Shown one piece after another: positions 1 to 64,000 of a stretch of DNA of 64,000 bases. This DNA is from Amycolatopsis methanolica 239 (GTDB taxonomy: Bacteria > Actinomycetota > Actinomycetes > Mycobacteriales > Pseudonocardiaceae). The stretch is from contig NZ_CP009110.1 in NCBI RefSeq assembly GCF_000739085.1, forward strand, positions 1,116,001 to 1,180,000, read 5' to 3'. The notes beneath the pieces are model-generated. The model was not told the DNA's origin. It worked only from the letters and a program-made list of their open reading frames with translations, and did no database searches. The stretch's first letter is position 1. Each line of letters opens with the position of its first letter. Position numbers and translations under genes: made by a program.

Positions 1-1776
<1,776 letters not shown>

Positions 1777-1852
1777 CAAAGCTGCTACGCATCCGCTCTG
1801 CAACTCTGAAACACCACACCAGTTGGAACATCTCTGGTGTTGTTTCGGAGAG

Positions 1853-1970
1853 TTTCGGTGGTTATGGCGGTAGGGAAACGCCCGGTCCCATTCCGAACCC
1901 GGAAGCTAAGCCTGCCAGCGCCGATGGTACTGCACCCCCGCGGGTGTGGGAGAGTAGGACACCGCCGAAC
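1853..1970 (+). rRNA. rrf: 5S ribosomal RNA
   Basis: This is a 118-base 5S rRNA gene about 76 bases after the 23S gene. It shows the conserved stretch CCCATTCCGAACCCGGAAG and the 3' part GGGAGAGTAGGACACCGCCG, and its ends (GTTTCGGTGG and CCGCCGAAC) can pair. The 23S-5S spacer holds no tRNA. The ends are set by pairing and may be off by one or two bases. Confidence 0.96.
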
Positions 1971-1986
1971 ACAACTTCACAAATAA

Positions 1987-2038
1987 GCCCAGGGGCTCGG
2001 TCGAGAACATCGCGTTCTCCCGAGCCCCTGGGCGTTTT
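1987..2038 (+). terminator. rRNA operon terminator
   Basis: A perfect 14-base stem (GCCCAGGGGCTCGG at 1987-2000 with its complement at 2020-2033) has a second short stem (GAGAAC/GTTCTC) inside its loop. It is followed by GTTTTTG. It lies directly after 5S rRNA and is a textbook intrinsic terminator. Confidence 0.95.
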
Positions 2039-2058
2039 TGTGCCCTTATCCTGGACGC

Positions 2059-2802
2059 ATGACGCGCCTCCTGGTCCTGCAACCCGACCCGTCCGATCCG
2101 ATCGGACCCCTCGGCGACTGGCTCACCGCGGCCGGCGCGGAAACCGACCTCCGGCGCCTGCCCGAGGACCCGCTCCCCGGCACCCTCGACGGGTACCAGG
2201 GACTCATCTGCCTCGGCGGCGGCATGAACGCCGAAGACGACACCAAACACCCCTGGCTCGCCGACGTCCGGGCGCTCCTCGCGACGGCGGCCCGCACCCG
2301 CCTGCCGACGCTCGCGATCTGCCTCGGCGCCCAGCTCCTCGCCGTCGCCACCGGCGGGCGCGTGGAACCGGGCGAATCCGGTCCCGAGGTCGGGGCGGCG
2401 CTCGTGGCCAAGAAGGACGCGGCCTGGACCGACCCCCTCTTCGCCGACCTCCCCCTCATGCAGGACGTCATGCACTTCCACGAGGACGTCATCACGCACC
2501 TGCCCCGTGGCGCCGTCCTGCTCGCATCCGCTCCCAAGTACCCCAACCAGGCCTTCCGCCTGGACCGCTGCGCCTACGGCATCCAGTTCCACATTGAGAC
2601 CACCACGCAGGTCGTCCAGGCCTGGGCCGATGAGGCGCCCCAGATGGCGGCGACCCGCCCGGCGAGCGCGTTCGACACCGAAACTCTCGATCGCAACCAC
2701 ACCGACATCGCCGAGACCTGGCAGCCCTTTGCCACCAGGTTCGTCCGGCTGGCTGAAGGTGCCCTCGAGAGCGCCCCACCGGCGTCTCTTCCGCTCACGT
2801 GA
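2059..2802 (+). CDS. Class I glutamine amidotransferase domain protein
   Basis: This 247-residue single-domain class I glutamine amidotransferase would release ammonia from glutamine or a gamma-glutamyl substrate. The nucleophile is Cys88 in AICLGAQLL, and His178 and Glu180 in YGIQFHIE complete the triad, so it looks active. It has no attached synthetase domain. The family covers stand-alone GMP-synthase-like amidotransferases and gamma-glutamyl hydrolases, and the acceptor or substrate cannot be told from sequence. The ATG at 2059 is preferred because TATCCT lies at 2047-2052, exactly six bases before it, with no Shine-Dalgarno, so the mRNA is probably leaderless. It precedes glnE by 40 bases, which suggests a nitrogen-related role, but glnE has its own promoter-like element. 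Confidence 0.85.
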   Translation: MTRLLVLQPDPSDPIGPLGDWLTAAGAETDLRRLPEDPLPGTLDGYQGLICLGGGMNAEDDTKHPWLADVRALLATAARTRLPTLAICLGAQLLAVATGGRVEPGESGPEVGAALVAKKDAAWTDPLFADLPLMQDVMHFHEDVITHLPRGAVLLASAPKYPNQAFRLDRCAYGIQFHIETTTQVVQAWADEAPQMAATRPASAFDTETLDRNHTDIAETWQPFATRFVRLAEGALESAPPASLPLT

Positions 2803-2842
2803 TTGACGACGACCCAGCCCGGCACGGCTACGGTGGACCCTG

Positions 2843-5821
2843 ATGGCAGAGCAGTCACGAGGGGCTGGATCCCCTGCGCGCTACGGCTTCACCGACGATC
2901 GTGCCGAGGAGCACCTCCGCGCCGCCGGCTGGTGGACCGACACCGGGCCCGCCCGGGAAGCGCTGGACATCCTCGTCGCCCTGTCCCGCAGCGCCGATCC
3001 CGACCTGGCCTTGCGCAGTCTCGACCGCATCCGGGAGACCGACGAGCAGGGCTGGCCCGCGCTGACCGCCGCCCTGCGCGACAACCGGACGCTGCGCGGC
3101 CGGCTGGTCGGTGTCCTCGGCACGTCGAGCGCGCTCGGTGACTTCCTCGTCGGCCACCCCGGCGAATGGACCCGCCTCGCCGCCGACAAGTGCACCGACG
3201 CCGACTGCTACGCCGACACCATGCTCGACGCCGTCCGCGAGGACGGCGAGATCCGCACGGGCGCCCCGGCGGAGAACGCCCTGCGCACCGCCTACCGCGG
3301 CCTGCTCCTCGAAATCGCCGGCACCGACCTAGGACACCTCGTCGAGGGCAAGCTCGACCGGCCCCGCTACGCGGATGTCGCCCAGCAGCTCACGCTCCTC
3401 GCCGAAGCGGCGCTCGTCACCGGTCTCGAGATCGCGCAGGCCGAGCAGGCGCCCAAGGGACTCGGCGACACCCGCCTGGCGGTCATCGCCATGGGCAAGT
3501 GCGGCGGCCGCGAACTCAACTACGTCAGCGACGTCGACGTCATCTTCGTCGGCGAGGGCGACCTGCAGCTCGCCACCCGTCTCGCCAGCACGATGATGCG
3601 CATCGTCGGCAAGGCGTGCTTCGAGGTCGACGCGGCTCTCCGCCCCGAGGGCAAGCAGGGCGCGCTCGTCCGCACGCTCGAAGGCCACACCGCCTACTAC
3701 GCGAAGTGGGCGCGCACCTGGGAGTTCCAGGCCCTCCTCAAGGCCCGCCCGGTCGCCGGGGACGCCGACCTCGGCAACCAGTACGCCGAGATGGTCACCT
3801 CCATGGTGTGGTCGGCCGCCGAGCGGGAGAACTTCGTCGCCGACGTCCAGCAGATGCGCAGGCGGGTCGAGGGGCACGTGCCGTCCGAGCTCGCCGAGCG
3901 TGAGCTGAAGCTCGGCCGCGGTGGTCTGCGGGACGTCGAGTTCGCGGTCCAGCTGCTCCAGCTCGTCCACGGCCGGGCCGATCCCAACCTGCGGTCGCCG
4001 TCCACCGTCGAGGCGCTGGCGGCGCTCGGCTCGGGTGGCTACGTCGGCCGCAGCGACGCGGCCGAGCTGGAGATGTCCTACGAGTTCCTGCGAACGGTCG
4101 AGCACCGGCTGCAGTTGCGCCGCCTGCGCCGCACCCACCTGTTCCCGGACTTCAACGACTCGGACGAGCTGCGCGTGCTCGGCCGGGCGATCGGCATCCG
4201 CCCCGAGATGGCCCGCGGCGAGGGCGAGATCCTGCTCGTCGAGTTCCGCCGCCACAACCAGCGGATCCGCCGGCTGCACGAGAAGCTCTTCTACCGCCCG
4301 CTGCTGCAGTCCGTGGCCAGTGTGTCCACTGAGGACCTCCGCCTCACCACGAAGCAGGCCGCGCAACGCCTCGCGGCTCTCGGTTACGCGGCGCCCGACG
4401 GCGCGCTGCAGCACATCCGGGCCCTCACCTCCGGTGTATCGCGCCGGGCCGCAATCCAGAAGGCGCTGCTCCCCGTCCTGCTCGACCTGCTCGCCGACAC
4501 CCCGGACCCGGACGGCGGGCTGCTCGCGTACCGGAAGGTGTCCGAGGCGCTGGAGGAAACCCCGTGGTACCTGCGGGTGCTGCGGGACGAGGGCGCGGTC
4601 GTCGAACGGCTGGCGTCCCTGCTCGGCACGTCGAAGCTGGTGCCTGACCTTCTGGTGCGCGCGCCCGAGGTCCTGCAACTGCTCGGCGACCCTGCGCGGC
4701 TGACCGGCCGGACGCCCGCCGAGGTCGCGAAGTCGCTGCGGGCGACCGTGCGCCGCCAGCCCGGGCTCAACGCGGCGGTGGCGGCGGCGCGGTCGTTGCG
4801 GCGCCACGAGATCCTGCGCGTCGCCGCGGCCGACCTGCTCGGCCTGCTGGACGTGCGCGAGGTGTGCGAGGCGCTGTCCTCGGTGTGGGTCGCCGTGTTG
4901 CAGAGCGCGTTGTCCGCGGCGATCCGCAAGCGCTGTGCCGAGCTGGGTGGCGAGGCGGCGAAGATCGCTGTGATCGGCATGGGGCGGCTGGGTGGCGCCG
5001 AGCTGGGCTACGGCTCGGACGCCGACGTCCTCTTCGTCTGCGAGCCCGCCGAGGGCGTATCCGACGGCGACGCCGTGCGCTACGCGTCCTCGGTCGCCGA
5101 GACGGTGCGCAAGATGCTCGGCGCCCCGAGCGCGGACCCGCCCCTGCAGGTGGACGCCGACCTGCGGCCGGAGGGGCGCGGTGGTCCGCTGGTGCGCACG
5201 CTCGACTCGTACCGGGCGTACTACGCGCGCTGGGGCGAGGTCTGGGAGACGCAGGCGCTGCTGCGTGCCCGGTTCGTCGCCGGTGACGCGGACCTGGGGG
5301 AGCGCTTCATCGAGATGATCGACCCGATCCGCTACCCGGACGGCGGGCTGGACGCGTCCCGCGCCCGCGAGGTGCGGCGGATGAAGGCGCGGGTGGACAC
5401 CGAGCGGATGCCGCGCGGAGCCGATCCGACCCTGCACACCAAGCTCGGCCGGGGCGGACTGGCCGACGTCGAGTGGACGGTGCAGCTCTTCCAGTTGCGG
5501 CACGCGTTCGAGGTCCCGGACCTGCGGACCACCTCGACCCCGCGAGCGCTCGCCGCGCTGGCCGAGGCCGGCCTGGCCGAACCGGAGGACACCGCCTCGC
5601 TCACCGAGGCCTGGCTGCTCGCGACTCGGGTGCGCAACGCCGCGATGCTGGTCCGCGGCAAGGCCGTCGACCAGGTGCCCAGCTCGGGCCGCGACCTGGC
5701 CGCGGTCGCGCGCATCCTTGGGCAGAGCGCCGACGACGACCCGGGCGAGTTCCTCGACTCCTACCGCCGCACCACCCGGCGGGCGCACGCCGTCGTCGAG
5801 AGGCTCTTCTACGAGGCCTGA
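2843..5821 (+). CDS. glnE: Bifunctional glutamine synthetase adenylyltransferase/adenylyl-removing enzyme
   Basis: GlnE (992 residues, normal actinobacterial length) attaches AMP to a tyrosine of glutamine synthetase to silence it and removes AMP to reactivate it. Two nucleotidyltransferase domains are visible. The N-terminal deadenylylase half has GMGKCGGRELNYVSDVDV, and the C-terminal adenylylase half has GMGRLGGAELGYGSDADV. Each carries the paired aspartates that bind metal, and each is followed by a helical PII-uridylyltransferase-like region. The target glutamine synthetase gene lies at 30218-31642 on the other strand and keeps the acceptor tyrosine. The ATG start is preceded by TACGGT at 2829-2834 and no Shine-Dalgarno, suggesting a leaderless transcript. 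No frame defects are seen. Confidence 0.98.
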   Translation: MAEQSRGAGSPARYGFTDDRAEEHLRAAGWWTDTGPAREALDILVALSRSADPDLALRSLDRIRETDEQGWPALTAALRDNRTLRGRLVGVLGTSSALGDFLVGHPGEWTRLAADKCTDADCYADTMLDAVREDGEIRTGAPAENALRTAYRGLLLEIAGTDLGHLVEGKLDRPRYADVAQQLTLLAEAALVTGLEIAQAEQAPKGLGDTRLAVIAMGKCGGRELNYVSDVDVIFVGEGDLQLATRLASTMMRIVGKACFEVDAALRPEGKQGALVRTLEGHTAYYAKWARTWEFQALLKARPVAGDADLGNQYAEMVTSMVWSAAERENFVADVQQMRRRVEGHVPSELAERELKLGRGGLRDVEFAVQLLQLVHGRADPNLRSPSTVEALAALGSGGYVGRSDAAELEMSYEFLRTVEHRLQLRRLRRTHLFPDFNDSDELRVLGRAIGIRPEMARGEGEILLVEFRRHNQRIRRLHEKLFYRPLLQSVASVSTEDLRLTTKQAAQRLAALGYAAPDGALQHIRALTSGVSRRAAIQKALLPVLLDLLADTPDPDGGLLAYRKVSEALEETPWYLRVLRDEGAVVERLASLLGTSKLVPDLLVRAPEVLQLLGDPARLTGRTPAEVAKSLRATVRRQPGLNAAVAAARSLRRHEILRVAAADLLGLLDVREVCEALSSVWVAVLQSALSAAIRKRCAELGGEAAKIAVIGMGRLGGAELGYGSDADVLFVCEPAEGVSDGDAVRYASSVAETVRKMLGAPSADPPLQVDADLRPEGRGGPLVRTLDSYRAYYARWGEVWETQALLRARFVAGDADLGERFIEMIDPIRYPDGGLDASRAREVRRMKARVDTERMPRGADPTLHTKLGRGGLADVEWTVQLFQLRHAFEVPDLRTTSTPRALAALAEAGLAEPEDTASLTEAWLLATRVRNAAMLVRGKAVDQVPSSGRDLAAVARILGQSADDDPGEFLDSYRRTTRRAHAVVERLFYEA

Positions 5822-5873
5822 CGTGGCGAACGTCCCAACCCGCGGAGGCCCGACTCCCGCTTACAGTGGATCC

Positions 5874-6299
5874 GTGACTGAGCGCGAACCGTTCCGGGTG
5901 GAGATCAAGGTCAGGCACTACGAGCTGGACACGCTCGGCCACCTCAACCACGCGGTGTACCACTCCTACGGCGAGGTCGCGCGCATCGAGGCGATGGAGC
6001 TCGCCGGCGGCGGCAAGCTGCGTGAGGAGAACGTGTCGCCCGTGCTGCTGGAGTCGCACATCGTCTTCCGCCGCGAGATCCGCGGCGGCGAAACCGTCTA
6101 CGCGACGTGCGACGCGAAGTTCGGCACCGGCAAGACGTTCCGGATGACCAACAACATCCTCAAGGCCGACGGCACGCTGTCCGCGGAGATCACCAGCACC
6201 CTCGGGCTGATGGACCTCGAGCGCCGCAAGCTGGTCGAGGACCCGCGCGGGCGCTTCGAACGCGCCGGGGTCGACTTGTCGGTCCTCGGCGCCGAGTAG
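5874..6299 (+). CDS. Acyl-CoA thioesterase, hotdog fold (4HBT type)
   Basis: This 141-residue single hotdog-domain protein of the 4-hydroxybenzoyl-CoA thioesterase type probably hydrolyses acyl-CoA thioesters in the cytoplasm. The family signature appears near the N-terminus as YELDTLGHLNHAVY, with the aspartate expected to act in catalysis. The substrate is unknown. The GTG at 5874 is chosen because TACAGT sits at 5862-5867, exactly six bases upstream, without a ribosome binding site (leaderless signature), and because the hotdog domain starts right after it. Longer in-frame starts overlap glnE and add unrelated residues. It is the last intact gene before the decayed region. Confidence 0.88.
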   Translation: MTEREPFRVEIKVRHYELDTLGHLNHAVYHSYGEVARIEAMELAGGGKLREENVSPVLLESHIVFRREIRGGETVYATCDAKFGTGKTFRMTNNILKADGTLSAEITSTLGLMDLERRKLVEDPRGRFERAGVDLSVLGAE

Positions 6300-6319
6300 C
6301 GCAACCTCCTTCTTCTCCT

Positions 6320-7258
6320 CCTCCTGCCGGCGTCTTCGTGGCGCTCGCCTGCGGCGGAGGCGGCGGCTCGTCGGCCACCAACGCCGCGGGCGACACCGCG
6401 ATCAAGGTCGGCGTGATCTCGATCGTCGACGTCGCGCCCATCTACCTCGGCGTCAGCAAGGGCTTCTTCAAGGAGCAGCACCTCGACGTGAGCCTGGAGA
6501 CCGCCCAGGGCGGCGCGGCGATCGTGCCCGGTGTGATGAGCGGGCAGTTCCAGTTCGGCTTCAGCAACACGATCTCGCTGTTGCTGGCCCAGTCGCAGGG
6601 CCTGCCGGTGAAGGTCGTCAGCTCCGGCAACGCCTCCACCGGCGAGCTGGGCAAGGACTTCGGCGCCGTCGTGGTGAAGGCCGACAGCCCGATCCGGACG
6701 ACGGCCGACCTGGCGGGCAAGAAGGTCGCGGTCAACACCCTGAAGAACATCAACACCACCGCCACCATCAACGAGGTCGTGCGCCAGGCCGGTGGTGACC
6801 CGTCGAAGATCCAGTACGTCGAGCTGGCGTTCCCGGACATCGCCGCGGCCGTGGCCAAGGGCGACGTGGACGCCGGGCAGGTGGTCGAGCCGTTCCTCTG
6901 ACCATCGCGACCCAGCAGGGCGACCGGCAGGCGGTGTCCAACTACGCGGGCACCGACCCCGGCCTGGAGGTCGGCATGTACTTCAGCTCCAAGCAGTACA
7001 TCGAGAAGAACCGGCAGGTGGTCCAGCAGTTCACCGCGGCGATGCAGAAGTCCCTGACCTACGCCCAGGAACACCCGGACGAGGCGCGGGCGATCCTGAA
7101 CAGCTAGACCAAGATCGACCCGAACGTGCAGAGCGCGATGGTCCTGCCGAAGTGGCCCGCGACCATCGACACGGCCGCCGTGCGGAAGCTCGCCACCCTC
7201 GCGCAGCAGGACGGCTTGCTGACCAAGGCGCCCGACGTCGAGGCGCTGCTCCCGCGAC
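6320..7258 (+). pseudogene. Decayed ABC transporter substrate-binding lipoprotein (NMT1/SsuA type)
   Basis: This was a periplasmic-binding-protein-like lipoprotein for an ABC importer of the nitrate/sulfonate/pyrimidine-precursor class. The lipobox LAC is visible at about 6344-6352, but almost the whole signal peptide in front of it is missing. The mature part runs in one frame (GVISIVDVAPIYLGVSKGFF onward) to a TGA at 6899. Homology continues in another frame (TIATQQGDRQAVSNYAGTD), so one base has been lost there. That second frame then meets a TAG at 7105-7107, where tyrosine would fit, and continues to about 7258. Three independent lesions make it a pseudogene. Confidence 0.9.
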
Positions 7259-7884
7259 GACGGGCCTGGCCTGCCGCGGCGGGCCTTCGCTCCGCGGCCG
7301 GGACGCGCCCTGCTCGGCGCCACCGGGCTCCTGATCCTGGTGGCGCTGCTGGAAATCCTGCCGCGGTCGGGAATCGTCGACGCACGTTTCCTCGCCCCGG
7401 CAAGCGAAATCGCCCGGGCGCTCGGCGGTGAACTCGCGCACGGAGCGTTCTGGACATCGCTGGACCAGACCCTGCTCGGCTGGGCGGAAGGTCTCGCCAT
7501 CGCGATGGCGGCCGGGATCGTCGTCGGCAGCGTCCCGGTCCTGCGCTCGCTGACCGCCTCCACCATCGAGTTCCTCCGGCCCATCCCGTCGGTGGCGCTC
7601 ATCCCGCTGGTGATGCTGATCTACGGCAGCGAGCCGGAGTCCGCGCTCGTGCTGGTCGTGTACGCGTCGTTCTGGCAGGTGCTCGTCCAGGTGCTCTACG
7701 GGGTCGCCGACGTCGACTCAGTCGTGCGCGACACCGCGCGCTCGTACCGGTTCTCCCGCTGGGCGATCGTCCGCACCGTCATCTGGCCGACCGCGTTGCC
7801 TTACGTGGTAACGGGTTTCCGGCTGGCCGCGGCGGTCGCGCTGATCCTGGAGATCACCGCCGAGCTGATCATCGGCGTGCCCGC
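7250..7884 (+). pseudogene. Truncated ABC transporter permease (SsuC/TauC type)
   Basis: This encodes most of an inner-membrane ABC permease of the nitrate/sulfonate/taurine class. It has hydrophobic helices (GLLILVALLEIL; GLAIAMAAGIVVGSVPVL; IPSVALIPLVMLI) and the EAA-loop region around SRWAIVRTVIWPTALPYVVTG. No plausible start codon exists for the N-terminal part in this frame. The homology stops abruptly near 7880 after [10 protein letters not shown], where the sequence changes into an aldehyde dehydrogenase fragment. About a quarter of a normal permease is missing. It was the partner of the binding protein just upstream. Confidence 0.88.
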
Positions 7885-7885
7885 T

Positions 7886-8206
7886 GGCCGATGTCAAACC
7901 CGACGACACGGTGGCCCATGAGGAGATCTTCGGGCCGGTGCTGTCGGTCATACCGTTAGAGGACGACGAGGACGCGGTGCGGATCGCGAACAACTCCCGG
8001 TACGGGCTCTCCAGCGCGGTCTGGTCGGCCGACGAGGACCGCGCGCTGGACGTGGCCCGGAGGCTGCGGACCGGGCAGGTAGACGTCAACGGCGGCCGGT
8101 CAACCCGATGGCGCCCTTCGGCGGCTACAAGCAGTCCGGCACCGGGCGCGAACTGGGTGCCTACGGGCTCGAGGAATTCCTGCAGACCAAGGCGATCCAG
8201 CGCTGA
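7886..8206 (+). pseudogene. C-terminal fragment of an aldehyde dehydrogenase
   Basis: Only the last fifth of an NAD(P)-dependent aldehyde dehydrogenase remains. It starts at [22 protein letters not shown], which carries the conserved EEIFGPV motif, and runs to about 8100. There the frame breaks, and the typical end ([16 protein letters not shown], then [12 protein letters not shown] and TGA at 8204-8206) continues in another frame. The catalytic cysteine region is absent. The abrupt fusion to the permease remnant shows that a deletion removed the 3' end of one gene and the 5' end of the next. Confidence 0.9.
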
Positions 8207-8235
8207 GTGTGGCCCGAGTACGGAGGTACGAACAG

Positions 8236-9292
8236 ATGGTGAATGCATTGGTCGCGCAGGGCGCGGGCACCGACCTCGCGGTCGAGGACGTCGAGCTACC
8301 CGGTCCCGGTCCCGATGAGGTGCGGGTCCGGGTGCGCGCCGCGGGAGTCTGACACTGCCGATCTCTTGATGATCAACGGCACGGTGTCACCCGAGTTCCC
8401 GCTCCTGCTCGGGCACGAGGCGGCCGGGGTGGTCAGCGCCGCCGGCACCCGGGTGACGCGGGTGCGGGCCGGGGACCCGGTGGTGCTCAACTTGTCGCCG
8501 GCCTGCTGGCGCTGCTGGTTCTGCGAACGTGGGGAGCTTTGTGCTCGGCGGTGGAGGGGATCGCGTCGCGCCCGCGGGGCACCCTGGCCGATGGCACACC
8601 CGAGCACGCGACGCTCGGGGTCGGCGCGCTGGCCGAGGAGGTCGTGGTGCCCAACAGGCGGTGGTCCTGGTGCCCCGGAGCTGCCGCTGGAGGAGGCCCG
8701 CTGATCGGGTGCGCCGCACGCACCGGCGCGGTGCGCAACACCGCCGGGGTGCGCCCGGTGAGTGGGTCGTGGCGATCGGGCTCGGCGGGGTCGGCCTCTC
8801 CGTGGTCGCCGGAGCACGGCTGATCATCGCGGTCGACGTGTCCGCGGAGAAGGCGATGCTGGCCAGGGCGGCGGTGCCACCGACTTCCTGCCGGCGGGTG
8901 CCGGTCTCGCGCGGTATCCGGGCGCTGACCGGCGGGCGGGGCGCCGACTACGCCTTCGAATGCTTGGGGCGGGCCGACCCGATCCGGTCGGCCTGGCAGA
9001 GCGCCCGCCGGGGCCGGCGGTGCGTGGTGGCCGGGATGGGGGCGAAGGACGATCCGGTGGAGTTCTCCGCGCTGGAGCTCTTCCACTTCGCGCGGACGCT
9101 GACCTCCTCGGTGTACGGGGCCCGCCGATCCCGACCGGGACGTACGCCCCGGCTGGTGGACGCGGTGTTGCGCGGGGAGCTGGATCTCGCCGCCCCGGTG
9201 ACCCACCGGATCGCGCTGGCGGACGTGCCCGCCGCCTTCGACCGGATGCGGCGCGGGGTGGGCGCCCGCTCCCTCGTGCTCTTCGACCGATC
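8236..9292 (+). pseudogene. Frameshifted zinc-dependent alcohol dehydrogenase
   Basis: This was a medium-chain alcohol dehydrogenase or reductase. The ATG at 8236 has a good ribosome binding site (GGAGG at 8222-8226). The first frame reads through [19 protein letters not shown] and stops at a TGA near 8350, in the place of the first zinc ligand. Later segments lie in other frames: FPLLLGHEAAGVV, the structural-zinc area CWRCWFCERGELC, the cofactor loop GLGGVGLSVV, and the end LADVPAAFDRM. At least four frame changes are needed to recover a full protein, so it is not functional. Confidence 0.9.
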
Positions 9293-9407
9293 CTGTCTGG
9301 CCCCGCGAACCCGTACGTGCGAGGGTCATTGGCGGAGTGCACAACTTGACCAAGCGAAGATAGCAACATGCCTAATGACGGTCACCTGGCGGCTGCTTAG
9401 AGTTCAT

Positions 9408-9421
9408 GGTCAAGCGTGACC
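9408..9421. promoter_or_regulatory. Candidate operator GGTCA-N4-TGACC before the hydantoinase operon
   Basis: GGTCAAGCGTGACC is an inverted repeat with five-base arms, 27 bases upstream of the ATG at 9449. The same half-sites, spaced by two bases, form a perfect palindrome in front of the second molybdenum hydroxylase operon (20437-20448). The sharing suggests one regulator, perhaps one of the two PucR proteins of the island; that assignment is inference. Confidence 0.4.
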
Positions 9422-9448
9422 CACGCCACGTCAGGAACCGAGGTAGAG

Positions 9449-11005
9449 ATGCGGATTGGGATCGATGTCGGTGGCACTAACACCGACGCGGTGCTGCTGG
9501 ACGGCGAGGTCGTGCTCGCCGACGTGAAGACCGCGACCAGTGCCGATGTCACCACTGGCATCGTCAACGCGCTGGAGGCACTGCGCCGGCAGCGCCCGTT
9601 CGACCCCGCCGGGGTCCACGCGGTCATGCTCGGCACCACGCACTTCATCAACGCCATCGTCGAAGCGGATCGACTGGCGCCCACCGCGGCGATCCGGCTC
9701 GGCCTGCCCACCACCGCGGCGCTCCCGCCGCTGGTGGAATGGCCGGAACGGCTGGTGCGGGCCATCGGCGGCCAGGCCTACCTGTGTCACGGCGGCCACG
9801 AGTTCGACGGCCGGATCATCTCCCCGCTCAAGCGTTCGGAACTGGTGCGGATCGCCGAGGAGCTCGGCGAGGCCGGCATCCGGTCCATCGCGCTGTCCTC
9901 TGTGTTCAGCCCGGTCAACGCGGAGATGGAGCAGGAAGCCGCGTCGATCCTGCTCGACCAGCTGCCCGACGTGCACATCAGCCTCTCCCACGAGGTCGGC
10001 CGGGTCGGCCTGCTGGAGCGGGAGAACGCCACCATCATCAACGCGTGCCTGCGCGAGCTGGCGGAGCAGATCTGCACCGGTCTCGCGCAGACCCTGGCCG
10101 ACGCCGGGTTCAACGCGCCGCTGTATCTCAGCCAGAACGACGGCACCCTCATGGAGGTCGGCTACGCGCGCGAGTATCCCGTCGCGACCTTCGCCTCGGG
10201 GCCGACCAACTCGATGCGCGGCGCGGCGTTCCTGTCCGGCCTCGGCCACTGCGTCGTGGTCGATGTCGGCGGCACGACCAGCGACGTCGGCATCCTGGAG
10301 AGCGGGTTCCCCCGGGAGGCGACCGCCGAGGTCAGTGTCGGGGGAGTGCGCACGAACTTCCGGATGCCCGACGTGCTCTCCATCGGGATCGGCGGGGGCA
10401 GCCGGGTGCGCACCGACGGCGACCTGCCCACGGTCGGGCCGGACAGCGTCGGGTACCGGTTGCGCGAGCAGGCGCGCGTGTTCGGCGGGCCCACGCTCAC
10501 CGCGACCGACATCGCGGTGGCGGCCGGCATGGCGGACATCGGCGACCGCGCCCGTGTCCGCGACCTCGCCCCCGGCATGGTCCGGGCCGCGGTGGAGACG
10601 ATGACCGCCCAGGTCGCGTCCGCCGTCGACCAGATGCGGACCAGCCCGGAGCCGTTGCCGGTGGTCCTGGTGGGTGGCGGCAGCATCCTGCTCACCGACG
10701 ACTTCCCCGGCGCGACCAAGGTGCACCGGCCCGACCACTACGCCAACGCCAACGCCATCGGTGCCGCGATCGCCCAGATCGGCGGCGAAGTGGACCGGAT
10801 CTTCGGGGTGGAGCCGGGTAAGCGGGACTCGGTACTCGACCAGGCCAAGGAGGAGGCCACCGCGCGGGCGGTCGCCGCCGGTGCCGAGCCGTCGAGTGTA
10901 GAGATCGTGGACGTCGACGAGGTCCCGGTCGCCTACCTGCCCGGCAACGCGACCCGCATCCGGGTGCGCGCGGTGGGCGATCTCGTGCTCACCAGCGACC
11001 GGTGA
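9449..11005 (+). CDS. Hydantoinase/oxoprolinase family protein (HyuA-like A subunit)
   Basis: This 518-residue protein belongs to the hydantoinase/oxoprolinase A family, which uses ATP to open cyclic amides such as hydantoins or 5-oxoproline. The N-terminal ATP-binding segment is RIGIDVGGTNTDAVLLDG, and the second conserved segment is VVVDVGGTTSDVGIL, preceded by GPTNSMRGAAFLSG. It is shorter than fused oxoprolinases, and no HyuB partner gene is present. Instead the next gene is a DUF917 protein, a common neighbour of this subgroup. The ATG at 9449 is preferred over an upstream in-frame start because AGGTAG sits just before it and the family begins here. It opens the operon 9449-15788. The substrate is unknown. 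Confidence 0.9.
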   Translation: MRIGIDVGGTNTDAVLLDGEVVLADVKTATSADVTTGIVNALEALRRQRPFDPAGVHAVMLGTTHFINAIVEADRLAPTAAIRLGLPTTAALPPLVEWPERLVRAIGGQAYLCHGGHEFDGRIISPLKRSELVRIAEELGEAGIRSIALSSVFSPVNAEMEQEAASILLDQLPDVHISLSHEVGRVGLLERENATIINACLRELAEQICTGLAQTLADAGFNAPLYLSQNDGTLMEVGYAREYPVATFASGPTNSMRGAAFLSGLGHCVVVDVGGTTSDVGILESGFPREATAEVSVGGVRTNFRMPDVLSIGIGGGSRVRTDGDLPTVGPDSVGYRLREQARVFGGPTLTATDIAVAAGMADIGDRARVRDLAPGMVRAAVETMTAQVASAVDQMRTSPEPLPVVLVGGGSILLTDDFPGATKVHRPDHYANANAIGAAIAQIGGEVDRIFGVEPGKRDSVLDQAKEEATARAVAAGAEPSSVEIVDVDEVPVAYLPGNATRIRVRAVGDLVLTSDR

Positions 11006-11054
11006 CCCGCAGCCCCGTGACCCGCCTGCTCGCGTACCCGGAAGGACGCCCCTG

Positions 11055-12173
11055 ATGGCCTTCGAACTGACGATCGACCACCTGCCGGACCTGTCGCTGG
11101 GCGCCGCGCTGCTCGGCACCGGCGGCGGCGGTGATCCGCATGCCGGCAGGTTGCTTGCCGCGCAGGCGATCCGGACCAACGGCAACATCACCGTGCTGGA
11201 CCTCGACGACCTCGCCGACGACGACTTCGTGGTACCGACCGCGATGATCGGCGCGCCCAGCGTGCTGGTCGAGCGGATCCCGGCCGGTAACGAACCGGTG
11301 GACGCCCTGCGCGCGCTGGAGCGGCTGCTCGGCCGCACGGCGACCGCCACGATGCCGATCGAGTCGGGCGGGATCAACTCGATGATCCCGCTGTTCGTCG
11401 CGGGCACCGTGGGCCTGCCGGTGGTGGACGGCGACGGGATGGGGCGCGCCTTTCCCGAGCTGCAGATGGAGACCTTCGGCATCTACGGCTGCCCGGGGTC
11501 GCCGCTGGCCATCGCGGACGAGCGCGGGTACAGCGGGATCGTGGACACCGGGCAGGACAACAAGAAGATGGAGAAGTACGCCCGCGCGCTGGCCACCTCG
11601 ATGGGCGGGGTCGGCTACGTCGCCGAGTATCCGATGAGCGGGGCGGACGTGAAGCGCACGGCGATCCCGCGCACGCTGTCGCTGGCCCTGCGCCTCGGGC
11701 GGACCCTGCGCGAGGCCCGCGAGCAGCACCGCGATCCGGTGGAGGCGCTGAGCGAAACGCTCTCGGAGACCCTCTACGAGAGCAGCGGGGTGGTCTTCGA
11801 AGGCAAGGTGATCGACGTACTGCGGAAGACCGACGGTGGATTCACCAAGGGTTCGGCGAAGCTGGTGTCCTTCGACGGCGGGTCCACCTGCCAGATCGAC
11901 TTCCAGAACGAGTTCCTGCTCGCCCGCGTCGACGACCGGCCGGCCATCGTGGTCCCGGACCTGATCACCGTGCTGCACGCGGAAACCGGTGAGCCGATCA
12001 CCGCCGAGCGGCTCCGCTACGGGCACCGGGTCCGGGTGTTCGCCATCGGCACGCCGGAGATCATGCGCACCCCGGAGGCGCTGGACACCTTCGGCCCCCG
12101 CGCGTTCGGCATCGACCTCGATTTCGTTCCGTTCGAACAACTCGCCGCCTCGAAGATCGGGAGTTCGGTATGA
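11055..12173 (+). CDS. DUF917 family protein (S-methylthiohydantoin desulfurase-like)
   Basis: This is a 372-residue DUF917 protein. The family hallmark GAALLGTGGGGDPHAGRLL lies near the N-terminus, followed by the conserved FESGGINS-like segment (here IESGGINS). Members often sit beside HyuA-type hydantoinases. At least one relative has been assigned to desulfurisation of a thiohydantoin, so a role on a five-membered imidazolone or hydantoin ring is plausible but unproven. It follows the HyuA-like gene by 49 bases with GGAAGGA ahead of the ATG. It overlaps the next gene by ATGA, so translation is probably coupled. A paralogue lies at 26279. Confidence 0.85.
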   Translation: MAFELTIDHLPDLSLGAALLGTGGGGDPHAGRLLAAQAIRTNGNITVLDLDDLADDDFVVPTAMIGAPSVLVERIPAGNEPVDALRALERLLGRTATATMPIESGGINSMIPLFVAGTVGLPVVDGDGMGRAFPELQMETFGIYGCPGSPLAIADERGYSGIVDTGQDNKKMEKYARALATSMGGVGYVAEYPMSGADVKRTAIPRTLSLALRLGRTLREAREQHRDPVEALSETLSETLYESSGVVFEGKVIDVLRKTDGGFTKGSAKLVSFDGGSTCQIDFQNEFLLARVDDRPAIVVPDLITVLHAETGEPITAERLRYGHRVRVFAIGTPEIMRTPEALDTFGPRAFGIDLDFVPFEQLAASKIGSSV

Positions 12174-13033
12174 CCGTGACCGAATCCGTGCTGCGCGCGG
12201 AATCCGTATCCGACGCCCTCGCCCGGCTCGCCGAGCTGGGCGAGCACGGCAGGCCGCTGGCCGGGGGAACCTGGGTGCTACGGGCGGGACTGCGCGGCGA
12301 AGACGATCCGTACCGCTACGTCGCGATCGGCGGCATCCCCGAGTTGGCCGAAGTGTCCTATGGGGACGGTGAACTGGGCGTCGGTGCGCTGGTCACGCAC
12401 ACCCGGCTGGCCGAACTGGTCGCCGGGCCGCCGGCCGCCGCACTGGTCGAGGCGGCCCGCGGCTCCGCGTTCCCCCAGGTGCGCAACGTGGCGACGATCG
12501 GCGGGAACCTCGCCGCGATCGGGTTCGCCGAGGCCGACCTGGTGCCCGCGCTGCTCGCCGGGGAGGCCGAGGTCGAGCTGGCCGGCCCGGCCGGCAGGCG
12601 GCGGATACCGGTGGTGGACTTCCTGGCGTGGCGGGAGAAGTCGGCGGGCGAGCTGATCACCACGGTGTTCCTGCCGACTCCCGCCGGCCGCCGGTCCGGG
12701 TTCGCCCGGTTGACCGTGCGCGGCTCGGGGGAGTACCCGATCGCCAACGCCGCGGTGTCGGTCGACCTCGACGCCGAGGGCGCCGTGCGCGCGGCCCGGA
12801 TCGCGGTGGGCAGTGTCGAACCGGTCGCGAAACTCTGCCCGGTCGCTTCGGAATCCTTGGTGGGACACGGGTTCTCCGATCTCGAGGCGATCGAGGAGGC
12901 GGGCCGGATCGCGGCCAGGGAGTGCTCGGCGCGCGACGGTCTGGACGCGCCGGGCTGGTATCGGGCAGAGGTGCTTCCCACGTTGGTGCGCAGGGCGGCC
13001 GCACACGCCACCGGTCAGGAGGACAGCGAATGA
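12170..13033 (+). CDS. Molybdenum hydroxylase FAD-binding subunit (CoxM/XdhB type), set 1
   Basis: This 287-residue medium subunit of a three-subunit xanthine-dehydrogenase-family enzyme carries FAD between the iron-sulfur subunit and the final electron acceptor. The FAD-binding segments are LAGGTWVLRAGL near residue 27 and QVRNVATIGGNLAAIGFAEAD near residue 105. The C-terminal CO-dehydrogenase flavoprotein domain follows. The usual aspartate-proline pattern after GGN is altered (AIGFAEAD instead of a P..D run), so this is a divergent member. It overlaps its neighbours by four bases on each side (ATGA), fitting one polycistronic unit. Confidence 0.9.
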   Translation: MTVTESVLRAESVSDALARLAELGEHGRPLAGGTWVLRAGLRGEDDPYRYVAIGGIPELAEVSYGDGELGVGALVTHTRLAELVAGPPAAALVEAARGSAFPQVRNVATIGGNLAAIGFAEADLVPALLAGEAEVELAGPAGRRRIPVVDFLAWREKSAGELITTVFLPTPAGRRSGFARLTVRGSGEYPIANAAVSVDLDAEGAVRAARIAVGSVEPVAKLCPVASESLVGHGFSDLEAIEEAGRIAARECSARDGLDAPGWYRAEVLPTLVRRAAAHATGQEDSE

Positions 13034-13500
13034 AATGCTCGTTCACGCTCAACGGCAGGGCGGTCGAGGCCGAGATCGACGGCCTGACCCCGTTGCTCCG
13101 GCTGGTCCGTGACCACGCCGGTACCGGCACCAAGCTCGGCTGCGGGGAAGGCCGCTGCGGTGCGTGCACCGTGCTGGTGGACGGCGAGCCCGTGGCGTCC
13201 TGCCTGTACCCGGCGGCGAACGTCGAGGGCAGGCAGGTGCGGTCGATCGAGTCGATCGCGGCGCCGGACGCGCCGCTCTCGCCGGTCCAGGACGCGCTGC
13301 TCGACGGCGGGGCGGTCCAATGTGGAGCGTGCATCCCTGGCGTGGTGATGACGCTGACCGCGTTGCTGGAGAAGGAAAACCGGCCCTCGGAGGAGCGGGT
13401 GCGCACCGAACTGGTGGGCAACATCTGCCGGTGCACCGGCTACCACAAGATCGTGGAGTCGGCGCTGGCCGTGACCACCGCGAGCGAGGAGCCGGTATGA
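13030..13500 (+). CDS. Molybdenum hydroxylase 2Fe-2S subunit (CoxS/XdhC type), set 1
   Basis: This 156-residue small subunit holds two [2Fe-2S] clusters. The plant-ferredoxin-like cluster ligands are in LGCGEGRCGACTV and the following SCLYP. The second cluster is bound by QCGACIPG and NICRCTGYH. All eight cysteines are present. It passes electrons from the molybdenum centre to FAD. The ATG overlaps the TGA of the FAD subunit gene, and its own stop overlaps the start of the large subunit gene. Confidence 0.95.
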   Translation: MKCSFTLNGRAVEAEIDGLTPLLRLVRDHAGTGTKLGCGEGRCGACTVLVDGEPVASCLYPAANVEGRQVRSIESIAAPDAPLSPVQDALLDGGAVQCGACIPGVVMTLTALLEKENRPSEERVRTELVGNICRCTGYHKIVESALAVTTASEEPV

Positions 13501-15788
13501 CCGGGGTGATCGGGCAGAACCACCGCCGGGCGGACGGCGAGGCGAAGGTCCGCGGTACCGCGATCTACGGCATGGACTACACCGAGCGGGCGGCCCTGCA
13601 CGCCAAGGTGCTGCGGGCCGAGGTACCGGCCGCGCGCGTCGTCCGGCTGGACACGAGCAAGGCGCAGGCCATGCCCGGGGTGTGGGCGGTGGCCACCGCG
13701 GCCGACGCGCCCGGCCTGTCCGGGATGATGGCGCTGAAGGACCAGCGGGTGTTCGCGGACGGGGTCATCCGCTACATCGGGGAGCCGATCGCGGCGGTGG
13801 CGGCGGAGACGCCGAGGCAGGCGCGGGCCGCACTGGCCGCCATCGAGCTGGAACTCGAGCCGCTGGAGCCGGTGTTCGACCTGGACGAGGCGCTGCGGCC
13901 GGAAACCCGGTTGGTCCATCCGGACTGGGAGAGCTACCAGACGATGGTGCCGGCGCCGCGGGAGGGCAACCTCGCCTGGCAGGCCAGCACCGAGCGCGGG
14001 GACGTGGACGCGGTGTTCGCCACCGCCGCGATCGTGGTGGAGGACGAGTTCCGCTCCCCGCGCCAGCACCAGTGCTCGATCGAACCGCACGCCGCGGTGG
14101 CCCGGTACGAGCAGGGCCGCTACATCGTGCACACCCCGACCCAGTTCCCGTTCCTGGTCCGGGGCCGGGTCGCCGAGCTGCTGGGCGTGCGCCCGTCCGA
14201 GATCCGGATCGTGGTGCCTACCATCGGCGGCGGATTCGGCGGCAAGCTCGACTCGATGCTCGAACCGCTGGCCTGCGTGCTGGCCCGTAAGGCAGGCCGC
14301 CCGGTGCGGATCGTCAACACCAGGGCCGAGGAGATGGCCACCGCCGCGCCGAGGGAGAACGCCGTCGTGCGGCTGCGGACCGCGGTGTCCGAGGACGGCG
14401 AGATCCTCGCGCAGGAGGCGGAGGTGCTCTCCGACAACGGCGCCAACTCCAGCGGGGAGACGGTCGCCTGCGCCAACATCCCGCCGCTGGTGCTCGGCGG
14501 CACCTACCGGATCCCGAACGCGCGCTACGTCAGCAAGGTAATCTACACCAACACCCCGCCGACCGCGGCGTTCCGGGGCGTGAACGGGCCGTACTGCGTG
14601 TTCGCCCAGGAGATGCACCTCGACCACATCGCCCGCGAGCTCGGGATGGACCGGCGGGAGATCCGGCGGCGCAACGTTCTCAAGGCGGGCGAGGCCATGG
14701 TCAACGGCCAGGTGCTCGACGACGCCGTGCTCACCGACGCGCTGGACACGGTGGAGCGGATGTCCGGCGAGGCAACGCCTTCGGGCAACCCCAAGGCGTT
14801 GCGGGGCACCGCGGTCGTCCCGCTGACCTGGATCACCAACCCCGGCCCGTCCGGCGCGAACGTGAAGCTGGACGAGGACGGCTCGATCGTGGTCACCGCG
14901 GCCGCCGCGGAGATCGGCACCGGCGCGGTGGCCACCGGGATCCGGCAGCTCGTCGCCGCCGAGTTCGGCGTGCCGTTCGAGCGGGTGGTGGTCACCCCGC
15001 CGGACACCGACGCTGCCGGGTACGACCACGGCGCCCAGGGCAGCCGCACGACGGTCGGCATGGGCAACGCCGCGCTCGACGCGTCGGCCAAGGTGCGCGA
15101 CCAGATCCTGGACGTGGCCGCCGGCCTGCTCGAAGCCGACGTGGCCGACCTCGAACTCGCCGACGGCGCGGTCGGCATCAGCGGGGTGCCGGACCGCAAG
15201 GTCACGCTCGCCGAGGTGGCCGGTGCGGCGCTGTTCACCACCGGGCCGATCGCGGCGGCCGGTTCGTTCGCGGCGCCACCTATCCCGTTCGACGCCGGCT
15301 GCATGGTCGGCGCCCTGTTCACCAACTTCTTCGCCGCGACCTACCACGCGCACTTCGCCGAGGTGGAGGTCGACCCGGACACCGGTAAGGTCACCGTGCT
15401 CCGGTACGCGGTGGCCCAGGACGTGGGCAAGGCGATCAACCCGCAGATGATCGAGGGACAGATCCACGGCGGCGTGGTGCAGGGCCTCGGGTTCGCGCTG
15501 TACGAGAACCTGCGGCTGGACGGCGGCCTGGTCCTGGATCAGGGACTGGAGTCCTACCGGCTGCCGACCGCGCTGGACGCGCCGCCGATCGACATCCAGC
15601 TCCTGGAGAACCCGTACCCGCACGGCCCGCTCGGGGCCAAGGGCGTGGCCGAACCTCCGCTGGTGCCGGTGGCCGCGGTAATCGGGTGCGCGGTGGCCGA
15701 CGCGATCGGCGTGCCGGTGCGGTCCCTGCCGCTGAGTCCCTTCGACGTACTGGCCGCGCTCCGCGACAAGCGGCGCGACGAGGTCTGA
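13497..15788 (+). CDS. Molybdenum hydroxylase large (molybdopterin-binding) subunit, set 1
   Basis: This 763-residue catalytic subunit of the xanthine dehydrogenase/aldehyde oxidase family hydroxylates a carbon, usually next to a ring nitrogen, using water. Molybdopterin-binding stretches include TIGGGFGGKLDS, TAAFRGVNGPYCVF and AQGSRTTVGMG. The catalytic glutamate is expected in LGAKGVAEPPL near the C-terminus. The active-site loop reads AFRGVNG and lacks the cysteine of form I CO dehydrogenase (AYRCSFR), so it is not a CO dehydrogenase. The substrate is unknown, although the hydantoinase-like gene in the same operon suggests an N-heterocycle. The start overlaps the upstream stop (ATGA). Confidence 0.92.
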   Translation: MTGVIGQNHRRADGEAKVRGTAIYGMDYTERAALHAKVLRAEVPAARVVRLDTSKAQAMPGVWAVATAADAPGLSGMMALKDQRVFADGVIRYIGEPIAAVAAETPRQARAALAAIELELEPLEPVFDLDEALRPETRLVHPDWESYQTMVPAPREGNLAWQASTERGDVDAVFATAAIVVEDEFRSPRQHQCSIEPHAAVARYEQGRYIVHTPTQFPFLVRGRVAELLGVRPSEIRIVVPTIGGGFGGKLDSMLEPLACVLARKAGRPVRIVNTRAEEMATAAPRENAVVRLRTAVSEDGEILAQEAEVLSDNGANSSGETVACANIPPLVLGGTYRIPNARYVSKVIYTNTPPTAAFRGVNGPYCVFAQEMHLDHIARELGMDRREIRRRNVLKAGEAMVNGQVLDDAVLTDALDTVERMSGEATPSGNPKALRGTAVVPLTWITNPGPSGANVKLDEDGSIVVTAAAAEIGTGAVATGIRQLVAAEFGVPFERVVVTPPDTDAAGYDHGAQGSRTTVGMGNAALDASAKVRDQILDVAAGLLEADVADLELADGAVGISGVPDRKVTLAEVAGAALFTTGPIAAAGSFAAPPIPFDAGCMVGALFTNFFAATYHAHFAEVEVDPDTGKVTVLRYAVAQDVGKAINPQMIEGQIHGGVVQGLGFALYENLRLDGGLVLDQGLESYRLPTALDAPPIDIQLLENPYPHGPLGAKGVAEPPLVPVAAVIGCAVADAIGVPVRSLPLSPFDVLAALRDKRRDEV

Positions 15789-15846
15789 GAGTTCCGAGAG
15801 TTCCTGCCCAGGACCGCGACACGGCGGACGAGGTGGTGATGGTGCG

Positions 15847-17475
15847 GTGACGGTAACGCTCTCCGTGGCCGACGTGCGGGACACGCACGCGGATTTCGGC
15901 GGCTACCAGACGACCCTGGCCGGCCTGCTGGAAAGACTCGGGGCCGGTACGGCCGAGGTCCTCTGCGCACCGGGTGGCCTCGCCGTCCCGGTGCGCGCCC
16001 CGGTCATCTGGGACAGCGAAAGCCCGTCCGAGCTCGAGCCGGGCGATCTCATCCTCGCGGTGGGCGTGTCGCTGGACTCGCCCGCGTTCGGCGCGTTGCT
16101 GTCCCCCGCCGCGGCCGCCGGTGCGGCCGGGATCGCGGTGAAGGGGCTCTGCGACGCGGCGGAGGTCGAGGACATCGCCCGGCGTACCGGGGTCGCAGTG
16201 CTCAGCGTGCCGCGCGGGCTGCCGTGGGCTGAGTTGCACATGCAGGTGCGTTCGGTGCTGGACACCGATCCGGCACTGGCCGGCGAAGCACCCGGGGACG
16301 TGTGCCGCGACCTGTTCGATCTCGCCGATGCCGCCGCGCGGATCCTGGGCGGCACGGTCGAGATCGCGGACAGCGCGATGCGGCTGCTGGCCTTCGCGAA
16401 CTCCGACGGCGCGGTGGACGAGCTGCACCGGGCGTGGATCTTCGAACGGCGGGCGCCCGCGGAGTTCCTCTCGTGGTTGCGGCGGGCCGGGGTGTTCGGG
16501 CGGTTGCGCGAATCCGTTCGCCCGATCCTGGTGTCCCGGCCGGGCAGTCGGCGCCGGCTCGCGATCGAGATCCGGGCCGGCATCGAGATCCTGGGCTACC
16601 TGTGGCTGATCGAGGGTGCCCAGGGACTGCCGCCCTCGATTGGCGAGCGGCTCGCCGAGATCGCCCGGACGACCGGTGCCGCGCTGGTTCAGCGGCGGGC
16701 GGAGACCGATCCGGCGCGACACCTCCGGGCCCGCTGCCTCCAGGGCGTGCTCGAGGGCAGGGTCCCGGCACGTACGGCCGCCGACGAGCTGGGCATCGGC
16801 CCGGGGAAGTGCCGGTTGGTGGCCTTCGGCGCGGCCGGCCGGCGGGTACCGGACCGGGTCGCGGTGAAGTACGCGCACGACCTGATCACCCTGCGGGTGG
16901 AGTCCGGCTGCCCGGGCGCGACCGTGCTGCCGTTCTTGGACCGGTGCTACGTGTTCGTGGCCGACGCCGAGTCCGGGCTGGACAGGATCCAGCCGCTCGC
17001 CGAGGAACTGGTGTCGCTGGTGGACAAGCAGCTCGGCCTGGCCATGGTGGCCGCGATCGGTGGTGTGGTGACCGAGTGCGACGAGCTGCCGGCGGCCCGG
17101 CGCGAGGTGGATCGCGCGCTGCGGCTGCTCGGGACGCGTCGCGGGCAGCCGGTGGCGCTCGCGGAGGAACTACGTTCGCACGCGGTGCTCGACGAACTAT
17201 CCGAACTCGCCCGGGACCGACCGCACCTGCTGCGCGGCCGGATCGACGTGCTGCTCGAACTCGAAGCGGCGGGCAAGACCGAGTACTTGCCGACCCTGCG
17301 CGCCTACTTCGACGCGGCGTGCGACCTGACCCAGGCGGCGAAAGCGCTTTTCGTGCACCGCAACACGCTGCGCTACCGGCTGCGGCGGATCTCCGAGCTG
17401 TGCGGCCTCGATCTGGCGGATCCGGTGGACCGTTTGGTCGCCGAATTGCAGCTCAGGCTGCGGTGCGCGGAGTAG
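15847..17475 (+). CDS. PucR family transcriptional regulator 1
   Basis: This is a 542-residue PucR-type regulator. The N-terminal purine-catabolism-regulator-like domain includes LEPGDLILAVGVSLD and AAAGAAGIAVKGL. A central GGDEF-like regulatory region follows, with a C-terminal helix-turn-helix in QAAKALFVHRNTLRYRLRRISELCGLDL. Members of this family sense purine or related N-compound metabolites and control their breakdown operons. It starts with GTG at 15847, 58 bases after the large subunit gene and in the same direction, so it may be co-transcribed. It is the likely local regulator of the 9449 operon; the effector is unknown. Confidence 0.9.
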   Translation: MTVTLSVADVRDTHADFGGYQTTLAGLLERLGAGTAEVLCAPGGLAVPVRAPVIWDSESPSELEPGDLILAVGVSLDSPAFGALLSPAAAAGAAGIAVKGLCDAAEVEDIARRTGVAVLSVPRGLPWAELHMQVRSVLDTDPALAGEAPGDVCRDLFDLADAAARILGGTVEIADSAMRLLAFANSDGAVDELHRAWIFERRAPAEFLSWLRRAGVFGRLRESVRPILVSRPGSRRRLAIEIRAGIEILGYLWLIEGAQGLPPSIGERLAEIARTTGAALVQRRAETDPARHLRARCLQGVLEGRVPARTAADELGIGPGKCRLVAFGAAGRRVPDRVAVKYAHDLITLRVESGCPGATVLPFLDRCYVFVADAESGLDRIQPLAEELVSLVDKQLGLAMVAAIGGVVTECDELPAARREVDRALRLLGTRRGQPVALAEELRSHAVLDELSELARDRPHLLRGRIDVLLELEAAGKTEYLPTLRAYFDAACDLTQAAKALFVHRNTLRYRLRRISELCGLDLADPVDRLVAELQLRLRCAE

Positions 17476-17606
17476 TCACCGGTGGATTCGGCCTGAGGTA
17501 CCGGAAAGCGCGTGGCCGGAGCCCCGCCACGTCTCGGCGATCATTTCGGCGGCGATCGGGATCGCAGCTTCGCCAGCCGCGCTTCGGGCACGCCGCATCG
17601 CGACAG

Positions 17607-18596
17607 TCAACCGAACCGGGGCAGCACCGTCTTCGCGGCCAGCCGGAGTTCGTCGGTCGCGGTCTCCGGGGTGACCGGGGCCAGTACCACGCTAGTCGCG
17701 CCGGCGGCCAGCAGGGCACGCACCCGCTGGGTCACCTCGTCCGGGTTGCCGGCGACCGCGAGCTCGTCCACCCACTCGTCGGGCATCTCCCTGGTCAGCC
17801 GGTCGGTGCCGCCGTCGGAGAGCAGTTCCGCCAGCCGGTCGTTGTAGCCGAAGGCGCCGGAGAGCGGGTTGTGCGGACCGAGCGCGGCGAGGTACAACGC
17901 CACCGACGCGCGGGCGGCGTTCTTCGCGGTCTGGCTGTCCTCGTGCACGCTGAACAGGGCGAACGTGGGCACCTCGTGCTGCTGCGTGCTGCCTTCGGGG
18001 ATCCCTTCGCGGATGTGCGCGACGGCGGACTCGAGGTACTTGGTGCCCGCCAGCACGCTCATCACCGTGCCGTCGGCGATGCGGCCGGACAGCTTCAGCG
18101 ACTTCGGCCCGACCACGCCGGTCAGGATCGGCACCGGTTGCGTGGCGGGGTGGCTCAGCGCAACCGACCGGAAGGTGAACCGCTTTCCTTCCACGTCAAG
18201 GGTTTCCCCGGCGAGGAGCCGGCGCACCCCGGTCACGCACTCGTCGAGCGTGGCCAGCGGCGACTTCGGGGTCAGCCCCATCTGGTTGGTCCAGAACGGC
18301 ACGCCGTGCCCGATCCCGGCGCGGAACCGGCCGGGATGGGTGCGGGCGAGGTTGGCGATCTCCATCGCGGTGACCGCGGGATGCCGAGCCACGGATGCGA
18401 TCACCCCGAGGTTGACGGTGATCCGCTCGGTGGCGTTCAGCGCGGCGGCGGCCGCGGTGAACCCGCCGTAGCAGAAGTAGTCCTCGGCGACCCACACGTC
18501 ACCGAAACCGAGCTCCTCGGTCAGCGCGGCGGTCGGGCCCACCTGCTCCGGCGGCGTGGTGGTTGAGACGAGGACGGCGAGTGGGTTGCCGCTCAT
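17607..18596 (-). CDS. LLM class (luciferase-like) flavin/F420-dependent oxidoreductase
   Basis: This 329-residue luciferase-like TIM-barrel oxidoreductase has characteristic segments ALTEELGFGDVWVAEDYF, GVIASVARHPAVTAMEIANLA and GRFRAGIGHGVPFW. In actinomycetes most members of this length use coenzyme F420, but FMN cannot be excluded. The ATG at 18596 is preferred because GAGGAG lies just upstream, while longer frames run into the next gene. It is the third gene of the unit moaA-coxG-LLM, transcribed leftward between the two molybdenum hydroxylase operons. It may perform an extra redox step on the same substrate; that role is inferred from position only. Confidence 0.88.
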   Translation of the reverse strand: MSGNPLAVLVSTTTPPEQVGPTAALTEELGFGDVWVAEDYFCYGGFTAAAAALNATERITVNLGVIASVARHPAVTAMEIANLARTHPGRFRAGIGHGVPFWTNQMGLTPKSPLATLDECVTGVRRLLAGETLDVEGKRFTFRSVALSHPATQPVPILTGVVGPKSLKLSGRIADGTVMSVLAGTKYLESAVAHIREGIPEGSTQQHEVPTFALFSVHEDSQTAKNAARASVALYLAALGPHNPLSGAFGYNDRLAELLSDGGTDRLTREMPDEWVDELAVAGNPDEVTQRVRALLAAGATSVVLAPVTPETATDELRLAAKTVLPRFG

Positions 18597-18636
18597 GGTT
18601 TCTCCTCGGGAATGGCAGTGGACTGCTCGGACGTGC

Positions 18637-19293
18637 TCAACGGAGGGCGGGGCGGCGCAGGATGGCGGCGATCGCGGCCAGAGCCAGCAGCCCCAGTACC
18701 GCCGGCGCGAGCCGCTTGAGCACCGGGAAACCCGCGACACCGAAGACGTCGATCGCGTCGTTGCCCGCGACGGAGGGGCCCGCCGCCGGTCCCGCGGCCG
18801 GCCGGGAGTCACCCGTGCTCGCCGCCGGAGCCGGGGCCGGGCCGGCGGTGGCGCCGCTCAGCTGGCCGGAGAGCCGGGTGGCGAACTCGTCCAGCAGCTT
18901 GTTGCTGACCTCCTGCAGCACCCCGCGGCCGAACTGCGCGGGCCTCCCGGTGATGGTGAAGTCGGTGATCACGTGCACGGCGGTCTGGCTGCCCTGCTCG
19001 GCCAGCGTCGCGGTGACGGTCGCCTTCGCGGTCCCGGCGCCCTTCTTCTCCTTGCCCGCCGCGGAGATCACCACGCGGTGGGCGTCGGCGTCCTTCTCGG
19101 TGAACGTGGCGTTGCCGGCGTAGGTCAGCGCCATCGGCCCGAGCTTGACCTTCACCGTGCCGGTGAACTCCTCGCCGTGCACCTCGCCGAGGGTGGCGCC
19201 CGGCATGCACGGCGCGACCCGCTCCACGTCGAGCAGCGCCTGCCACGCCTGCTCGACCGGGACGGGAACGACGAAGTTGTGTTCGAGCCGCAT
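18637..19293 (-). CDS. CoxG-like SRPBCC protein with C-terminal membrane anchor
   Basis: This 218-residue protein resembles carbon monoxide dehydrogenase subunit G. The SRPBCC-fold domain spans about residues 1-150 (HNFVVPVPVEQAWQALLD; CMPGATL; VKVKLGPMALTYAG). An Ala/Pro-rich linker follows, and then a C-terminal hydrophobic helix (APAVLGLLALAAIAAIL) with arginines behind it. In Cox systems CoxG tethers the enzyme to the cytoplasmic membrane, and the anchor here fits that. It lies between moaA (27 bases upstream) and the LLM oxidoreductase gene. It could serve either or both molybdenum hydroxylases of the island. Confidence 0.88.
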   Translation of the reverse strand: MRLEHNFVVPVPVEQAWQALLDVERVAPCMPGATLGEVHGEEFTGTVKVKLGPMALTYAGNATFTEKDADAHRVVISAAGKEKKGAGTAKATVTATLAEQGSQTAVHVITDFTITGRPAQFGRGVLQEVSNKLLDEFATRLSGQLSGATAGPAPAPAASTGDSRPAAGPAAGPSVAGNDAIDVFGVAGFPVLKRLAPAVLGLLALAAIAAILRRPALR

Positions 19294-19320
19294 CAGGTTT
19301 CTCTCCTCGTGGTGACTTCG

Positions 19321-20301
19321 TCAGCCGCCGATGACCGACATCGAACGGTGGGGCTGGACGAATCCGGGGTCGTTGATGCCGTGCCCGGCGCGTTTCGCGG
19401 CGACGCAGTCGCGCAGCACCGTGGCCAGGTCGGCGTCGGAACCACCGGCACGCAGCGGTTCGCGGAGGTCGCTCTCCTCCCGGGCGAACAGGCAGTTGCG
19501 CAGGTAGCCGTCCGCGGTGAGGCGCAGCCGGTCGCAGGTGCCGCAGAACGGCTTCGTGACGCTGGCGATCACGCCCACCGTCGCCGGCCCGCCGTCGACG
19601 TGGAAGGTTTCGGCCGGTGCGCTGCCACGGCGGGGGACCGGGGTCAGGGTCCACCGCCGCGCCAGCCGGTCGAGGATCTCCCGCCCGTCGACCATGTTCT
19701 CGCGGCGCCAGCCGTGCTGCGCGTCCAGCGGCATCTGCTCGATGAAGCGCAGCTGGTACCCCTTGGCCAGGCAGAACTCCAGCAGGTCCTCGGCCTCGTC
19801 GTCGTTGATCCCGCGCATGAGCACCGCGTTCACCTTGACCGGGGTGAGCCCGGCCCGCTGGGCCGCCGCCATCCCGGCGAGCACCTCGTCCAGCCGGGCG
19901 CGGCGGGTGAGTTCGGCGAACCGGTCACGGCGCAGCGTGTCGAGCGAGATGTTCACCCTGTGCAGACCGGCCGCGTGCAGTGCTTGCGCCATCCGAGCGA
20001 GCCCGACTCCGTTCGTGGTCAAGCTCAGCATGACTTCCGGGTGCGTTGTGGACACCCGGCGCACGATGTCCACGAGACCGCGGCGCAGCAGGGGTTCCCC
20101 ACCGGTGAACCGGATGTCGGTGATGCCCTCCGCCACCGCGACCCCGAGCACGCGAGCGAGTTCGTCGTCGGTGAGCAGCTCCGGCTTCGGCAGCCAGGAC
20201 ATCCCTTCCGCCGGCATGCAGTACGTGCAGCGCAGGTTGCAGCGGTCGGTCAGCGAGACGCGCAGGCTGGTGTGCCGGCGGCCGAAGGTGTCAACCAGCA
20301 C
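19321..20301 (-). CDS. moaA: GTP 3',8-cyclase, molybdenum cofactor synthesis
   Basis: MoaA (326 residues) is a radical-SAM enzyme that converts GTP to 3',8-cyclo-H2GTP, the first step of molybdopterin synthesis. The SAM-cluster ligands are Cys21, Cys25 and Cys28 in DRCNLRCTYCMP. The second cluster is bound by FCGTCDRLRLTADGYLRNC. The protein ends in the two glycines that MoaA needs for activity. It is the only cofactor-synthesis gene in the island, so it is probably an extra copy that boosts supply for the adjacent molybdenum enzymes. It heads the leftward unit and is divergent from the 20536 operon. Confidence 0.97.
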   Translation of the reverse strand: MLVDTFGRRHTSLRVSLTDRCNLRCTYCMPAEGMSWLPKPELLTDDELARVLGVAVAEGITDIRFTGGEPLLRRGLVDIVRRVSTTHPEVMLSLTTNGVGLARMAQALHAAGLHRVNISLDTLRRDRFAELTRRARLDEVLAGMAAAQRAGLTPVKVNAVLMRGINDDEAEDLLEFCLAKGYQLRFIEQMPLDAQHGWRRENMVDGREILDRLARRWTLTPVPRRGSAPAETFHVDGGPATVGVIASVTKPFCGTCDRLRLTADGYLRNCLFAREESDLREPLRAGGSDADLATVLRDCVAAKRAGHGINDPGFVQPHRSMSVIGG

Positions 20302-20436
20302 GCGCGCTCCTGTCCGCCCCGATCGTTCCGGCCCGCCCCCGGATGGGTGAGCCGCTGACCGGTCCAGTCTCGGTTACCGGAAGCCCACTTCGTAATGACC
20401 GATCCGGAAAAGATCAAGGGCGAGCTTGGTGCGATC

Positions 20437-20448
20437 GGTCAATTGACC
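20437..20448. promoter_or_regulatory. Perfect 12-bp palindrome between moaA and the second hydroxylase operon
   Basis: GGTCAATTGACC is a perfect palindrome in the 234-base divergent region between moaA (start 20301) and the large subunit gene at 20536. Its half-sites GGTCA/TGACC also occur, spaced by four bases, before the 9449 operon. It is a plausible operator for a shared regulator of the island. Confidence 0.45.
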
Positions 20449-20535
20449 CAGCACTAGGCCGGATGGAGTCTTTCCCTGAGCCATGCGGCGATCCGCTCGA
20501 CTGCCGCCACCCGCCACGAACCTGGAAGGTGTCCC

Positions 20536-22908
20536 TTGGTTGTGCAGAGCAAACCGCCTGGCGTCATCGGCGCCAAGGTGCAACGGAAGGAAGACCCGCG
20601 GCTGATCACCGGGCGGGGTCAGTTCCTGGACGACGTCGCCCTGCCCGGCATGCTCGAAGCGGCGGTGCTGCGCAGCCCGTTCGCGCACGCCCGCATCACG
20701 CACATCGACGTGAGCGAGGCCCGCGCGCTGCCGGGTGTGTTCGACGTGATCGTCGGTTCCGACGTGCTCGAAGCCACGAAGATGTCGCAGCCGGTGATCT
20801 GGCAGCTCGTCCCCGACCAGCTCATGCCCGAGGGCCGTGTGCTGGCCACCGACCGGGTCCGGTTCGTGGGCCAGCCGGTCGCCGCGGTCGTGGCGACCAA
20901 CCGCTACGTCGCCGAGGACGCCCTCGAACTGATCGCGGTCGAGTACGAGGAGCTACCCGCCGTCGTCTCGCTGGAGGACGCGCTCGCCGAGGGCGCGCCG
21001 AAGCTGTACGACGAGTGGCCGGACAACGTCAGCTGCCGCACCACGATCCCGAAGGGGGACGTGGACAAGGCGTTCGCCGAGGCCGAGGTCGTGGTCACCA
21101 AGACCTTCCGGCACGGCCGCCAGATGGGCACCCCGCTGGAGACCCGAGGCTGCGTGGCCACCTGGGACCCGTTCACCGACCGGCTCGACATCTGGATGTC
21201 GAACCAGTCGCCGAACCTCGCCCGCGACCTGCTCGGCGACGTGCTGGGCATTCCGGGCGACAAGGTACGCGTGCGCGTGCCCGACGTCGGTGGCGGGTTC
21301 GGCAACAAGTTCGACTTCTACGCCGAAGAGGTCGTCGCCTCGATCCTGTCCAAGCGCACCGGGCGGCCGGTCAAGCTGATCGAGGACCGGCTGGAGAGCT
21401 TCGTGGCCAACGCGCACTCCCGCGAGCAGCGCCTCGACGTCGAGCTGGCGGCCACAAAGGACGGTAAGATCACCGGGCTGCGCTGCACGATCTACGGTGT
21501 GCTCGGCGGTCAGCTCGCCACCGTGGGCATCGGCCCGAACTGGCTGACCGCGGCGATGCTCGGCGGCCCGTACGACATCCCGAACATCGAGGCAAACGTC
21601 GTCGGCGTGGTCACCAACCGCTCGCCGTACGGCTCCTACCGCGGCTGGGGCCAGCCGAAGGCGAACCTGGTGCACGAGCGCATGCTCACCCTGCTCGCGC
21701 GGGAGCTGGACATGGACCCCAACGAGGTCCGGCGCAGGAACCTCATCCCGGAGAAGGCATTCCCGTACCAGAGCGCGGTGTTCGTCTACGACACCGGCCG
21801 GTACCACGACTGCCTGCGGGCGTGTACCGACGCGGTGGCCGAGCGCGGCTGGCACGAGCGCAAGGCGGCCGCCGCGAAGGAGGGCCGCAAGCTCGGCATC
21901 GGCTACTCGTTCCACGTGGAGATCACCGCGTTCGGCCCGAGCCGGATGTTCAACTCCGCCGGCCTGCAGCACTCCTCCTTCGACGAGGAGGTGGTGCGGA
22001 TGGACTCCACCGGCAAGGTCACCGTCTACACCGGACAGACGGCGCTCGGCCAGGGCGTGCAGACGGCGCTCGCCCAGGTCGCCGCCGACTCGCTCGGTGT
22101 GCCGTTCGAGGACGTGAGCGTGGTGTACGGCGACACCGACAGCTGCCCCTACACGGGGTACGGCACCGGGGCCAGCCGGGCCGCGTCGGTGGGTGGCGCC
22201 GCGGTGCTCACCGCGTCGAAGCGGCTCAAGGAGAAGCTCGTGCGGATCGCGGCGCACATGCTCGAAGCCGCACCGGAGGACCTGGTCGTCGAAAACGGCA
22301 CGATCAGCGTCGCCGGCGCACCGGGCCGCTCGGTCAGCACCGCCGAGATCGGCGACGCGGCCTACCGCAGGCTCGACGGCAAGCTCCCGCCCGGCGAGTC
22401 GCCTACGCTGGAGGAGCGCGAGGTCTTCGACCCGGAGAACGTCGCGTTCTCATACGGCTGCACCGCGATCCTGGCCGAAGTGGACCCGGAGACCGGGCAC
22501 GTCCAGCTGCTGGACTACCTGATGGCGCACGACTGCGGCACCGTGATCAATCCGACCATTGTGGACGGTCAGATCCACGGCGGGGCGGCGCAGGCGATCG
22601 GCGGCGCGCTGTACGAGGAACTGATCTACGGCGAGGACGGGCAGATCCAGACCACCACGTTCATGGACTACCTGTTGCCCACCGCCGCCGAGATTCCGCC
22701 GTTCGAGGTGCTGCACATGGAGACCCCGTCCGACCACATCCCCGGCGGGTTCAAGGGCGTCGGAGAGGGCGGCACGATCGGCGGTGGCGCGGCGATCGCG
22801 GAGGCGATCGAGGACGCGCTGGACGGTCTCGACATCACCATCACCCAGCTGCCGGTGACCCCGCCGCGCCTGCTGGAGCTGATCGAGCGCGCGGGAGGTG
22901 CGGCGTGA
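20536..22908 (+). CDS. Molybdenum hydroxylase large (molybdopterin-binding) subunit, set 2
   Basis: This 790-residue catalytic subunit of the CoxL/xanthine dehydrogenase family has the cofactor-binding segments DVGGGFGNKFDFYAEE, SPYGSYRGWGQPKAN and GYGTGASRAASVGGAA. The catalytic glutamate lies in FKGVGEGGTIGGG near the end. The active-site loop SYRGWGQ resembles form II enzymes and lacks the CO dehydrogenase cysteine, so annotation as CO dehydrogenase would be wrong. The TTG at 20536 is chosen because GGAAGG lies six bases before it; a GTG at 20542 is the alternative. It heads an operon whose genes overlap or nearly touch down to 28893. Confidence 0.92.
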   Translation: MVVQSKPPGVIGAKVQRKEDPRLITGRGQFLDDVALPGMLEAAVLRSPFAHARITHIDVSEARALPGVFDVIVGSDVLEATKMSQPVIWQLVPDQLMPEGRVLATDRVRFVGQPVAAVVATNRYVAEDALELIAVEYEELPAVVSLEDALAEGAPKLYDEWPDNVSCRTTIPKGDVDKAFAEAEVVVTKTFRHGRQMGTPLETRGCVATWDPFTDRLDIWMSNQSPNLARDLLGDVLGIPGDKVRVRVPDVGGGFGNKFDFYAEEVVASILSKRTGRPVKLIEDRLESFVANAHSREQRLDVELAATKDGKITGLRCTIYGVLGGQLATVGIGPNWLTAAMLGGPYDIPNIEANVVGVVTNRSPYGSYRGWGQPKANLVHERMLTLLARELDMDPNEVRRRNLIPEKAFPYQSAVFVYDTGRYHDCLRACTDAVAERGWHERKAAAAKEGRKLGIGYSFHVEITAFGPSRMFNSAGLQHSSFDEEVVRMDSTGKVTVYTGQTALGQGVQTALAQVAADSLGVPFEDVSVVYGDTDSCPYTGYGTGASRAASVGGAAVLTASKRLKEKLVRIAAHMLEAAPEDLVVENGTISVAGAPGRSVSTAEIGDAAYRRLDGKLPPGESPTLEEREVFDPENVAFSYGCTAILAEVDPETGHVQLLDYLMAHDCGTVINPTIVDGQIHGGAAQAIGGALYEELIYGEDGQIQTTTFMDYLLPTAAEIPPFEVLHMETPSDHIPGGFKGVGEGGTIGGGAAIAEAIEDALDGLDITITQLPVTPPRLLELIERAGGAA

Positions 22909-23780
22909 AACCTGCTCCCTTCGACTACGTGCGGGCCGAGTCCGTCGAGCACGCGGTGCACGCACTGACCGGCGGCGACGGGGACGCGAAGGTACTGGCC
23001 GGTGGCCAGAGCCTGGTCCCGCTGCTGTCGATGCGGCTGGCCCGCCCGTCGGTCCTGGTCGACATCAACCAAGTGTCCGACTTGGACTATGTCCGGCTGG
23101 ACGGGGACGTGCTGCGGATCGGCGCGCTGACCCGGCACCGCACGGTGGAGACCTCGCCCGAGGTGGCCCGGCACGTGCCGCTGCTGGTCGACGCGCTGCG
23201 GTATGTGGGGCACGTGACGATTCGCAACCGCGGCACGATCGGCGGCAGCGTCGCGCACTCCGACCCGGCCGCGGAGCTGCCCTCGGTGCTGGTCGCGCTG
23301 GACGGCCGGGTCGTGCTGGAAGGCCCGGACGGCAGGCGGGAGGTCGCCGCGGCGGACTTCTTCGAGGGTTACCTCACCACGGCCGCCGAGCCGGACGAGC
23401 TGCTGACCGAGATCATCGTGCCGGTCTCCCCGCGTGGTACCGGCGTGTGTGTCCAGGAGCAGGCGCGGCGCCACGGCGACTTCGCGCTGGTGGCCGTGTT
23501 CAGCGCGGTGTCGCTGGACGCGGCGGGCAAGGTCGCCGACGTGCGGCTGGGCATCGCCGGGACGAACGCGACCCCGCTGCGGCCCGAACGTGCCGAGTCC
23601 CTGCTCGTCGGTGAATCCCCGAGCGAGCAGGCGATCGCGGCCGCGGCCGCGGCAGCCGCGGCCGCGACCGGCTCGGTCGGGGACATCCATGCCACGGCGA
23701 AGTACCGCACCACCGTCGCCGAAGTACTCACCCGTCGCGCGCTGCAGGGCGCCGTCGCCAACACGAACGGACACCACTGA
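22905..23780 (+). CDS. Molybdenum hydroxylase FAD-binding subunit (CoxM type), set 2
   Basis: This 291-residue FAD subunit is a standard CoxM-like protein. It has FDYVRAESVEHAVHAL at the start, the FAD loop KVLAGGQSLVPLLSMRLARP, and the second FAD segment RNRGTIGGSVAHSDPAAELP. The C-terminal domain includes an unusual run of alanines (around residues 247-256) before the final helices. The GTG start overlaps the TGA of the large subunit gene, and the stop overlaps the ATG of the 2Fe-2S subunit, so expression is tightly coupled. It is more canonical than its counterpart at 12170, which indicates the two sets are not a recent duplication. Confidence 0.94.
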   Translation: MKPAPFDYVRAESVEHAVHALTGGDGDAKVLAGGQSLVPLLSMRLARPSVLVDINQVSDLDYVRLDGDVLRIGALTRHRTVETSPEVARHVPLLVDALRYVGHVTIRNRGTIGGSVAHSDPAAELPSVLVALDGRVVLEGPDGRREVAAADFFEGYLTTAAEPDELLTEIIVPVSPRGTGVCVQEQARRHGDFALVAVFSAVSLDAAGKVADVRLGIAGTNATPLRPERAESLLVGESPSEQAIAAAAAAAAAATGSVGDIHATAKYRTTVAEVLTRRALQGAVANTNGHH

Positions 23781-24259
23781 TGGCCACCACAGTCCGGATC
23801 TCGGTCACCGTCAACGGCAGGACGTTCCAGGCGGACTGCGAACCGCGCAAGACGCTCGCGGACTTCCTGCGCCAGGACTGCGGCGGCACCGGTGTGCACC
23901 TCGGCTGCGAACACGGGGTGTGCGGCGCCTGCACCGTCCTGCTCAACGGCCGCACCGTCCGATCCTGCTGCCTGCTCGCGGTGCAGGCGGACGGCGCGGA
24001 GATCACCACCATCGAGGGCCTGGCCACCGGCGGCGAACTGCACCCGATGCAGCGGGCCTTCGCCAACAATCACGGCCTGCAGTGCGGATTCTGCACGCCG
24101 GGCATGATCCTGACCGCCTGCGAGCTGCTGGCGGACAACCCGGCGCCGAGCGACGAGGAGATCAGGGAGGGCATTTCCGGGAACCTGTGCCGGTGCACCG
24201 GATACCACGGCATCGTGAACTCAATCCGGGAGGTGGCCGATCAGCGCGCCGGAAAGTGA
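23780..24259 (+). CDS. Molybdenum hydroxylase 2Fe-2S subunit (CoxS type), set 2
   Basis: This 159-residue small subunit carries two [2Fe-2S] clusters. The ligands are in [17 protein letters not shown] with the following SCC, and in [10 protein letters not shown] and [10 protein letters not shown]. All are present. It completes the second three-subunit enzyme in the order large-medium-small, which is the reverse of set 1. Its start codon shares one base with the upstream stop. Confidence 0.96.
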
Positions 24260-24263
24260 TCCG

Positions 24264-25148
24264 GTGCCGGCCGGCGGACTTCCCTTCGCCTCGGTCGACG
24301 AGGTCGAGAAGGCACTGCGGGAGGCCGGTTACCTGCCCGACCGGGGGCTGGCGACCGGGATCCATCTGGCGCTGGGCATGCGGCGCCCGCTGCTGCTGGA
24401 AGGCGAGCCCGGCGTCGGCAAGACCGACGTCGCCAAGCGGCTCGCCGGAGTGCTCGGGCTGGATCTCATCCGCCTGCAGTGCTACGAGGGAATCGACGCG
24501 GCACAGGCGATCTACGACTGGGACTACAGCCGGCAGTTGCTGCACGCCCGCCTGACCGCCGAGACGGGCGGTCCCGGCCGGGTGGGCACCGCCGATCTCT
24601 ACGGTCCCGAGTTCCTGCTCGAGCGGCCGCTGCTGCGGGCCGTGCGGACGGGCGGAGGATGCCTGCTGCTGATCGACGAACTCGACCGCGCCGACGACGA
24701 GTTCGAGGCGTTCCTGCTGGAGATCCTGTCGGAGCACGCGGTGACGATCCCGGAGATCGGCACCGTGTGCTCCGCCGAGCCGCCCGCCATCGTGATCACC
24801 TCCAACCGCACCCGGGAGCTGCACGACGCGCTCAAGCGCCGCTGCGTCTACCACTGGATCGAGTTCCCCACCGTGGAAAGGGAAACCGAGGTCGTCCGGA
24901 TCCGGGTGCCCGAAGCGGACGACCGGCTCGCCCGGTCGATCGCCGAGACGGTGGCCCGGTTGCGTGAGCTCGACCTGGCGAAACGACCGGGGATCGCGGA
25001 GACCGTGGACTGGGCGCGCGCGTTGACCATGATCGGGGCGCGCGAACTGAACCCCGAGCTGGCCGACGCCACCGTGGGCGTGGTGATCAAGGGGCGGGAG
25101 GATCTCGGCACGGTCCGCCAGGCGCTGGGTGAGATCGTCGGTGGCTGA
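24264..25148 (+). CDS. MoxR/CoxD-type AAA+ ATPase
   Basis: This 294-residue MoxR-family ATPase has Walker A in LLEGEPGVGKTDVAKRLA, Walker B in LLLIDELDRADDEFEAFLLE, and the sensor stretch ITSNRTRELHDALKRRC. In Cox systems CoxD with the VWA protein CoxE helps insert or mature the metal centre of the molybdenum enzyme. Here the pair follows a non-CO-dehydrogenase set, so a general maturation role is likely. The GTG start lies four bases after the CoxS stop, and the end overlaps the VWA gene by eight bases. Confidence 0.93.
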   Translation: MPAGGLPFASVDEVEKALREAGYLPDRGLATGIHLALGMRRPLLLEGEPGVGKTDVAKRLAGVLGLDLIRLQCYEGIDAAQAIYDWDYSRQLLHARLTAETGGPGRVGTADLYGPEFLLERPLLRAVRTGGGCLLLIDELDRADDEFEAFLLEILSEHAVTIPEIGTVCSAEPPAIVITSNRTRELHDALKRRCVYHWIEFPTVERETEVVRIRVPEADDRLARSIAETVARLRELDLAKRPGIAETVDWARALTMIGARELNPELADATVGVVIKGREDLGTVRQALGEIVGG

Positions 25149-26274
25149 GCCGTCCGGTGTGCCGGAGCCCGCGCGGGACCTGGTCGGGTTCGTGGCCGAG
25201 CTGCGCCGGCACGGGGTCCACGTCGGACAGGGCAGGACGATCGAGTTCTGCCGGGCCGCCACCCTGGTCGAACCACGCGACCTCTACTGGTCTGGCCGGC
25301 TCACCCTGATCGGCCGGGCCGAGGACCTGCCGCGCTACGACAAGGCGTTCGTGACCTACTTCGCCCGGCTGCCCGAGCAGGCGGAGAGCCGGAACGAGCA
25401 GGAGGAGGCGTATCCCGGCGGGCCGAGCGATCTGGTGTCCGGGGAGGACGACAGTGCCGAGGAGGAGGGCCTCGCCAGCGAGGTGGAGTTGCTGGCCCAC
25501 AAGGACTTCGCCGAGCTGTCCGAGGCCGAGCTCGCGAAGGTCGCCGCGCTCATCGAACGGTTGCGGTTGCGGGTCCCGCCGCGCCGGGTCCGCCGCTGGC
25601 GCCGCGCGCCGTCGGGGCCGATCGACCTGCGGCGCACGGTGCGCCGGGCACTCCGGCAGGGTGGCGAAGCCGTCGAGCTGCGGCGCCGGCGACGGGTGCG
25701 CAAGCCGCGCCGGCTGATCCTGCTGCTCGATGTGTCGCACTCGATGCGGGACTACGCCCGGTCGCTGCTCGTCTTCGCGCACTCGGCGCTGCGTGGCCGG
25801 CATCCGATGGAGGTGTTCTGTTTCGGCACCCGCCTGACCAGGCTCACCCGGGTGCTGTCCACCTCCTCCGTGGAGACCGCGCTGGCCGCAGCCGCCGATC
25901 GCGTGCTGGACTGGGACGGCGGCACCAGGATCGGCCCGTCGCTGAAGACGTTCCTCGACACCTTCGGGCGGGCCGGGCCGGCCAGGGGAGCGATCGTGGT
26001 GCTCTGCTCCGACGGCTTGGAGCAGGGCGACCCCGCGGTGCTCGGTACCCAGATGGAGCGGCTGTCGAAACTCGCGTACCGGATCATCTGGCTGAACCCG
26101 CTCAAGGGCGGGCTCGACTACCAGCCGCTGGCCCGCGGCATGCGGGCCGCGCTGCCGCACATCGATGTCTTCTCCAGCGGGCACAACTTCGCCTCGCTTG
26201 AGCACCTGGCCGAAGTTCTCTCCGAAGCCGGCGGTTCGCGGTCCGGGGACCGGCCCCGGCGGAACCTAGACTGA
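25141..26274 (+). CDS. VWA-domain protein, CoxE type
   Basis: This 377-residue CoxE-like protein has a basic, arginine-rich middle (RRVRRWRRAPSGPIDLRR) before a von Willebrand A domain. The metal-ion-dependent adhesion site is LLLDVSHSM (DxSxS). The later site residues are in WDGGTRIG and VVLCSDGLEQGD. It is expected to work with the upstream MoxR ATPase as a chaperone for the molybdenum hydroxylase. The GTG at 25141 is preferred because the protein begins to look family-like there; an in-frame GTG at 25129 would add four residues. It overlaps the MoxR gene by eight bases. Confidence 0.9.
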   Translation: MAEPSGVPEPARDLVGFVAELRRHGVHVGQGRTIEFCRAATLVEPRDLYWSGRLTLIGRAEDLPRYDKAFVTYFARLPEQAESRNEQEEAYPGGPSDLVSGEDDSAEEEGLASEVELLAHKDFAELSEAELAKVAALIERLRLRVPPRRVRRWRRAPSGPIDLRRTVRRALRQGGEAVELRRRRRVRKPRRLILLLDVSHSMRDYARSLLVFAHSALRGRHPMEVFCFGTRLTRLTRVLSTSSVETALAAAADRVLDWDGGTRIGPSLKTFLDTFGRAGPARGAIVVLCSDGLEQGDPAVLGTQMERLSKLAYRIIWLNPLKGGLDYQPLARGMRAALPHIDVFSSGHNFASLEHLAEVLSEAGGSRSGDRPRRNLD

Positions 26275-26278
26275 GCCT

Positions 26279-27331
26279 ATGTGGCAGCTGGGCGCGGACG
26301 ACGTCGACGACCTCGCGCGTGGTGCGGAGCTGCTGGGCGGCGGCGGTGGCGGCGAGGTGCGGGTGGCCACGCTGCTGGCCAAGCAGCTGTTGCGGCGCGA
26401 GCCGCTCACCGTGCTGTCCCCGGCGGAACTGCCCGGCGACGCACGCGCCGTCCCGATCGGACTGATCGGCTCGGTCACCGTCTTCGAGGAGCGGTTCACC
26501 GCCGGTACCGAGTTCGGCGCGGTCGTCGGCGCGCTCGAACGGCACACCGGCGAGGAGGTGTCCGCGGTGCTCGCGTTCGAAGCGGCGGGGGTCAACCTCC
26601 TGCTGCCGGTGGTGGCCGCCGCGCGGCTCGGGGTGCCGCTGCTGGACGCCGACGGGGAAGGCCGGGCGCTGCCGAACCTCGACCAGACGGTGTTCACCCT
26701 GGCGCGGCTGCCGGTGACCCCGATGGTGCTGGCCGACGCGCTGATCGGGACGGTGATCATCGACGCGCGCGAGGCCGCGCAGGCGGAGCGGCTCGCGCGG
26801 GCCGGGGCGGTCGCGATGGGCGGCTGGGCGCTGGTCGGGTTCGCCCCGCAGCGCGCCCGCGACCTGGACCGCTTCGCCATCCGGAACTCGATCTCCCTGG
26901 CCAAGGGCGTGGGAAAGTTGTTACGGCGGAAGAAGCTCGACGAGCTGCTGGACACCTACGGCGGGCGGATCCTGTTCCGGGGCACCATCGTGGAAACCGA
27001 CCGGCGTTACGGCAACGGGTACGGCAGGGGAACCCTGGTGCTGCAGCATGCCGAGGACAGCGAGCGGTTCCTGCACGTGGAGTTCCAGAACGAGTACTAC
27101 CTCGCGGTGGAGAACGGCGAGCTCCGCGCGTCCGTGCCGGACGTGATCTGCCTGCTCTCCTCGCCCGGCATGAACCCGTTGCGCACCGAGCACGTGCGCA
27201 ACGGCCTGACCGTCACGGTGCTCGCCCTGCCGTGCGCCCCGGCCTGGCGTACCTCGGCCGGGCTCGGCCTCGCCGGGCCGCGCGCGTTCGGGTACGACGT
27301 CGACTACACCGTCCCGAACGGGGTCGCGTAA
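26279..27331 (+). CDS. DUF917 family protein, second copy
   Basis: This 350-residue DUF917 protein is clearly diverged from the copy at 11055. It keeps the glycine run (AELLGGGGGGEV) and the FEAAGVN segment in place of IESGGIN. The C-terminal half carries RGTLVLQHAEDSERFLHVEFQNEYYLAV, similar to the FQNEFLLA segment of the other copy. TAGACT at 26267-26272 lies six bases before the ATG, so it may also have its own leaderless transcript within the operon. It overlaps the following PucR gene by one base. Having one copy in each hydroxylase operon suggests the two proteins act on different intermediates. Confidence 0.85.
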   Translation: MWQLGADDVDDLARGAELLGGGGGGEVRVATLLAKQLLRREPLTVLSPAELPGDARAVPIGLIGSVTVFEERFTAGTEFGAVVGALERHTGEEVSAVLAFEAAGVNLLLPVVAAARLGVPLLDADGEGRALPNLDQTVFTLARLPVTPMVLADALIGTVIIDAREAAQAERLARAGAVAMGGWALVGFAPQRARDLDRFAIRNSISLAKGVGKLLRRKKLDELLDTYGGRILFRGTIVETDRRYGNGYGRGTLVLQHAEDSERFLHVEFQNEYYLAVENGELRASVPDVICLLSSPGMNPLRTEHVRNGLTVTVLALPCAPAWRTSAGLGLAGPRAFGYDVDYTVPNGVA

Positions 27332-28893
27332 TGGAACAGGAGCGGGGCGACCCACCCGTGCACGTCCGCAACCTGATCGCCGGGAAGTGCCTCGGCACCG
27401 CCGAACTGGTCGGCGGGGAGTCCGGATTGGACACCCCGGTGGAGTCGGTCACCGTGGTGTCCTCAGCCGACGCGTCGACCGGCTTGCCCATCGGCGCCCT
27501 GATGGTGGCCATGCTGATCGACGACTCGGCGGTCCAGGCGGAGGTCCTGCTGCGCCGGGCCGCGGCGGCGCGCGCGGCCGCGGTCGTGCTGGCGACCTCG
27601 CGCCGCCTGCTGCTGTCCACCAAGAAGCTCGCGGACCGGCTGGGCATCGCGCTGTTCACCGTGCGCGAGTCCGAGGCCGTCGGGGTCGCCTGGCGGGTGG
27701 AACAGGTCGTCCGGGAGCCGTCGCGGGCGTTCCTGCCGGTGCTGGCGCGGGTGATCACGCGGTTGCAAGTCCCGGCGCAGAGCGCCGCGGAGGTGGTCGA
27801 GGTGGTCAGCACGGAGCTGGGGTGTACGGTCGCGCTGGTCGGGCCGGACGGCAGCACGCTGGCCGGGAAGGCGCCACCGGACATCGACGTGGAGCTGTTC
27901 GCGATGCCGATCGCGCACACGGTGGTGGTGGACGACGGTTTCCGGCTCTACTCGCCGATCGTGGTGGAGACCCCGGTGCGCGCCGAATCGTGGCTGGTCG
28001 CGGCGACGCCGGCGTGGCACCGGTCGTGGGTGTCGGTGGCCCATCAGGTGTGCACGGTGGCCGGGCTCGCCGCCCGGTCCTGGGTGCTGCGGGGGCGCCT
28101 GCTCGCCGAGGCGGAGGCGCGCGACCACAGCGTCCTGCTCGCCGAGTTGCTGGAGGGTCAGCAGGTGCTCTCGCAGGGCACCGTGGAGCGCGCGCTCAAG
28201 GCCGGATGGCGGCTCGACGGCTGGCACACCGGTATCCATCTGCGCGAGGTGGAGTCGAGCACCGCGCGATGGCGGCCGACCGGGGAGGTCCGCGACCGGC
28301 TCCGGGCGCAGGGGATCGACGGGCCGGTCGTCGAACGCAGCGACGGCTGGGTCTGCTGGGTCACCGAAGAACGGGAACCGTCGTCGCAGTCCTATCGGGA
28401 CATCACCGCCCGGCTGGCGCGCGCGGTGGAGGAGCTGACCGAGACCGTGCGGGTGGTGGCCGGGGTCGGCCGGCCGTGCGCCGGGGCGTCCGGCATCGCG
28501 CGGAGCCTCGGGGAGGCGCACGAAGCGGCGCTGTTCGCCGGTACCGGCCGGGACGCCAGCCCGGTGGAGCACATCGACCGGCTCGGCCTGCGGCGGCTGC
28601 TGTCCGGGTGGTACCACTCGGACGCGTTCCGGAGCTACGCGTACTCGCTGCTGCAGCCGTTGCTGGGGGACGACGACGGCGCGGAGCTGCTGGCGACGCT
28701 GGCGGTGTACCTGGACCGCGAATCGTCCGCGACGTCGACCGCCGCGGCGCTGGGGGTGCACCGCAACACGGTCAGCTACCGCATCGGCCGGGTGGAACGG
28801 CTGCTGTCGGTCAACCTGGCCAACGCCGATGACCGGCTGGTACTGCAACTCGCCTGCCGTGTCGTCGAACCGGACACCGGGGCGCACCGGTGA
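27331..28893 (+). CDS. PucR family transcriptional regulator 2
   Basis: This 520-residue PucR-type regulator has an N-terminal ligand-sensing domain (residues about 10-130, with LIAGKCLGTAELVGGESGLD and VTVVSSADAS). The C-terminal helix-turn-helix is STAAALGVHRNTVSYRIGRVERLLSVNL. Its start overlaps the DUF917 stop (TAATG), so it is made with the second operon. It differs throughout from the regulator at 15847. The two probably control the two halves of the pathway, perhaps at the GGTCA/TGACC sites; this is inference. Confidence 0.9.
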   Translation: MEQERGDPPVHVRNLIAGKCLGTAELVGGESGLDTPVESVTVVSSADASTGLPIGALMVAMLIDDSAVQAEVLLRRAAAARAAAVVLATSRRLLLSTKKLADRLGIALFTVRESEAVGVAWRVEQVVREPSRAFLPVLARVITRLQVPAQSAAEVVEVVSTELGCTVALVGPDGSTLAGKAPPDIDVELFAMPIAHTVVVDDGFRLYSPIVVETPVRAESWLVAATPAWHRSWVSVAHQVCTVAGLAARSWVLRGRLLAEAEARDHSVLLAELLEGQQVLSQGTVERALKAGWRLDGWHTGIHLREVESSTARWRPTGEVRDRLRAQGIDGPVVERSDGWVCWVTEEREPSSQSYRDITARLARAVEELTETVRVVAGVGRPCAGASGIARSLGEAHEAALFAGTGRDASPVEHIDRLGLRRLLSGWYHSDAFRSYAYSLLQPLLGDDDGAELLATLAVYLDRESSATSTAAALGVHRNTVSYRIGRVERLLSVNLANADDRLVLQLACRVVEPDTGAHR

Positions 28894-28919
28894 TTTGTCT
28901 GCGCTTTTCGCCGTGCTTT

Positions 28920-28965
28920 TCCGGGAATTTTCCCGGAGTTTTTCACCGAGCCTTCTCGGTGTTTT
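28920..28965 (+). terminator. Tandem intrinsic terminators after the island
   Basis: The first hairpin pairs TCCGGGA (28920-28926) with TCCCGGA (28931-28937) and is followed by GTTTTT. The second pairs CACCGAG (28944-28950) with CTCGGTG (28955-28961) and is followed by TTTT. They lie 27 bases after the stop of the second PucR gene and close the operon. Confidence 0.85.
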
Positions 28966-29015
28966 CCGTGCTTTCCCCGATCAGCCCACGGCCTGCCGCC
29001 CTGGGGCGAGGGGAT

Positions 29016-29064
29016 GAGCAAGGGGACTTTGCTGCCCAAGAAAGGTAGTAAAGGTCCCTTGCTC
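29016..29064. repeat. Imperfect inverted repeat GAGCAAGGG...CCCTTGCTC
   Basis: GAGCAAGGGGACTTT at 29016-29030 is mirrored by AAAGGTCCCTTGCTC at 29050-29064 with a 19-base loop. It could be a dispersed palindromic element or a weak terminator. The rest of 28966-29369 shows no convincing gene; short open frames across it have poor composition and no recognisable domain. Confidence 0.55.
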
Positions 29065-29369
29065 CCGCCCCGGAGCGAGAAGTCCGCAAGTATCGTCGAA
29101 ATGGCGGCAAAGGCGACGATCAATGGCCGGTCAGCAAACTTTTCCAAGGATCTCTCATTCGGCTCAATTCGGTGGGACATTGGCATTATCGCGAGCACGC
29201 GCGCTCGATCCGAAAACACGGTGGGTGGCGCGGGCGTGGGTTTCGCCCTGGGGCATCGGTGGGGTTACCGCTGACGCTGCGCAGTCGCCGCGGTGGCCGA
29301 CAGTGGCTAACAAGTCATAACAAAGTTGGATCACGGAATAGCTAGATCATCTCGTGTGTTGATCACGGC

Positions 29370-29950
29370 GTGAGGAAGGGCGAGCAGCCACCATGGCTCG
29401 TCTCCGACGAGCCGCGGACACGTGTCCCACCGCTGCTGCCGGTCGCCGTGCCACGCCGAGTCGATCGTCCCGGCCGCCCGCGACTGCACGACCGCAAGGT
29501 GCTCTGTGGGATCTTGTTCGTTCTATACACCGGGATTTCATGGGAGTTCCTTCCACAGAGTTGGGGTTCGGATCGGGCATGACCTGTTGGCGATGCCTGC
29601 GGGATTGGAACGATGCCGGGGTCTGGCAGTGCCTGCACGAGTCCCTGTTGGCCGAACTGCACGCCGCGGGCGCGCTGGATTGGTCGAGGGTGGTGGTGGA
29701 CGGTTCGCGCGTGCGGGCCTTGAAGGGCGGCCCGAAACCGGGCCGAGCCCGGTCGACCGTGCCCGAACCGGCTCGAAACACCACCTGATCACCTAAGCGC
29801 ACGGCATCCCGTTGCCGGTGTCGCTGACCGGCGGCAACCGCAACGACATCACCCAGTTGATGCCGCTGGTTGAGTCGATCCCGCCGGTGCGAGTTCGACG
29901 CGGCCGTCCCCGTCGTCGCCCCGACGCCGTCTACGCCGACCGTGCGGGAC
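29370..29950 (+). pseudogene. Degenerate IS5-family transposase
   Basis: This is the remains of an IS5-type (DDE) transposase of the kind with the start motif WLVSDE..R. Segment one (LPVAVPRRVDRPGR; RKVLCGILFVLYTGISWEFLPQ) lies in one frame to about 29565. Segment two (ELGFGSGMTCWRCLRDWND; LAELHAAGALDWSRVVVDGS) is in a second frame. Segment three (GPSPVDRARTGSKHHLIT, then an in-frame TAA, then PVSLTGGNRNDITQLMPLV and RRRPDAVYADR) is in a third. The last third of the gene, with the final catalytic glutamate, is missing. It is dead and marks the right edge of the island. Confidence 0.88.
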
Positions 29951-30104
29951 TGTTCCAAGTTCGGTGTTTCTGGCCCGACACGCCGGCACCTGATCGTGCC
30001 CGAACGCACTGCCAGGTTGCCTGGGATTCCTGCGTCGGGGGCCGTGGTGTTTGCCCAGTGCGCGCCGACCTGCATCGATCGGCAGCTTTTCACACAGAGT
30101 GAGT

Positions 30105-30145
30105 AACGGCCGGTTCCGCGCAGGCAGCAGAACCGGCCGTTTCTC
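30105..30145. terminator. Hairpin downstream of glnA
   Basis: AACGGCCGGTT (30105-30115) pairs perfectly with AACCGGCCGTT (30131-30141). It lies 77 bases beyond the glnA stop, which is on the complementary strand, and probably ends glnA transcription. It may also stop transcription coming from the left, where the T-run TTTCTCC is better. Between 29951 and 30105 nothing coding is recognised. Confidence 0.6.
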
Positions 30146-30217
30146 CGCTTTGACGGCCTGTAGACGGCCTGAGGTGGCCGACAACAGGCGCTTTACCAGG
30201 TCAGACCCGGTTTCGCA

Positions 30218-31642
30218 TCACACGTCGTAGTACAGCGCGAACTCGTACGGGTGCGGACGCAGCCGCAGCGGGTCGATCTCGGTCTCGCGCTTGAGCGAGA
30301 TCCACGTCTCGATGACGTCCGGGGTGAACACGCCGCCCTCGGTGAGGAAGTCGTGGTCGGCCTCGAGGTTGTTCAGCACCTCGTCGAGCGTCGCCGGGAC
30401 CTGCTTGACGTCCTTGGCCTCCTCCGGCGGAAGCTCGTAGAGGTCCTTGTCGATCGGCTCCGGCGGCTCGATCTTGTTCTTGATGCCGTCCAGGCCGGCC
30501 ATCATCATCGCGGCGAACGCGAGGTACGGGTTGCCGGACGAGTCCGGGCACCGGAACTCGATGCGCTTGGCCTTGGCGTTGGACCCGGTGATCGGGATCC
30601 GGACGCAGGCCGAGCGGTTGCGCTGCGAGTACACCAGGCTGACCGGCGCCTCGAAGCCCGGCACCAGGCGGTGGTAGGAGTTCACCGTCGGGTTGGTGAA
30701 GGCCAGCAGCGACGGGGCGTGGGCCAGGATGCCGCCGATGTAGTGGCGCGCCATGTCCGACAGGCCGGCGTAACCGGACTCGTCGTAGAACAGCGGCTGG
30801 CCGTCCTTCCACAGCGACTGGTGGCAGTGCATGCCCGAACCGTTGTCACCGAACAGCGGCTTCGGCATGAAGGTCGCGGTCTTGCCGGCGTTCCACGCGG
30901 TGTTCTTCACGATGTACTTGAACAGCTGCAGGTCGTCCGCAGCGTGCAGCAGCGTGTTGAACTTGTAGTTGATCTCGGCCTGGCCCGCGGTGCCCACCTC
31001 GTGGTGCGCGCGCTCGAGCGTGAAGCCGGAGTTGATCAGCTTCTGGCTGATCTCGTCACGCAGGTCGGCGAAGTGGTCCACCGGCGGGACGGGGAAGTAG
31101 CCGCCCTTGAAACGGGTCTTGTAACCGCGGTTGCCGCCCTCTTCGTGGCGGCCGGTGTTCCACCAGCCCTCGACCGAGTCGATCTCGTGGAAGGAGCCGT
31201 TCTCACGCGAGTCGAAGCGCACCGAGTCGAACACGTAGAACTCGGCCTCGGGGCCGAAGAACACGGTGTCGGCGACGCCGGACTCGGCGATGTACTGCTC
31301 GGCCTTGCGCGCGATGTTGCGCGGGTCGCGGCTGTAGGCCTCGCGGGTGAAGGGGTCGTGCACGAAGAAGTTGATGGAGAGGGTCTTCTCCTTGCGGAAC
31401 GGGTCGATCCGCGCGGTCTCCGGGTCGGGCAGCAGCAGCATGTCGGACTCGTGGATCGACTGGAAGCCGCGCACCGAGGAGCCGTCGAAGGCCAGGCCCT
31501 CTTCGAACGCGTCCGCGTCGAACGCCTTCGCAGGGACGGTGAAGTGCTGCATCACACCCGGCAGATCACAGAACCTGACGTCAACGAACTGCACGTCCTC
31601 ATCTGCGATGAGACGCTGGATATCGTCTGGAGTAGTGGACAC
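30218..31642 (-). CDS. glnA: Type I glutamine synthetase
   Basis: GlnA (474 residues) makes glutamine from glutamate, ammonia and ATP and forms a dodecamer. Family segments include [43 protein letters not shown] and NRSACVRIP. The adenylylation loop [11 protein letters not shown] is intact, with Tyr at about residue 402, so this enzyme is a target of GlnE at 2843. The GTG at 31642 is chosen because AAGGAG lies nine bases upstream and the family starts here; ATG codons at 31666 and 31660 lie at or before that site. A GlnR operator lies 68-105 bases upstream. It corresponds to glnA1 of mycobacteria by neighbours (RDD and DUF4191 genes). Confidence 0.97.
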
Positions 31643-31709
31643 CCTCTGTAACTCCTTCATACGCATTGCCGGGGGCAGTACTCTCTTCGGCTCACGCTAA
31701 GAGCGCGGT

Positions 31710-31747
31710 GTTGCCCGACCGTCACCCGTATGTTTCGCGGAGGTTAA
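31710..31747 (-). promoter_or_regulatory. Four-box GlnR operator upstream of glnA
   Basis: Read on the glnA strand, the boxes TTAAC, GAAAC, GTGAC and GCAAC follow each other, each separated by exactly six bases (11-bp period). This matches the actinobacterial GlnR pattern gTnAC-n6-GaAAc repeated twice. The site is 68-105 bases upstream of the glnA start, as in characterised glnA promoters. GlnR would adjust glnA transcription to nitrogen supply. Confidence 0.85.
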
Positions 31748-31815
31748 CGGGTTGGGCGATATCCCCCAGCAGACCAGGGCGGACGTGGCGCACGCCACCG
31801 GCATACCCTGGTCGG

Positions 31816-32289
31816 GTGGCGAGATGGACCGGTGAGTGGTTGTCCGCACCTCGGCTCGGCGCCGAGGAACCCCCGCGCTGGCGAGGGGAACGCCTCGGCC
31901 TTCCCGAGCAGGGGGTCGGCGCCGTCGCCGGTGGCGGCGCGCGCCTGCTCGGCCTGGTCGTCGACCTGGTCGCCGCGTCCCTGCTGACCTCCCTCTTCGT
32001 GCACCCCGACCTGCAGGACACCGCCGCGATGCAGTCCTACAACCTGTGGGCGGTCGCCGTGTGGGCGATCATCACGGTCGTCCCGGTCTCGTTCTTCGGG
32101 TTCACCCCGGGCATGTTCGTGACCGGCATCCGCGTCGCCCGCCTGGACGGCGCGGGGATGGTCGGGGTGCCCAGGGCGATCGTCCGCGCCGCGCTCACGT
32201 TCCTGATCATCCCGGCCGCGATCCGCAACGCCGACGGCCGCAGCTGGCTCGACCGCCTCACCGGAACCGTCGTCATCCGGATGCGCTGA
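31816..32289 (+). CDS. RDD family membrane protein
   Basis: This 157-residue RDD-family membrane protein has the family signature near ARLLGLVVDLVAASLL, then a second hydrophobic segment (LWAVAVWAIITVVPVSFFG) and a third (IVRAALTFLIIPAAI). The conserved GFTPGMFVTGIRVARLDG follows the second helix. The function of RDD proteins is mostly unknown; some are linked to transport. The GTG at 31816 is preceded by TACCCT at 31804-31809 (six-base gap), a leaderless signature. It is divergent from glnA, as in mycobacteria. Confidence 0.87.
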   Translation: MARWTGEWLSAPRLGAEEPPRWRGERLGLPEQGVGAVAGGGARLLGLVVDLVAASLLTSLFVHPDLQDTAAMQSYNLWAVAVWAIITVVPVSFFGFTPGMFVTGIRVARLDGAGMVGVPRAIVRAALTFLIIPAAIRNADGRSWLDRLTGTVVIRMR

Positions 32290-32297
32290 GCCCGAAA

Positions 32298-32331
32298 AAG
32301 GCCCCGACCTGCCTGGTCGGGGCCTTCTCTT
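32298..32331. terminator. Bidirectional terminator between RDD and DUF4191 genes
   Basis: AAGGCCCCGACC (32298-32309) pairs with GGTCGGGGCCTT (32315-32326) around a five-base loop. There are A residues on the left flank and TCTCTTT on the right, so it can end transcripts from both convergent genes. Confidence 0.9.
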
Positions 32332-32342
32332 TGGGTACGGGG

Positions 32343-33074
32343 TCAGCGGCGCTTGATGACGCGCTGCACGCTGCGCATCTTCGCGCCCTGCGGCATCGGG
32401 CCCTTCGGCATGGCCGCGCCACCACGGTTGCCGAGCGCGGCGAGCTTCGCCTCCAGCGCGTCGACCTGCGCCGGGCGGAGGTTGCGCGGCAGCTTCATCA
32501 TGTGGCTCGACAGGCGGCGCAGCGGGACCTGGCCCTCCTCATTGCCGACCACGACCTCGTAGATCGGGGTGTCGCCGACCAGGCGGGCCACGCGCTTCTT
32601 CTCCTGCGACAGCAGGTTCCGCACGCGGTGCGGGGCGCCCTCACCGACCAGCACGACACCCGGGCCACCCAGCACGCGGTGGACGGCGTCGAGCTGCGTG
32701 GTCGCGGCCACCGTCTGGGTGACCTTCCAGCGGCCGCGCAGGTTGTCCAGCGCCCAGCCCGCGGCTCCGGGCTGGCCGTCCGCCTTCGCGAACACCGTGC
32801 GCTGCACCCGGCGGCCGAAGATGATCACCGCGGCGAGCACGCCGAGGACGATGCCCAGCGGCAACAGGACCCACAGCATCCCGAGCAGCAGCCCGATCAC
32901 GACGAAGACACCGGCCACGACCAGGAACGCGCCGAGCATCCAGGGGAGGAGCGCCTTGTCCTCCCGGCGCTGCATCTTGAACGCTTCCCAGATCTGACCG
33001 CGCCGGGCTTTGCTCGCGGCGCGTCGTTCCCGCTTGGCCTGCTTGGCAGCCTCTTTGTCCTGCTTTCCCGCCAT
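32343..33074 (-). CDS. DUF4191 family membrane protein
   Basis: This 243-residue DUF4191 protein is found throughout actinobacteria next to lipA or glnA. The N-terminus is highly charged ([22 protein letters not shown]). It is followed by two adjoining hydrophobic helices ([20 protein letters not shown] and [19 protein letters not shown]) and a soluble domain with [22 protein letters not shown] and [20 protein letters not shown]. The function is unknown. It is convergent with the RDD gene and divergent from uvrD2. Confidence 0.9.
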
Positions 33075-33139
33075 ATGAACCAGGATACGGCCGGGCAGGG
33101 CGACGCGATCCTGTCGGTCCCCTCTGCGAGGATGCCGGG

Positions 33140-35215
33140 GTGGCTAGCGCACCTGTGACCAAGTCCCCGACAGGCCTGTTGGACGGGCTGGACCCCGAGC
33201 AGCGTGCCGCCGCGGCAGCCCCGCGCGGGCCGGTCTGCGTCCTGGCCGGCGCGGGCACCGGCAAGACGCGCACCATCACCCACCGCATCGCGCACCTGAT
33301 CGCGTCCGGGCACGTTTCCGCAGGTCAGGTGCTCGCGGTCACGTTCACCGCGCGCGCGGCGGGGGAGATGCGGACGCGGCTGCGCGCGTTGGGCGTCGAC
33401 GGCGCCCAGGCGCTGACGTTCCACGCGGCCGCGCGGCGGCAGCTGCGGTACTTCTGGCCGCGCGTGGTGGGCGACCGGATGTGGGACCTGCTCGACGGCA
33501 AGCTGCGGCTGGTCGCCCAGGCGGCGCAGCGCACGCGGGTCAGCACCGACACGGAGATCCTGCGGGACATCGCGAGCGAGATCGAGTGGGCGAAGGCGTC
33601 GCTGATCAGCCCGGAGGACTACCCGGCGCAGGCCGCGCGGCTGCAGCGGGACACGCCGATGCAGGCCGCGCAGGTCGCCGAGGTGTACCGCAAGTACGAA
33701 GAGGTCAAGAACGCGGCGCGGATGCTCGACTTCGACGACCTCCTGCTGCACACGACGGCCGCGCTGGAGGACAACGCGGACGTCGCCCGCGAGTTCCGCG
33801 ACCGGTACCGGTGCTTCGTCGTCGACGAGTACCAGGACGTCACCCCGCTGCAGCAGCGGTTGCTCGACGCGTGGCTCGGCGGGCGCGACGACATCACGGT
33901 GGTCGGCGACGCGAACCAGACCATCTATTCGTTCGGCGGGGCGTCGCCGCGGCCGCTGCTGGACTTCACGCGGCGGTTCCCGGAGGCGACGGTGGTGCGG
34001 CTGGAGCGGGACTACCGCTCCACGCCGCAGGTGGTCGAGCTGGCGAACAAGGTGATCGGCGCCGCGCGGGGGCGGCCGGCGGGGTCGCGGCTCAAGTTGA
34101 TCGGGCAGCGCCCGGACGGCCCGGAGCCGCGGTTCGCGGAGTTCGACGACGAGCCGACGGAGGCGGGCGCGGTCGCCGGGCGGGTGCGGCAGCTGCTGGA
34201 CGCGGGTGTGCCGGCCAGCGAGATCGCGATCCTGTACCGGGTCAACGCGCAGTCGGAGGTGTACGAGCAGGCGCTGACGGACCTGGAGATCCCGTACCTG
34301 GTGCGCGGCGGCGAGCGGTTCTTCGAACGGCGGGAGATCCGGCAGGCGATGGTCTCGCTGCGCACGGCCGCGGCGGATCCGCCTGCGGGTGACCTGGTGA
34401 CGGCGGTCCGTGCGGTGCTGGCCCGGGTCGGTTTGACGGAGCAGCCGCCGTCGGGCGGGGCGGCGAAGGAGCGGTGGGACGCGCTGCTGGCGCTGGTGGA
34501 GCTGGCCGAGGAGCTGGCGGCGTCGGTGGAGGGCGCGTCGATGGGCCGGTACGTCGCGGAGCTGGAGCAGCGCGCGGCGGCGCAGCACCCGCCGACGGTC
34601 GAGGGGGTGACGCTGGCGTCGTTGCACGCGGCGAAGGGCCTGGAGTGGGACGCGGTGTTCCTGGTGGGACTCGCCGAGGGCACGATGCCGATCCAGCGCG
34701 CCGACGGCGACGAGGCGGCGATCGAGGAGGAGCGCAGGCTCTTTTACGTGGGGGTCACCCGGGCGCGGGAGCAGCTGTGGTTGTCGTGGTCGCTGTCGCG
34801 CCACCCCGGCGGGCGACGGCACCGCCGCCGCAGCCGGTTCCTGTACGGCCTGATCCCGGAGGAACACCCGACGGCGCGGGTGCCCCGCCGCGCGGCGACC
34901 ACGAGGACGAAGCCGAGCTGCCGCATGTGCGGCGAACAGCTGGCGAACACGCTCGAGGTGAAGCTGGGACGCTGCGCCCGCTGCCCGAGCGACCTCGACG
35001 AGGCCTTGCTGACGCGGCTGAAGGAGTGGCGAGCCGAGCGAGCGCGCGAACTGAAGGTGCCGCCGTTCGTCGTCTTCACGGACGCCACGCTGGTCGCAAT
35101 AGCCGAACAACGCCCCGACGACCAGCGCGGACTGGTCGCGATCTCCGGCATAGGCCCGACAAAGGTGCAACGCTTCGGCGACGAGGTCCTGTCCCTCCTC
35201 CGAGACCACGCCTGA
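33140..35215 (+). CDS. uvrD2: ATP-dependent DNA helicase UvrD2
   Basis: This 691-residue superfamily 1 helicase matches mycobacterial UvrD2. Helicase motifs are AGAGTGKT (I), [13 protein letters not shown] (II), [13 protein letters not shown] (III), [12 protein letters not shown] (IV), [17 protein letters not shown] (V) and [15 protein letters not shown] (VI). The C-terminal extension has the four-cysteine zinc motif CRMCGEQL...GRCARC and then an HRDC-like domain, the layout known from UvrD2. It acts in DNA repair. The GTG start has GAGGAT six bases upstream and no ribosome binding site. It is followed by a repeat-filled gap and whiB7, as in other actinomycetes. Confidence 0.95.
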
Positions 35216-35226
35216 GCGGTCGTTCC

Positions 35227-35520
35227 GGTGGGCGGCCGTTTTTTCGCTGTTGCCCGGTGAGCGCGCCTTTCTCGGTCGTCGGGTGAGTGGCTGTTCCTCC
35301 GTTGTCCGGTGAGCCGCTGTTTCTCGGCGTCTGGTGAGCCGCTGTTTCTCGGTTGCCCGGTGGGGCGCTGTTTCTCGGTCGTTTGGTGGGTGGTCGTTTC
35401 TCGGTTGTCCGGTGAGCGGCTGTTTCTCGGTTGTCTGGCGGGGTGGCCGTCCTTGACCGGTTGTCCCGTGGGCGGCTGTTCTTGTCGGTCGTGAGGTGGG
35501 CGGCCGTTCCTGCCCGGCCC
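35227..35520 (+). repeat. Degenerate tandem repeat, about 26-bp unit, 11 copies
   Basis: Units like GGTGAGCGGCTGTTTCTCGG plus about six bases (TTGTCC or similar) follow each other with a period of 26 bases. The first and the last three copies are 28-32 bases long and more degenerate. The array starts 12 bases after the uvrD2 stop. Open frames through it are inconsistent and it is not likely coding. Confidence 0.85.
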
Positions 35521-36029
35521 TCTGACTACCCGGCGGCCGGAACTCGCTATGTGCTTACCGAGGCGGCCGCTCCTGGCCCTGTGCTTCCCCAGGCGGTCGC
35601 TCCTGGCTGGCTGCCTGCCCGGTGGTACGGCCGGTTCTGCCTGGCCGCTTGCCGAGCGACATTGCCGGACTCGCTGGATGCGCAGCAGCCGTGGGGCGCA
35701 CCGACCCCTGTGGTCGTGCCCTCCGCAATCGTCCGGGCAGAAGCGGCAGTACCACCGGGCAGGCAGAAGTGTTGACTCGCCCGGCAATCTGGCCCGCCCA
35801 GCCGTGACCTCGCTCAGCAGCCTGTGGCGCGCAAAGACCTCGCGCGCTCACCCGGAACTGGCTAACCTAGCTCGCCGGAACGATCGCGCTGCGTGCTGCA
35901 CTCGTCACCGTGATCATCAGCGCGGGTGTGAGCTCGCGGGGGCACGCACGCTTGACCGCGTAGAAGGGCCGCTTCGCGCGGCGGAACCGCTGCTCAGGGA
36001 CGATCTTCGTCGTCCGGGAAAGTTCTGCG
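35521..36029. other. Non-coding spacer between the 26-bp repeats and the whiB7 promoter
   Basis: About 500 bases without a supported gene. The first part (to about 35760) has looser C/G-rich repetition related in style to the array before it (GGCGGTCGCTCCTGG-like pieces). The rest is unremarkable. Short open frames on both strands lack a ribosome binding site or recognisable domain. Confidence 0.5.
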
Positions 36030-36068
36030 AAAAATGAGTTGCCCCGCCTCGGGCAGGGGCAATAGCCT
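36030..36068 (+). promoter_or_regulatory. whiB7 promoter with WhiB7-type AT-rich element
   Basis: AAAAAT (36030-36035) lies three bases upstream of a -35 element TTGCCC (36039-36044). After an 18-base spacer comes the -10 element TAGCCT (36063-36068). An A/T-rich stretch three bases ahead of -35 is the known mark of promoters activated by WhiB7 itself, which binds DNA through its AT-hook. Transcription would start near 36075 and leave a leader of about 430 bases before whiB7. Confidence 0.75.
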
Positions 36069-36151
36069 GCATGAGCGGGTGAAGAGCGCCCGCGAAGCGA
36101 ACGCCCGTCGCCCGCCGGCGATGAGCGAAGGACGAGAGGAGGTGCTGGGAC

Positions 36152-36388
36152 GTGAACATTTCGACCACGGTCACGCAGCCTGGCATCGCCCTGCCCTTCG
36201 CCCGTTCGGCGATGGCTTGCGCGAATGGCTCGGGCGTCGGCACTGCCGGCGTCGCTCTGCCGATCCTCGCCCGGCTGCGTGACCGCTTCGACGGGACGGG
36301 TGTGTCCGCCGTCAAGCCGGCGTACGTCCCGACCGACAAGCAGACCCGACTCCACGTTCCGCTGGCTCCACCGGAGCTCAGACTCTGA
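36152..36388 (+). CDS. Leader ORF (uORF) of whiB7
   Basis: This 78-codon open frame lies in the whiB7 leader. The GTG start has a strong ribosome binding site, AGAGGAGG at 36135-36142. It ends 23 bases before the attenuator stem. The peptide (ending TRLHVPLAPPELRL) has no recognisable domain. In mycobacteria and streptomycetes, a translated ORF in the whiB7 leader couples ribosome stalling to read-through of a terminator, and the position here fits that role exactly. The act of translation, rather than the peptide, is probably what matters. Confidence 0.75.
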   Translation: MNISTTVTQPGIALPFARSAMACANGSGVGTAGVALPILARLRDRFDGTGVSAVKPAYVPTDKQTRLHVPLAPPELRL

Positions 36389-36411
36389 CCCCCCGTCAGG
36401 GAGACAGGCTC

Positions 36412-36459
36412 ACGAGGGCCGCGGAACCGAGTTTCGGATCCGCGGCCCTCGTGTTTTTG
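36412..36459 (+). terminator. whiB7 leader attenuator
   Basis: A perfect 14-base stem (ACGAGGGCCGCGGA at 36412-36425 with its complement at 36439-36452) is followed by GTTTTTGT. It is a strong intrinsic terminator placed 48 bases before the whiB7 start and just after the leader ORF. Antibiotic-slowed ribosomes on the leader ORF are expected to disturb it. A small CTGAC/GTCAG stem at the uORF stop could compete with it. Confidence 0.88.
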
Positions 36460-36506
36460 TGCCACCTCACAACCGAAAAACCGTTACTACACAAAGGAGA
36501 ACGGGA

Positions 36507-36908
36507 ATGTCATCGGCAATCGCCTTCGCGTCAGAGAAGGCGTTACCCGACGAACTCGCCCTTCCGGGATCCGGAATCGGTGAGCTTTTCGATGCCGTGG
36601 CCTCGCCGGACGCCGACCTGCCCTGCAGGTCCGGCGACGCCGACCTGTGGTTCGCGGAGTCACCGGCGGATCTGGAGCTGGCCAAGAGCCGGTGCGCCGA
36701 CTGCCCGATCCGGAGTGCGTGCCTGTCCGGTGCGCTCGCCCGGCGGGAGCCCTGGGGGGTCTGGGGAGGCGAGATCTTCGAGCGCGGTGCCGTGGTCGCG
36801 CGCAAGCGGCCGCGGGGACGTCCTCGCAAGAACCCGGTGGAAACGCCCGTAGCGGAGAAGCGCATCGAGCGCCGCAACCGCACTGACCAGCAGAGTGCAG
36901 CCGCATGA
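36507..36908 (+). CDS. whiB7: WhiB-family antibiotic-resistance regulator WhiB7
   Basis: WhiB7 (133 residues) is an iron-sulfur transcription factor that, with the main sigma factor, switches on intrinsic resistance to ribosome-targeting antibiotics. The four cluster ligands are Cys40, Cys63, Cys66 and Cys72. The turn motif EPWGVWGGE spans residues 81-89, and the AT-hook RGRPRK spans 103-108, the feature that sets WhiB7 apart from other WhiB proteins. AAAGGAG precedes the ATG. It is controlled by the promoter, leader ORF and attenuator upstream, and its stop overlaps the next small gene (ATGA). Confidence 0.97.
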   Translation: MSSAIAFASEKALPDELALPGSGIGELFDAVASPDADLPCRSGDADLWFAESPADLELAKSRCADCPIRSACLSGALARREPWGVWGGEIFERGAVVARKRPRGRPRKNPVETPVAEKRIERRNRTDQQSAAA

Positions 36909-37159
36909 GTACTGAAGCCCCCTTAGTTCCCGTGTCGTGGACGAAGCATCCGAGCACGCCGCGTCCCCGCGCCGGGGTCGCGCCCATGACCAAGGAGACC
37001 ATCCGAATGTTGCTCAACGAAGAACTGGCCAGAGCACGAATACAGGACCTGCACGACGACGTCCGGCCGCGAACGGTGCGCACCAATGCACGCGCCGCCC
37101 GCCGGTGGGACCGGGTGGCCCGCTGGGCTTCGCGCCGCGCAGGTCGCTACCGCGCCTAG
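36905..37159 (+). CDS. Small basic hypothetical protein after whiB7
   Basis: This 84-residue protein is translationally coupled to whiB7 by an ATGA overlap. It has a short Pro-rich N-terminus, a central helix (TKETIRMLLNEELARARIQDLHDDV) and a very basic end (ARAARRWDRVARWASRRAGRY). Small proteins with this kind of helix and basic tail are common in actinomycetes but have no known function. Coupling suggests it is made when WhiB7 is induced. An in-frame ATG at 36986 (MTKETIRM) is a possible shorter start. Confidence 0.65.
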   Translation: MSTEAPLVPVSWTKHPSTPRPRAGVAPMTKETIRMLLNEELARARIQDLHDDVRPRTVRTNARAARRWDRVARWASRRAGRYRA

Positions 37160-37208
37160 TCGATCGCTGAAACCGCTCGTAGCGGTTCGTCACGACCGTC
37201 GGCTCCTA

Positions 37209-37252
37209 GGCCCGGTGGTGTTTCGAGGAAGGCTCTCGAACACCACCGGGCC
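37209..37252 (+). terminator. Long hairpin after the whiB7 unit
   Basis: GGCCCGGTGGTGTT (37209-37222) pairs with AACACCACCGGGCC (37239-37252), with an inner CGAG/CTCG pairing. It has no T-run, but its position 50 bases after the whiB7 unit suggests a terminator or mRNA-stabilising structure. The remaining 37253-37416 holds no clear feature. Confidence 0.65.
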
Positions 37253-37416
37253 TGACGCCGTTGGGCATCCATTTCAGTGGCCGCCCAGTGGCGGCTGGAG
37301 GTTCGCCGCATCCAATCGCCACTGCGGGCGCTCCATACCGCGTCGGTTACCTCGAAGCGCACTGACCACATGTCACCGATCCGAAACGGCGGCGAGCGAC
37401 CGGACGCCGGTGTTGA

Positions 37417-38490
37417 ATGACCGCTATGGCCGCACACACGCACGATCACATCGACTGGGCCGAGCGGATACCGGCGTTGCGCCGCGCCGACGAGCTTCAA
37501 GCAACCACCCACGCGGGAATCGCCGCCCACCTGGTCGGTCGCCTCGGCGCGCAGCCGGTGATCGTCGACGTAGGTAGTGGAGCCGGCGGGATGAGCGCGG
37601 CCTTCGCGGCCGAGTTGGCCAGCCGCGGCGGCGGCACGCTCGTTCTCGTCGACGCCGTTCCGGAGCTGCTCGAGGTGGCCGAGGCCGCAGCCAGGGCGGC
37701 CGTCGGGCGGGTGAACGCGGAACGCATCGCCCGGGCGGACCTGGAGAGTCCTGAGGCTGGGACCCGAGGCGAGCCCTCAGCTGCACCGCAACAGGTCGAA
37801 CTCGAGCAGGCGCAAGCGGAGTTGGCGGGGAGCGCTGTGGCTGCGACGGTAGGCCGCGCCCACCCCGGACCTGAGGCTGTTTCCAAGGCTGCATTCGCCG
37901 GGCATGTCTCGATCGAGAGCATCCGAGCCGACGTCGCGTCGGTGGACCTTGCTCAGCTCGTCCAGCCCGCGGACCTGGTCTGGGCCGCTTCGATGGCGCA
38001 TCACCTCCCTGATCAGCAAGCCGGAGTCGACGGCTTGGTCACGGCTCTCAAGTCGGGCGGAACGCTCGCTCTGGCTGAGGGGAGCCCACCCACGTACTGC
38101 CTCCCCTGGGATCTGGGCATCGGCGAACCCGGGTTGGAGCGTCGTCTACTGGCAGCCCGCGACCACTCGTTCGGAGAAATGCGTGCCGGCATGCCGGGCT
38201 CGGTCCGGATGCCCTATGGCTGGTACACAGCCCTCGTCAAAGCAGGTCTGGGGCAAGTCGGCTCTTTCAGTTGTCTTGTCGACTTGCCTGCGCCACCCAG
38301 CCAAGTCGTTCGCAACTACGTGATCGAGCGCATAGCCTGGCTCGCGTCGGACGGCGACGAGCTGGTGACGCAGGAAGATCGGGACGTCCTGCACCGCCTC
38401 CTCGATCCAGCGGATCCCGAGTACCTGGGCAACCGCGAGGACATCTACGTGCTCGGAACGCAGACAGTCCACTTCGGATCGCGCCGATGA
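37417..38490 (+). CDS. Class I SAM-dependent methyltransferase with inserted linker
   Basis: This 357-residue methyltransferase has the SAM-binding motif I, VIVDVGSGAGGMS, at about residues 48-60. The acidic strand end LVLVDAVPELLEVAEAAA comes next, and motif IV-like DLVWAASMAHHLPD is near residue 190. Between the second and later strands there is an insert of about 55 residues (about 97-152) rich in Glu, Ala, Gln and Gly that does not look like methyltransferase core. The substrate is unknown. The start may be ATG 37417 or ATG 37426. It is translationally coupled (ATGA) to a small zinc-ribbon gene. Confidence 0.8.
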   Translation: MTAMAAHTHDHIDWAERIPALRRADELQATTHAGIAAHLVGRLGAQPVIVDVGSGAGGMSAAFAAELASRGGGTLVLVDAVPELLEVAEAAARAAVGRVNAERIARADLESPEAGTRGEPSAAPQQVELEQAQAELAGSAVAATVGRAHPGPEAVSKAAFAGHVSIESIRADVASVDLAQLVQPADLVWAASMAHHLPDQQAGVDGLVTALKSGGTLALAEGSPPTYCLPWDLGIGEPGLERRLLAARDHSFGEMRAGMPGSVRMPYGWYTALVKAGLGQVGSFSCLVDLPAPPSQVVRNYVIERIAWLASDGDELVTQEDRDVLHRLLDPADPEYLGNREDIYVLGTQTVHFGSRR

Positions 38491-38666
38491 CCGAGGCGGT
38501 TGCCTGTTCTCGCTGCGGCACTGAACGGAAGCTAGACGAGGACCCGCTGGAAACGTTGGCGTGGGTCAGCGAACGCGAGGGCGGTGCTCTGCACTGGCTG
38601 TGTCCCCGATGCGCTCGTGAGCACGTCCGTGACATCGAGGGGAAGCTCCCACCCGAATACTGGTGA
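38487..38666 (+). CDS. Small zinc-ribbon-like protein
   Basis: This 59-residue protein carries two CxxC pairs, ACSRCGTE near the N-terminus and LCPRCARE later, which probably bind one zinc. The ATG overlaps the stop of the methyltransferase gene by four bases, indicating co-translation. Similar tiny ribbon proteins are frequent in actinomycetes. The function is unknown; a protein-protein or nucleic-acid contact role is possible. Confidence 0.7.
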   Translation: MTEAVACSRCGTERKLDEDPLETLAWVSEREGGALHWLCPRCAREHVRDIEGKLPPEYW

Positions 38667-38673
38667 CTGCTCG

Positions 38674-39615
38674 TCATGCTGCTACCTCCTTCAGCGCCTG
38701 AACCCTCGGCCGCCTGCGGCGAGCTGCCGCGGCGAACGCGCTCGTGAGTTCCCGCGCCACCGCCATCGCGTCACCGCGAAGCCGGCTCGGGGTGGTGTGG
38801 ACCAACACCACTCCGGCGCCGGTGAGCGGAAGGTGGCTCGCCGCCGGACGGTCAGAGCAGGTGGGGGCGGGATCGAGGATCCAGCCCAGGGCGACTTCGT
38901 CCCACCAGGCGTCGACCACGCCGAGCCGACGTCCGGCCGAGTCGCAGATGGTCACGTTCCAGACCGGCGGCGGCACCGGGACGCCGCCAAGCAGTTCCCG
39001 CGCCACACCCTGCTGGTAGGTGTCGCGGAGCGAACCCAGACTGCGCAGGGTCTGGCGGACTGCCGCTGTTCCGCGTTGATTACCGGCGTCGACCTCGTCA
39101 CGCAACTGTTCGGCGCTGCACAGGCCGTAGTAGACCGGCAGCGTGAGCAGGCGCCGGAGCCTGTCCGGATCGGTCTCGTGCCTGGCGAGATCGACTGTGG
39201 CGCGGGCGGGCGGAGCGAACGGTAGCCCGTCCACGACGACCGGCTCGGGCACGCGGGACGTGCGATCGAGCCAGGTGAACTCCTGCGACGCGATCCGACG
39301 TCCGATCGGGATCAGGACGTGGACGCGCCGGGACGGAGACAGCGGAATGCCTTGAGCCTGCAACGCATCCGTGCCGCTGATCACCGCATCCGGGCCGGCG
39401 TGGTACATCGCTGCGCGCAGCTGTTGGCCCCGGCTGGGTTCTCGGTTGCTCAACAGGATCACGCCTGGCAGGAGCCTTCGCCACGGCCCGCCCGGACGGC
39501 ACCGGGACGAGATGACGTGCTGGCTCAGGCCCGCTCGGCGCAAGCGCATGCTGGTGGTGACGTCCTCGCCCGGAGTCGAATCACACGCTGGTGTTGCGCT
39601 GATGGTTTCGGTCAT
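38674..39615 (-). CDS. AbiEi-antitoxin-like / endonuclease-like actinobacterial protein
   Basis: This 313-residue protein belongs to a widespread actinobacterial family often labelled type IV antitoxin AbiEi domain protein. The N-terminal part resembles a winged helix plus AbiEi region (RRLLPGVILLSN; RAAMYHAGPDAVISGTDALQAQGI; RRVHVLIPIGRR). The C-terminal part (VWNVTICDSAGRRLGVVDAWWDEVALGW) resembles a very-short-patch/DUF559-type nuclease fold. No AbiEii toxin lies beside it, so it is an orphan and a toxin-antitoxin function is doubtful. The ATG at 39615 gives the best start. Confidence 0.6.
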   Translation of the reverse strand: MTETISATPACDSTPGEDVTTSMRLRRAGLSQHVISSRCRPGGPWRRLLPGVILLSNREPSRGQQLRAAMYHAGPDAVISGTDALQAQGIPLSPSRRVHVLIPIGRRIASQEFTWLDRTSRVPEPVVVDGLPFAPPARATVDLARHETDPDRLRRLLTLPVYYGLCSAEQLRDEVDAGNQRGTAAVRQTLRSLGSLRDTYQQGVARELLGGVPVPPPVWNVTICDSAGRRLGVVDAWWDEVALGWILDPAPTCSDRPAASHLPLTGAGVVLVHTTPSRLRGDAMAVARELTSAFAAAARRRRPRVQALKEVAA

Positions 39616-40166
39616 GGAACCAGCGTTGCGCTGGAAATGAGGCAGGGGAAGAGGTGACGGGGAACTGTGGACAACTCGATGGTGCGACTGGTCATCTCGT
39701 GCGGTTCTCGTCGAAATTGTGGATAACTGGGGGTCCTGAGCGGCCCACGGAATCCGCGGCGGCCGAAGTTGCGGCATGGTGGATGTTGCGTCGGGACAGG
39801 CAGGACGAAGACCAGCGCGGAAGCTCGGTCCGCGTGGCGATGGAAGGTTCGCTCGTCGTGCACCCACTGCGCTGGCGGGGTATATGACGACGAGGAGGTG
39901 GTGGCATGCAATGCGATGTGTTGCGAGGAAGGCGCAGGGATGCAGCGGGTGGGATTGCACATGCTGATGCGGACTGAAGGAATTGGCGGGGCATACGTTG
40001 CGCGAGACAAGAAACCGGCCGGGAAAGGGCGCGTGTTTGCGAGTAGGGCCGAGACGCCGGGCTCAGCGCCGTGAACAGGGCACCGGACTCCGCGACGTCC
40101 CGGGGCTTGCGCGAAGAGCGTCGCCCCTGACGTCCGGACGAGAATGAACCGAAAGGCAGGTGTTGC
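39616..40166. other. Gene-poor stretch with DnaA-box-like sites
   Basis: No supported gene. It contains TGTGGACAA at 39666-39674 and TGTGGATAA at 39718-39726, both matching DnaA-box consensus forms on the complementary strand. A GAGGAGG-preceded 23-codon open frame starts at ATG 39906, with no other support. The remainder has lower GC than the neighbourhood and no repeat or hairpin of note. Confidence 0.5.
39666..39726. promoter_or_regulatory. Two DnaA-box-like 9-mers
   Basis: TGTGGACAA (39666-39674) is the complement of TTGTCCACA, the streptomycete-type DnaA box. TGTGGATAA (39718-39726) is the complement of TTATCCACA, the classical box. They lie in the same orientation, 52 bases apart, upstream of the leftward AbiEi-like gene. 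Binding is untested and the sites could be fortuitous. Confidence 0.4.
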
Positions 40167-41513
40167 TCAGTCGGCGAAGCCGGGCTGCCAGCGCTCCACG
40201 ATCGCTCGTGCTGGAATCTCCGCGTCGAGCTGGCACAGGATTCCCGTCGAACCTGCCGTCACGCGGTGGATCAGCAGGTATTCCGGCGGGAGGTTCAGTG
40301 ACCGGCCGGTGCGGAAGTCGCGGCCACGGGTGTCGCTGACCCGCATCGCTTGGCGTTGCATCCAGCGGCGCGTGAAATGGAAGCGCTCGTTGGCGAGGGG
40401 CTCGGTGAACGGGGCCAGGTAAGCAAGCACGTCGTCAGCGCTGAGTTCCGTGCCAGGCCGGATGAAGCCGGAGGAGCGCAGCAACTCCATGAGTTCGGTG
40501 GAGCGGTGATCGAGGGCCAGACGTGTCATCTCGCCCAGCTGGCGGGGAATGCCGTGCGGTAGGCGGGCAACGGCGCCGAAGTCGATCACGGCGAGGCGGC
40601 CGTCGTCCAGCAACATGAAGTTGCCGGGATGCGGGTCGGAATGCAACAGCTTCGCCCGGGCCGGTGACGAGAAGTGGAACTCGGCCAGGAGCGCGCCGAC
40701 GTGGTTGCGAGTCTCGGCGTCCGCGCCGGCGATGATCTTGGCGAGGGGGGTGCCGGTGACCCATTCGGTCACGAGCACCTTGGGCGCGCTCGCGACCACC
40801 TTCGGCACCAGGACCTTGTCGTCACCGTCGAAGGCCTTCGCGAACTCGCGCTGGCTGTCGGCCTCGCCGCGGTAGTCCAGCTCCTCGTCCATCCGCGCGG
40901 ACAGTTCGGCAAGCAGTGGCTTGACCTCGGTGCCCGGCAGGAGCGCCTGGAAGAGCCTGCTGAACCGCTGCAGCTGCCGCAGGTCGCTGCGCAGTGCCTC
41001 GTCGGCGCCGGGGTACTGGACCTTGACCGCCACCTCGCGACCGTCGTGCCACACCCCGCGGTGCACCTGACCGATGCTCGCCGACGCGGTGGGGGCGTCG
41101 TCGAACTCACGGAACCGCGTCTCCCACGACCGGCCCAGCTGTTCGGCCAGGACGCGCCGGGTTTGGCGGACCGGCATCGGCGGCGCAGCGGCCTGCAGGC
41201 GGGTCAGTGCGTCCCGGTACGGGGCGGCCAGCTCGTCGGGCACGGCCGCCTCGAAGACGCTCAAGGTCTGCCCGAACTTCATCGCGCCGCCCTTGAGCGT
41301 GCCGAGCACCTCGAACAGCTGCTCGGCAGCCTTCGCCGACAGGTTCGCGTTGACTTCTTCCGCGCTCTGACCGGTCAGGCGCCGCCCCCAGCCGCCGACC
41401 GCCCGCCCCGCGATTCCGAGCGGCAGGCTCGCGAGCTTCGCGGCGCGGGCGGCGGTGCGGCGGGGAATCCCGGGATCGGCACGGTCGTCGGTCTCTTCGG
41501 GAAAGTCGGTCAC
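40167..41513 (-). CDS. ABC1/UbiB-family protein kinase-like ATPase
   Basis: This 448-residue protein is of the ABC1 (AarF/UbiB/ADCK) atypical kinase family. It has the family motif KFGQTLSVFEAAVPDEL in place of a classical glycine loop, the lysine motif VAVKVQYPG, the catalytic loop LLHSDPHPGNFMLLDDG and the metal motif VIDFGAVARL. Relatives are linked to quinone or lipid metabolism, and the mycobacterial one lies near whiB7 and uvrD2 as here. The GTG at 41513 overlaps the TGA of the upstream ThiF-type gene by GTGA, so the two are co-translated. Confidence 0.93.
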   Translation of the reverse strand: MTDFPEETDDRADPGIPRRTAARAAKLASLPLGIAGRAVGGWGRRLTGQSAEEVNANLSAKAAEQLFEVLGTLKGGAMKFGQTLSVFEAAVPDELAAPYRDALTRLQAAAPPMPVRQTRRVLAEQLGRSWETRFREFDDAPTASASIGQVHRGVWHDGREVAVKVQYPGADEALRSDLRQLQRFSRLFQALLPGTEVKPLLAELSARMDEELDYRGEADSQREFAKAFDGDDKVLVPKVVASAPKVLVTEWVTGTPLAKIIAGADAETRNHVGALLAEFHFSSPARAKLLHSDPHPGNFMLLDDGRLAVIDFGAVARLPHGIPRQLGEMTRLALDHRSTELMELLRSSGFIRPGTELSADDVLAYLAPFTEPLANERFHFTRRWMQRQAMRVSDTRGRDFRTGRSLNLPPEYLLIHRVTAGSTGILCQLDAEIPARAIVERWQPGFAD

Positions 41514-42622
41514 TCCTGCGATTGTGCCTTGTCGACCATGTCCTCCGCAGCCATCGGCGCGAGCACGTTGCTGACCAGCGGTTCCGGGCGGGCCCCGCAG
41601 GTGCAGGCCGGGTTCGGCGGCCACGGGCGGTGGTAGACCGTGCAGTCGTACGGGTCGATCTCCATCGTCGTGTTCCAGCCGGGTGGCACGCCGTCGACCG
41701 GTCCGAGCGCCCGGAGCACCTGACCGGTCGCCATGGCGGCGGTCGCCTGGACCGTGGTCAGGTCGGCCTTCTGGGTGCGCCCGGCGAGCTGTCCCGCGAC
41801 TGTGGGCCAGCGGTCGTCCATCGAGCGGCGGGTGAGGTCCGCGCACGCCAGGCAGCTGCTCCGCCCGGGTTCGACGAGCGGACCCACGATCCCGATGCCC
41901 TCCCGCACGCGCACCGCCAAGTGCGGCACCCGCTCGTGCATCAGCTGCCGGACCAGCTCGGGCGCCGGAACGATGGCGTCGGCGAGCACGACGAGCTCCG
42001 GAAGCCGTCCGTCGAGCAGGCGGCGCGTCACGGTCGCAGGGTTCGCCCGCCGGACGGCGTCAGCCGCCGCGGCCGACCGGGACCGGCCGATGTCGGCGTC
42101 GGTGTAGCCACTGCCGGTGTCGTGCTCGGTGACATTGCCGGCGGCCTCGACACGCACCTGTCCCACTCCCGCCGTGGCGAGCAGCACCGCGATGGCGACC
42201 GTCAGCCGCCCCGACCCGAACAGCACGACGGCGCTGTGGCGGCGCCGGGCGACGGTCTCGCCATGGCGGTGCCCGGTGGACAGGGACCACAGGCCGGCCT
42301 CGCTGGCGGCGCGGTTGTAGGCGGACGGCGGCCATGCCTCCTCGACCAGTCCGAGCCGGGTCAGGTTGGTGACGATGTCTCGGAGGATTTCGACGTGTTC
42401 GCTCTTGGCGAGCGCGAGCAGGCTCTCCAGGCGGAGACTGCCGTCGAGGCGGTGCAGAGCGTCCACCAGGTCGGGTGGCAGGTCCTTGGCCACCATCGCG
42501 TGCCTGGGGTCGAGACCGATCTGGACCTCGCCCGGACCGCGGTCGAAGACCTCCAGGCCCGGCCGCAGCCAGGGGCGTTCGGGCAGGAAGACCGTGTGCT
42601 GATTTGTGCTGCTGTCCGTCAT
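41510..42622 (-). CDS. ThiF/TOMM cyclodehydratase-like protein
   Basis: This 370-residue protein resembles the E1-like, leader-peptide-binding components of TOMM (thiazole/oxazole-modified microcin) synthesis. The nucleotide-fold stretch is SAVVLFGSGRLTVAIAVLLATAGVGQVRVEA. Two cysteine motifs, SCLACADL and ACTCGA, probably bind zinc as in ThiF/MoeB relatives. No YcaO partner or precursor peptide gene is nearby, and the gene is a stable companion of the ABC1 kinase in actinomycetes, so a conserved cellular role is more likely than a peptide natural product. It starts next to the inverted DnaA-box repeat at 42671-42708. Confidence 0.8.
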   Translation of the reverse strand: MTDSSTNQHTVFLPERPWLRPGLEVFDRGPGEVQIGLDPRHAMVAKDLPPDLVDALHRLDGSLRLESLLALAKSEHVEILRDIVTNLTRLGLVEEAWPPSAYNRAASEAGLWSLSTGHRHGETVARRRHSAVVLFGSGRLTVAIAVLLATAGVGQVRVEAAGNVTEHDTGSGYTDADIGRSRSAAAADAVRRANPATVTRRLLDGRLPELVVLADAIVPAPELVRQLMHERVPHLAVRVREGIGIVGPLVEPGRSSCLACADLTRRSMDDRWPTVAGQLAGRTQKADLTTVQATAAMATGQVLRALGPVDGVPPGWNTTMEIDPYDCTVYHRPWPPNPACTCGARPEPLVSNVLAPMAAEDMVDKAQSQE

Positions 42623-42670
42623 GGAGCACAGAGTGACGGAAGGTGGCTAAGAATCCGCTAACCAAGATCG

Positions 42671-42708
42671 CGAGTTATCCACAGGTAGGCCATCATGTGG
42701 ATAACTCG
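42671..42708. promoter_or_regulatory. 13-bp perfect inverted repeat containing two DnaA boxes
   Basis: CGAGTTATCCACA (42671-42683) and TGTGGATAACTCG (42696-42708) are perfect mirror copies separated by 12 bases. Each arm contains the classical DnaA box TTATCCACA. It sits in the 142-base divergent region between the ThiF-type gene and the metallopeptidase gene. It may be a regulator site or a DnaA-titration site. Confidence 0.65.
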
Positions 42709-42764
42709 GGCCTTCTCGAAGTCGGCTCTCCCGACTTGTCGGCCCCTGGCTTTACCGTGGACGG

Positions 42765-43358
42765 GTGGCGAACGCACGGGTGCCCTCTTTGAGGAACCGG
42801 GACAACACCGGGCAGTCATCGAACCCGCAGCTCAAGGTCGAAGTACGGCGCAGTGCACGACGAAGGCGGACGGTCAGCGCGTACCGGGACGGCGACACCC
42901 TCGTGGTGCTCATCCCGGCGAGCATGAGCCGAGCCGAGGAACAACACTGGGTGGCCGAGATGGAGCGCAAGCTCCAGCGCACGGAGACCAAGCGGGCGTC
43001 TCCGGCACGCGAGTCGGATGCCGCGCTGCTCGCGCGGTGCGCGCAGCTGTCGGCGCGATATCTCGACCGGCAGGCGTTGCCGGCGAGCGTCCGCTGGGTC
43101 CCGCCGATGCGCACCAGGTGGGCTTCGTGCACACCGGCGGACCGGACGATCCGGGTGAGTGACAGGTTGCAGAACGTGCCCGCGTGGGTGCTGGACTACG
43201 TGCTGGTGCACGAGCTGGCGCACCTGCGGGTGGCGGCGCACAACGCCGAGTTCTGGGAGCTGGTCCGGCGCTACCCGAAGACGGAGCGGGCGATCGGCTA
43301 CCTCGAGGGCCTGTCCGCGGCAGCCGGCTGGGGGATCAGCGAGCTGGACGACGACTGA
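42765..43358 (+). CDS. YgjP/SprT-like M48-type metallopeptidase
   Basis: This 197-residue YgjP-like metallopeptidase carries the zinc motif VLVHELAHLRVAAHNAEFW (HExxH plus a downstream histidine). The family start is KVEVRRSARRRRTVSAYRDGDTLVVLIP, and the RTRWASCT segment precedes the zinc helix. The substrate is unknown. The GTG at 42765 is preceded by TACCGT at 42753-42758 with a six-base gap, a leaderless signature. It is divergent from the ThiF-type gene and shares the inverted-repeat region with it. Confidence 0.9.
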   Translation: MANARVPSLRNRDNTGQSSNPQLKVEVRRSARRRRTVSAYRDGDTLVVLIPASMSRAEEQHWVAEMERKLQRTETKRASPARESDAALLARCAQLSARYLDRQALPASVRWVPPMRTRWASCTPADRTIRVSDRLQNVPAWVLDYVLVHELAHLRVAAHNAEFWELVRRYPKTERAIGYLEGLSAAAGWGISELDDD

Positions 43359-43565
43359 GGAACGCAGCTCGGGGGCCTCGCTGCTTGGCGGGGCCCCCGA
43401 CCTCGTGAGGGGGTGGGAAACAGCGGCCTGACCAGGCGGCCGTGGTGTCGGTGTGGCGCTGAGCTGGGTGCGCGGCTGGTATCGCCGCGGGCCGGAGTGC
43501 CCCGGAGTCCTCTGCCGAGGACGGCATCGCTGCTGTTGGCCGGGATTACCTGAAACAAGGACAGG

Positions 43566-44115
43566 GGCGGCGTGGCCGTTGGCCGGGCTTGCTGAGATCC
43601 AGGGCGGAGCGCGGCGTTGCCGTGGCCGGGGTGCCGGGATCCGGGGCTAAGGGGGCGGGCCGTTGGCCGGGGCTAACCGGGATGCACGGCCGAGGGGGGC
43701 GGGGCCGTTGGCCGGACTGCCGGGATGAGGGCGGCGGGCCGGTGGCCGGGCTTGCCGGGGCCCAGGGTTGAGGGCGGTGTTGGTGTTGGCCGGGCCGCCG
43801 GGATCTACGGCTGTGCGCGGCGGGGCCGTTGGCCGGGACTTACCGGGATGCACGGCTGAGGGCTGCGTGGCCGTTGGCCGTGCAGCCGCGATGCGGGCTG
43901 AGGGCTGCGTGGCCGTTGGCCGGGCTTACCGAGATGCGGGGCTGAGGGCTGCGTTGGTGTTGCCGGGCCGCCGGGATCTACGGCTGAGGGCTGCGTGGCC
44001 GGGGCCGGGGCCTCATACAGATGCAGGGCTGAGGGCCGTTCCTGGTGGCCGGGCCCGTCGGGCTGTCGGGCTGAGGGCAGCGGGGCCGCTGCCGGGACTA
44101 TCGACAGCCAGGGCT
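43566..44115 (+). repeat. Degenerate tandem repeat, about 43-bp unit, about 13 copies
   Basis: The core GGCCGTTGGCCGGG recurs at about 43574, 43617, 43659, 43703, 43739, 43784, 43824, 43869, 43911, 43953, 43997, 44042 and 44086, mostly 41-45 bases apart. Parts such as GGGCTGAGGGCTGCGTGGCC and CGGGATGCACGGCTGAG lie between. Copies vary by substitution and small indels. The array fills the convergent gap after the metallopeptidase gene. Open frames through it change register and are not credible genes. The flanks 43359-43565 and 44116-44248 hold no feature I can support. Confidence 0.85.
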
Positions 44116-44248
44116 TAGAGCAGCGCAGTTGGTCGCGGGCCTCTCGAAGCCCAGCGCTGAACGCGCCCCAAGAGGGGCGCGGCGGGTCGCGCTCGGCTGG
44201 GGCCGGGCTTGCCGCCCGCCCCAGCCGGCTTCGCTTGTGCGACCGTGG

Positions 44249-45580
44249 TCAGCTGCCGGGCTCGTCGTCCTTGCCGGGGTCTCGCTTGTCCTCCCGCTTG
44301 GTGCGCTCCAGCTCGGCCATCGGGTCGTCCAGCTCGCCCGGCTTGCCCAGCCGCTCGGCGAACTCCAGCGGGTCGTCCAGGTCCTCCGCCGACGGCATCA
44401 GGTCCGGGTGCGACCACAGGCCGTCCCGCTTCTCGGCGCCGTGCCGATCGCCCACGAGCTTCCACAGCGCGGACGCCGCACGCATCCGGCGGGGCCTGAG
44501 TTCGAGGCCGACCAGAGTCGCGAACGTCTGCTCGGCCGGGCCGCCAGTCGCGCGGCGGCGGCGCAGCGTCTCACGCAGGGCGTCGGCCCCGGGGAGCCGG
44601 TCGCCGACCGCGTCGGCGACCACCACGTCCACCCAGCCCTCCACCAGGGCGAGCAGCGTCTCCAACCGGTTCAGCGCCGCCTGCTGCTCGGGCGTCGTCT
44701 GGGGCTCCAGCAGCCCCGAGGACAACGCCTCCTCGATGCTCGCCGGGTTCGACGGGTCCACCTGGCCGGCCAGCTGCTCCAGCGCGGAGGTGTCGACCTT
44801 GATGCCGTGCGCGAACTCCTCGACCGTCGCCAGCAGCCGCTGCCGCAGCCACGGCACGTGCGAGAACAGGCGCTGGTGCGCCGCCTCCCGCGCGGCCAGG
44901 AACACCAGGACTTCGCTGCTCGGCAGCTCCAGCCCCTCGGTGAACTTCCCGATGTTCGCGGGCAGCAGGGCCGACGTCCCCTCTGGCCCCAGCGGCAGAC
45001 CCACCTCGGTCGAGGTCAGGACCTCCGAGGCAAGCTGGGCGAGCGCGTTGCCCAGCTGCGAGCCGAACGCCATGCCGCCCATCTGGCCGACCATCGACAG
45101 CAGCGGCCCGGCGGCCTGCTTCGCCTCGGCGGGAAGCGCCTCCACCCACGCGCCCGACACCTGCTGGGCCACGGGATCGCACAGGCGCTGCCACGTCGGC
45201 AGCGTCTTCTGCACCCAGTCGCGCGGGGACCACGCCGCGGTCACCGACGCGCCCGCGGGCAGGATCGTCGCCGCGTCGAGCCACAGCTCCGCGAGGTGCC
45301 CGGCGTCCCGCACGGCGCTGTCGGCGTCGCCGCTCGAGGCGAAACCGATCGTGCCGCCTGCGCTTCCGCCGAGCTTCTGCAGTGCGATCTGTTTGGCGAG
45401 GTCGTAGTTCACCGGGCCCGACGAACTGCCGGCCTGGCTCAGCATCTGCCCGAGCTGGCTCAGCATCTGCCCGAGCTGGTTGAACGCGTCGGCGCCGGGC
45501 TGCTGGCCGCCCTCCGACGGCCCGTTGTCACCGGGCTTGTCGGGATCCGGGGGCCCGAAGCCGAACGGGAGATTGCTCAT
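44249..45580 (-). CDS. DUF2342 zincin-like protein
   Basis: This 443-residue member of the actinobacterial DUF2342/zincin_2 family is annotated as zinc-dependent metalloprotease or F420-associated protein. A Gly/Pro/Gln-rich start with a duplicated LGQMLSQ heptad precedes the folded part. Conserved segments are PTWQRLCDPVAQQVSGAW, FGSQLGNALAQLASEVL, FLAAREAAHQRLFSHVPWLR (likely metal-binding helix) and LETLLALVEGWVDVV. The C-terminus is charged and likely disordered. Gene order with the PDZ protease and UPF0182 matches mycobacteria. Protease activity is not proven by sequence. Confidence 0.88.
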   Translation of the reverse strand: MSNLPFGFGPPDPDKPGDNGPSEGGQQPGADAFNQLGQMLSQLGQMLSQAGSSSGPVNYDLAKQIALQKLGGSAGGTIGFASSGDADSAVRDAGHLAELWLDAATILPAGASVTAAWSPRDWVQKTLPTWQRLCDPVAQQVSGAWVEALPAEAKQAAGPLLSMVGQMGGMAFGSQLGNALAQLASEVLTSTEVGLPLGPEGTSALLPANIGKFTEGLELPSSEVLVFLAAREAAHQRLFSHVPWLRQRLLATVEEFAHGIKVDTSALEQLAGQVDPSNPASIEEALSSGLLEPQTTPEQQAALNRLETLLALVEGWVDVVVADAVGDRLPGADALRETLRRRRATGGPAEQTFATLVGLELRPRRMRAASALWKLVGDRHGAEKRDGLWSHPDLMPSAEDLDDPLEFAERLGKPGELDDPMAELERTKREDKRDPGKDDEPGS

Positions 45581-45696
45581 AGCTCCACCGTACGCGGCCG
45601 GAACAGCCGTGACCGCGCCAGAGGTGTCCGATTTCGCTCGGCGCGATCAAGGCCTGGTGATCGAGCATGCGGGCCGGTCACCGTACGCTGTGGGCC

Positions 45697-46842
45697 GTGA
45701 GCGAGTCCCGCGACGAAAGCACTGCTCCCGGCGCCGCGACCGGCACCAAGCCCGACGACGGCGACCAGGCCCGCGACGGGCACCGCGCGATGCGGCCCCG
45801 CGAGCGCGCCCGCATGACGAGGCGCGGCTGGACCGTCGTGACCAGCGGTGTCCTCATCGTGGCGTTCGGGCTCATCGGCGCGTTCGTCCAGGTGCCCTAC
45901 GTGGCCATCGGCCCCGGCCCGACCTACGACACGCTCGGCCAGGTCAACGGCGTGCCGGTGGTCGAGATCGACGGGCAGCAGACCTACCCGACCGCGGGCG
46001 AGCTGCGGATGACCACCGTCTCGCTCAACGACGAGATCAGCCTGTTCGGCGCCCTCGGGCTGTGGGTCAGCGGCCGGTACGCGCTCGCTCCGCGCGAGGA
46101 GTACTTCCGCCCCGGCGAGAGCGACGAGCAGGTCCAGCAGGAGAACGTCCAGCAGTTCCAGGACTCGCAGAGCAACGCCGAGGTCGCCGCCCTGCGCCAC
46201 CTCGGCTTCCCGGTCAAGGTGCTCGCCCAGTCGATCGTCGACAACACCCCGGCCAGCCGGGTACTCGCGGCGGGCGACCGGCTGCTGTCGGTCAACGGCC
46301 GCACCATCACCAACGAGGACGACGTGACCGCGGCGCTCGCCGACACCAGCCCGGGCCAGACCGTGCCGATCACATTCCAGCACGGCACCGAGCCGCCCCG
46401 CACCGAGCAGATCACGCTCGCCGCGAACCCGGACCCGTCCAAGAAGCAGGGGTTCATGGGCCTGCAGCCCATCGACCGGGCCGACGTGCCCTTCGACGTG
46501 AAGATCTCGCTGCAGGACGTCGGCGGCCCCTCGGCAGGCCTGATGTTCGCGCTGGCCATCGTCGACCGGCTCACCCCGGGCGAGATGGTGGCGGGTGAGC
46601 ACGTCGCCGGCACGGGGGAGATCACCGAGAAGGGGCAGGTCGGCGCGATCGGCGGGATCTCGTTCAAGGTCGTCGCCGCGCGCGAGGCCGGCGCCACCGT
46701 GTTCCTCACGCCCGAGGCCAACTGCGCGGAGGCCTCCGCCGCGGCGCCGGACGGGCTGAAGCTGGTCAAGGTGTCCGACCTGGACAGTGCGCTCTCGGCG
46801 CTGGACGCGCTCAAGGCGGGGCAGCCCACGCCGTCCTGCTGA
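45697..46842 (+). CDS. Membrane-anchored PDZ/Lon-like serine protease
   Basis: This 381-residue protein has a hydrophilic N-tail, one membrane helix (VVTSGVLIVAFGLIGAFVQV, about residues 47-66) and a PDZ domain (RVLAAGDRLLSVNGRTITNEDDV). A C-terminal Lon-type protease domain follows. The catalytic serine is expected in VGGPSAGLMFALAI and the lysine in GGISFKVVAAREAGA. It is predicted to act at the outer face of the membrane. GTG 45697 is preferred because TACGCT ends seven bases before it without a ribosome binding site. It is divergent from the DUF2342 gene. Confidence 0.92.
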   Translation: MSESRDESTAPGAATGTKPDDGDQARDGHRAMRPRERARMTRRGWTVVTSGVLIVAFGLIGAFVQVPYVAIGPGPTYDTLGQVNGVPVVEIDGQQTYPTAGELRMTTVSLNDEISLFGALGLWVSGRYALAPREEYFRPGESDEQVQQENVQQFQDSQSNAEVAALRHLGFPVKVLAQSIVDNTPASRVLAAGDRLLSVNGRTITNEDDVTAALADTSPGQTVPITFQHGTEPPRTEQITLAANPDPSKKQGFMGLQPIDRADVPFDVKISLQDVGGPSAGLMFALAIVDRLTPGEMVAGEHVAGTGEITEKGQVGAIGGISFKVVAAREAGATVFLTPEANCAEASAAAPDGLKLVKVSDLDSALSALDALKAGQPTPSC

Positions 46843-46999
46843 CCCGGACCCGCGCCGGGGAGGGGAATCCGCGGTGCTCATAGGACCCGGGGGGGTGCCC
46901 GGACCGTGGGGCCTGGGCGCTGAGCAGGGGCTGCGGCGGTGCGGAATTCGCGGCGCTCAGCCGGGTGCCCCGCCTGGGGCACGCGGCCGAGCGGTGAAG

Positions 47000-47548
47000 T
47001 CAGGGGGTCAGCGTGGCGCGAAGTGCGTCCAGCAGGTTCGGCGCCAGGTCGGGGTGCTCGATGATCTCGTCGGTGGGCTCGGCGTCCTCCGCCTTGGTGT
47101 AGCCCCGCAGCCGCATGACGCAGGCTCCCGGGCCGTCCCGCAGCACGGCCGCCACCAGGCGCGCCTCGGTCCGGTCGGGGTGGTCCGCCGCGGCCTGCCG
47201 CAGCCGCTCCGCGTCGCCGGACTCGGACAGCTCCGACTCGGCGCTCGGCGGCAGCACGATGATCTCCTGGGCCAGCGCGCAGCCGAGCACGGCCTCCGGC
47301 CACGCGATCCGCCCCAGCGCCTCCGCCAGGTCACCCTCGGGCAGCGGCTCCTGCGCCACCGGGGTCAGCGCGCTCGACGGGTCGAGCTGCCCGGCCAGCT
47401 CCGGTTGCTCGCGCAGCAGCGACGCGGTCGGGACCAGCGCGAACAGCTGAGGAGCCTGGTCCCACCCGGCGGCGGCCACGAACTCCTCGACCTCACGGGC
47501 CAGCGCCGCGATGGCCGGACCGGTGGCGGGGTTGACTTCCGATGCCAT
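47000..47548 (-). CDS. PPA1309 family protein
   Basis: This 182-residue actinobacterial PPA1309-family protein has conserved stretches PQLFALVPTASLLREQPELA, AWPEAVLGCALAQEIIVLP and VAAVLRDGPGACVMRLRGY. No catalytic motif is visible and the function is unknown. It sits between the PDZ protease and the divergent UPF0182 gene, a conserved arrangement. The 157-base gap 46843-46999 contains no feature I can support. Confidence 0.88.
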   Translation of the reverse strand: MASEVNPATGPAIAALAREVEEFVAAAGWDQAPQLFALVPTASLLREQPELAGQLDPSSALTPVAQEPLPEGDLAEALGRIAWPEAVLGCALAQEIIVLPPSAESELSESGDAERLRQAAADHPDRTEARLVAAVLRDGPGACVMRLRGYTKAEDAEPTDEIIEHPDLAPNLLDALRATLTP

Positions 47549-47694
47549 CTCCTCATCGTGTCAGGTGCCTGCCGGACGTGTCCGATTCGGGCCGGTCGGG
47601 GAACCCGCGGCGGCCCTCCTAGAGTTAGGGGTTCAGGGGTGTCCCGCATTACGGGGCGCCCCGCCAGCGGACCAAGACATCAGGAGCGTGCGCA

Positions 47695-50682
47695 GTGGCC
47701 AGTCGGCCCCCAGTGAGCCTGCCGAAGCTGTCCCGTCGCAGCCGGGTACTGCTGATCATCGCCGCGGTGATCGTCCTGGCGCTGCTACTCGGCGCGCGCC
47801 TGTTGGACACCTATGTCGACTGGCTGTGGTTCGGCGAGGTGGACGCCCGCCAGGTCTTCAACACGATGGTCGTCACCCGCATCGTGTTGTTCTTCGCGAT
47901 CGGGCTGCTGGTCGGCGGCTCGCTCGCGCTCAGCCTGTGGATCGCTTACCGCACGCGGCCAGTGTTCGTCCCGGTCTCCGGCGCCGACGACCCGCTGGCC
48001 CGCTACCGCTCGGCCGTGGTCGGCCGCATCCGGCTGTTCGGCATCGGCATCCCGCTGGTCACCGGCCTCATCGCGGGCGCGACCGGCGAGGGCGACTGGC
48101 AGCGCATCCAGCTGTTCCTGCACGGCACGAGCTTCGGCCAGACCGACCCCGAGTTCGGCAACGACATCGGCTTCTACGCCTTCACGCTGCCCTTCTACCA
48201 GTGGCTGCTCGGCTGGCTGTTCGTCGCGGTGACGATCTCGTTCATCGGCGCGCTCATCGCGCAGTACCTGTTCGGCGGCATCCGGCTCGCCGGCCGCGGC
48301 GGCCAGCTCGCCGGCTCGGCCCGCGTCCAGCTCGCCGTCACCGCAGGGCTGTTCGTGCTGCTGAAGGCCGTCGAGTACTACTTCGACCGCTACAACCTGC
48401 TGTTCTCCGACCGCAACGCCCCGCTGTTCTACGGCGCCACCTACACCGACCTGAACGCGGTGCTGCCCGCGAAGCTGATCCTGCTGTGCATCTCCGCGAT
48501 CTGCGCCGTCGCATTCTTCGCGGGCGCCTTCCTGCGCAACATCCAGCTGCCCGCGATCGCGCTGGTGCTGCTGATCCTGTCCGGTGTGCTGGTCGGCGTC
48601 GCCTGGCCGGCGATCCTCGAGCAGTTCTCGGTCAAGCCGAACGCCAACCAGAAGGAAGCGCTTTCCATCAGTCGCAACATGGAAGCGACGAAGTCGGCGT
48701 TCGGGCTCAACAACGTCCAGTACGAGGACTACACCGGCACCGGGCAGGCCACCGCGTCGGAGATCAGCTCGGACACCACGACCGTGCCCAACATCCGCCT
48801 GCTCGACCCGAACGTGCTGGCGCCCACCTTCACCCAGCGGGTCGGCCGGGAGAACTTCTACGGCTTCCCGCAGAAGCTCGACATCGACCGCTACGAGATC
48901 GACGGCAGGCTGCAGGACTACGTGGTCGCCGCCCGTGAGATCAACACCGCGAACCTCACCGGCAACCAGACCAACTGGATCAACAAGCACATGGTCTACA
49001 CGCACGGGAACGGGTTCGTGGCGGCGCCGGCCAACACGATCGACCGTGCGGTGAGCAGCGCCAACAGCGACGGCGGTTACCCGATCGCGGTCACCAGCGA
49101 CACGCAGAACCCGACCGGCGCCGGCATCAACCCGGCCAACCCCACCGCGCCCGGCATCGCGGTCACCGAGCCGCGGATCTACTACGGCGAGCTCACCAAC
49201 GACTACGCCATCGTCGGCGGCCAGGAAGGCCGCGCGCCCGGCGAGTACGACAGCGCCAGCAGCAGCAACTACCGCTACGACGGCAGCGGCGGCGTGAACC
49301 TCGGCAACTGGTTCAACCGCCTCGCCTTCGCGGCGAAGTACGGCGAGCGCAACATCCTCTTCTCCGACGCCATCAGCGACGGCTCGAAGATCATGTACAA
49401 CCGCGACCCGCGCCAGCGCGTCAGCAAGGTCGCGCCGTGGCTCACCGTCGACGGCGACCCGTACCCGGCGGTGGTCGACGGCAAGATCGTCTGGATCGTC
49501 GACGGCTACACGACGCTGAACAACTACCCGTACTCCCAGCAGACGCCGCTCGGCGCCGCCACCGAGGACACCCTCGCCGGCGTCGCCCGCCAGGCCAACA
49601 ACAACATCAACTACATCCGCAACTCGGTGAAGGCGACGGTCGACGCGTTCAACGGCACCGTCACCCTCTACTCGGTCGACGACAAGGACCCGGTCCTCAA
49701 GGCATGGGAGCAGGTCTTCCCGGGCCTGGTCAAGCCGGGCAGCGAGATCAGCCCCGAACTGCGGTCGCACTTCCGGTACCCGGAGGACCTGTTCAAGGTC
49801 CAGCGTGAACTCCTGACGAAGTACCACGTCACCGACCCGCAGGAGTTCTACACGACCAACACCTTCTGGAACGTGCCACAGGACCCGACCCAGGAGGGCG
49901 GCACCAACCTGGACGCCTCCGGCCTGGCCAACCAGCCCGGCTACTACGTGCTGGCGCAGGCGCCGGGGCAGAGCGGCACGACGTTCCAGCTGACCAGCCC
50001 GCTCACCGCGCTGCAACGGCAGTACCTCGCGGCGTGGATGACGGTGTCCTCCGACCCGAACGACTACGGCGCCATCAAGGTCCTGCGACTACCGACCACC
50101 GCGGCGGGCAACAGCCAGGTCGACGGCCCCGTCCAGGTCCAGAACAGGTTCCAGAGCGACTCCCGGTTCGCCCAGGAACGCACCCTGTTCAGCAACCAGA
50201 GCGTCACGGTGATCTTCGGCAACCTGATCACCCTGCCCGTCGGCGGCGGGTTCCTCTACGTCGAACCCGTCTACATCCAGCAACGCAACCAGAACAGCTA
50301 CCCGCAGCTCGCCCGCGTGCTGGTGTCCTACGGGTCCAAGGTCGGGTTCGCCTCCACCCTCGCCGACGCGCTGAAACAGGTGTTCGGCGACCAGGCCGGC
50401 CAGGCGGCGACCTCGCCGACCCAGCAACAACCCACGACCACGCCGACACCGTCCACCACGCCGACGACGCCGCCTGCCACCGGCGGCACGGGCAGCAGCC
50501 CCGCCCTCGACCAGGCCGTCACCGACATCCAGTCGGCGCTCGAACGGCTCCGGCAGGCCCAGCAGAGCGGCAACTTCGCCGCACAGGGCGAGGCGCTCGC
50601 CGCCCTCGACGCCGCCGCCCGCGCCTACGAGAACGCCAAGGCCGCCCAGACGACCTCGGCGCCACCCCAGCCGGGCGGATGA
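47695..50682 (+). CDS. UPF0182 family integral membrane protein
   Basis: This 995-residue UPF0182 protein has about seven hydrophobic helices in the first 310 residues (for example LLIIAAVIVLALLLGARLL, IVLFFAIGLLVGGSLALSLW, IALVLLILSGVLVGVAWPAIL). A large extracytoplasmic region follows (NMEATKSAFGLNNVQYEDY; NRDPRQRVSKVAPWLTVDGDPYP). Near the C-terminus is a Thr/Pro/Gln-rich linker and a short helical tail. The family is universal in actinomycetes and of unknown function. The GTG at 47695 has CAGGAG eight bases upstream. The length fits the family. Confidence 0.95.
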   Translation: MASRPPVSLPKLSRRSRVLLIIAAVIVLALLLGARLLDTYVDWLWFGEVDARQVFNTMVVTRIVLFFAIGLLVGGSLALSLWIAYRTRPVFVPVSGADDPLARYRSAVVGRIRLFGIGIPLVTGLIAGATGEGDWQRIQLFLHGTSFGQTDPEFGNDIGFYAFTLPFYQWLLGWLFVAVTISFIGALIAQYLFGGIRLAGRGGQLAGSARVQLAVTAGLFVLLKAVEYYFDRYNLLFSDRNAPLFYGATYTDLNAVLPAKLILLCISAICAVAFFAGAFLRNIQLPAIALVLLILSGVLVGVAWPAILEQFSVKPNANQKEALSISRNMEATKSAFGLNNVQYEDYTGTGQATASEISSDTTTVPNIRLLDPNVLAPTFTQRVGRENFYGFPQKLDIDRYEIDGRLQDYVVAAREINTANLTGNQTNWINKHMVYTHGNGFVAAPANTIDRAVSSANSDGGYPIAVTSDTQNPTGAGINPANPTAPGIAVTEPRIYYGELTNDYAIVGGQEGRAPGEYDSASSSNYRYDGSGGVNLGNWFNRLAFAAKYGERNILFSDAISDGSKIMYNRDPRQRVSKVAPWLTVDGDPYPAVVDGKIVWIVDGYTTLNNYPYSQQTPLGAATEDTLAGVARQANNNINYIRNSVKATVDAFNGTVTLYSVDDKDPVLKAWEQVFPGLVKPGSEISPELRSHFRYPEDLFKVQRELLTKYHVTDPQEFYTTNTFWNVPQDPTQEGGTNLDASGLANQPGYYVLAQAPGQSGTTFQLTSPLTALQRQYLAAWMTVSSDPNDYGAIKVLRLPTTAAGNSQVDGPVQVQNRFQSDSRFAQERTLFSNQSVTVIFGNLITLPVGGGFLYVEPVYIQQRNQNSYPQLARVLVSYGSKVGFASTLADALKQVFGDQAGQAATSPTQQQPTTTPTPSTTPTTPPATGGTGSSPALDQAVTDIQSALERLRQAQQSGNFAAQGEALAALDAAARAYENAKAAQTTSAPPQPGG

Positions 50683-50764
50683 CGCACCCCACCGGGTGCC
50701 GGAGCCAGCTTCTGGCACCCGGTGTGCACACCCCCGCAACCAAGGCGTAAACTCATCCTCACAA

Positions 50765-50838
50765 CGCGGGGTGGAGCAGCTCGGTAGCTCGCTGGGCTCA
50801 TAACCCAGAGGTCGCAGGTTCAAATCCTGTCCCCGCTA
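50765..50838 (+). tRNA. Initiator tRNA-fMet(CAU), copy 1
   Basis: A 74-base cloverleaf with anticodon CAT. Initiator marks are visible: an unpaired first base (C1 against T72) and three G-C pairs at the bottom of the anticodon stem (GGGCTCATAACCC). The CCA end is not encoded. The sequence is identical to the copy at 51250. Confidence 0.97.
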
Positions 50839-50849
50839 CGAGAGGCAGG

Positions 50850-50900
50850 GGCCCCTGTATCCGCGGAAAGCGCGGATACAGGGGCCTCTCTTCGTTGTCT
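50850..50900 (+). terminator. Terminator after initiator tRNA copy 1
   Basis: GGCCCCTGTATCCGCG (50850-50865) pairs with CGCGGATACAGGGGCC (50871-50886) around a five-base loop, followed by TCTCTTCGTTGTC. The stem begins 11 bases after the tRNA. Confidence 0.88.
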
Positions 50901-51249
50901 CTGGGGGGCGACCCCCAGGCCCCGGGCAGGGGGCGAGCCCCCTGCACCCCCGTGCGGTGCCGGATCGGCGAGGATGTGCGGGTGAAGTGGGGCGCGCCTG
51001 GCGTTGCCCTTCGCGCCTGGCGGCGCTGGGGCATGGGTGGTGGGCCGCCGGTGTTGAGGGGCTCGGTTGGGGAATGTGGGGGGGCCACTCGGAGTTGCTG
51101 GGGGGGGGGCTGACTCCAGGCGTTGGGCAGGGGTGAGTGCCTGGCGTCGTGCGGTGTCGTATGCCCGGGGTGCGGGGTGGTGTCCACTCGGGAGCGTCTG
51201 GGGGGCCGGTTTGGGGGTCGGGGTGGGGTGTGTATAGTGGGTCTTACAG
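50901..51249. other. G-rich spacer between the two initiator tRNA genes
   Basis: No gene. It contains several G runs (up to nine), local inverted repeats (GGGGGGCGACCCCC; AGGGGGCGAGCCCCCT) and the sequence leading to the second tRNA. The stretch GTGTATAGTGGGTCTTACAG at 51230-51249 includes TATAGT, a good -10 element for copy 2. Confidence 0.6.
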
Positions 51250-51326
51250 CGCGGGGTGGAGCAGCTCGGTAGCTCGCTGGGCTCATAACCCAGAGGTCGC
51301 AGGTTCAAATCCTGTCCCCGCTACCA
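51250..51326 (+). tRNA. Initiator tRNA-fMet(CAU), copy 2
   Basis: Identical to the first copy over all 74 bases of the cloverleaf, but here the CCA end is encoded (51324-51326). It keeps the C1:T72 mismatch and the GGG/CCC anticodon stem. TATAGT about 14 bases upstream looks like its -10 element. Confidence 0.97.
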
Positions 51327-51330
51327 GACG

Positions 51331-51363
51331 AAAAGGCCCGGTCTTCACGGACCGGGCCTTTTT
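51331..51363 (+). terminator. Terminator after initiator tRNA copy 2
   Basis: AAAAGGCCCGGTC (51331-51343) pairs with GACCGGGCCTTTT (51350-51362), ending in a T-run. It starts four bases after the tRNA CCA and is a strong intrinsic terminator. Confidence 0.92.
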
Positions 51364-51475
51364 CGTGCGCTTGGGTCACCCCCGATTGGGCCGGACGGGG
51401 GAAGGTAATTGACCTTTGTGGACATTGACCGTGACCACTGTGGACAGATCGGCGGAAAAGTGGCACCTTGTAGGT

Positions 51476-51976
51476 GTGTCTGAACTCAATGCAACAGCAG
51501 CGGCATTGCTCGGCCTGCTCCAGGACGGCCCGGCCACCGGGGGGCAGCTGGTTGCGGCGGCGGAGGAGCGGTTCGGGACGTTCTTCAGCGTCACCCGCAG
51601 CCAGGTCTACCGTGAGCTGCCCGCCCTCGCCAAGGAAGGGCTCGTCCGGCTCGGCAAGCAAGGCCCGCGCTCCAGCCAGCAGTACGTGATCACCGCCGCC
51701 GGGAAGAAGGCCTTCAAGGCCTGGCTGACCTCCGACGCCGGCCCCGACCACCTCCGCAGCCCCCTGATCCTGCGCCTCGTGCACGCCGCCTCGCTCACCG
51801 CGAAGCAGCGCGCCAGCCTCATCGAGACGGCCAGGGCCAGCTACCAGGAGGACCTGGACGAGGCGAGGGCGGCCGTCAAGGCAGCAGGCGACCCCTACAG
51901 CAAGGCCATCGCCGAGTTCGGCCAGGCGCACGCCCGCGCGGCGCTGAAGCTGATCGACGCGATCCCGGACGCCTGA
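51476..51976 (+). CDS. PadR family transcriptional regulator
   Basis: This 166-residue PadR-type regulator has a winged helix (ALLGLLQDGPATGGQLVAAAEERF; SQVYRELPALAKEGLVRLGKQGPRSSQQYVITAAG). A helical C-terminal dimerisation part carries RASLIETARASYQEDLDEA. The GTG at 51476 is preferred because PadR domains begin right there; an upstream in-frame ATG at 51416 adds unrelated residues. Two direct TGTGGACA octamers (51417-51424 and 51439-51446) lie upstream, 22 bases apart, and could be its own operator. The target genes are not evident. Confidence 0.85.
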   Translation: MSELNATAAALLGLLQDGPATGGQLVAAAEERFGTFFSVTRSQVYRELPALAKEGLVRLGKQGPRSSQQYVITAAGKKAFKAWLTSDAGPDHLRSPLILRLVHAASLTAKQRASLIETARASYQEDLDEARAAVKAAGDPYSKAIAEFGQAHARAALKLIDAIPDA

Positions 51977-52044
51977 GCGGCCACGGGGCCCCAAGCGGCC
52001 GGTTCCCGTAACCGGCCGCGCCCCGTGCCGTAACCTTGAAGGTT

Positions 52045-53148
52045 GTGAGTGGTGACTTCGCAGCCGACCTGAAGGACCTCGCCGGCAAGCTGACGCAGGT
52101 CGAGTCCGTCATGGACCTCGACGCCCTGCGCGCCCAGGTGGCTGACCTGGAAGAGCAGGCGTCCAACCCCAACCTGTGGGACGACCCGGAGGCCGCGCAG
52201 AAGGTCACCAGTCAGCTGTCCCACCGGCAGGCCGAGCTGCGCCGGGTCACCGACCTGCGCCAGCGGCTCGACGACCTCGAGGTGCTCCACGAGCTCGCCG
52301 AGGCCGAGGGCGACAACGCCAGCAAGGCCGAGGCCGAAGGCGAGCTGACCCGCCTCGCCAAGGAAGTGGACGCCCTCGAGGTCCGCACCCTGCTCTCCGG
52401 CGAGTACGACGATCGCAACGCGGTGGTCACCATCCGCGCGGAAGCCGGCGGCGTCGACGCGGCCGACTGGGCCGAGATGCTGCTGCGCATGTACCTGCGC
52501 TGGGCCGAGCGTCACGGCTACCCGACCGACGTCTACGACATCTCCTACGCCGAAGAGGCCGGCATCAAGTCGGCCACCTTCAAGGTCGCGGCCCCCTACA
52601 TCTACGGCACCCTCTCCGTGGAACAGGGCACCCACCGGCTCGTCCGGATCTCCCCGTTCGACAACCAGGGCCGCCGCCAGACGTCGTTTGCCCACGTCGA
52701 GGTGCTGCCCGAGGTCGAGGAGGTCGACCACGTCGAGATCCCGGAGAAGGACATCCGGGTCGACGTGTTCCGCTCCTCCGGCCCCGGCGGGCAGAGCGTC
52801 AACACCACCGACTCCGCGGTGCGCATCACCCACCTGCCCACCGGCATCGTCGTCTCCTGCCAGAACGAGAAGTCGCAGCTGCAGAACAAGGCCGCCGCGC
52901 TCAAGGTCCTCCAGGCCAAACTCCTCCTCAAGAAGAAGGAGGAGGAACGCGCCGAGCTCGACGCCCTCAAGGACTCCGGCAGCAGCTGGGGCAACCAGAT
53001 GCGCAACTACGTTCTGCACCCGTACCAGATGGTCAAGGACCTCCGCACCGAGCACGAGGTGGGTAACCCCAGCTCGGTGCTCGACGGGGAGATCGACGAC
53101 TTCCTCGAGGCCGGCATCCGCTGGCGCAAACAGGTCAACGCTGCGTAA
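52045..53148 (+). CDS. prfB: Peptide chain release factor 2
   Basis: RF2 (367 residues) ends translation at UGA and UAA. The codon-recognition tripeptide SPF is in [15 protein letters not shown], and the catalytic GGQ is in [20 protein letters not shown]. Unlike many bacteria, the gene is one uninterrupted frame with no internal TGA, so there is no programmed frameshift. The GTG at 52045 is preferred because TAACCT (52031-52036) looks like its -10; the in-frame TTG at 52036 would overlap that element. It is followed by ftsE-ftsX-smpB, a classic actinobacterial order. Confidence 0.96.
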
Positions 53149-53212
53149 CCGCCGCGCCGGAGGCAATAGGCCAACCCGGGCTTAACGACGCCCATGGGTA
53201 GGATTGCCCACC

Positions 53213-53902
53213 GTGATTCGGCTCGACAGTGTCTCCAAGGTCTACAAGACGTCGACGCGTCCCGCACTCGAGAACGTGTCGGTCGACGTGGACAAGGGCG
53301 AGTTCGTCTTCCTGATCGGACCCTCCGGGTCCGGCAAGTCGACGTTCCTGCGCCTCCTCCTGCGCGAGGAGGTCCCCACCAAGGGCCGGGTCTTCGTGTC
53401 CAACTTCGACGTGGCCAAGATGGCCCGCCGCAGGGTCCCCCGCCTGCGGCAGACCATCGGGTGCGTCTTCCAGGACTTCCGCCTGCTCGGCAACAAGACC
53501 GTCGCGGAGAACGTCGCGTTCGCGCTCGAGGTCATCGGCAAGCCGAAGCACACCATCAAGAAGGTGGTGCCGGAGGTCCTCGAGCTGGTCGGGCTGGAAG
53601 GGAAGGCCGACCGCATGCCCCACGAGCTCTCCGGTGGTGAACAGCAGCGGGTGGCGATCGCCCGCGCGTTCGTGAACCGGCCGCTCGTGCTGCTGGCCGA
53701 CGAGCCCACCGGGAACCTCGACCCCGACACCAGTCAGGACATCATGCTGCTGCTGGAACGGATCAACCGCACCGGCACCACCGTCCTGATGGCCACCCAC
53801 GACCACTCCATCGTGGACTCCATGCGGCGCCGGGTCGTCGAGCTCCAGCTCGGCAAGGTGATCCGCGACGACGCCCGGGGCGTGTACGGCGTCGGCCGAT
53901 AA
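53213..53902 (+). CDS. ftsE: Cell division ATP-binding protein FtsE
   Basis: FtsE (229 residues) is the ATPase of the FtsEX complex that controls peptidoglycan hydrolases during division. Walker A is [10 protein letters not shown], the signature is [15 protein letters not shown], Walker B is [13 protein letters not shown], and the switch histidine is in MATHDHSIV. The GTG at 53213 is preceded by TAGGAT at 53199-53204; an in-frame TTG at 53204 would overlap it. It lies 64 bases after prfB. Confidence 0.97.
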
Positions 53903-53950
53903 GTCACCCCGAACCCCCCGCCTGCCCCCGACCTGAGGAACCACCCCCCG

Positions 53951-54847
53951 ATGCGTGCCAGTTTCGTGTTCAGCGAGGTCTTCACCGGCCTGCGCCGCAA
54001 CATCACGATGACCATCGCGATGATCATCACCACGGCCATCTCGCTCGGCATGCTCGGCGGCGGCCTGCTGATCGTGCGGACCATCGACAAGATGCAGGTC
54101 AACTACATGGCCGACGTCGAGGTCTCGCTCTACCTGACCCAGGACGTCAGCGCCAACGACAAGACCTGCACCCAGGACCCGTGCCGCGGACTGCTGGCCG
54201 ACCTGAACAGCAACCCGGCCGTCGACTCCGTCGTGTTCGAGAACCGCGACCAGGCCTACGAGCGGTTCAAGAAGCTCTTCCAGGACAACCCGATCCTGGT
54301 GCAGTCCGCCCGCCCCGAGGCGCTGCCCGCCTCGCTGCAGGTCAAGCTCAAGGACCCGAGCCGCAGCGACGTCATCACCCAGGAGTACGGCACCCGGCCC
54401 GGTGTGTCCCGCGTAGACGACCAGAAGCAGTTCCTCGACCGGTTCTTCGGCGTGCTCGGCGGCGTCCGCGACGGCACCTTCGTCATCGCGCTCATCCAGG
54501 CCCTCGCCGCGCTGCTGCTGATCTCCAACACGGTGCAGATCTCCGCGTTCACGCGGCGCACCGAGGTCGGCATCATGCGGCTCGTCGGCGCCACCCGCTG
54601 GTACACGCAGCTGCCGTTCCTCCTGGAAGCGGTGGTCACCGGTGTCATCGGCTGGGCGATCGCGGTCGGCGGCCTGATCGCGGCGAAGTTCGCGTTCATC
54701 GACCGCATCCTGTCCGTCACCGGCGGCATCATCCCCAACATCCAGGTGCTCGACGTGATCGTGGTGGCGCCGTGGCTGCTGCTCGCGTCGATCATCATCT
54801 CGGCCACCACCGGGTACCTGACGCTGCGGCTCTACGTGCGGCATTAA
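53951..54847 (+). CDS. ftsX: Cell division permease-like protein FtsX
   Basis: FtsX (298 residues) has a short cytoplasmic start (RASFVFSEVFTGLRRN) and a first membrane helix (about 20-42). A large outer loop with two cysteines (TCTQDPCRG) contacts cell-wall hydrolase partners. Three C-terminal helices follow (IALIQALAALLLISNTVQI; FLLEAVVTGVIGWAIAVGGLI; VVAPWLLLASIIISATTGYL). It is a non-transporting ABC permease working with FtsE, 48 bases downstream of it. A GAGGA ribosome binding site precedes the ATG. Confidence 0.97.
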   Translation: MRASFVFSEVFTGLRRNITMTIAMIITTAISLGMLGGGLLIVRTIDKMQVNYMADVEVSLYLTQDVSANDKTCTQDPCRGLLADLNSNPAVDSVVFENRDQAYERFKKLFQDNPILVQSARPEALPASLQVKLKDPSRSDVITQEYGTRPGVSRVDDQKQFLDRFFGVLGGVRDGTFVIALIQALAALLLISNTVQISAFTRRTEVGIMRLVGATRWYTQLPFLLEAVVTGVIGWAIAVGGLIAAKFAFIDRILSVTGGIIPNIQVLDVIVVAPWLLLASIIISATTGYLTLRLYVRH

Positions 54848-54887
54848 CGCCGTGCTCCGCCCGGGACGTGTGGGATAACCTGGAACT

Positions 54888-55364
54888 ATGCCCAAAGAAC
54901 GAGGCTCCAAGGTGATCGCGTCGAACCGCCGCGCGCGGCACGACTACGCGGTGCTGGACACCTATGAGGCCGGGATCGCGCTGGTGGGCACCGAGGTGAA
55001 GAGCCTGCGCGCCGGCCGCGCCTCGCTGGTCGACGCGTTCGCCACGGTCGACGACGGTGAGGTGTGGCTGCGCAACCTTCACATCCCCGAGTACGAGCAC
55101 GGCACGTGGACCAACCACGAGTCGCGGCGCAAGCGGAAGCTGCTGCTGCACCGCGGCGAGATCGAGAAGCTGATCGGCAAGACCAAGGAGGGCGGGCTCT
55201 CGCTCGTCCCGCTGTCCATGTACTTCAAGGACGGCAAGGTCAAGGTCGAGCTCGCCCTCGCCAAGGGCAAGAAGGCCTACGACAAGCGCCAGGACCTGGC
55301 CAAGCGCGACGCCCAGCGCGAGATCAGCCGCGCGGTGGGCAGGGCGTTGAAGGGCCGCCGCTAG
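54888..55364 (+). CDS. smpB: SsrA-binding protein SmpB
   Basis: SmpB (158 residues) brings tmRNA to stalled ribosomes. Conserved segments are [57 protein letters not shown] and the charged tail [18 protein letters not shown]. The ATG has TAACCT at 54876-54881 exactly six bases upstream and no ribosome binding site, a clear leaderless signature. Its RNA partner is at 61519-61888. Confidence 0.98.
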
Positions 55365-56255
55365 ATGGGGCCGGAGCGCGACGAGGACATCCGGGAGTGG
55401 GTGCGTGGCCTCGGCTTGGACGGTCTCGTCGACCTGCACCTGCACTTCCTGCCGGAACGGATGCTGATCAAGGTCTGGGCCTACTTCGACCGGATCGGTG
55501 AGCGCACCGGCTACGAGTGGCCCATCCAGTACCGGGTGGCCGAGGACGAGCGGGTCGCGCTGCTCGAATCGTTCGGGGTGCTGCGGTACGCGCCGCTGGC
55601 CTACCCGCACAAGCCCGGCATGGCCGAGTGGCTCAACGGGTGGCTGCGCGAGTTCGCCGAACGCGTCCCGGCGGCCGTGCCCACCGCGACGCTCTACCCG
55701 GAACCGTCGGCGGCCACTTACGTCGTCGAAGCGCTGCAGGCCGGCGCCCGCTGCTTCAAGGCGCACGTCCAGGTCGGCGCGTACGACCCGCGGGACGAGC
55801 TGCTCGACCCCGCGTGGGGCGCGCTCGCCGAAGCCGGGGTGCCCGTCGTCGTGCACGCCGGGCACGGGCCCGAGCGCGGCCCGCACACCGGGCTCGACGT
55901 GTTCGGCGAGGTGCTCGCCCGGCACCCGCGGCTGACCGCGGTGCTCGCGCACGCGGGGATGCCCGAGTACGCCGAGGCGCTCGCCCTGGTCGAGCGCTAC
56001 CCGCGCGTCCACCTGGACACCACGATGGTCGGCGTCCCGTTCACCGAGGCGCTGATGCCGCTGCCGCCGGACTGGACGAGCCGGCTCGCGGACATCGCCG
56101 ACCGGATCGTGCTCGGCACCGACTTCCCGAACATCCCCTACTCCTACGCCACGCAGCTGCGTGCGGTCGCCGGCTGGGCTGCCGACGACCGCCTCGGGGA
56201 CGACTTCCTGCGGGCCGTCCTGCACGACACCCCAGCGAAGCTGCTCAACCTCTGA
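55365..56255 (+). CDS. Amidohydrolase family (TIM-barrel) protein
   Basis: This 296-residue amidohydrolase-family protein has the first metal pair HxH in LVDLHLHFLPE. Later ligand positions are CFKAHVQVG (lysine), VVHAGHGPERGPH (histidines), TAVLAHAGMPEY (histidine) and IVLGTDFPNIPYSY (aspartate), so the active site looks complete. It resembles the amidohydrolase-2/metal-dependent hydrolase subgroup that includes decarboxylases and lactonases; the substrate is unknown. The ATG follows the smpB stop with no gap. Its 3' end overlaps the convergent acyltransferase gene by 11 bases. Confidence 0.85.
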   Translation: MGPERDEDIREWVRGLGLDGLVDLHLHFLPERMLIKVWAYFDRIGERTGYEWPIQYRVAEDERVALLESFGVLRYAPLAYPHKPGMAEWLNGWLREFAERVPAAVPTATLYPEPSAATYVVEALQAGARCFKAHVQVGAYDPRDELLDPAWGALAEAGVPVVVHAGHGPERGPHTGLDVFGEVLARHPRLTAVLAHAGMPEYAEALALVERYPRVHLDTTMVGVPFTEALMPLPPDWTSRLADIADRIVLGTDFPNIPYSYATQLRAVAGWAADDRLGDDFLRAVLHDTPAKLLNL

Positions 56256-57528
56256 CGGCGACCCGCACCGGCTTCGCCGCCAGCAGCAGCCCTGTCAGCA
56301 CCAGCGCCACCCACGGCACGGGACCGGCGAGCGTCCCGGCGTCCAGTGGCGTGGTGAACCCCTTCGCGGCCAGGCCGAGCAGCCCGGCGGACGCCAGCAC
56401 AGCCGCCGCGGCGAGCTGTCCGGCCGGGACGCCGCCGGCCGGGCTGGGCCGGGTTTCGAAGCGCCCGAACGCCTTCAGCAGACCGGCCAGCACAACTCCC
56501 GCCGCGCCGACCCACAGCGGGGCGAGGGCGAACCAGTCCGGGCTGCCGGGTTCCGGTGTCGCGTAACCGAAGCCCAGCACCGCGACACCGGCGACGACGA
56601 CCAGCGCCGGCATGTGCCACAGGTACATGCTCATGAACCGCGGTCCGCTCGAGCGCAGCACGGCGGCGACGGCGGGGCGCTCGGCGAGCGTGGCCAGCGT
56701 GGGCTTGAGCGCCAGCCAGAACCCGGCCTGCCCGACGGCGAGGCTCATCAGCACCGCGGTCGGCGGGCTCATGTTGGACACCGGCGCGCCCGGCATGCCG
56801 ATCATGCTCGCCGGGTACGGACCGAACGCGACGGCCAGCGCGGTGACCCCGAACCCGGCCACGGCCAGCGCGGCCGCGCCACGACGGCTCAGCGTGCCGA
56901 GCCTGCCCTCGGCGTAGGAGAAGCCGAGCTGGTGCACGGCGAGCCAGACGAACACCGCGTTGGCGTACCCGACTGTGCCGAACACCTCGAACCGTCCGAA
57001 GTCGACGATCACCGCGAGCCCGGTGAGCACCAGCGGCACGCGCAGTCCCCAGCGGCGGTGCGCGGCCAGCATGAGCGGTGTCGCGGCAACAGTGAGCAGG
57101 TAGACGGCGAGGAACCACAGCAACTGCCCGGCGATCGCGCCGGCGATCTGCACCGGCTGCTCCGGCGCGCCGAGGTCGCGCAACAGGTCCGGCGCCAGCA
57201 GCCACACCGCGAACAGCGGCAGGACCGGGACCAGCAGGCGCTTGAGCCGCGTGGACAGCCAGTCGCGCGTGGACGCGGCGCGGCGCAGCGACATCAGGTT
57301 GGCCGCGCCGCCGGCGAAGAAGACCATCGGCATGACCTGCGACAGCCAGGTCAGCGCCCACCAGCCGGGGGTGGTCAGCGCGTTGCCGATCGCGAGACGG
57401 CCGTGGTCGTAGCTGAGCACGGGCATCAGCCAGTGCTGCCCGATGACGGCGAGGATCGCGGTCGCGCGGACCACGTCGAGGAAGGTGTCGCGGGCTCCCG
57501 CCGGGGCCTGCCGCAGGCTTGTTCGCAT
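56245..57528 (-). CDS. Acyltransferase 3 family membrane protein
   Basis: This membrane protein of about 427 residues has ten or so hydrophobic helices and belongs to the acyltransferase 3 family, which moves acyl groups onto extracytoplasmic sugars or lipids. The N-terminal signature is FLDVVRATAILAVIGQHWLMP, which includes the family histidine. A later conserved piece is RFMSMYLWHMPALVVVAG. The target is unknown. The start may be ATG 57528 or the upstream GTG 57561; neither has a strong ribosome binding site. Confidence 0.85.
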   Translation of the reverse strand: MRTSLRQAPAGARDTFLDVVRATAILAVIGQHWLMPVLSYDHGRLAIGNALTTPGWWALTWLSQVMPMVFFAGGAANLMSLRRAASTRDWLSTRLKRLLVPVLPLFAVWLLAPDLLRDLGAPEQPVQIAGAIAGQLLWFLAVYLLTVAATPLMLAAHRRWGLRVPLVLTGLAVIVDFGRFEVFGTVGYANAVFVWLAVHQLGFSYAEGRLGTLSRRGAAALAVAGFGVTALAVAFGPYPASMIGMPGAPVSNMSPPTAVLMSLAVGQAGFWLALKPTLATLAERPAVAAVLRSSGPRFMSMYLWHMPALVVVAGVAVLGFGYATPEPGSPDWFALAPLWVGAAGVVLAGLLKAFGRFETRPSPAGGVPAGQLAAAAVLASAGLLGLAAKGFTTPLDAGTLAGPVPWVALVLTGLLLAAKPVRVAVRG

Positions 57529-57625
57529 GCGTTCAGCCTGGTCGGAACGGGTTCCGGGCACAGCCGGGCAGACCGCCGTCTTCGGGCGGGGGTCAGGTGC
57601 AGGACCGTGGTGGGGTCCGCCCTGC

Positions 57626-57844
57626 CTACAGCTCGCGAGCCTCGTCGGCCTCGGAGGCGGGCAGGCCGCAGAGCCGGTACTCCCAGCCGGCCTCCGGGGA
57701 GAACCCGAGCTGGTAGAAGGTCTCGATCTTGGGGCCTTCGTGCAGGTGGACGTGCCGCATGACCGTGCCGCTCACCGGGTCGTCGAGCGTCTGGACCCGG
57801 CCGTCGAGTGGGCCACCGAAGAACCGGACGTTCTCTTCGGTCAT
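57626..57844 (-). CDS. Small hypothetical protein
   Basis: This 72-residue protein (starts MTEENVRFFGGPLDG) has a strong GAGGAGG ribosome binding site and neighbour-like codon use, so it is probably real. No domain is recognised with certainty. The FFGGPLDGR start and the TFYQLGF and EYRL pieces resemble small uncharacterised actinobacterial proteins. It lies between the acyltransferase and MarR genes on the same strand. Confidence 0.65.
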   Translation of the reverse strand: MTEENVRFFGGPLDGRVQTLDDPVSGTVMRHVHLHEGPKIETFYQLGFSPEAGWEYRLCGLPASEADEAREL

Positions 57845-57938
57845 GGGGCCCTCCTCGTGCGGGGAAACGATGTCAACGTCCGCCCATGGTAGGTGAGCGG
57901 CGGACCGGGCGCCGCCGTCAGAACGGGTGAGGAGCGAT

Positions 57939-58394
57939 TCACCACACCGGACGGACGGTGACCCTCCGGTGTCGCGCCATATCGTCTGCGAACGCCGACA
58001 GCCCTTGGTGCATCCGGGCGAAATCGTCGGCGCCGATCAGGTGCACCCACCGTTCTTCGGCTGCCCGCGAGTGCGCGGCCACCCGGTCGATGCACTGGCG
58101 GCCGCGCGGCGTCAGGACGACCAGTCGGCTGCGCCGATCGGTCGGGTGCGGGCGGCGCTCGACGTACCCGCGGGTGATCAGCTCGTCGACGAGCTGCACG
58201 GCGGCCTGCTTGGTGATGCCGAGGTGCTCGCCGAGTTCGACGGCCGTGGCGGGGCGGTGCGACAGGAAGTGGAACACGAAGCCGTGTGCCGGGCGGACGT
58301 CGTCGAACCCCTCCGCGGCGAGGTGCTCGTGGATCTCGTCCATCAGCGCGCGGAAGGTCAGCGCGAGCAGTCCCGGCAGGTCGCCAGCGGTCAT
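57939..58394 (-). CDS. MarR family transcriptional regulator
   Basis: This 151-residue MarR-type winged-helix repressor has the recognition region PATAVELGEHLGITKQAAVQLVDELITRGYVERRPHPTDRRSRLVVLTPRG. The ATG at 58394 has AAGGAG seven bases upstream; an in-frame TTG at 58400 is less likely. Three matching palindromes lie between it and the divergent cupin gene, the first covering its ribosome binding site. It therefore probably represses itself and the cupin gene; the ligand is unknown. Confidence 0.93.
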   Translation of the reverse strand: MTAGDLPGLLALTFRALMDEIHEHLAAEGFDDVRPAHGFVFHFLSHRPATAVELGEHLGITKQAAVQLVDELITRGYVERRPHPTDRRSRLVVLTPRGRQCIDRVAAHSRAAEERWVHLIGADDFARMHQGLSAFADDMARHRRVTVRPVW

Positions 58395-58395
58395 G

Positions 58396-58456
58396 GTCAA
58401 GCTCCTTGACTAGATGGTCAAGCTGCTTTACCTTAAAACTGGTAAAGCTGCTTGAC
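58396..58456. promoter_or_regulatory. Three MarR-type operator palindromes
   Basis: GTCAAG-CTC-CTTGAC (58396-58410), GTCAAG-CTG-CTTTAC (58417-58431) and GTAAAG-CTG-CTTGAC (58442-58456) are near-identical 15-base palindromes centred 21 and 25 bases apart. They fill the divergent gap between the marR and cupin genes. A promoter for the cupin gene, TTGACT (58407-58412) with TACCTT (58429-58434), runs through them. Confidence 0.85.
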
Positions 58457-58473
58457 TACTTGGAGGTCGGAAA

Positions 58474-58845
58474 ATGCCTGTCGCGACGTTGGCGGAGGCG
58501 CCCCGGTTCGAGCGCGGCGGTGCGCTGTTCCGCCCGCTGGCCGTGCCCAGCCGCGGGTCCGCCGAGCTGGCCGTCTGGTTGCTGGAGCTCGAGCCGGGGC
58601 TGACCGGTGAGGAGCATTCGGTGAGCCGGGAGGAGGTATTCGTGCTGCAGACCGGGGTGCTCGAACTGACGCTCGGCGGCGAAGTGCACCGGCTCGCCCC
58701 CGGGGACGCGATGATCGTGCCGCCGGACACCCTGTTCCGGTTGGACAACCCTGGCGCGGAACCGGCGCGGGCCACGGTGTGCACCTCGGCCGGGATGGTC
58801 GGCACGGTCCAGGGCGCCACGATCGTGCCGCCCTGGACCCGCTAG
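58474..58845 (+). CDS. Cupin domain protein
   Basis: This 123-residue single cupin-domain protein has the two cupin motifs EEHSVSREEVFVLQTGVLELTLGG and HRLAPGDAMIVPPDTLFRLDN. The usual second histidine of motif 1 is not clear, so metal binding is uncertain. GGAGG precedes the ATG. It is divergent from the MarR gene and under its apparent operators, so it may detoxify or bind the MarR ligand. Its end overlaps the convergent response-regulator gene by four bases. Confidence 0.85.
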   Translation: MPVATLAEAPRFERGGALFRPLAVPSRGSAELAVWLLELEPGLTGEEHSVSREEVFVLQTGVLELTLGGEVHRLAPGDAMIVPPDTLFRLDNPGAEPARATVCTSAGMVGTVQGATIVPPWTR

Positions 58846-59486
58846 GGGCGGCCGAGGTAGGTGAGCACCGCGCGGACCCGGCGGTGCTCCTCCGCGCTGG
58901 CCTCCAGTCCGAGCTTGGCGAAGATGTTGCCGATGTGCTTCTCCACGGCGCCCTGCGAGACGACCAGCGTCGCGGCGATCGCGGAGTTGGACAGGCCCTG
59001 CGCCATCAGCCCGAGCACCTCGGACTCCCGCGCGGTCAGCGCGTCCAGCGGGTTCTTCCGTCCCCGAGCCATGACCTGCGCGATCACCTCCGGATCGATG
59101 GCCGTGCCACCCCGTGCGACACGGCGGACCGCGTCGAGGAAGTCGGCCACGTCGGCCACGCGTTCCTTCAGCAGGTAGCCGACGCCGCCTGCCCCGCCGG
59201 ACAGCAGCTCGACCGCGTAGCTCTCCTCGACGTACTGTGAAAGCACCAGCACCGGCAGGCCCGGCACCGCCTCGCGCGCGGCCAGCGCGGCGCGCAAGCC
59301 TTCGTCGGTGAACGTCGGCGGCATCCGGACGTCGACGATCGCCAGGTCCGGCCGGTGCTCGGTGACCGCCCCGACCAGCTCGTCGCCCCGGTCGACCGCG
59401 GCGACCGTCTCGATGCCCTCGTCGGCGAGCAACCGCTCGACCCCGGCCCGCAGCAGGACCGCGTCCTCGGCGATCACCACACGCAT
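58842..59486 (-). CDS. NarL/LuxR-type response regulator
   Basis: This 214-residue response regulator has a receiver domain with acidic residues in IAEDAVLL, the phosphorylatable Asp in PDLAIVDVRMPP, and the lysine in GYLLKERV. A LuxR-type helix-turn-helix follows (LTARESEVLGLMAQGLSNSAIAATLVVSQGAVEKHIGNIFAKLGL). The ATG at 59486 is chosen because the receiver begins there; an upstream in-frame ATG at 59528 is possible. It pairs with the histidine kinase just upstream on the same strand. Confidence 0.95.
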   Translation of the reverse strand: MRVVIAEDAVLLRAGVERLLADEGIETVAAVDRGDELVGAVTEHRPDLAIVDVRMPPTFTDEGLRAALAAREAVPGLPVLVLSQYVEESYAVELLSGGAGGVGYLLKERVADVADFLDAVRRVARGGTAIDPEVIAQVMARGRKNPLDALTARESEVLGLMAQGLSNSAIAATLVVSQGAVEKHIGNIFAKLGLEASAEEHRRVRAVLTYLGRP

Positions 59487-59540
59487 TCCGCCAACCCCCA
59501 GTTCCGTGAGTGAATTCGCCCTATTCACTCACGAACCGGG

Positions 59541-60683
59541 TCACCAGGTACACGGCAGGTCGGCTCGCACCACCGTCGGCCCGCCCTCGGGGCTCACCAC
59601 GGTCATCACGCCGTCGATGGTGACGGCCCGGTCGGCCAGCCCGGCCAGACCGCCGCCGGGGCGCACCTCCGCGCCGCCGTGCCCGTTGTCGGTGATCTCG
59701 ATGATCACCTTGTCGTCCGTGCGCCACACCTTGACCTGCGCTTCCGTCGCGCCGGAATGCTTGGCGACGTTGGTGAGCGTCTCGCCGGCGATGAAGTACG
59801 CGGTGGTCTCCACGGCGGCCGGCGGGCGCGGCTCGATGTCGACCGCGACCTCCACCGGGATCGGCGTCTTCGCCGCCAGCGCGGACAACGCCGCGTCGAG
59901 GCCGCGGTCGCCCAGCACCGCCGGGTAGATGCCGCGTGCGAGGTCCCGCAGCTCCGACACCGCGAGCTTGGCGTCGGTGTGCGCCTCCTCGATCAGCGCG
60001 CGGACCGCGTCCGGTTCCTTGTCCAGCTTGTTCTTGACCCGGCCCAGGTTCAGCGCCACCGCGACCAGCCGCTGCTGCGCGCCGTCGTGCAGGTCCCGTT
60101 CGATCCGGCGGCGCTCGGCCTCGGCGGCGTCCACCCCGCGCGCCCGCGACGCCTGCAGCTGCTGTGCCTTGACGCGCAGCCGTTCCGCGCGGTTCGGGCC
60201 CAGCAGCGCGATGGCCAGCGAGCCGTGCACCCAGCCGATCCACGGCGCGACCCAGATCGCCATCGGCACCAGCACGATCGACGCGATGCCGACCGCGAAC
60301 TCGACCACGCTCAGCGGGAACGCGATCAGCAGGTACGCGAGGTCCCGCCACGTCGTGCTGTCCACCAGGCGCATCCGCCACCGGCGCAGCACCCCGCCCT
60401 CGACCGGCGCGCGGTCGGCGGGCGGCAGGGGAGTGCCGAGCATCCGGCGCACCCAGCGGCGCTCCAGGTCGCCGAACCCGCGCACCATGCTCGTGGTCCA
60501 CAACAGGATCGGGATGCCGATCCAGATCACCGTCGTCACGATCCCGACCAGGCTGAGCGTCACGACCAGCACGAACTGGACCAGGCGCAACGCGAAGGAG
60601 GAGATCATGTACGCGATCGACTTCGCGGCAGCCGGACGCGGCTGCTCGATCGGCCCGTGCTCACCGGCCACGGCGCTCATCAT
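59541..60683 (-). CDS. Sensor histidine kinase (HisKA_3 type) with N-terminal sensor domain
   Basis: This 380-residue histidine kinase has an N-terminal membrane sensor domain with four hydrophobic segments (FALRLVQFVLVVTLSLVGIV; VEFAVGIASIVLVPMAIW). The dimerisation/phosphoacceptor helix is RRRIERDLHDGAQQRLVAVALNLG, with the active histidine in DLHDG. The ATPase domain shows ETLTNVAKHSGA and ITDNGHGGAEVRPGGGLAGLADR. The ATG at 60683 overlaps the stop of the upstream sensor-like gene. It should phosphorylate the regulator at 58842-59486; the signal is unknown. Confidence 0.94.
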   Translation of the reverse strand: MMSAVAGEHGPIEQPRPAAAKSIAYMISSFALRLVQFVLVVTLSLVGIVTTVIWIGIPILLWTTSMVRGFGDLERRWVRRMLGTPLPPADRAPVEGGVLRRWRMRLVDSTTWRDLAYLLIAFPLSVVEFAVGIASIVLVPMAIWVAPWIGWVHGSLAIALLGPNRAERLRVKAQQLQASRARGVDAAEAERRRIERDLHDGAQQRLVAVALNLGRVKNKLDKEPDAVRALIEEAHTDAKLAVSELRDLARGIYPAVLGDRGLDAALSALAAKTPIPVEVAVDIEPRPPAAVETTAYFIAGETLTNVAKHSGATEAQVKVWRTDDKVIIEITDNGHGGAEVRPGGGLAGLADRAVTIDGVMTVVSPEGGPTVVRADLPCTW

Positions 60684-61363
60684 GCCACCGCGCCACGGCG
60701 GTCGGTGTCCGATTCGACGAGCCTGCGCGCACGCGGCCCCGGACCGAGCATGGCGCGGGCGAACAACGCGTGAGCCGTGCCCATGCCGCGGGTCAGCGCG
60801 ATCGCGCAAGCCAGGACGATCAACCCCAGCGCGGCCCACGGCAGCGCGTCGACCGGCGAATCCACCACGATCCAGCGTTCGTCGAAGGCCGGGAAGAAGT
60901 AGGCGCCACCAGGCAGGTAGGTGCAGTAGAACGGCAGGGTCGTCGCGGCCAGCCCGACCGGCCACAAGGTCACCACGATCGTGAACTCGGCGATCCCGAG
61001 CGGCAGCAGCAGAACCAGGTAGAGGACGTCCCGCCAGGTCGCGCCGTCGGTCAGCCGCGCACGCCAGCGCGCCTGCAGGCCGAACTCCGGCAGCGGCTTG
61101 TAGGGCGTCGGGATGTAGGCGCCCAGCATCCGGTGCACCCTGGCGCGCTCGAAGCGGCCTGCCGCGCGGGCGATCAGCACCCCGGCGGCCAGTACCGGCA
61201 GCCCGACCCACACGATCGCGGTGCCCAGACCCGCCGTGAACAAGGTCACCATGAGCGCGAACCCCGCCACCCCCAGCGGCAGGTTGCACAGCAGGTACCC
61301 GAGCGAACCGAGCACCGGAGGGCGCGGCCGCGTCCCGTCCAGCGCGGAATACGTCGGCCCCAT
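60680..61363 (-). CDS. Membrane sensor-domain protein
   Basis: This 227-residue integral membrane protein resembles the N-terminal sensor domain of the kinase downstream: it shares the ATWRDVLYLVLLLPLGIAEF segment (STTWRDLAYLLIAFPLSVVEF in the kinase) and the RRMLG/HRMLG turn. It has four hydrophobic segments and no catalytic domain. It overlaps the kinase start by four bases, so it probably forms part of the same sensing unit. GAGGAA precedes the ATG. Confidence 0.87.
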   Translation of the reverse strand: MGPTYSALDGTRPRPPVLGSLGYLLCNLPLGVAGFALMVTLFTAGLGTAIVWVGLPVLAAGVLIARAAGRFERARVHRMLGAYIPTPYKPLPEFGLQARWRARLTDGATWRDVLYLVLLLPLGIAEFTIVVTLWPVGLAATTLPFYCTYLPGGAYFFPAFDERWIVVDSPVDALPWAALGLIVLACAIALTRGMGTAHALFARAMLGPGPRARRLVESDTDRRGAVA

Positions 61364-61518
61364 GATCCGTTCCTCTCTCTGCAACACGGGACCAGCATCG
61401 CGAGGTTCCCGCTGGTGGGCCATGGGGCGCGCGGGCGTCACCGAGGTAGGGACAACCCCACCGGTGCGGAACAAACCCGGTTGCCGGAGGCGTTATGCTG
61501 GTAACGGAACACCATCAA

Positions 61519-61888
61519 GGGGGTGAACGGTTTCGACTCTGGACGTTGAGTCAAGGGAAGCGTGCCGGTGCAGGCGAGAGACCACCGTTAAGCGTCGTCG
61601 TAACCAAATAAGCGCCAAGACTAATAGTCAGCGCGACTTCGCCCTCGCCGCCTGAGCGAGTGCGAGTCTGTCGGCCCGGGAGCGCCTCCGTCCCGGTAGC
61701 CGGCATCAGCTAGGAGGCTCACCTTCCGGACCCGGCCGCGGGGACCGGAAGGGAAAACCACAGCGGCTGGGCCCGTCACACCGGCTTGTTCGCGTGACCG
61801 GTGGGGCCGAGTAGAGGCACAGCGAACTGCGCACGGAGAAGCCTAGGCAAGGCGCCAGAGGACCCGGGTTCAATTCCCGGCACCTCCA
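61519..61888 (+). ncRNA. ssrA: Transfer-messenger RNA (tmRNA)
   Basis: The 5' end GGGGGTG pairs with CACCTCC at 61881-61887, forming the tRNA-like acceptor stem. The 3' T-arm region (GGGTTCAATTCCC) is typical. The tag frame starts at GCC 61614 and reads AKTNSQRDFALAA followed by TGA at 61653-61655, ending in the expected ALAA-type degron. The CCA end is not encoded. It acts with SmpB (54888) to free stalled ribosomes. Confidence 0.97.
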
Positions 61889-61892
61889 CTCG

Positions 61893-61951
61893 GCCGAAGG
61901 CCGAGGCCTGCTCGCGGAGGACGCTCGCAGGCCTCGGCCTTCGGCATTTTC
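61893..61951 (+). terminator. tmRNA terminator
   Basis: A perfect 19-base stem (61893-61911 with 61927-61945; GCCGAAGGCCGAGGCCTGC and complement) is followed by ATTTTCT. It begins four bases after tmRNA. Confidence 0.93.
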
Positions 61952-62186
61952 TCTGGGGGTCGAACCCCCCAGGCCGCCGCCAGGAGGGCTTCCCCCTTGG
62001 ACCCCCATCCGATGGTTGCGTCGGGTTGGTGGGTTCCGTGGTGGGGGTGCTTCGCTGCTGGCTTCGCCAGGACGCTTCGCTGCTGGGGTTGTGAAGCTGG
62101 TTCGCCAGGGTGCTTCGTGTTGGGGTGTTCGTTTCTGCGGGGGTGGGTGTGCCTGGCGTAGCAGGGGGCTGCGCGGTGGGTGTGTG
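61952..62186. other. Spacer with short repeated GCTTCGCTGCTGG pieces
   Basis: No gene supported. GCTTCGCTGCTGG occurs twice (about 62049 and 62072), with variants TTCGCCAGG around them up to about 62110. It may be the start of a minisatellite like those at 35.2 and 43.6 kb. Confidence 0.5.
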
Positions 62187-62963
62187 TCAGCGGGTGGTGG
62201 GTGGGGGTTTGCCGCCCACCTGGCGTGTCAGTGCAGCTGCTGTCGTGGCGGTTTCCTGCGCCAGGTCGGGCCACGTTCGGGTGCATCCGGATTCGCAGAC
62301 GTGGCGGAACGTCACCGCCACCGACGCCAGCGGGCGCCCGTTGTGGTCGAAGACCGCGTGCGCCACCGAGGCGAAATCGGCGGTCACCTGACCGTCCTCC
62401 ACCGCCCAGCCGCGGGACCGCACCGCGGCCAGCGCCTGCCGCAGTTCGGCAGGCGACGTCGGGCCCCGGCCGGTGCGCGTGACGAACGAGCGCGGGTACA
62501 GCGCCCGGACGTGCGCGTGCGGCAGGTAGGCCAGCAACACCTGGCCGCTCGCCGGCAGGTGCGCGGGCAACCGGACACCCACGTCGGTCACCAGCGTCTC
62601 CGGCGCCGACGGCCGCTCCTTCAGCAGGTACAGCAACTCGTTGCCGTGCAGCACCCCCAGCTGCGCGGTGTGCCCCACCCGGTCGGCCAGCTTCCGCAAC
62701 AACGGCGCCGCCAGCCGCTCCAGCGGGTCGTGCCGCAAGTACGCCGAACCCAGCTCGAACGCGGCGATCCCCAGCCCGTACCGGCGCTCGGCCGCCAGGT
62801 GCACCACGAAACCCGCGGCCTCCAGCTCCGCCAGCAGGTGGTACGTCGTCGACCGCGGCAGGTCCAGCTCACGCGCGATCGCGGCGGCCGAGATCGGCCC
62901 CGGCCGCGCCGCCAGCACCCGCAACACCGCCAGACCACGGCGCAGAGCGGGGACATCCGTCAT
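62187..62963 (-). CDS. IclR family transcriptional regulator
   Basis: This 258-residue IclR-type regulator has an N-terminal winged helix (LRRGLAVLRVLAARPGPISAAAIARELDLPRSTTYHLLAELEAAGFV). A C-terminal effector domain follows (RHDPLERLAAPLLRKLADRVGHTAQLGVLHGNELLYL; LPASGQVLLAYLP; VTADFASVAHAVFDHNGRPLASVAVTF). It is divergent from hutH, and a perfect palindrome lies right before its ATG. It therefore probably controls histidine breakdown and itself. Confidence 0.95.
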   Translation of the reverse strand: MTDVPALRRGLAVLRVLAARPGPISAAAIARELDLPRSTTYHLLAELEAAGFVVHLAAERRYGLGIAAFELGSAYLRHDPLERLAAPLLRKLADRVGHTAQLGVLHGNELLYLLKERPSAPETLVTDVGVRLPAHLPASGQVLLAYLPHAHVRALYPRSFVTRTGRGPTSPAELRQALAAVRSRGWAVEDGQVTADFASVAHAVFDHNGRPLASVAVTFRHVCESGCTRTWPDLAQETATTAAALTRQVGGKPPPTTR

Positions 62964-62964
62964 C

Positions 62965-62982
62965 TGTCTGGGATACCAGACA
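62965..62982. promoter_or_regulatory. Palindromic operator between iclR and hutH
   Basis: TGTCTGG-GATA-CCAGACA is a perfect 7-base-arm palindrome starting two bases before the IclR-type start codon and 54 bases before hutH. It is the likely binding site of the adjacent regulator. Confidence 0.75.
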
Positions 62983-63035
62983 CAACCACCCCGCGGGGAC
63001 CCCCGGCCGCCCCCGCGACGGAGTGCAATGACGAC

Positions 63036-64000
63036 ATGAGCACAGTGCGGTTGGACTCCGGGCCACTCGACCGGCAGCAGGTCGTCGCCGTCGCGCGGCA
63101 CGGCGCCACGGTCGAGCTCGCCGACGAGGTCCGCAAGACGCTCGGCGAGACCCGCCGCCACATCGACGCCCTCGCCGACGCCGACCAGCCGACCTACGGC
63201 ATCTCCACCGGCTTCGGCGCACTCGCGATCCGGCACATCCCGCCCGACCGCCGCACCGCGCTGCAACGCTCCCTGATCCGCTCGCACGCCGCCGGCACCG
63301 GTCCCGCCGTCGAGGCGGAGGTCGTGCGCGCCCTCATGCTCTTGCGCCTGCGCACCCTCGCCTCCGGGCACACCGGCGTCCGCCCGGCGACCGCGGACGC
63401 GCTGGCTGGGATGCTCAACGCCGGCATCGTCCCGGTCGTCCACGAGCACGGCTCGCTCGGCTGCTCGGGCGACCTCGCGCCGCTCGCGGCCGTCGCGCTG
63501 GCGATGATGGGCGAGGGCGAGGTGCTCGACGGCCGTCCCGCCGCGCAGGCCCTCGCCGAGGCCGGGATCGCGCCGGTGACCCTCGCCGAGAAGGAGGGGC
63601 TGGCCCTCACCAACGGCACCGACGGGATGCTCGGCATGCTCGTCCTCGCCCTGGACGACCTGAACCGCCTGCTCGACACCGCCGACCTCACGGCCGCGAT
63701 GAGCGTCGAGGCCCTCCTCGGCACCGACCGGGCGTTCGCGGCCGACCTGCAGCAGCTGCGCCCGCATCCCGGGCAGGCCCGCTCCGCGCGCCGGATGTTC
63801 GCCGCGCTCGCGGATTCGGAGATCGTCGCCAGCCACCGCGGCCCGGAGTGCACCCGGGTGCAGGACGCCTACTCGCTGCGCTGCGCGCCCCAGGTGCACG
63901 GCGCGGCCCGGGACACCGTCGCGCACGCCGAGCTGGTCGCCGACCGGGAACTCGCCGCCGCCATCGACAACCCGGTAGTCCTCGCCGACGGCCGGGTCGA
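63036..64000 (+). CDS. hutH: Histidine ammonia-lyase, 5' part (runs off window)
   Basis: HutH removes ammonia from histidine to give urocanate. The first 321 residues are present and the rest lies beyond the window. The catalytic tyrosine is Tyr53 in QPTYGISTGFGAL. The MIO-forming triad is Cys143-Ser144-Gly145 in HGSLGCSGDLAPLA, with Cys in place of the more usual Ala, a variant I recall from actinomycete enzymes. LTNGTDGMLG and AAIDNPVVLADGR are further family segments. The ATG at 63036 starts the family region. Confidence 0.95.
   Translation, partial: MSTVRLDSGPLDRQQVVAVARHGATVELADEVRKTLGETRRHIDALADADQPTYGISTGFGALAIRHIPPDRRTALQRSLIRSHAAGTGPAVEAEVVRALMLLRLRTLASGHTGVRPATADALAGMLNAGIVPVVHEHGSLGCSGDLAPLAAVALAMMGEGEVLDGRPAAQALAEAGIAPVTLAEKEGLALTNGTDGMLGMLVLALDDLNRLLDTADLTAAMSVEALLGTDRAFAADLQQLRPHPGQARSARRMFAALADSEIVASHRGPECTRVQDAYSLRCAPQVHGAARDTVAHAELVADRELAAAIDNPVVLADGRV

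Follow-up and report, generated by a model that had tools for sequence, protein, structure and literature searches.

Our analysis of Amycolatopsis methanolica 239 shows that the 16 genes at positions 9449-28893 of the window (the whole 64,000-nucleotide stretch that was analyzed) are the core of a larger unit spanning positions of about 6.35 to 30.2 kb, which is absent from the same site in the congeners compared. The best explanation that we can offer, to which as a whole we give even chances, is that this unit is a catabolic island acquired horizontally. Its enzymes would hydroxylate a nitrogen-containing ring to a lactam, carry out a reduction with F420H2, and open the ring through HyuA and DUF917.

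Gene content and genomic context

Every gene that an earlier note had named in this block was confirmed by Pfam scans, translations, and start checks to be present and open. The features are as follows.

6348..30204, no strand: strain-specific insertion holding the island (blastn against eight congener stretches)
6428..9419, + strand: eroded left end with an NMT1 binding-protein fragment, an ABC permease piece, and dehydrogenase remnants (partial profile matches)
9449..11005, + strand: short HyuA-type ATPase (PF05378, 6.6e-37; PF01968, 2.2e-35 over 1-173 of 291; alternative start GTG 9416)
11055..12173, + strand: DUF917/S-Me-THD-like protein 1 (PF06032, PF20906)
12170..13033, + strand: FAD subunit, hydroxylase 1 (PF00941, PF03450)
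13030..13500, + strand: 2Fe-2S subunit, hydroxylase 1 (PF00111, PF01799; both cysteine sets)
13497..15788, + strand: Mo1, molybdopterin large subunit, hydroxylase 1 (PF01315, PF02738, PF20256)
15847..17475, + strand: PucR-type regulator 1 (PF13556; PF07905 below its cut-off)
17607..18596, - strand: LLM oxidoreductase, Mer-like (PF00296; Mer-type PDB matches)
18637..19293, - strand: CoxG-like protein (PF06240)
19321..20301, - strand: MoaA, molybdopterin synthesis (PF04055, PF06463)
20536..22908, + strand: Mo2, molybdopterin large subunit, hydroxylase 2 (PF01315, PF02738, PF20256; start uncertain, TTG 20536 or GTG 20542)
22905..23780, + strand: FAD subunit, hydroxylase 2 (PF00941, PF03450)
23780..24259, + strand: 2Fe-2S subunit, hydroxylase 2 (PF00111, PF01799)
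24264..25148, + strand: CoxD-like AAA ATPase (PF07728; NF047784 at 275.8 bits versus a cut-off of 475)
25129..26274, + strand: CoxE-like VWA protein (PF05762, 1.1e-55)
26279..27331, + strand: DUF917/S-Me-THD-like protein 2 (PF06032, PF20906)
27331..28893, + strand: PucR-type regulator 2 (PF13556, PF17853, PF07905; frame 26281-28893)
29393..29788, + strand: part of a broken IS4/5-type transposase, right end (PF13340, E 1.7e-4, 22.2 bits, below the cut-off of 34.3)

Unit A (plus strand) runs hyuA, DUF917-1, FAD1, FeS1, Mo1, and pucR1; a divergent unit (minus strand) holds moaA, coxG, and LLM; and unit B (plus strand) comprises Mo2, FAD2, FeS2, the coxD-like AAA gene, coxE, DUF917-2, and pucR2. 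The earlier description of three coupled units is fair, given that internal gaps in units A and B are at most 58 bases and most neighboring pairs overlap or almost abut. The orientation of unit B is reversed in relatives.

In blastn comparisons with eight congener stretches, homology stops at 6253-6347 and restarts at 30205-30220, and the insertion of 23.6-24.0 kb at the glnE/glnA site is missing there in 8/8 congeners; G017 alone retains an extra block of 108 bases (6462-6569). The dehydrogenase remnants at the left end are a C-terminal fragment of an aldehyde dehydrogenase and domains of an alcohol dehydrogenase type that lie in separate frames, two in number. The empty site in close kin and the sporadic distribution of the genes are both features of an acquired island. 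G+C content is no marker of the island (0.69-0.73 in 2-kb windows over 8-28 kb versus mostly 0.66-0.74 in the flanks), and we rejected carriage on a plasmid, as a plasmid search found no match of at least 60% to Mo1 or Mo2. The Mo1, Mo2, LLM, and HyuA trees differ, with the window's nearest rows coming from other genera, and we name no donor given that the window sits in no starred clade of the Mo1 and Mo2 trees. A reading frame of 534-648 aa that recurs at four loci may be a shadow frame and was set aside, Pfam having recognized nothing in any of three copies scanned.

Distribution in other genomes

Mo1 (E <=1e-160) was found in 21 of 390 Pseudonocardiaceae genomes and in none of 18 congeners. 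Mo2 (E <=1e-240) was present in 19 of the 21 Mo1 genomes compared to 35 of the 369 others (Fisher 3.6e-16, uncorrected for kinship). A near-complete set recurs in Haloechinothrix halophila, which lacks moaA, and in Phytoactinopolyspora limicola, disposing of the possibility raised earlier that the genes are never found together in other genomes. Since nearly the same set occurs in other genera, it is not accidental. Seventeen other Mo1 stretches (15 genomes) include 16 with HyuA and DUF917 and 15 with an LLM relative, and Mo1 lies no more than 0.6 kb from Mo2 in G307, G339, G293, G316, and G286b.

These neighborhoods come from a table of 28 stretches of 12.9-95 kb, chosen for Mo1 or Mo2 except for the genome's own second locus, with G591 and L010 omitted as duplicates of P. 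limicola and G303. Stretches were taken from 13 of the 20 other Mo1 family genomes, leaving out G226, G292, G315, G318, G329, G331, and G335, as well as the additional Mo1 sites in G290 and G339. Partial sets were also observed. G145a, G160, G296, and G022 carry Mo2, LLM, and the gene for F420-reducing glucose-6-phosphate dehydrogenase (FGD) without HyuA or DUF917 and hold M20, DUF1028, and alpha/beta hydrolase genes. HyuA and DUF917 occur without Mo hydroxylase genes at the genome's own second locus and in four plasmid or replicon records. Five of the stretches viewed hold Mo2 and none of the other parts, and G145b has a 48% Mo1 relative without HyuA, DUF917, and LLM.

The two molybdenum hydroxylases

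Both hydroxylases have the makeup of the xanthine oxidase family, namely Mo with a catalytic Glu, FAD, and two 2Fe-2S clusters. Each of the two small subunits contains both [2Fe-2S] cysteine sets, and the large-subunit motif with the Glu that we take to be catalytic is found in both island proteins and in all rows compared (20/20 for Mo1 and 22/22 for Mo2). The top PDB match of Mo1 is the alpha subunit of 4-hydroxybenzoyl-CoA reductase (1rm6, 320 bits), and its score of 503.3 is under the equivalog cut-off of 994.55 for that enzyme. Mo2 is closest to quinoline 2-oxidoreductase (1t3q, 590 bits, versus 533 for CoxL).

Mo1 probably makes a lactam, given that its plasmid homologues neighbor genes for ATP-dependent lactam hydrolases. 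Such homologues were found in 12 records (44.5-46.6% identity), partly near copies from about four lineages. The hydrolase genes lie within 9 kb of the Mo1 homologue in 9/9 records viewed, and they encode either HyuA with HyuB or PxpA accompanied by a biotin carboxylase and proteins of the carboxyltransferase type; the gene tables of these plasmids are incomplete. The same neighbors accompanied none of four more distant Mo enzymes (33-36%; the four annotated records out of 14 listed) and two of five Mo2 homologues. An aminotransferase gene is also carried near the Mo1 homologue of an Aureimonas plasmid.

A short HyuA beside DUF917

HyuA has two ATP phosphate motifs (DxGGT), DVGGTNTD at 17 and DVGGTTSD at 283, and two D.GGT motifs are present in 23 of 24 HyuA rows. 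The aspartates of both motifs, which are kept in the island protein, matter in caprolactamase, according to PMC8453981. HyuA has DUF917 as its partner in the island. No PF02538 match at E <=0.001 was detected among the island genes scanned, and the HyuB with a metal-binding tetrad that belongs to a HyuA/HyuB lactam hydrolase was not found. The predicted HyuA structure was poor (pLDDT 58.4) and was not used.

Both DUF917 proteins exceed the Pfam DUF917/S-Me-THD cut-offs of 27, with 217.4 and 190.4 bits for the first and 175.1 and 150.5 bits for the second. The model of DUF917-1 has a pLDDT of 86.7, and its sole PDB match at E <=0.001 is 2o3i. The name of DUF917 in Pfam and NCBIfam now derives from thiohydantoin desulfurases. 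DUF917 and a short HyuA form a frequent pair: of 30 partly overlapping 4-kb stretches with DUF917 from Pseudonocardiaceae genomes, 29 also contain a HyuA relative. This adjacency suggests that DUF917 may take the place of HyuB.

A putative F420-dependent reductase

The LLM oxidoreductase belongs to the Bac_luciferase family, with Mer-type enzymes as its nearest relatives. Its top six PDB matches are all methylenetetrahydromethanopterin reductases, three labeled F420-dependent and three without that label; it reaches no NCBIfam cut-off, scoring 151 of 276 and 147.6 of 348.7 with the Mer equivalogs. FGD, the enzyme that produces F420H2, is encoded in 10 of the 11 stretches whose LLM is at least 60% identical and in none of the 17 others, and both FGD proteins tested were over the cut-off. 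The window is the only one of the 11 without FGD nearby, and the genome does carry FGD and a CofH-type gene; a 33% match to the FGD probe at its own second locus was not scored as FGD. On this comparative evidence, the LLM probably uses F420, and the pathway probably includes a reduction with this cofactor. The earlier note had envisaged two hydroxylations and ring opening of an N-heterocycle; the two Mo/FAD/2Fe-2S hydroxylases and HyuA are indeed kept together elsewhere, but with a probable F420 step the pathway would therefore comprise more than these reactions.

Discussion

The insertion, the genes that it holds, their motifs, and their co-inheritance are observed. In the pathway that we infer, in its reactions, their order, and its class of substrate alike, the Mo2 and Mo1 enzymes would oxygenate ring carbons adjoining the nitrogen to give a cyclic lactam, and the Mer-like LLM would reduce a double bond, C=C or C=N, in an intermediate with F420H2. 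The HyuA ATPase would phosphorylate the lactam and so activate it, and DUF917, occupying the HyuB position, would finish its hydrolysis so that the ring is opened. CoxD, CoxE, CoxG, and MoaA may provide cofactor supply, maturation, or membrane docking for the hydroxylases, and the two PucR proteins may control the two units.

The alternatives that we considered are not all mutually exclusive, nor do they all exclude this pathway. Given that Mo2, LLM, and FGD occur without HyuA and DUF917, and HyuA and DUF917 without Mo genes, the island may hold two independent modules, in which Mo1, HyuA, and DUF917 would oxidize and open one ring while Mo2, LLM, and the helpers act on a different substrate. 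The other hydrolases in the four Mo2-LLM-FGD stretches, the inversion of unit B in relatives, and the presence of one PucR per unit are consistent with such a division, but the occurrence of Mo2 in nearly all Mo1 genomes and the close spacing of Mo1 and Mo2 in five stretches argue for a joint function, and we regard two modules as a minority possibility. An aromatic N-heterocycle is not proved as the substrate, and a cyclic imine would fit too. The oxidation of nicotine iminium to cotinine is a model for the conversion of a cyclic iminium to a lactam, and a non-aromatic imine or iminium could likewise be oxidized to a lactam and opened. The 5-oxoprolinase-type ATP lactam hydrolase genes near Mo1 and some Mo2 homologues, the Aureimonas aminotransferase, and the absence of any ring dioxygenase from the Pfam scans of island genes favor this substrate. 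We nevertheless consider it rather unlikely, as a single imine oxidation would not call for a second Mo hydroxylase or for a reductase of the F420 type, and the nearest solved structure to Mo2 is quinoline 2-oxidoreductase.

A form of the xanthine or urate route, perhaps reductive with an F420 reductase, was suggested by the PucR genes, which the earlier note had taken as a pointer to purines, and by the reductive urate pathway, which in PMC12507026 combines an XDH-type Mo enzyme, a putative F420 LLM reductase in Chloroflexota, and hydrolytic opening. The pointer failed given that xanthine dehydrogenase equivalogs were missed by Mo1 (XdhA, 446.8 of 780; pucD, 408.4 of 783.65) and Mo2 (456.6 of 780) and that the genome's uricase lies elsewhere, at 1.645 Mb. 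Pfam recognized no SsnA-type amidohydrolase or uricase in the 16 island genes, and the HyuA of that pathway is listed as IPR011778, a family other than PF01968, making a purine route improbable. Two desulfurases are the top NCBIfam models for both DUF917 proteins, raising ergothioneine or thiohydantoin breakdown by members of the S-methyl thiohydantoin desulfurase family; this is highly improbable, as the cut-offs are missed widely (99.8 of 450 and 90 of 440 for DUF917-1; 68.2 of 450 and 58.5 of 440 for DUF917-2) and neither ergothionase nor thiourocanate hydratase was recognized by Pfam in the 16 genes. An aerobic CO dehydrogenase (CODH) made up of Mo2 with CoxD, CoxE, and CoxG is more improbable still: apart from the Cox-type helpers, this reading could draw on the CODH models, with which Mo2 scores 620.7 and 596.5 bits, but their cut-offs are 950 and 991.15, Mo2 is nearer to quinoline 2-oxidoreductase than to CoxL, and the Cu-binding cysteine loop, scored with a pattern that we presume to represent it, is found in 0/22 Mo2 rows. 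We rejected the standard purine, ergothioneine, and CO dehydrogenase routes on these missed cut-offs and absent partner genes or loop.

Returning to the hydroxylation, reduction, and HyuA-DUF917 pathway, our searches of open-access papers in PMC listed no description of this gene set, as the earlier note had supposed. Nor did the literature surveyed yield a tested joint function for DUF917 and a short HyuA; PMC11055893 reports that DUF917 is enriched beside hydantoin-related genes and, by comparing sequences and structures, proposes that it hydrolyzes rings as a hydantoinase. Related Mo hydroxylases have HyuAB, PxpABC-type genes, or HyuA-DUF917 in their vicinity, and this interchange points to a testable function for the HyuA-DUF917 pair. 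As a possibility that we hold to be less likely than not, we suggest that aerobic actinomycetes may have an N-heterocycle route of hydroxylation, F420H2 reduction, and ATP-dependent opening, in which HyuA and DUF917 would be a new two-component ATP-dependent lactam hydrolase that replaces HyuAB and PxpABC beside the same Mo hydroxylase subfamily. If the F420 step is true, an F420H2-dependent step would be added to N-ring breakdown in these bacteria, and the island would be a source of enzymes that open lactams and pollutants with N-heterocyclic rings.

Comparison with known systems

Helpers of the CoxD, CoxE, and CoxG type are common to the island and the cox clusters of aerobic CO dehydrogenase (PMC4240915), but Mo2 lacks the loop and the scores of that enzyme. 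Quinoline 2-oxidoreductase and 4-hydroxybenzoyl-CoA reductase are the nearest solved relatives of Mo2 and Mo1, respectively, which does not imply shared substrates. The anaerobic nicotinate pathway (PMC9304392) resembles the proposed pathway in hydroxylation, partial ring saturation, and hydrolytic opening, but it uses another hydrolase, and nothing ties the island to nicotinate. The reductive uric acid pathway and its predicted Chloroflexota F420 variant share an XDH-type Mo enzyme, a PF00296 putative F420 reductase, and hydrolytic opening (PMC12507026), and an M20 hydrolase is found in some unit B relatives; the island differs in having two Mo hydroxylases, in HyuA-DUF917 replacing SsnA and the IPR011778 HyuA, in lacking YgfK, and in belonging to actinomycetes. 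The proposed DUF917 hydantoinase (PMC11055893) and the thiohydantoin desulfurase of NCBIfam are from the same Pfam family as the island DUF917 proteins, which are accompanied by an ATPase and by Mo hydroxylases and miss the desulfurase cut-offs. The island HyuA shares both ATP phosphate motifs with its homologues in caprolactamase CapAB and in the 5-oxoprolinase family of HyuA/HyuB enzymes, and ATP-dependent opening of a cyclic amide would be expected by analogy (PMC8453981); the island has no HyuB match, and its short HyuA instead has DUF917 as its neighbor.

Results

The 16 genes that the earlier note had named are each present and open between window positions 9449 and 28893, limits that coincide with the hyuA start codon (ATG) and the pucR2 stop codon, and together they probably serve the catabolism of a nitrogen-containing ring via molybdenum hydroxylation and ATP-dependent opening. 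Their layout is listed below, where Mo1 and Mo2 are the molybdopterin large subunits of the two hydroxylases, FAD1/FeS1 and FAD2/FeS2 their partner subunits, HyuA a short HyuA-type ATPase, DUF917-1 and DUF917-2 S-Me-THD-like proteins and LLM a Mer-like oxidoreductase.

Gene layout of the island (window 9449-28893)
Unit A, + strand: hyuA, DUF917-1, FAD1, FeS1, Mo1, pucR1
Divergent block, - strand: moaA, coxG, LLM
Unit B, + strand: Mo2, FAD2, FeS2, coxD-like AAA, coxE, DUF917-2, pucR2

The genome is a single contig of 7.24 Mb in which glnE and glnA lie 24.4 kb apart, compared to 0.57-12.9 kb in the 18 other genomes of the genus, and because this gap varies across the genus, the junction takes up inserts. 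Across the 19 genomes, the junction (window 5822-30217) holds inserts of very different sizes, from 0.57 to 24.4 kb, and is likely an insertion hot spot. DNA homology to eight congener stretches ends at window 6253-6347 and resumes at 30205-30220, which therefore places the insert at 23.6-24.0 kb. The flanks are 97-99% identical to the nearest congener stretch, with just one additional 108-base block in common within the insert. At the left end of the insert are incomplete substrate-binding protein, ABC permease and aldehyde dehydrogenase genes, along with alcohol dehydrogenase domains split over two frames, and at the right end is a broken IS4/5-type transposase (Pfam match under the curated cut-off). 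Two tRNA-Met genes and a tmRNA gene were also seen, at window 50765-51326 and 61519-61889.

The gene set recurs in other genomes, so the possibility raised in the earlier note, that these genes are never found together elsewhere, does not hold. A Mo1 scan of 84,980 species genomes, by a method that detects close relatives only, returned five loci, with identities of 64-73%, from Streptomyces carpinensis, Phytoactinopolyspora limicola, Haloechinothrix halophila, H. aidingensis and Pseudonocardia kujensis. The order hyuA, DUF917, FAD, FeS, Mo1 is conserved in four of them and disrupted in S. carpinensis. Both P. limicola and H. halophila carry the two units, with unit B next and inverted and LLM and coxG past it; the H. 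halophila stretch is without moaA, and two further genomes (G290 and G322) have both units without coxD and coxE. Of 390 Pseudonocardiaceae genomes, 21 have Mo1 (E up to 1e-160), and none of the 18 congeners does; over the class it was found in 2 of 394 drawn genomes, own genome counted. Mo2 (E up to 1e-240) was found in 54 of the 390 family genomes: 19/21 with Mo1 versus 35/369 others (Fisher 3.6e-16, kinship not corrected). Among 17 other Mo1 stretches, which come from 15 genomes, HyuA and DUF917 were found in 16, an LLM relative in 15, coxD and coxE in four, XdhC in those same four and moaA in two. These counts indicate a core of HyuA, DUF917, Mo1, Mo2 and LLM, with the Cox helpers and moaA optional; one counter-case, G145b, has a Mo1 relative (48%) without any other core member. 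In Haloechinothrix, Mce/MlaE-type uptake genes adjoin the island (H. aidingensis, L093-L094; H. halophila, L085), hinting at an apolar substrate unless they are mere neighbors.

The closest plasmid relatives of Mo1 comprise 12 records at 44.5-46.6% identity, nine of which were viewed (eight annotated and one unannotated via tblastn, leaving out H38, H39 and H42); the sample represents about four lineages, as most Rhizobium records are near copies. ATP-dependent lactam hydrolase genes lie within 9 kb of the Mo1 relative in 9/9 viewed records, as HyuA with HyuB in eight and, in the ninth (Diaphorobacter), as PxpA together with biotin carboxylase genes and genes of carboxyltransferase type. For hydroxylases of lower identity (33-36%), such genes were seen within 9 kb in 0/4 cases, an absence that weighs less than presence given the incomplete plasmid gene tables. 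A PxpA set is near the Mo2 relatives of Thermomicrobium and Rubrobacter, and none was seen near those of Azospirillum, Halorientalis and Dinoroseobacter. The simple reading is that Mo1-subfamily hydroxylases make a lactam and are served by differing ATP-dependent openers, and in the island the opener would be HyuA with DUF917.

HyuA retains both DxGGT motifs, whose aspartates, when mutated in caprolactamase, give less product (PMC8453981). The caprolactamase metal site is described in the second subunit, CapB (PMC8453981), and a Pfam scan of the island genes found no HyuB. Of 30 partly overlapping 4-kb stretches around DUF917 matches, the window's own counted, 29 also contain a HyuA relative. 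The two adjoin in four plasmid or replicon records, accompanied by a cytosine permease (NBC_01309), an Asp/Glu racemase plus an ABC transporter (Aureimonas and R. brockwellii) or an NCS1 permease (Nonomuraea). No Mo hydroxylase was seen in these four stretches, and thus the pair also works in the absence of this enzyme. Residues that ten DUF917 sequences have in common include E103, N108, D125, D127, R131, E173, Q284-N285-E286 and D302. The DUF917-1 structure model is of good quality (pLDDT 86.7) but matches only the uncharacterized 2o3i in the PDB at E up to 0.001, so the fold gives no mechanism; DUF917 proteins have been proposed as hydantoinases from sequence and structure (PMC11055893). 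A second locus in this genome (1.320-1.329 Mb; L081, L082) encodes a HyuA (69%), three DUF917 proteins, a PucR regulator, an NCS1 transporter resembling cytosine permeases and a class V aminotransferase (cysteine desulfurase-like by score), with no Mo hydroxylase within the fetched stretch; DUF917 relatives (59-63%) are in 10/18 congeners.

The best six PDB matches of LLM are methylenetetrahydromethanopterin reductases, three of them labeled F420-dependent, and NCBIfam cut-offs were missed. Across 28 stretches, F420-reducing glucose-6-phosphate dehydrogenase (FGD, at least 66% identity) was found in 10 of the 11 with an LLM of at least 60%, the exception being the window, and in 0 of the 17 others; LLM and FGD are separated by about 19 kb in P. 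limicola. Both FGD proteins scored were above the equivalog cut-off. A CofH-type gene is present in the H. halophila, H. aidingensis and G274 stretches, and the window's genome encodes FGD and a CofH-type gene outside the window. A second FGD-like gene, in two pieces, lies at 1.8705-1.8715 Mb. The missing transporter and FGD of the window copy may represent losses. Since FGD produces F420H2, a reductase role for LLM is more likely than an oxidase role.

Discussion

The earlier note's observation of the gene block is confirmed, and its interpretation as an N-heterocycle pathway by hydroxylation and ring opening is borne out in part. For the fuller route, in which F420 reduction comes between hydroxylation and ATP-dependent opening, we see an even chance. 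More familiar identities fit poorly. Mo2 is probably not a CO dehydrogenase, given that it missed those cut-offs and the CODH loop occurs in 0/22 Mo2 rows; a xanthine dehydrogenase or purine route is also improbable, with XDH cut-offs missed and uricase encoded elsewhere in the genome, and the DUF917 scores, short of the cut-offs by a factor of at least 4, speak against a thiohydantoin desulfurase.

Mo2-LLM-FGD modules without HyuA were seen in four genomes (L106, L107, L105 and L120) with an M20 hydrolase, DUF1028, an alpha/beta hydrolase and a PucR gene, and could possibly be a second ring-opening version. With regard to known systems, anaerobic nicotinate breakdown is described as hydroxylation, partial saturation and then hydrolysis (PMC9304392). 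For the reductive urate pathway, a 2025 paper predicts an F420 reductase of the LLM type in Chloroflexota clusters that also encode a Mo enzyme of XDH type, a pairing of F420 reductase and Mo enzyme like that proposed for the island (PMC12507026).
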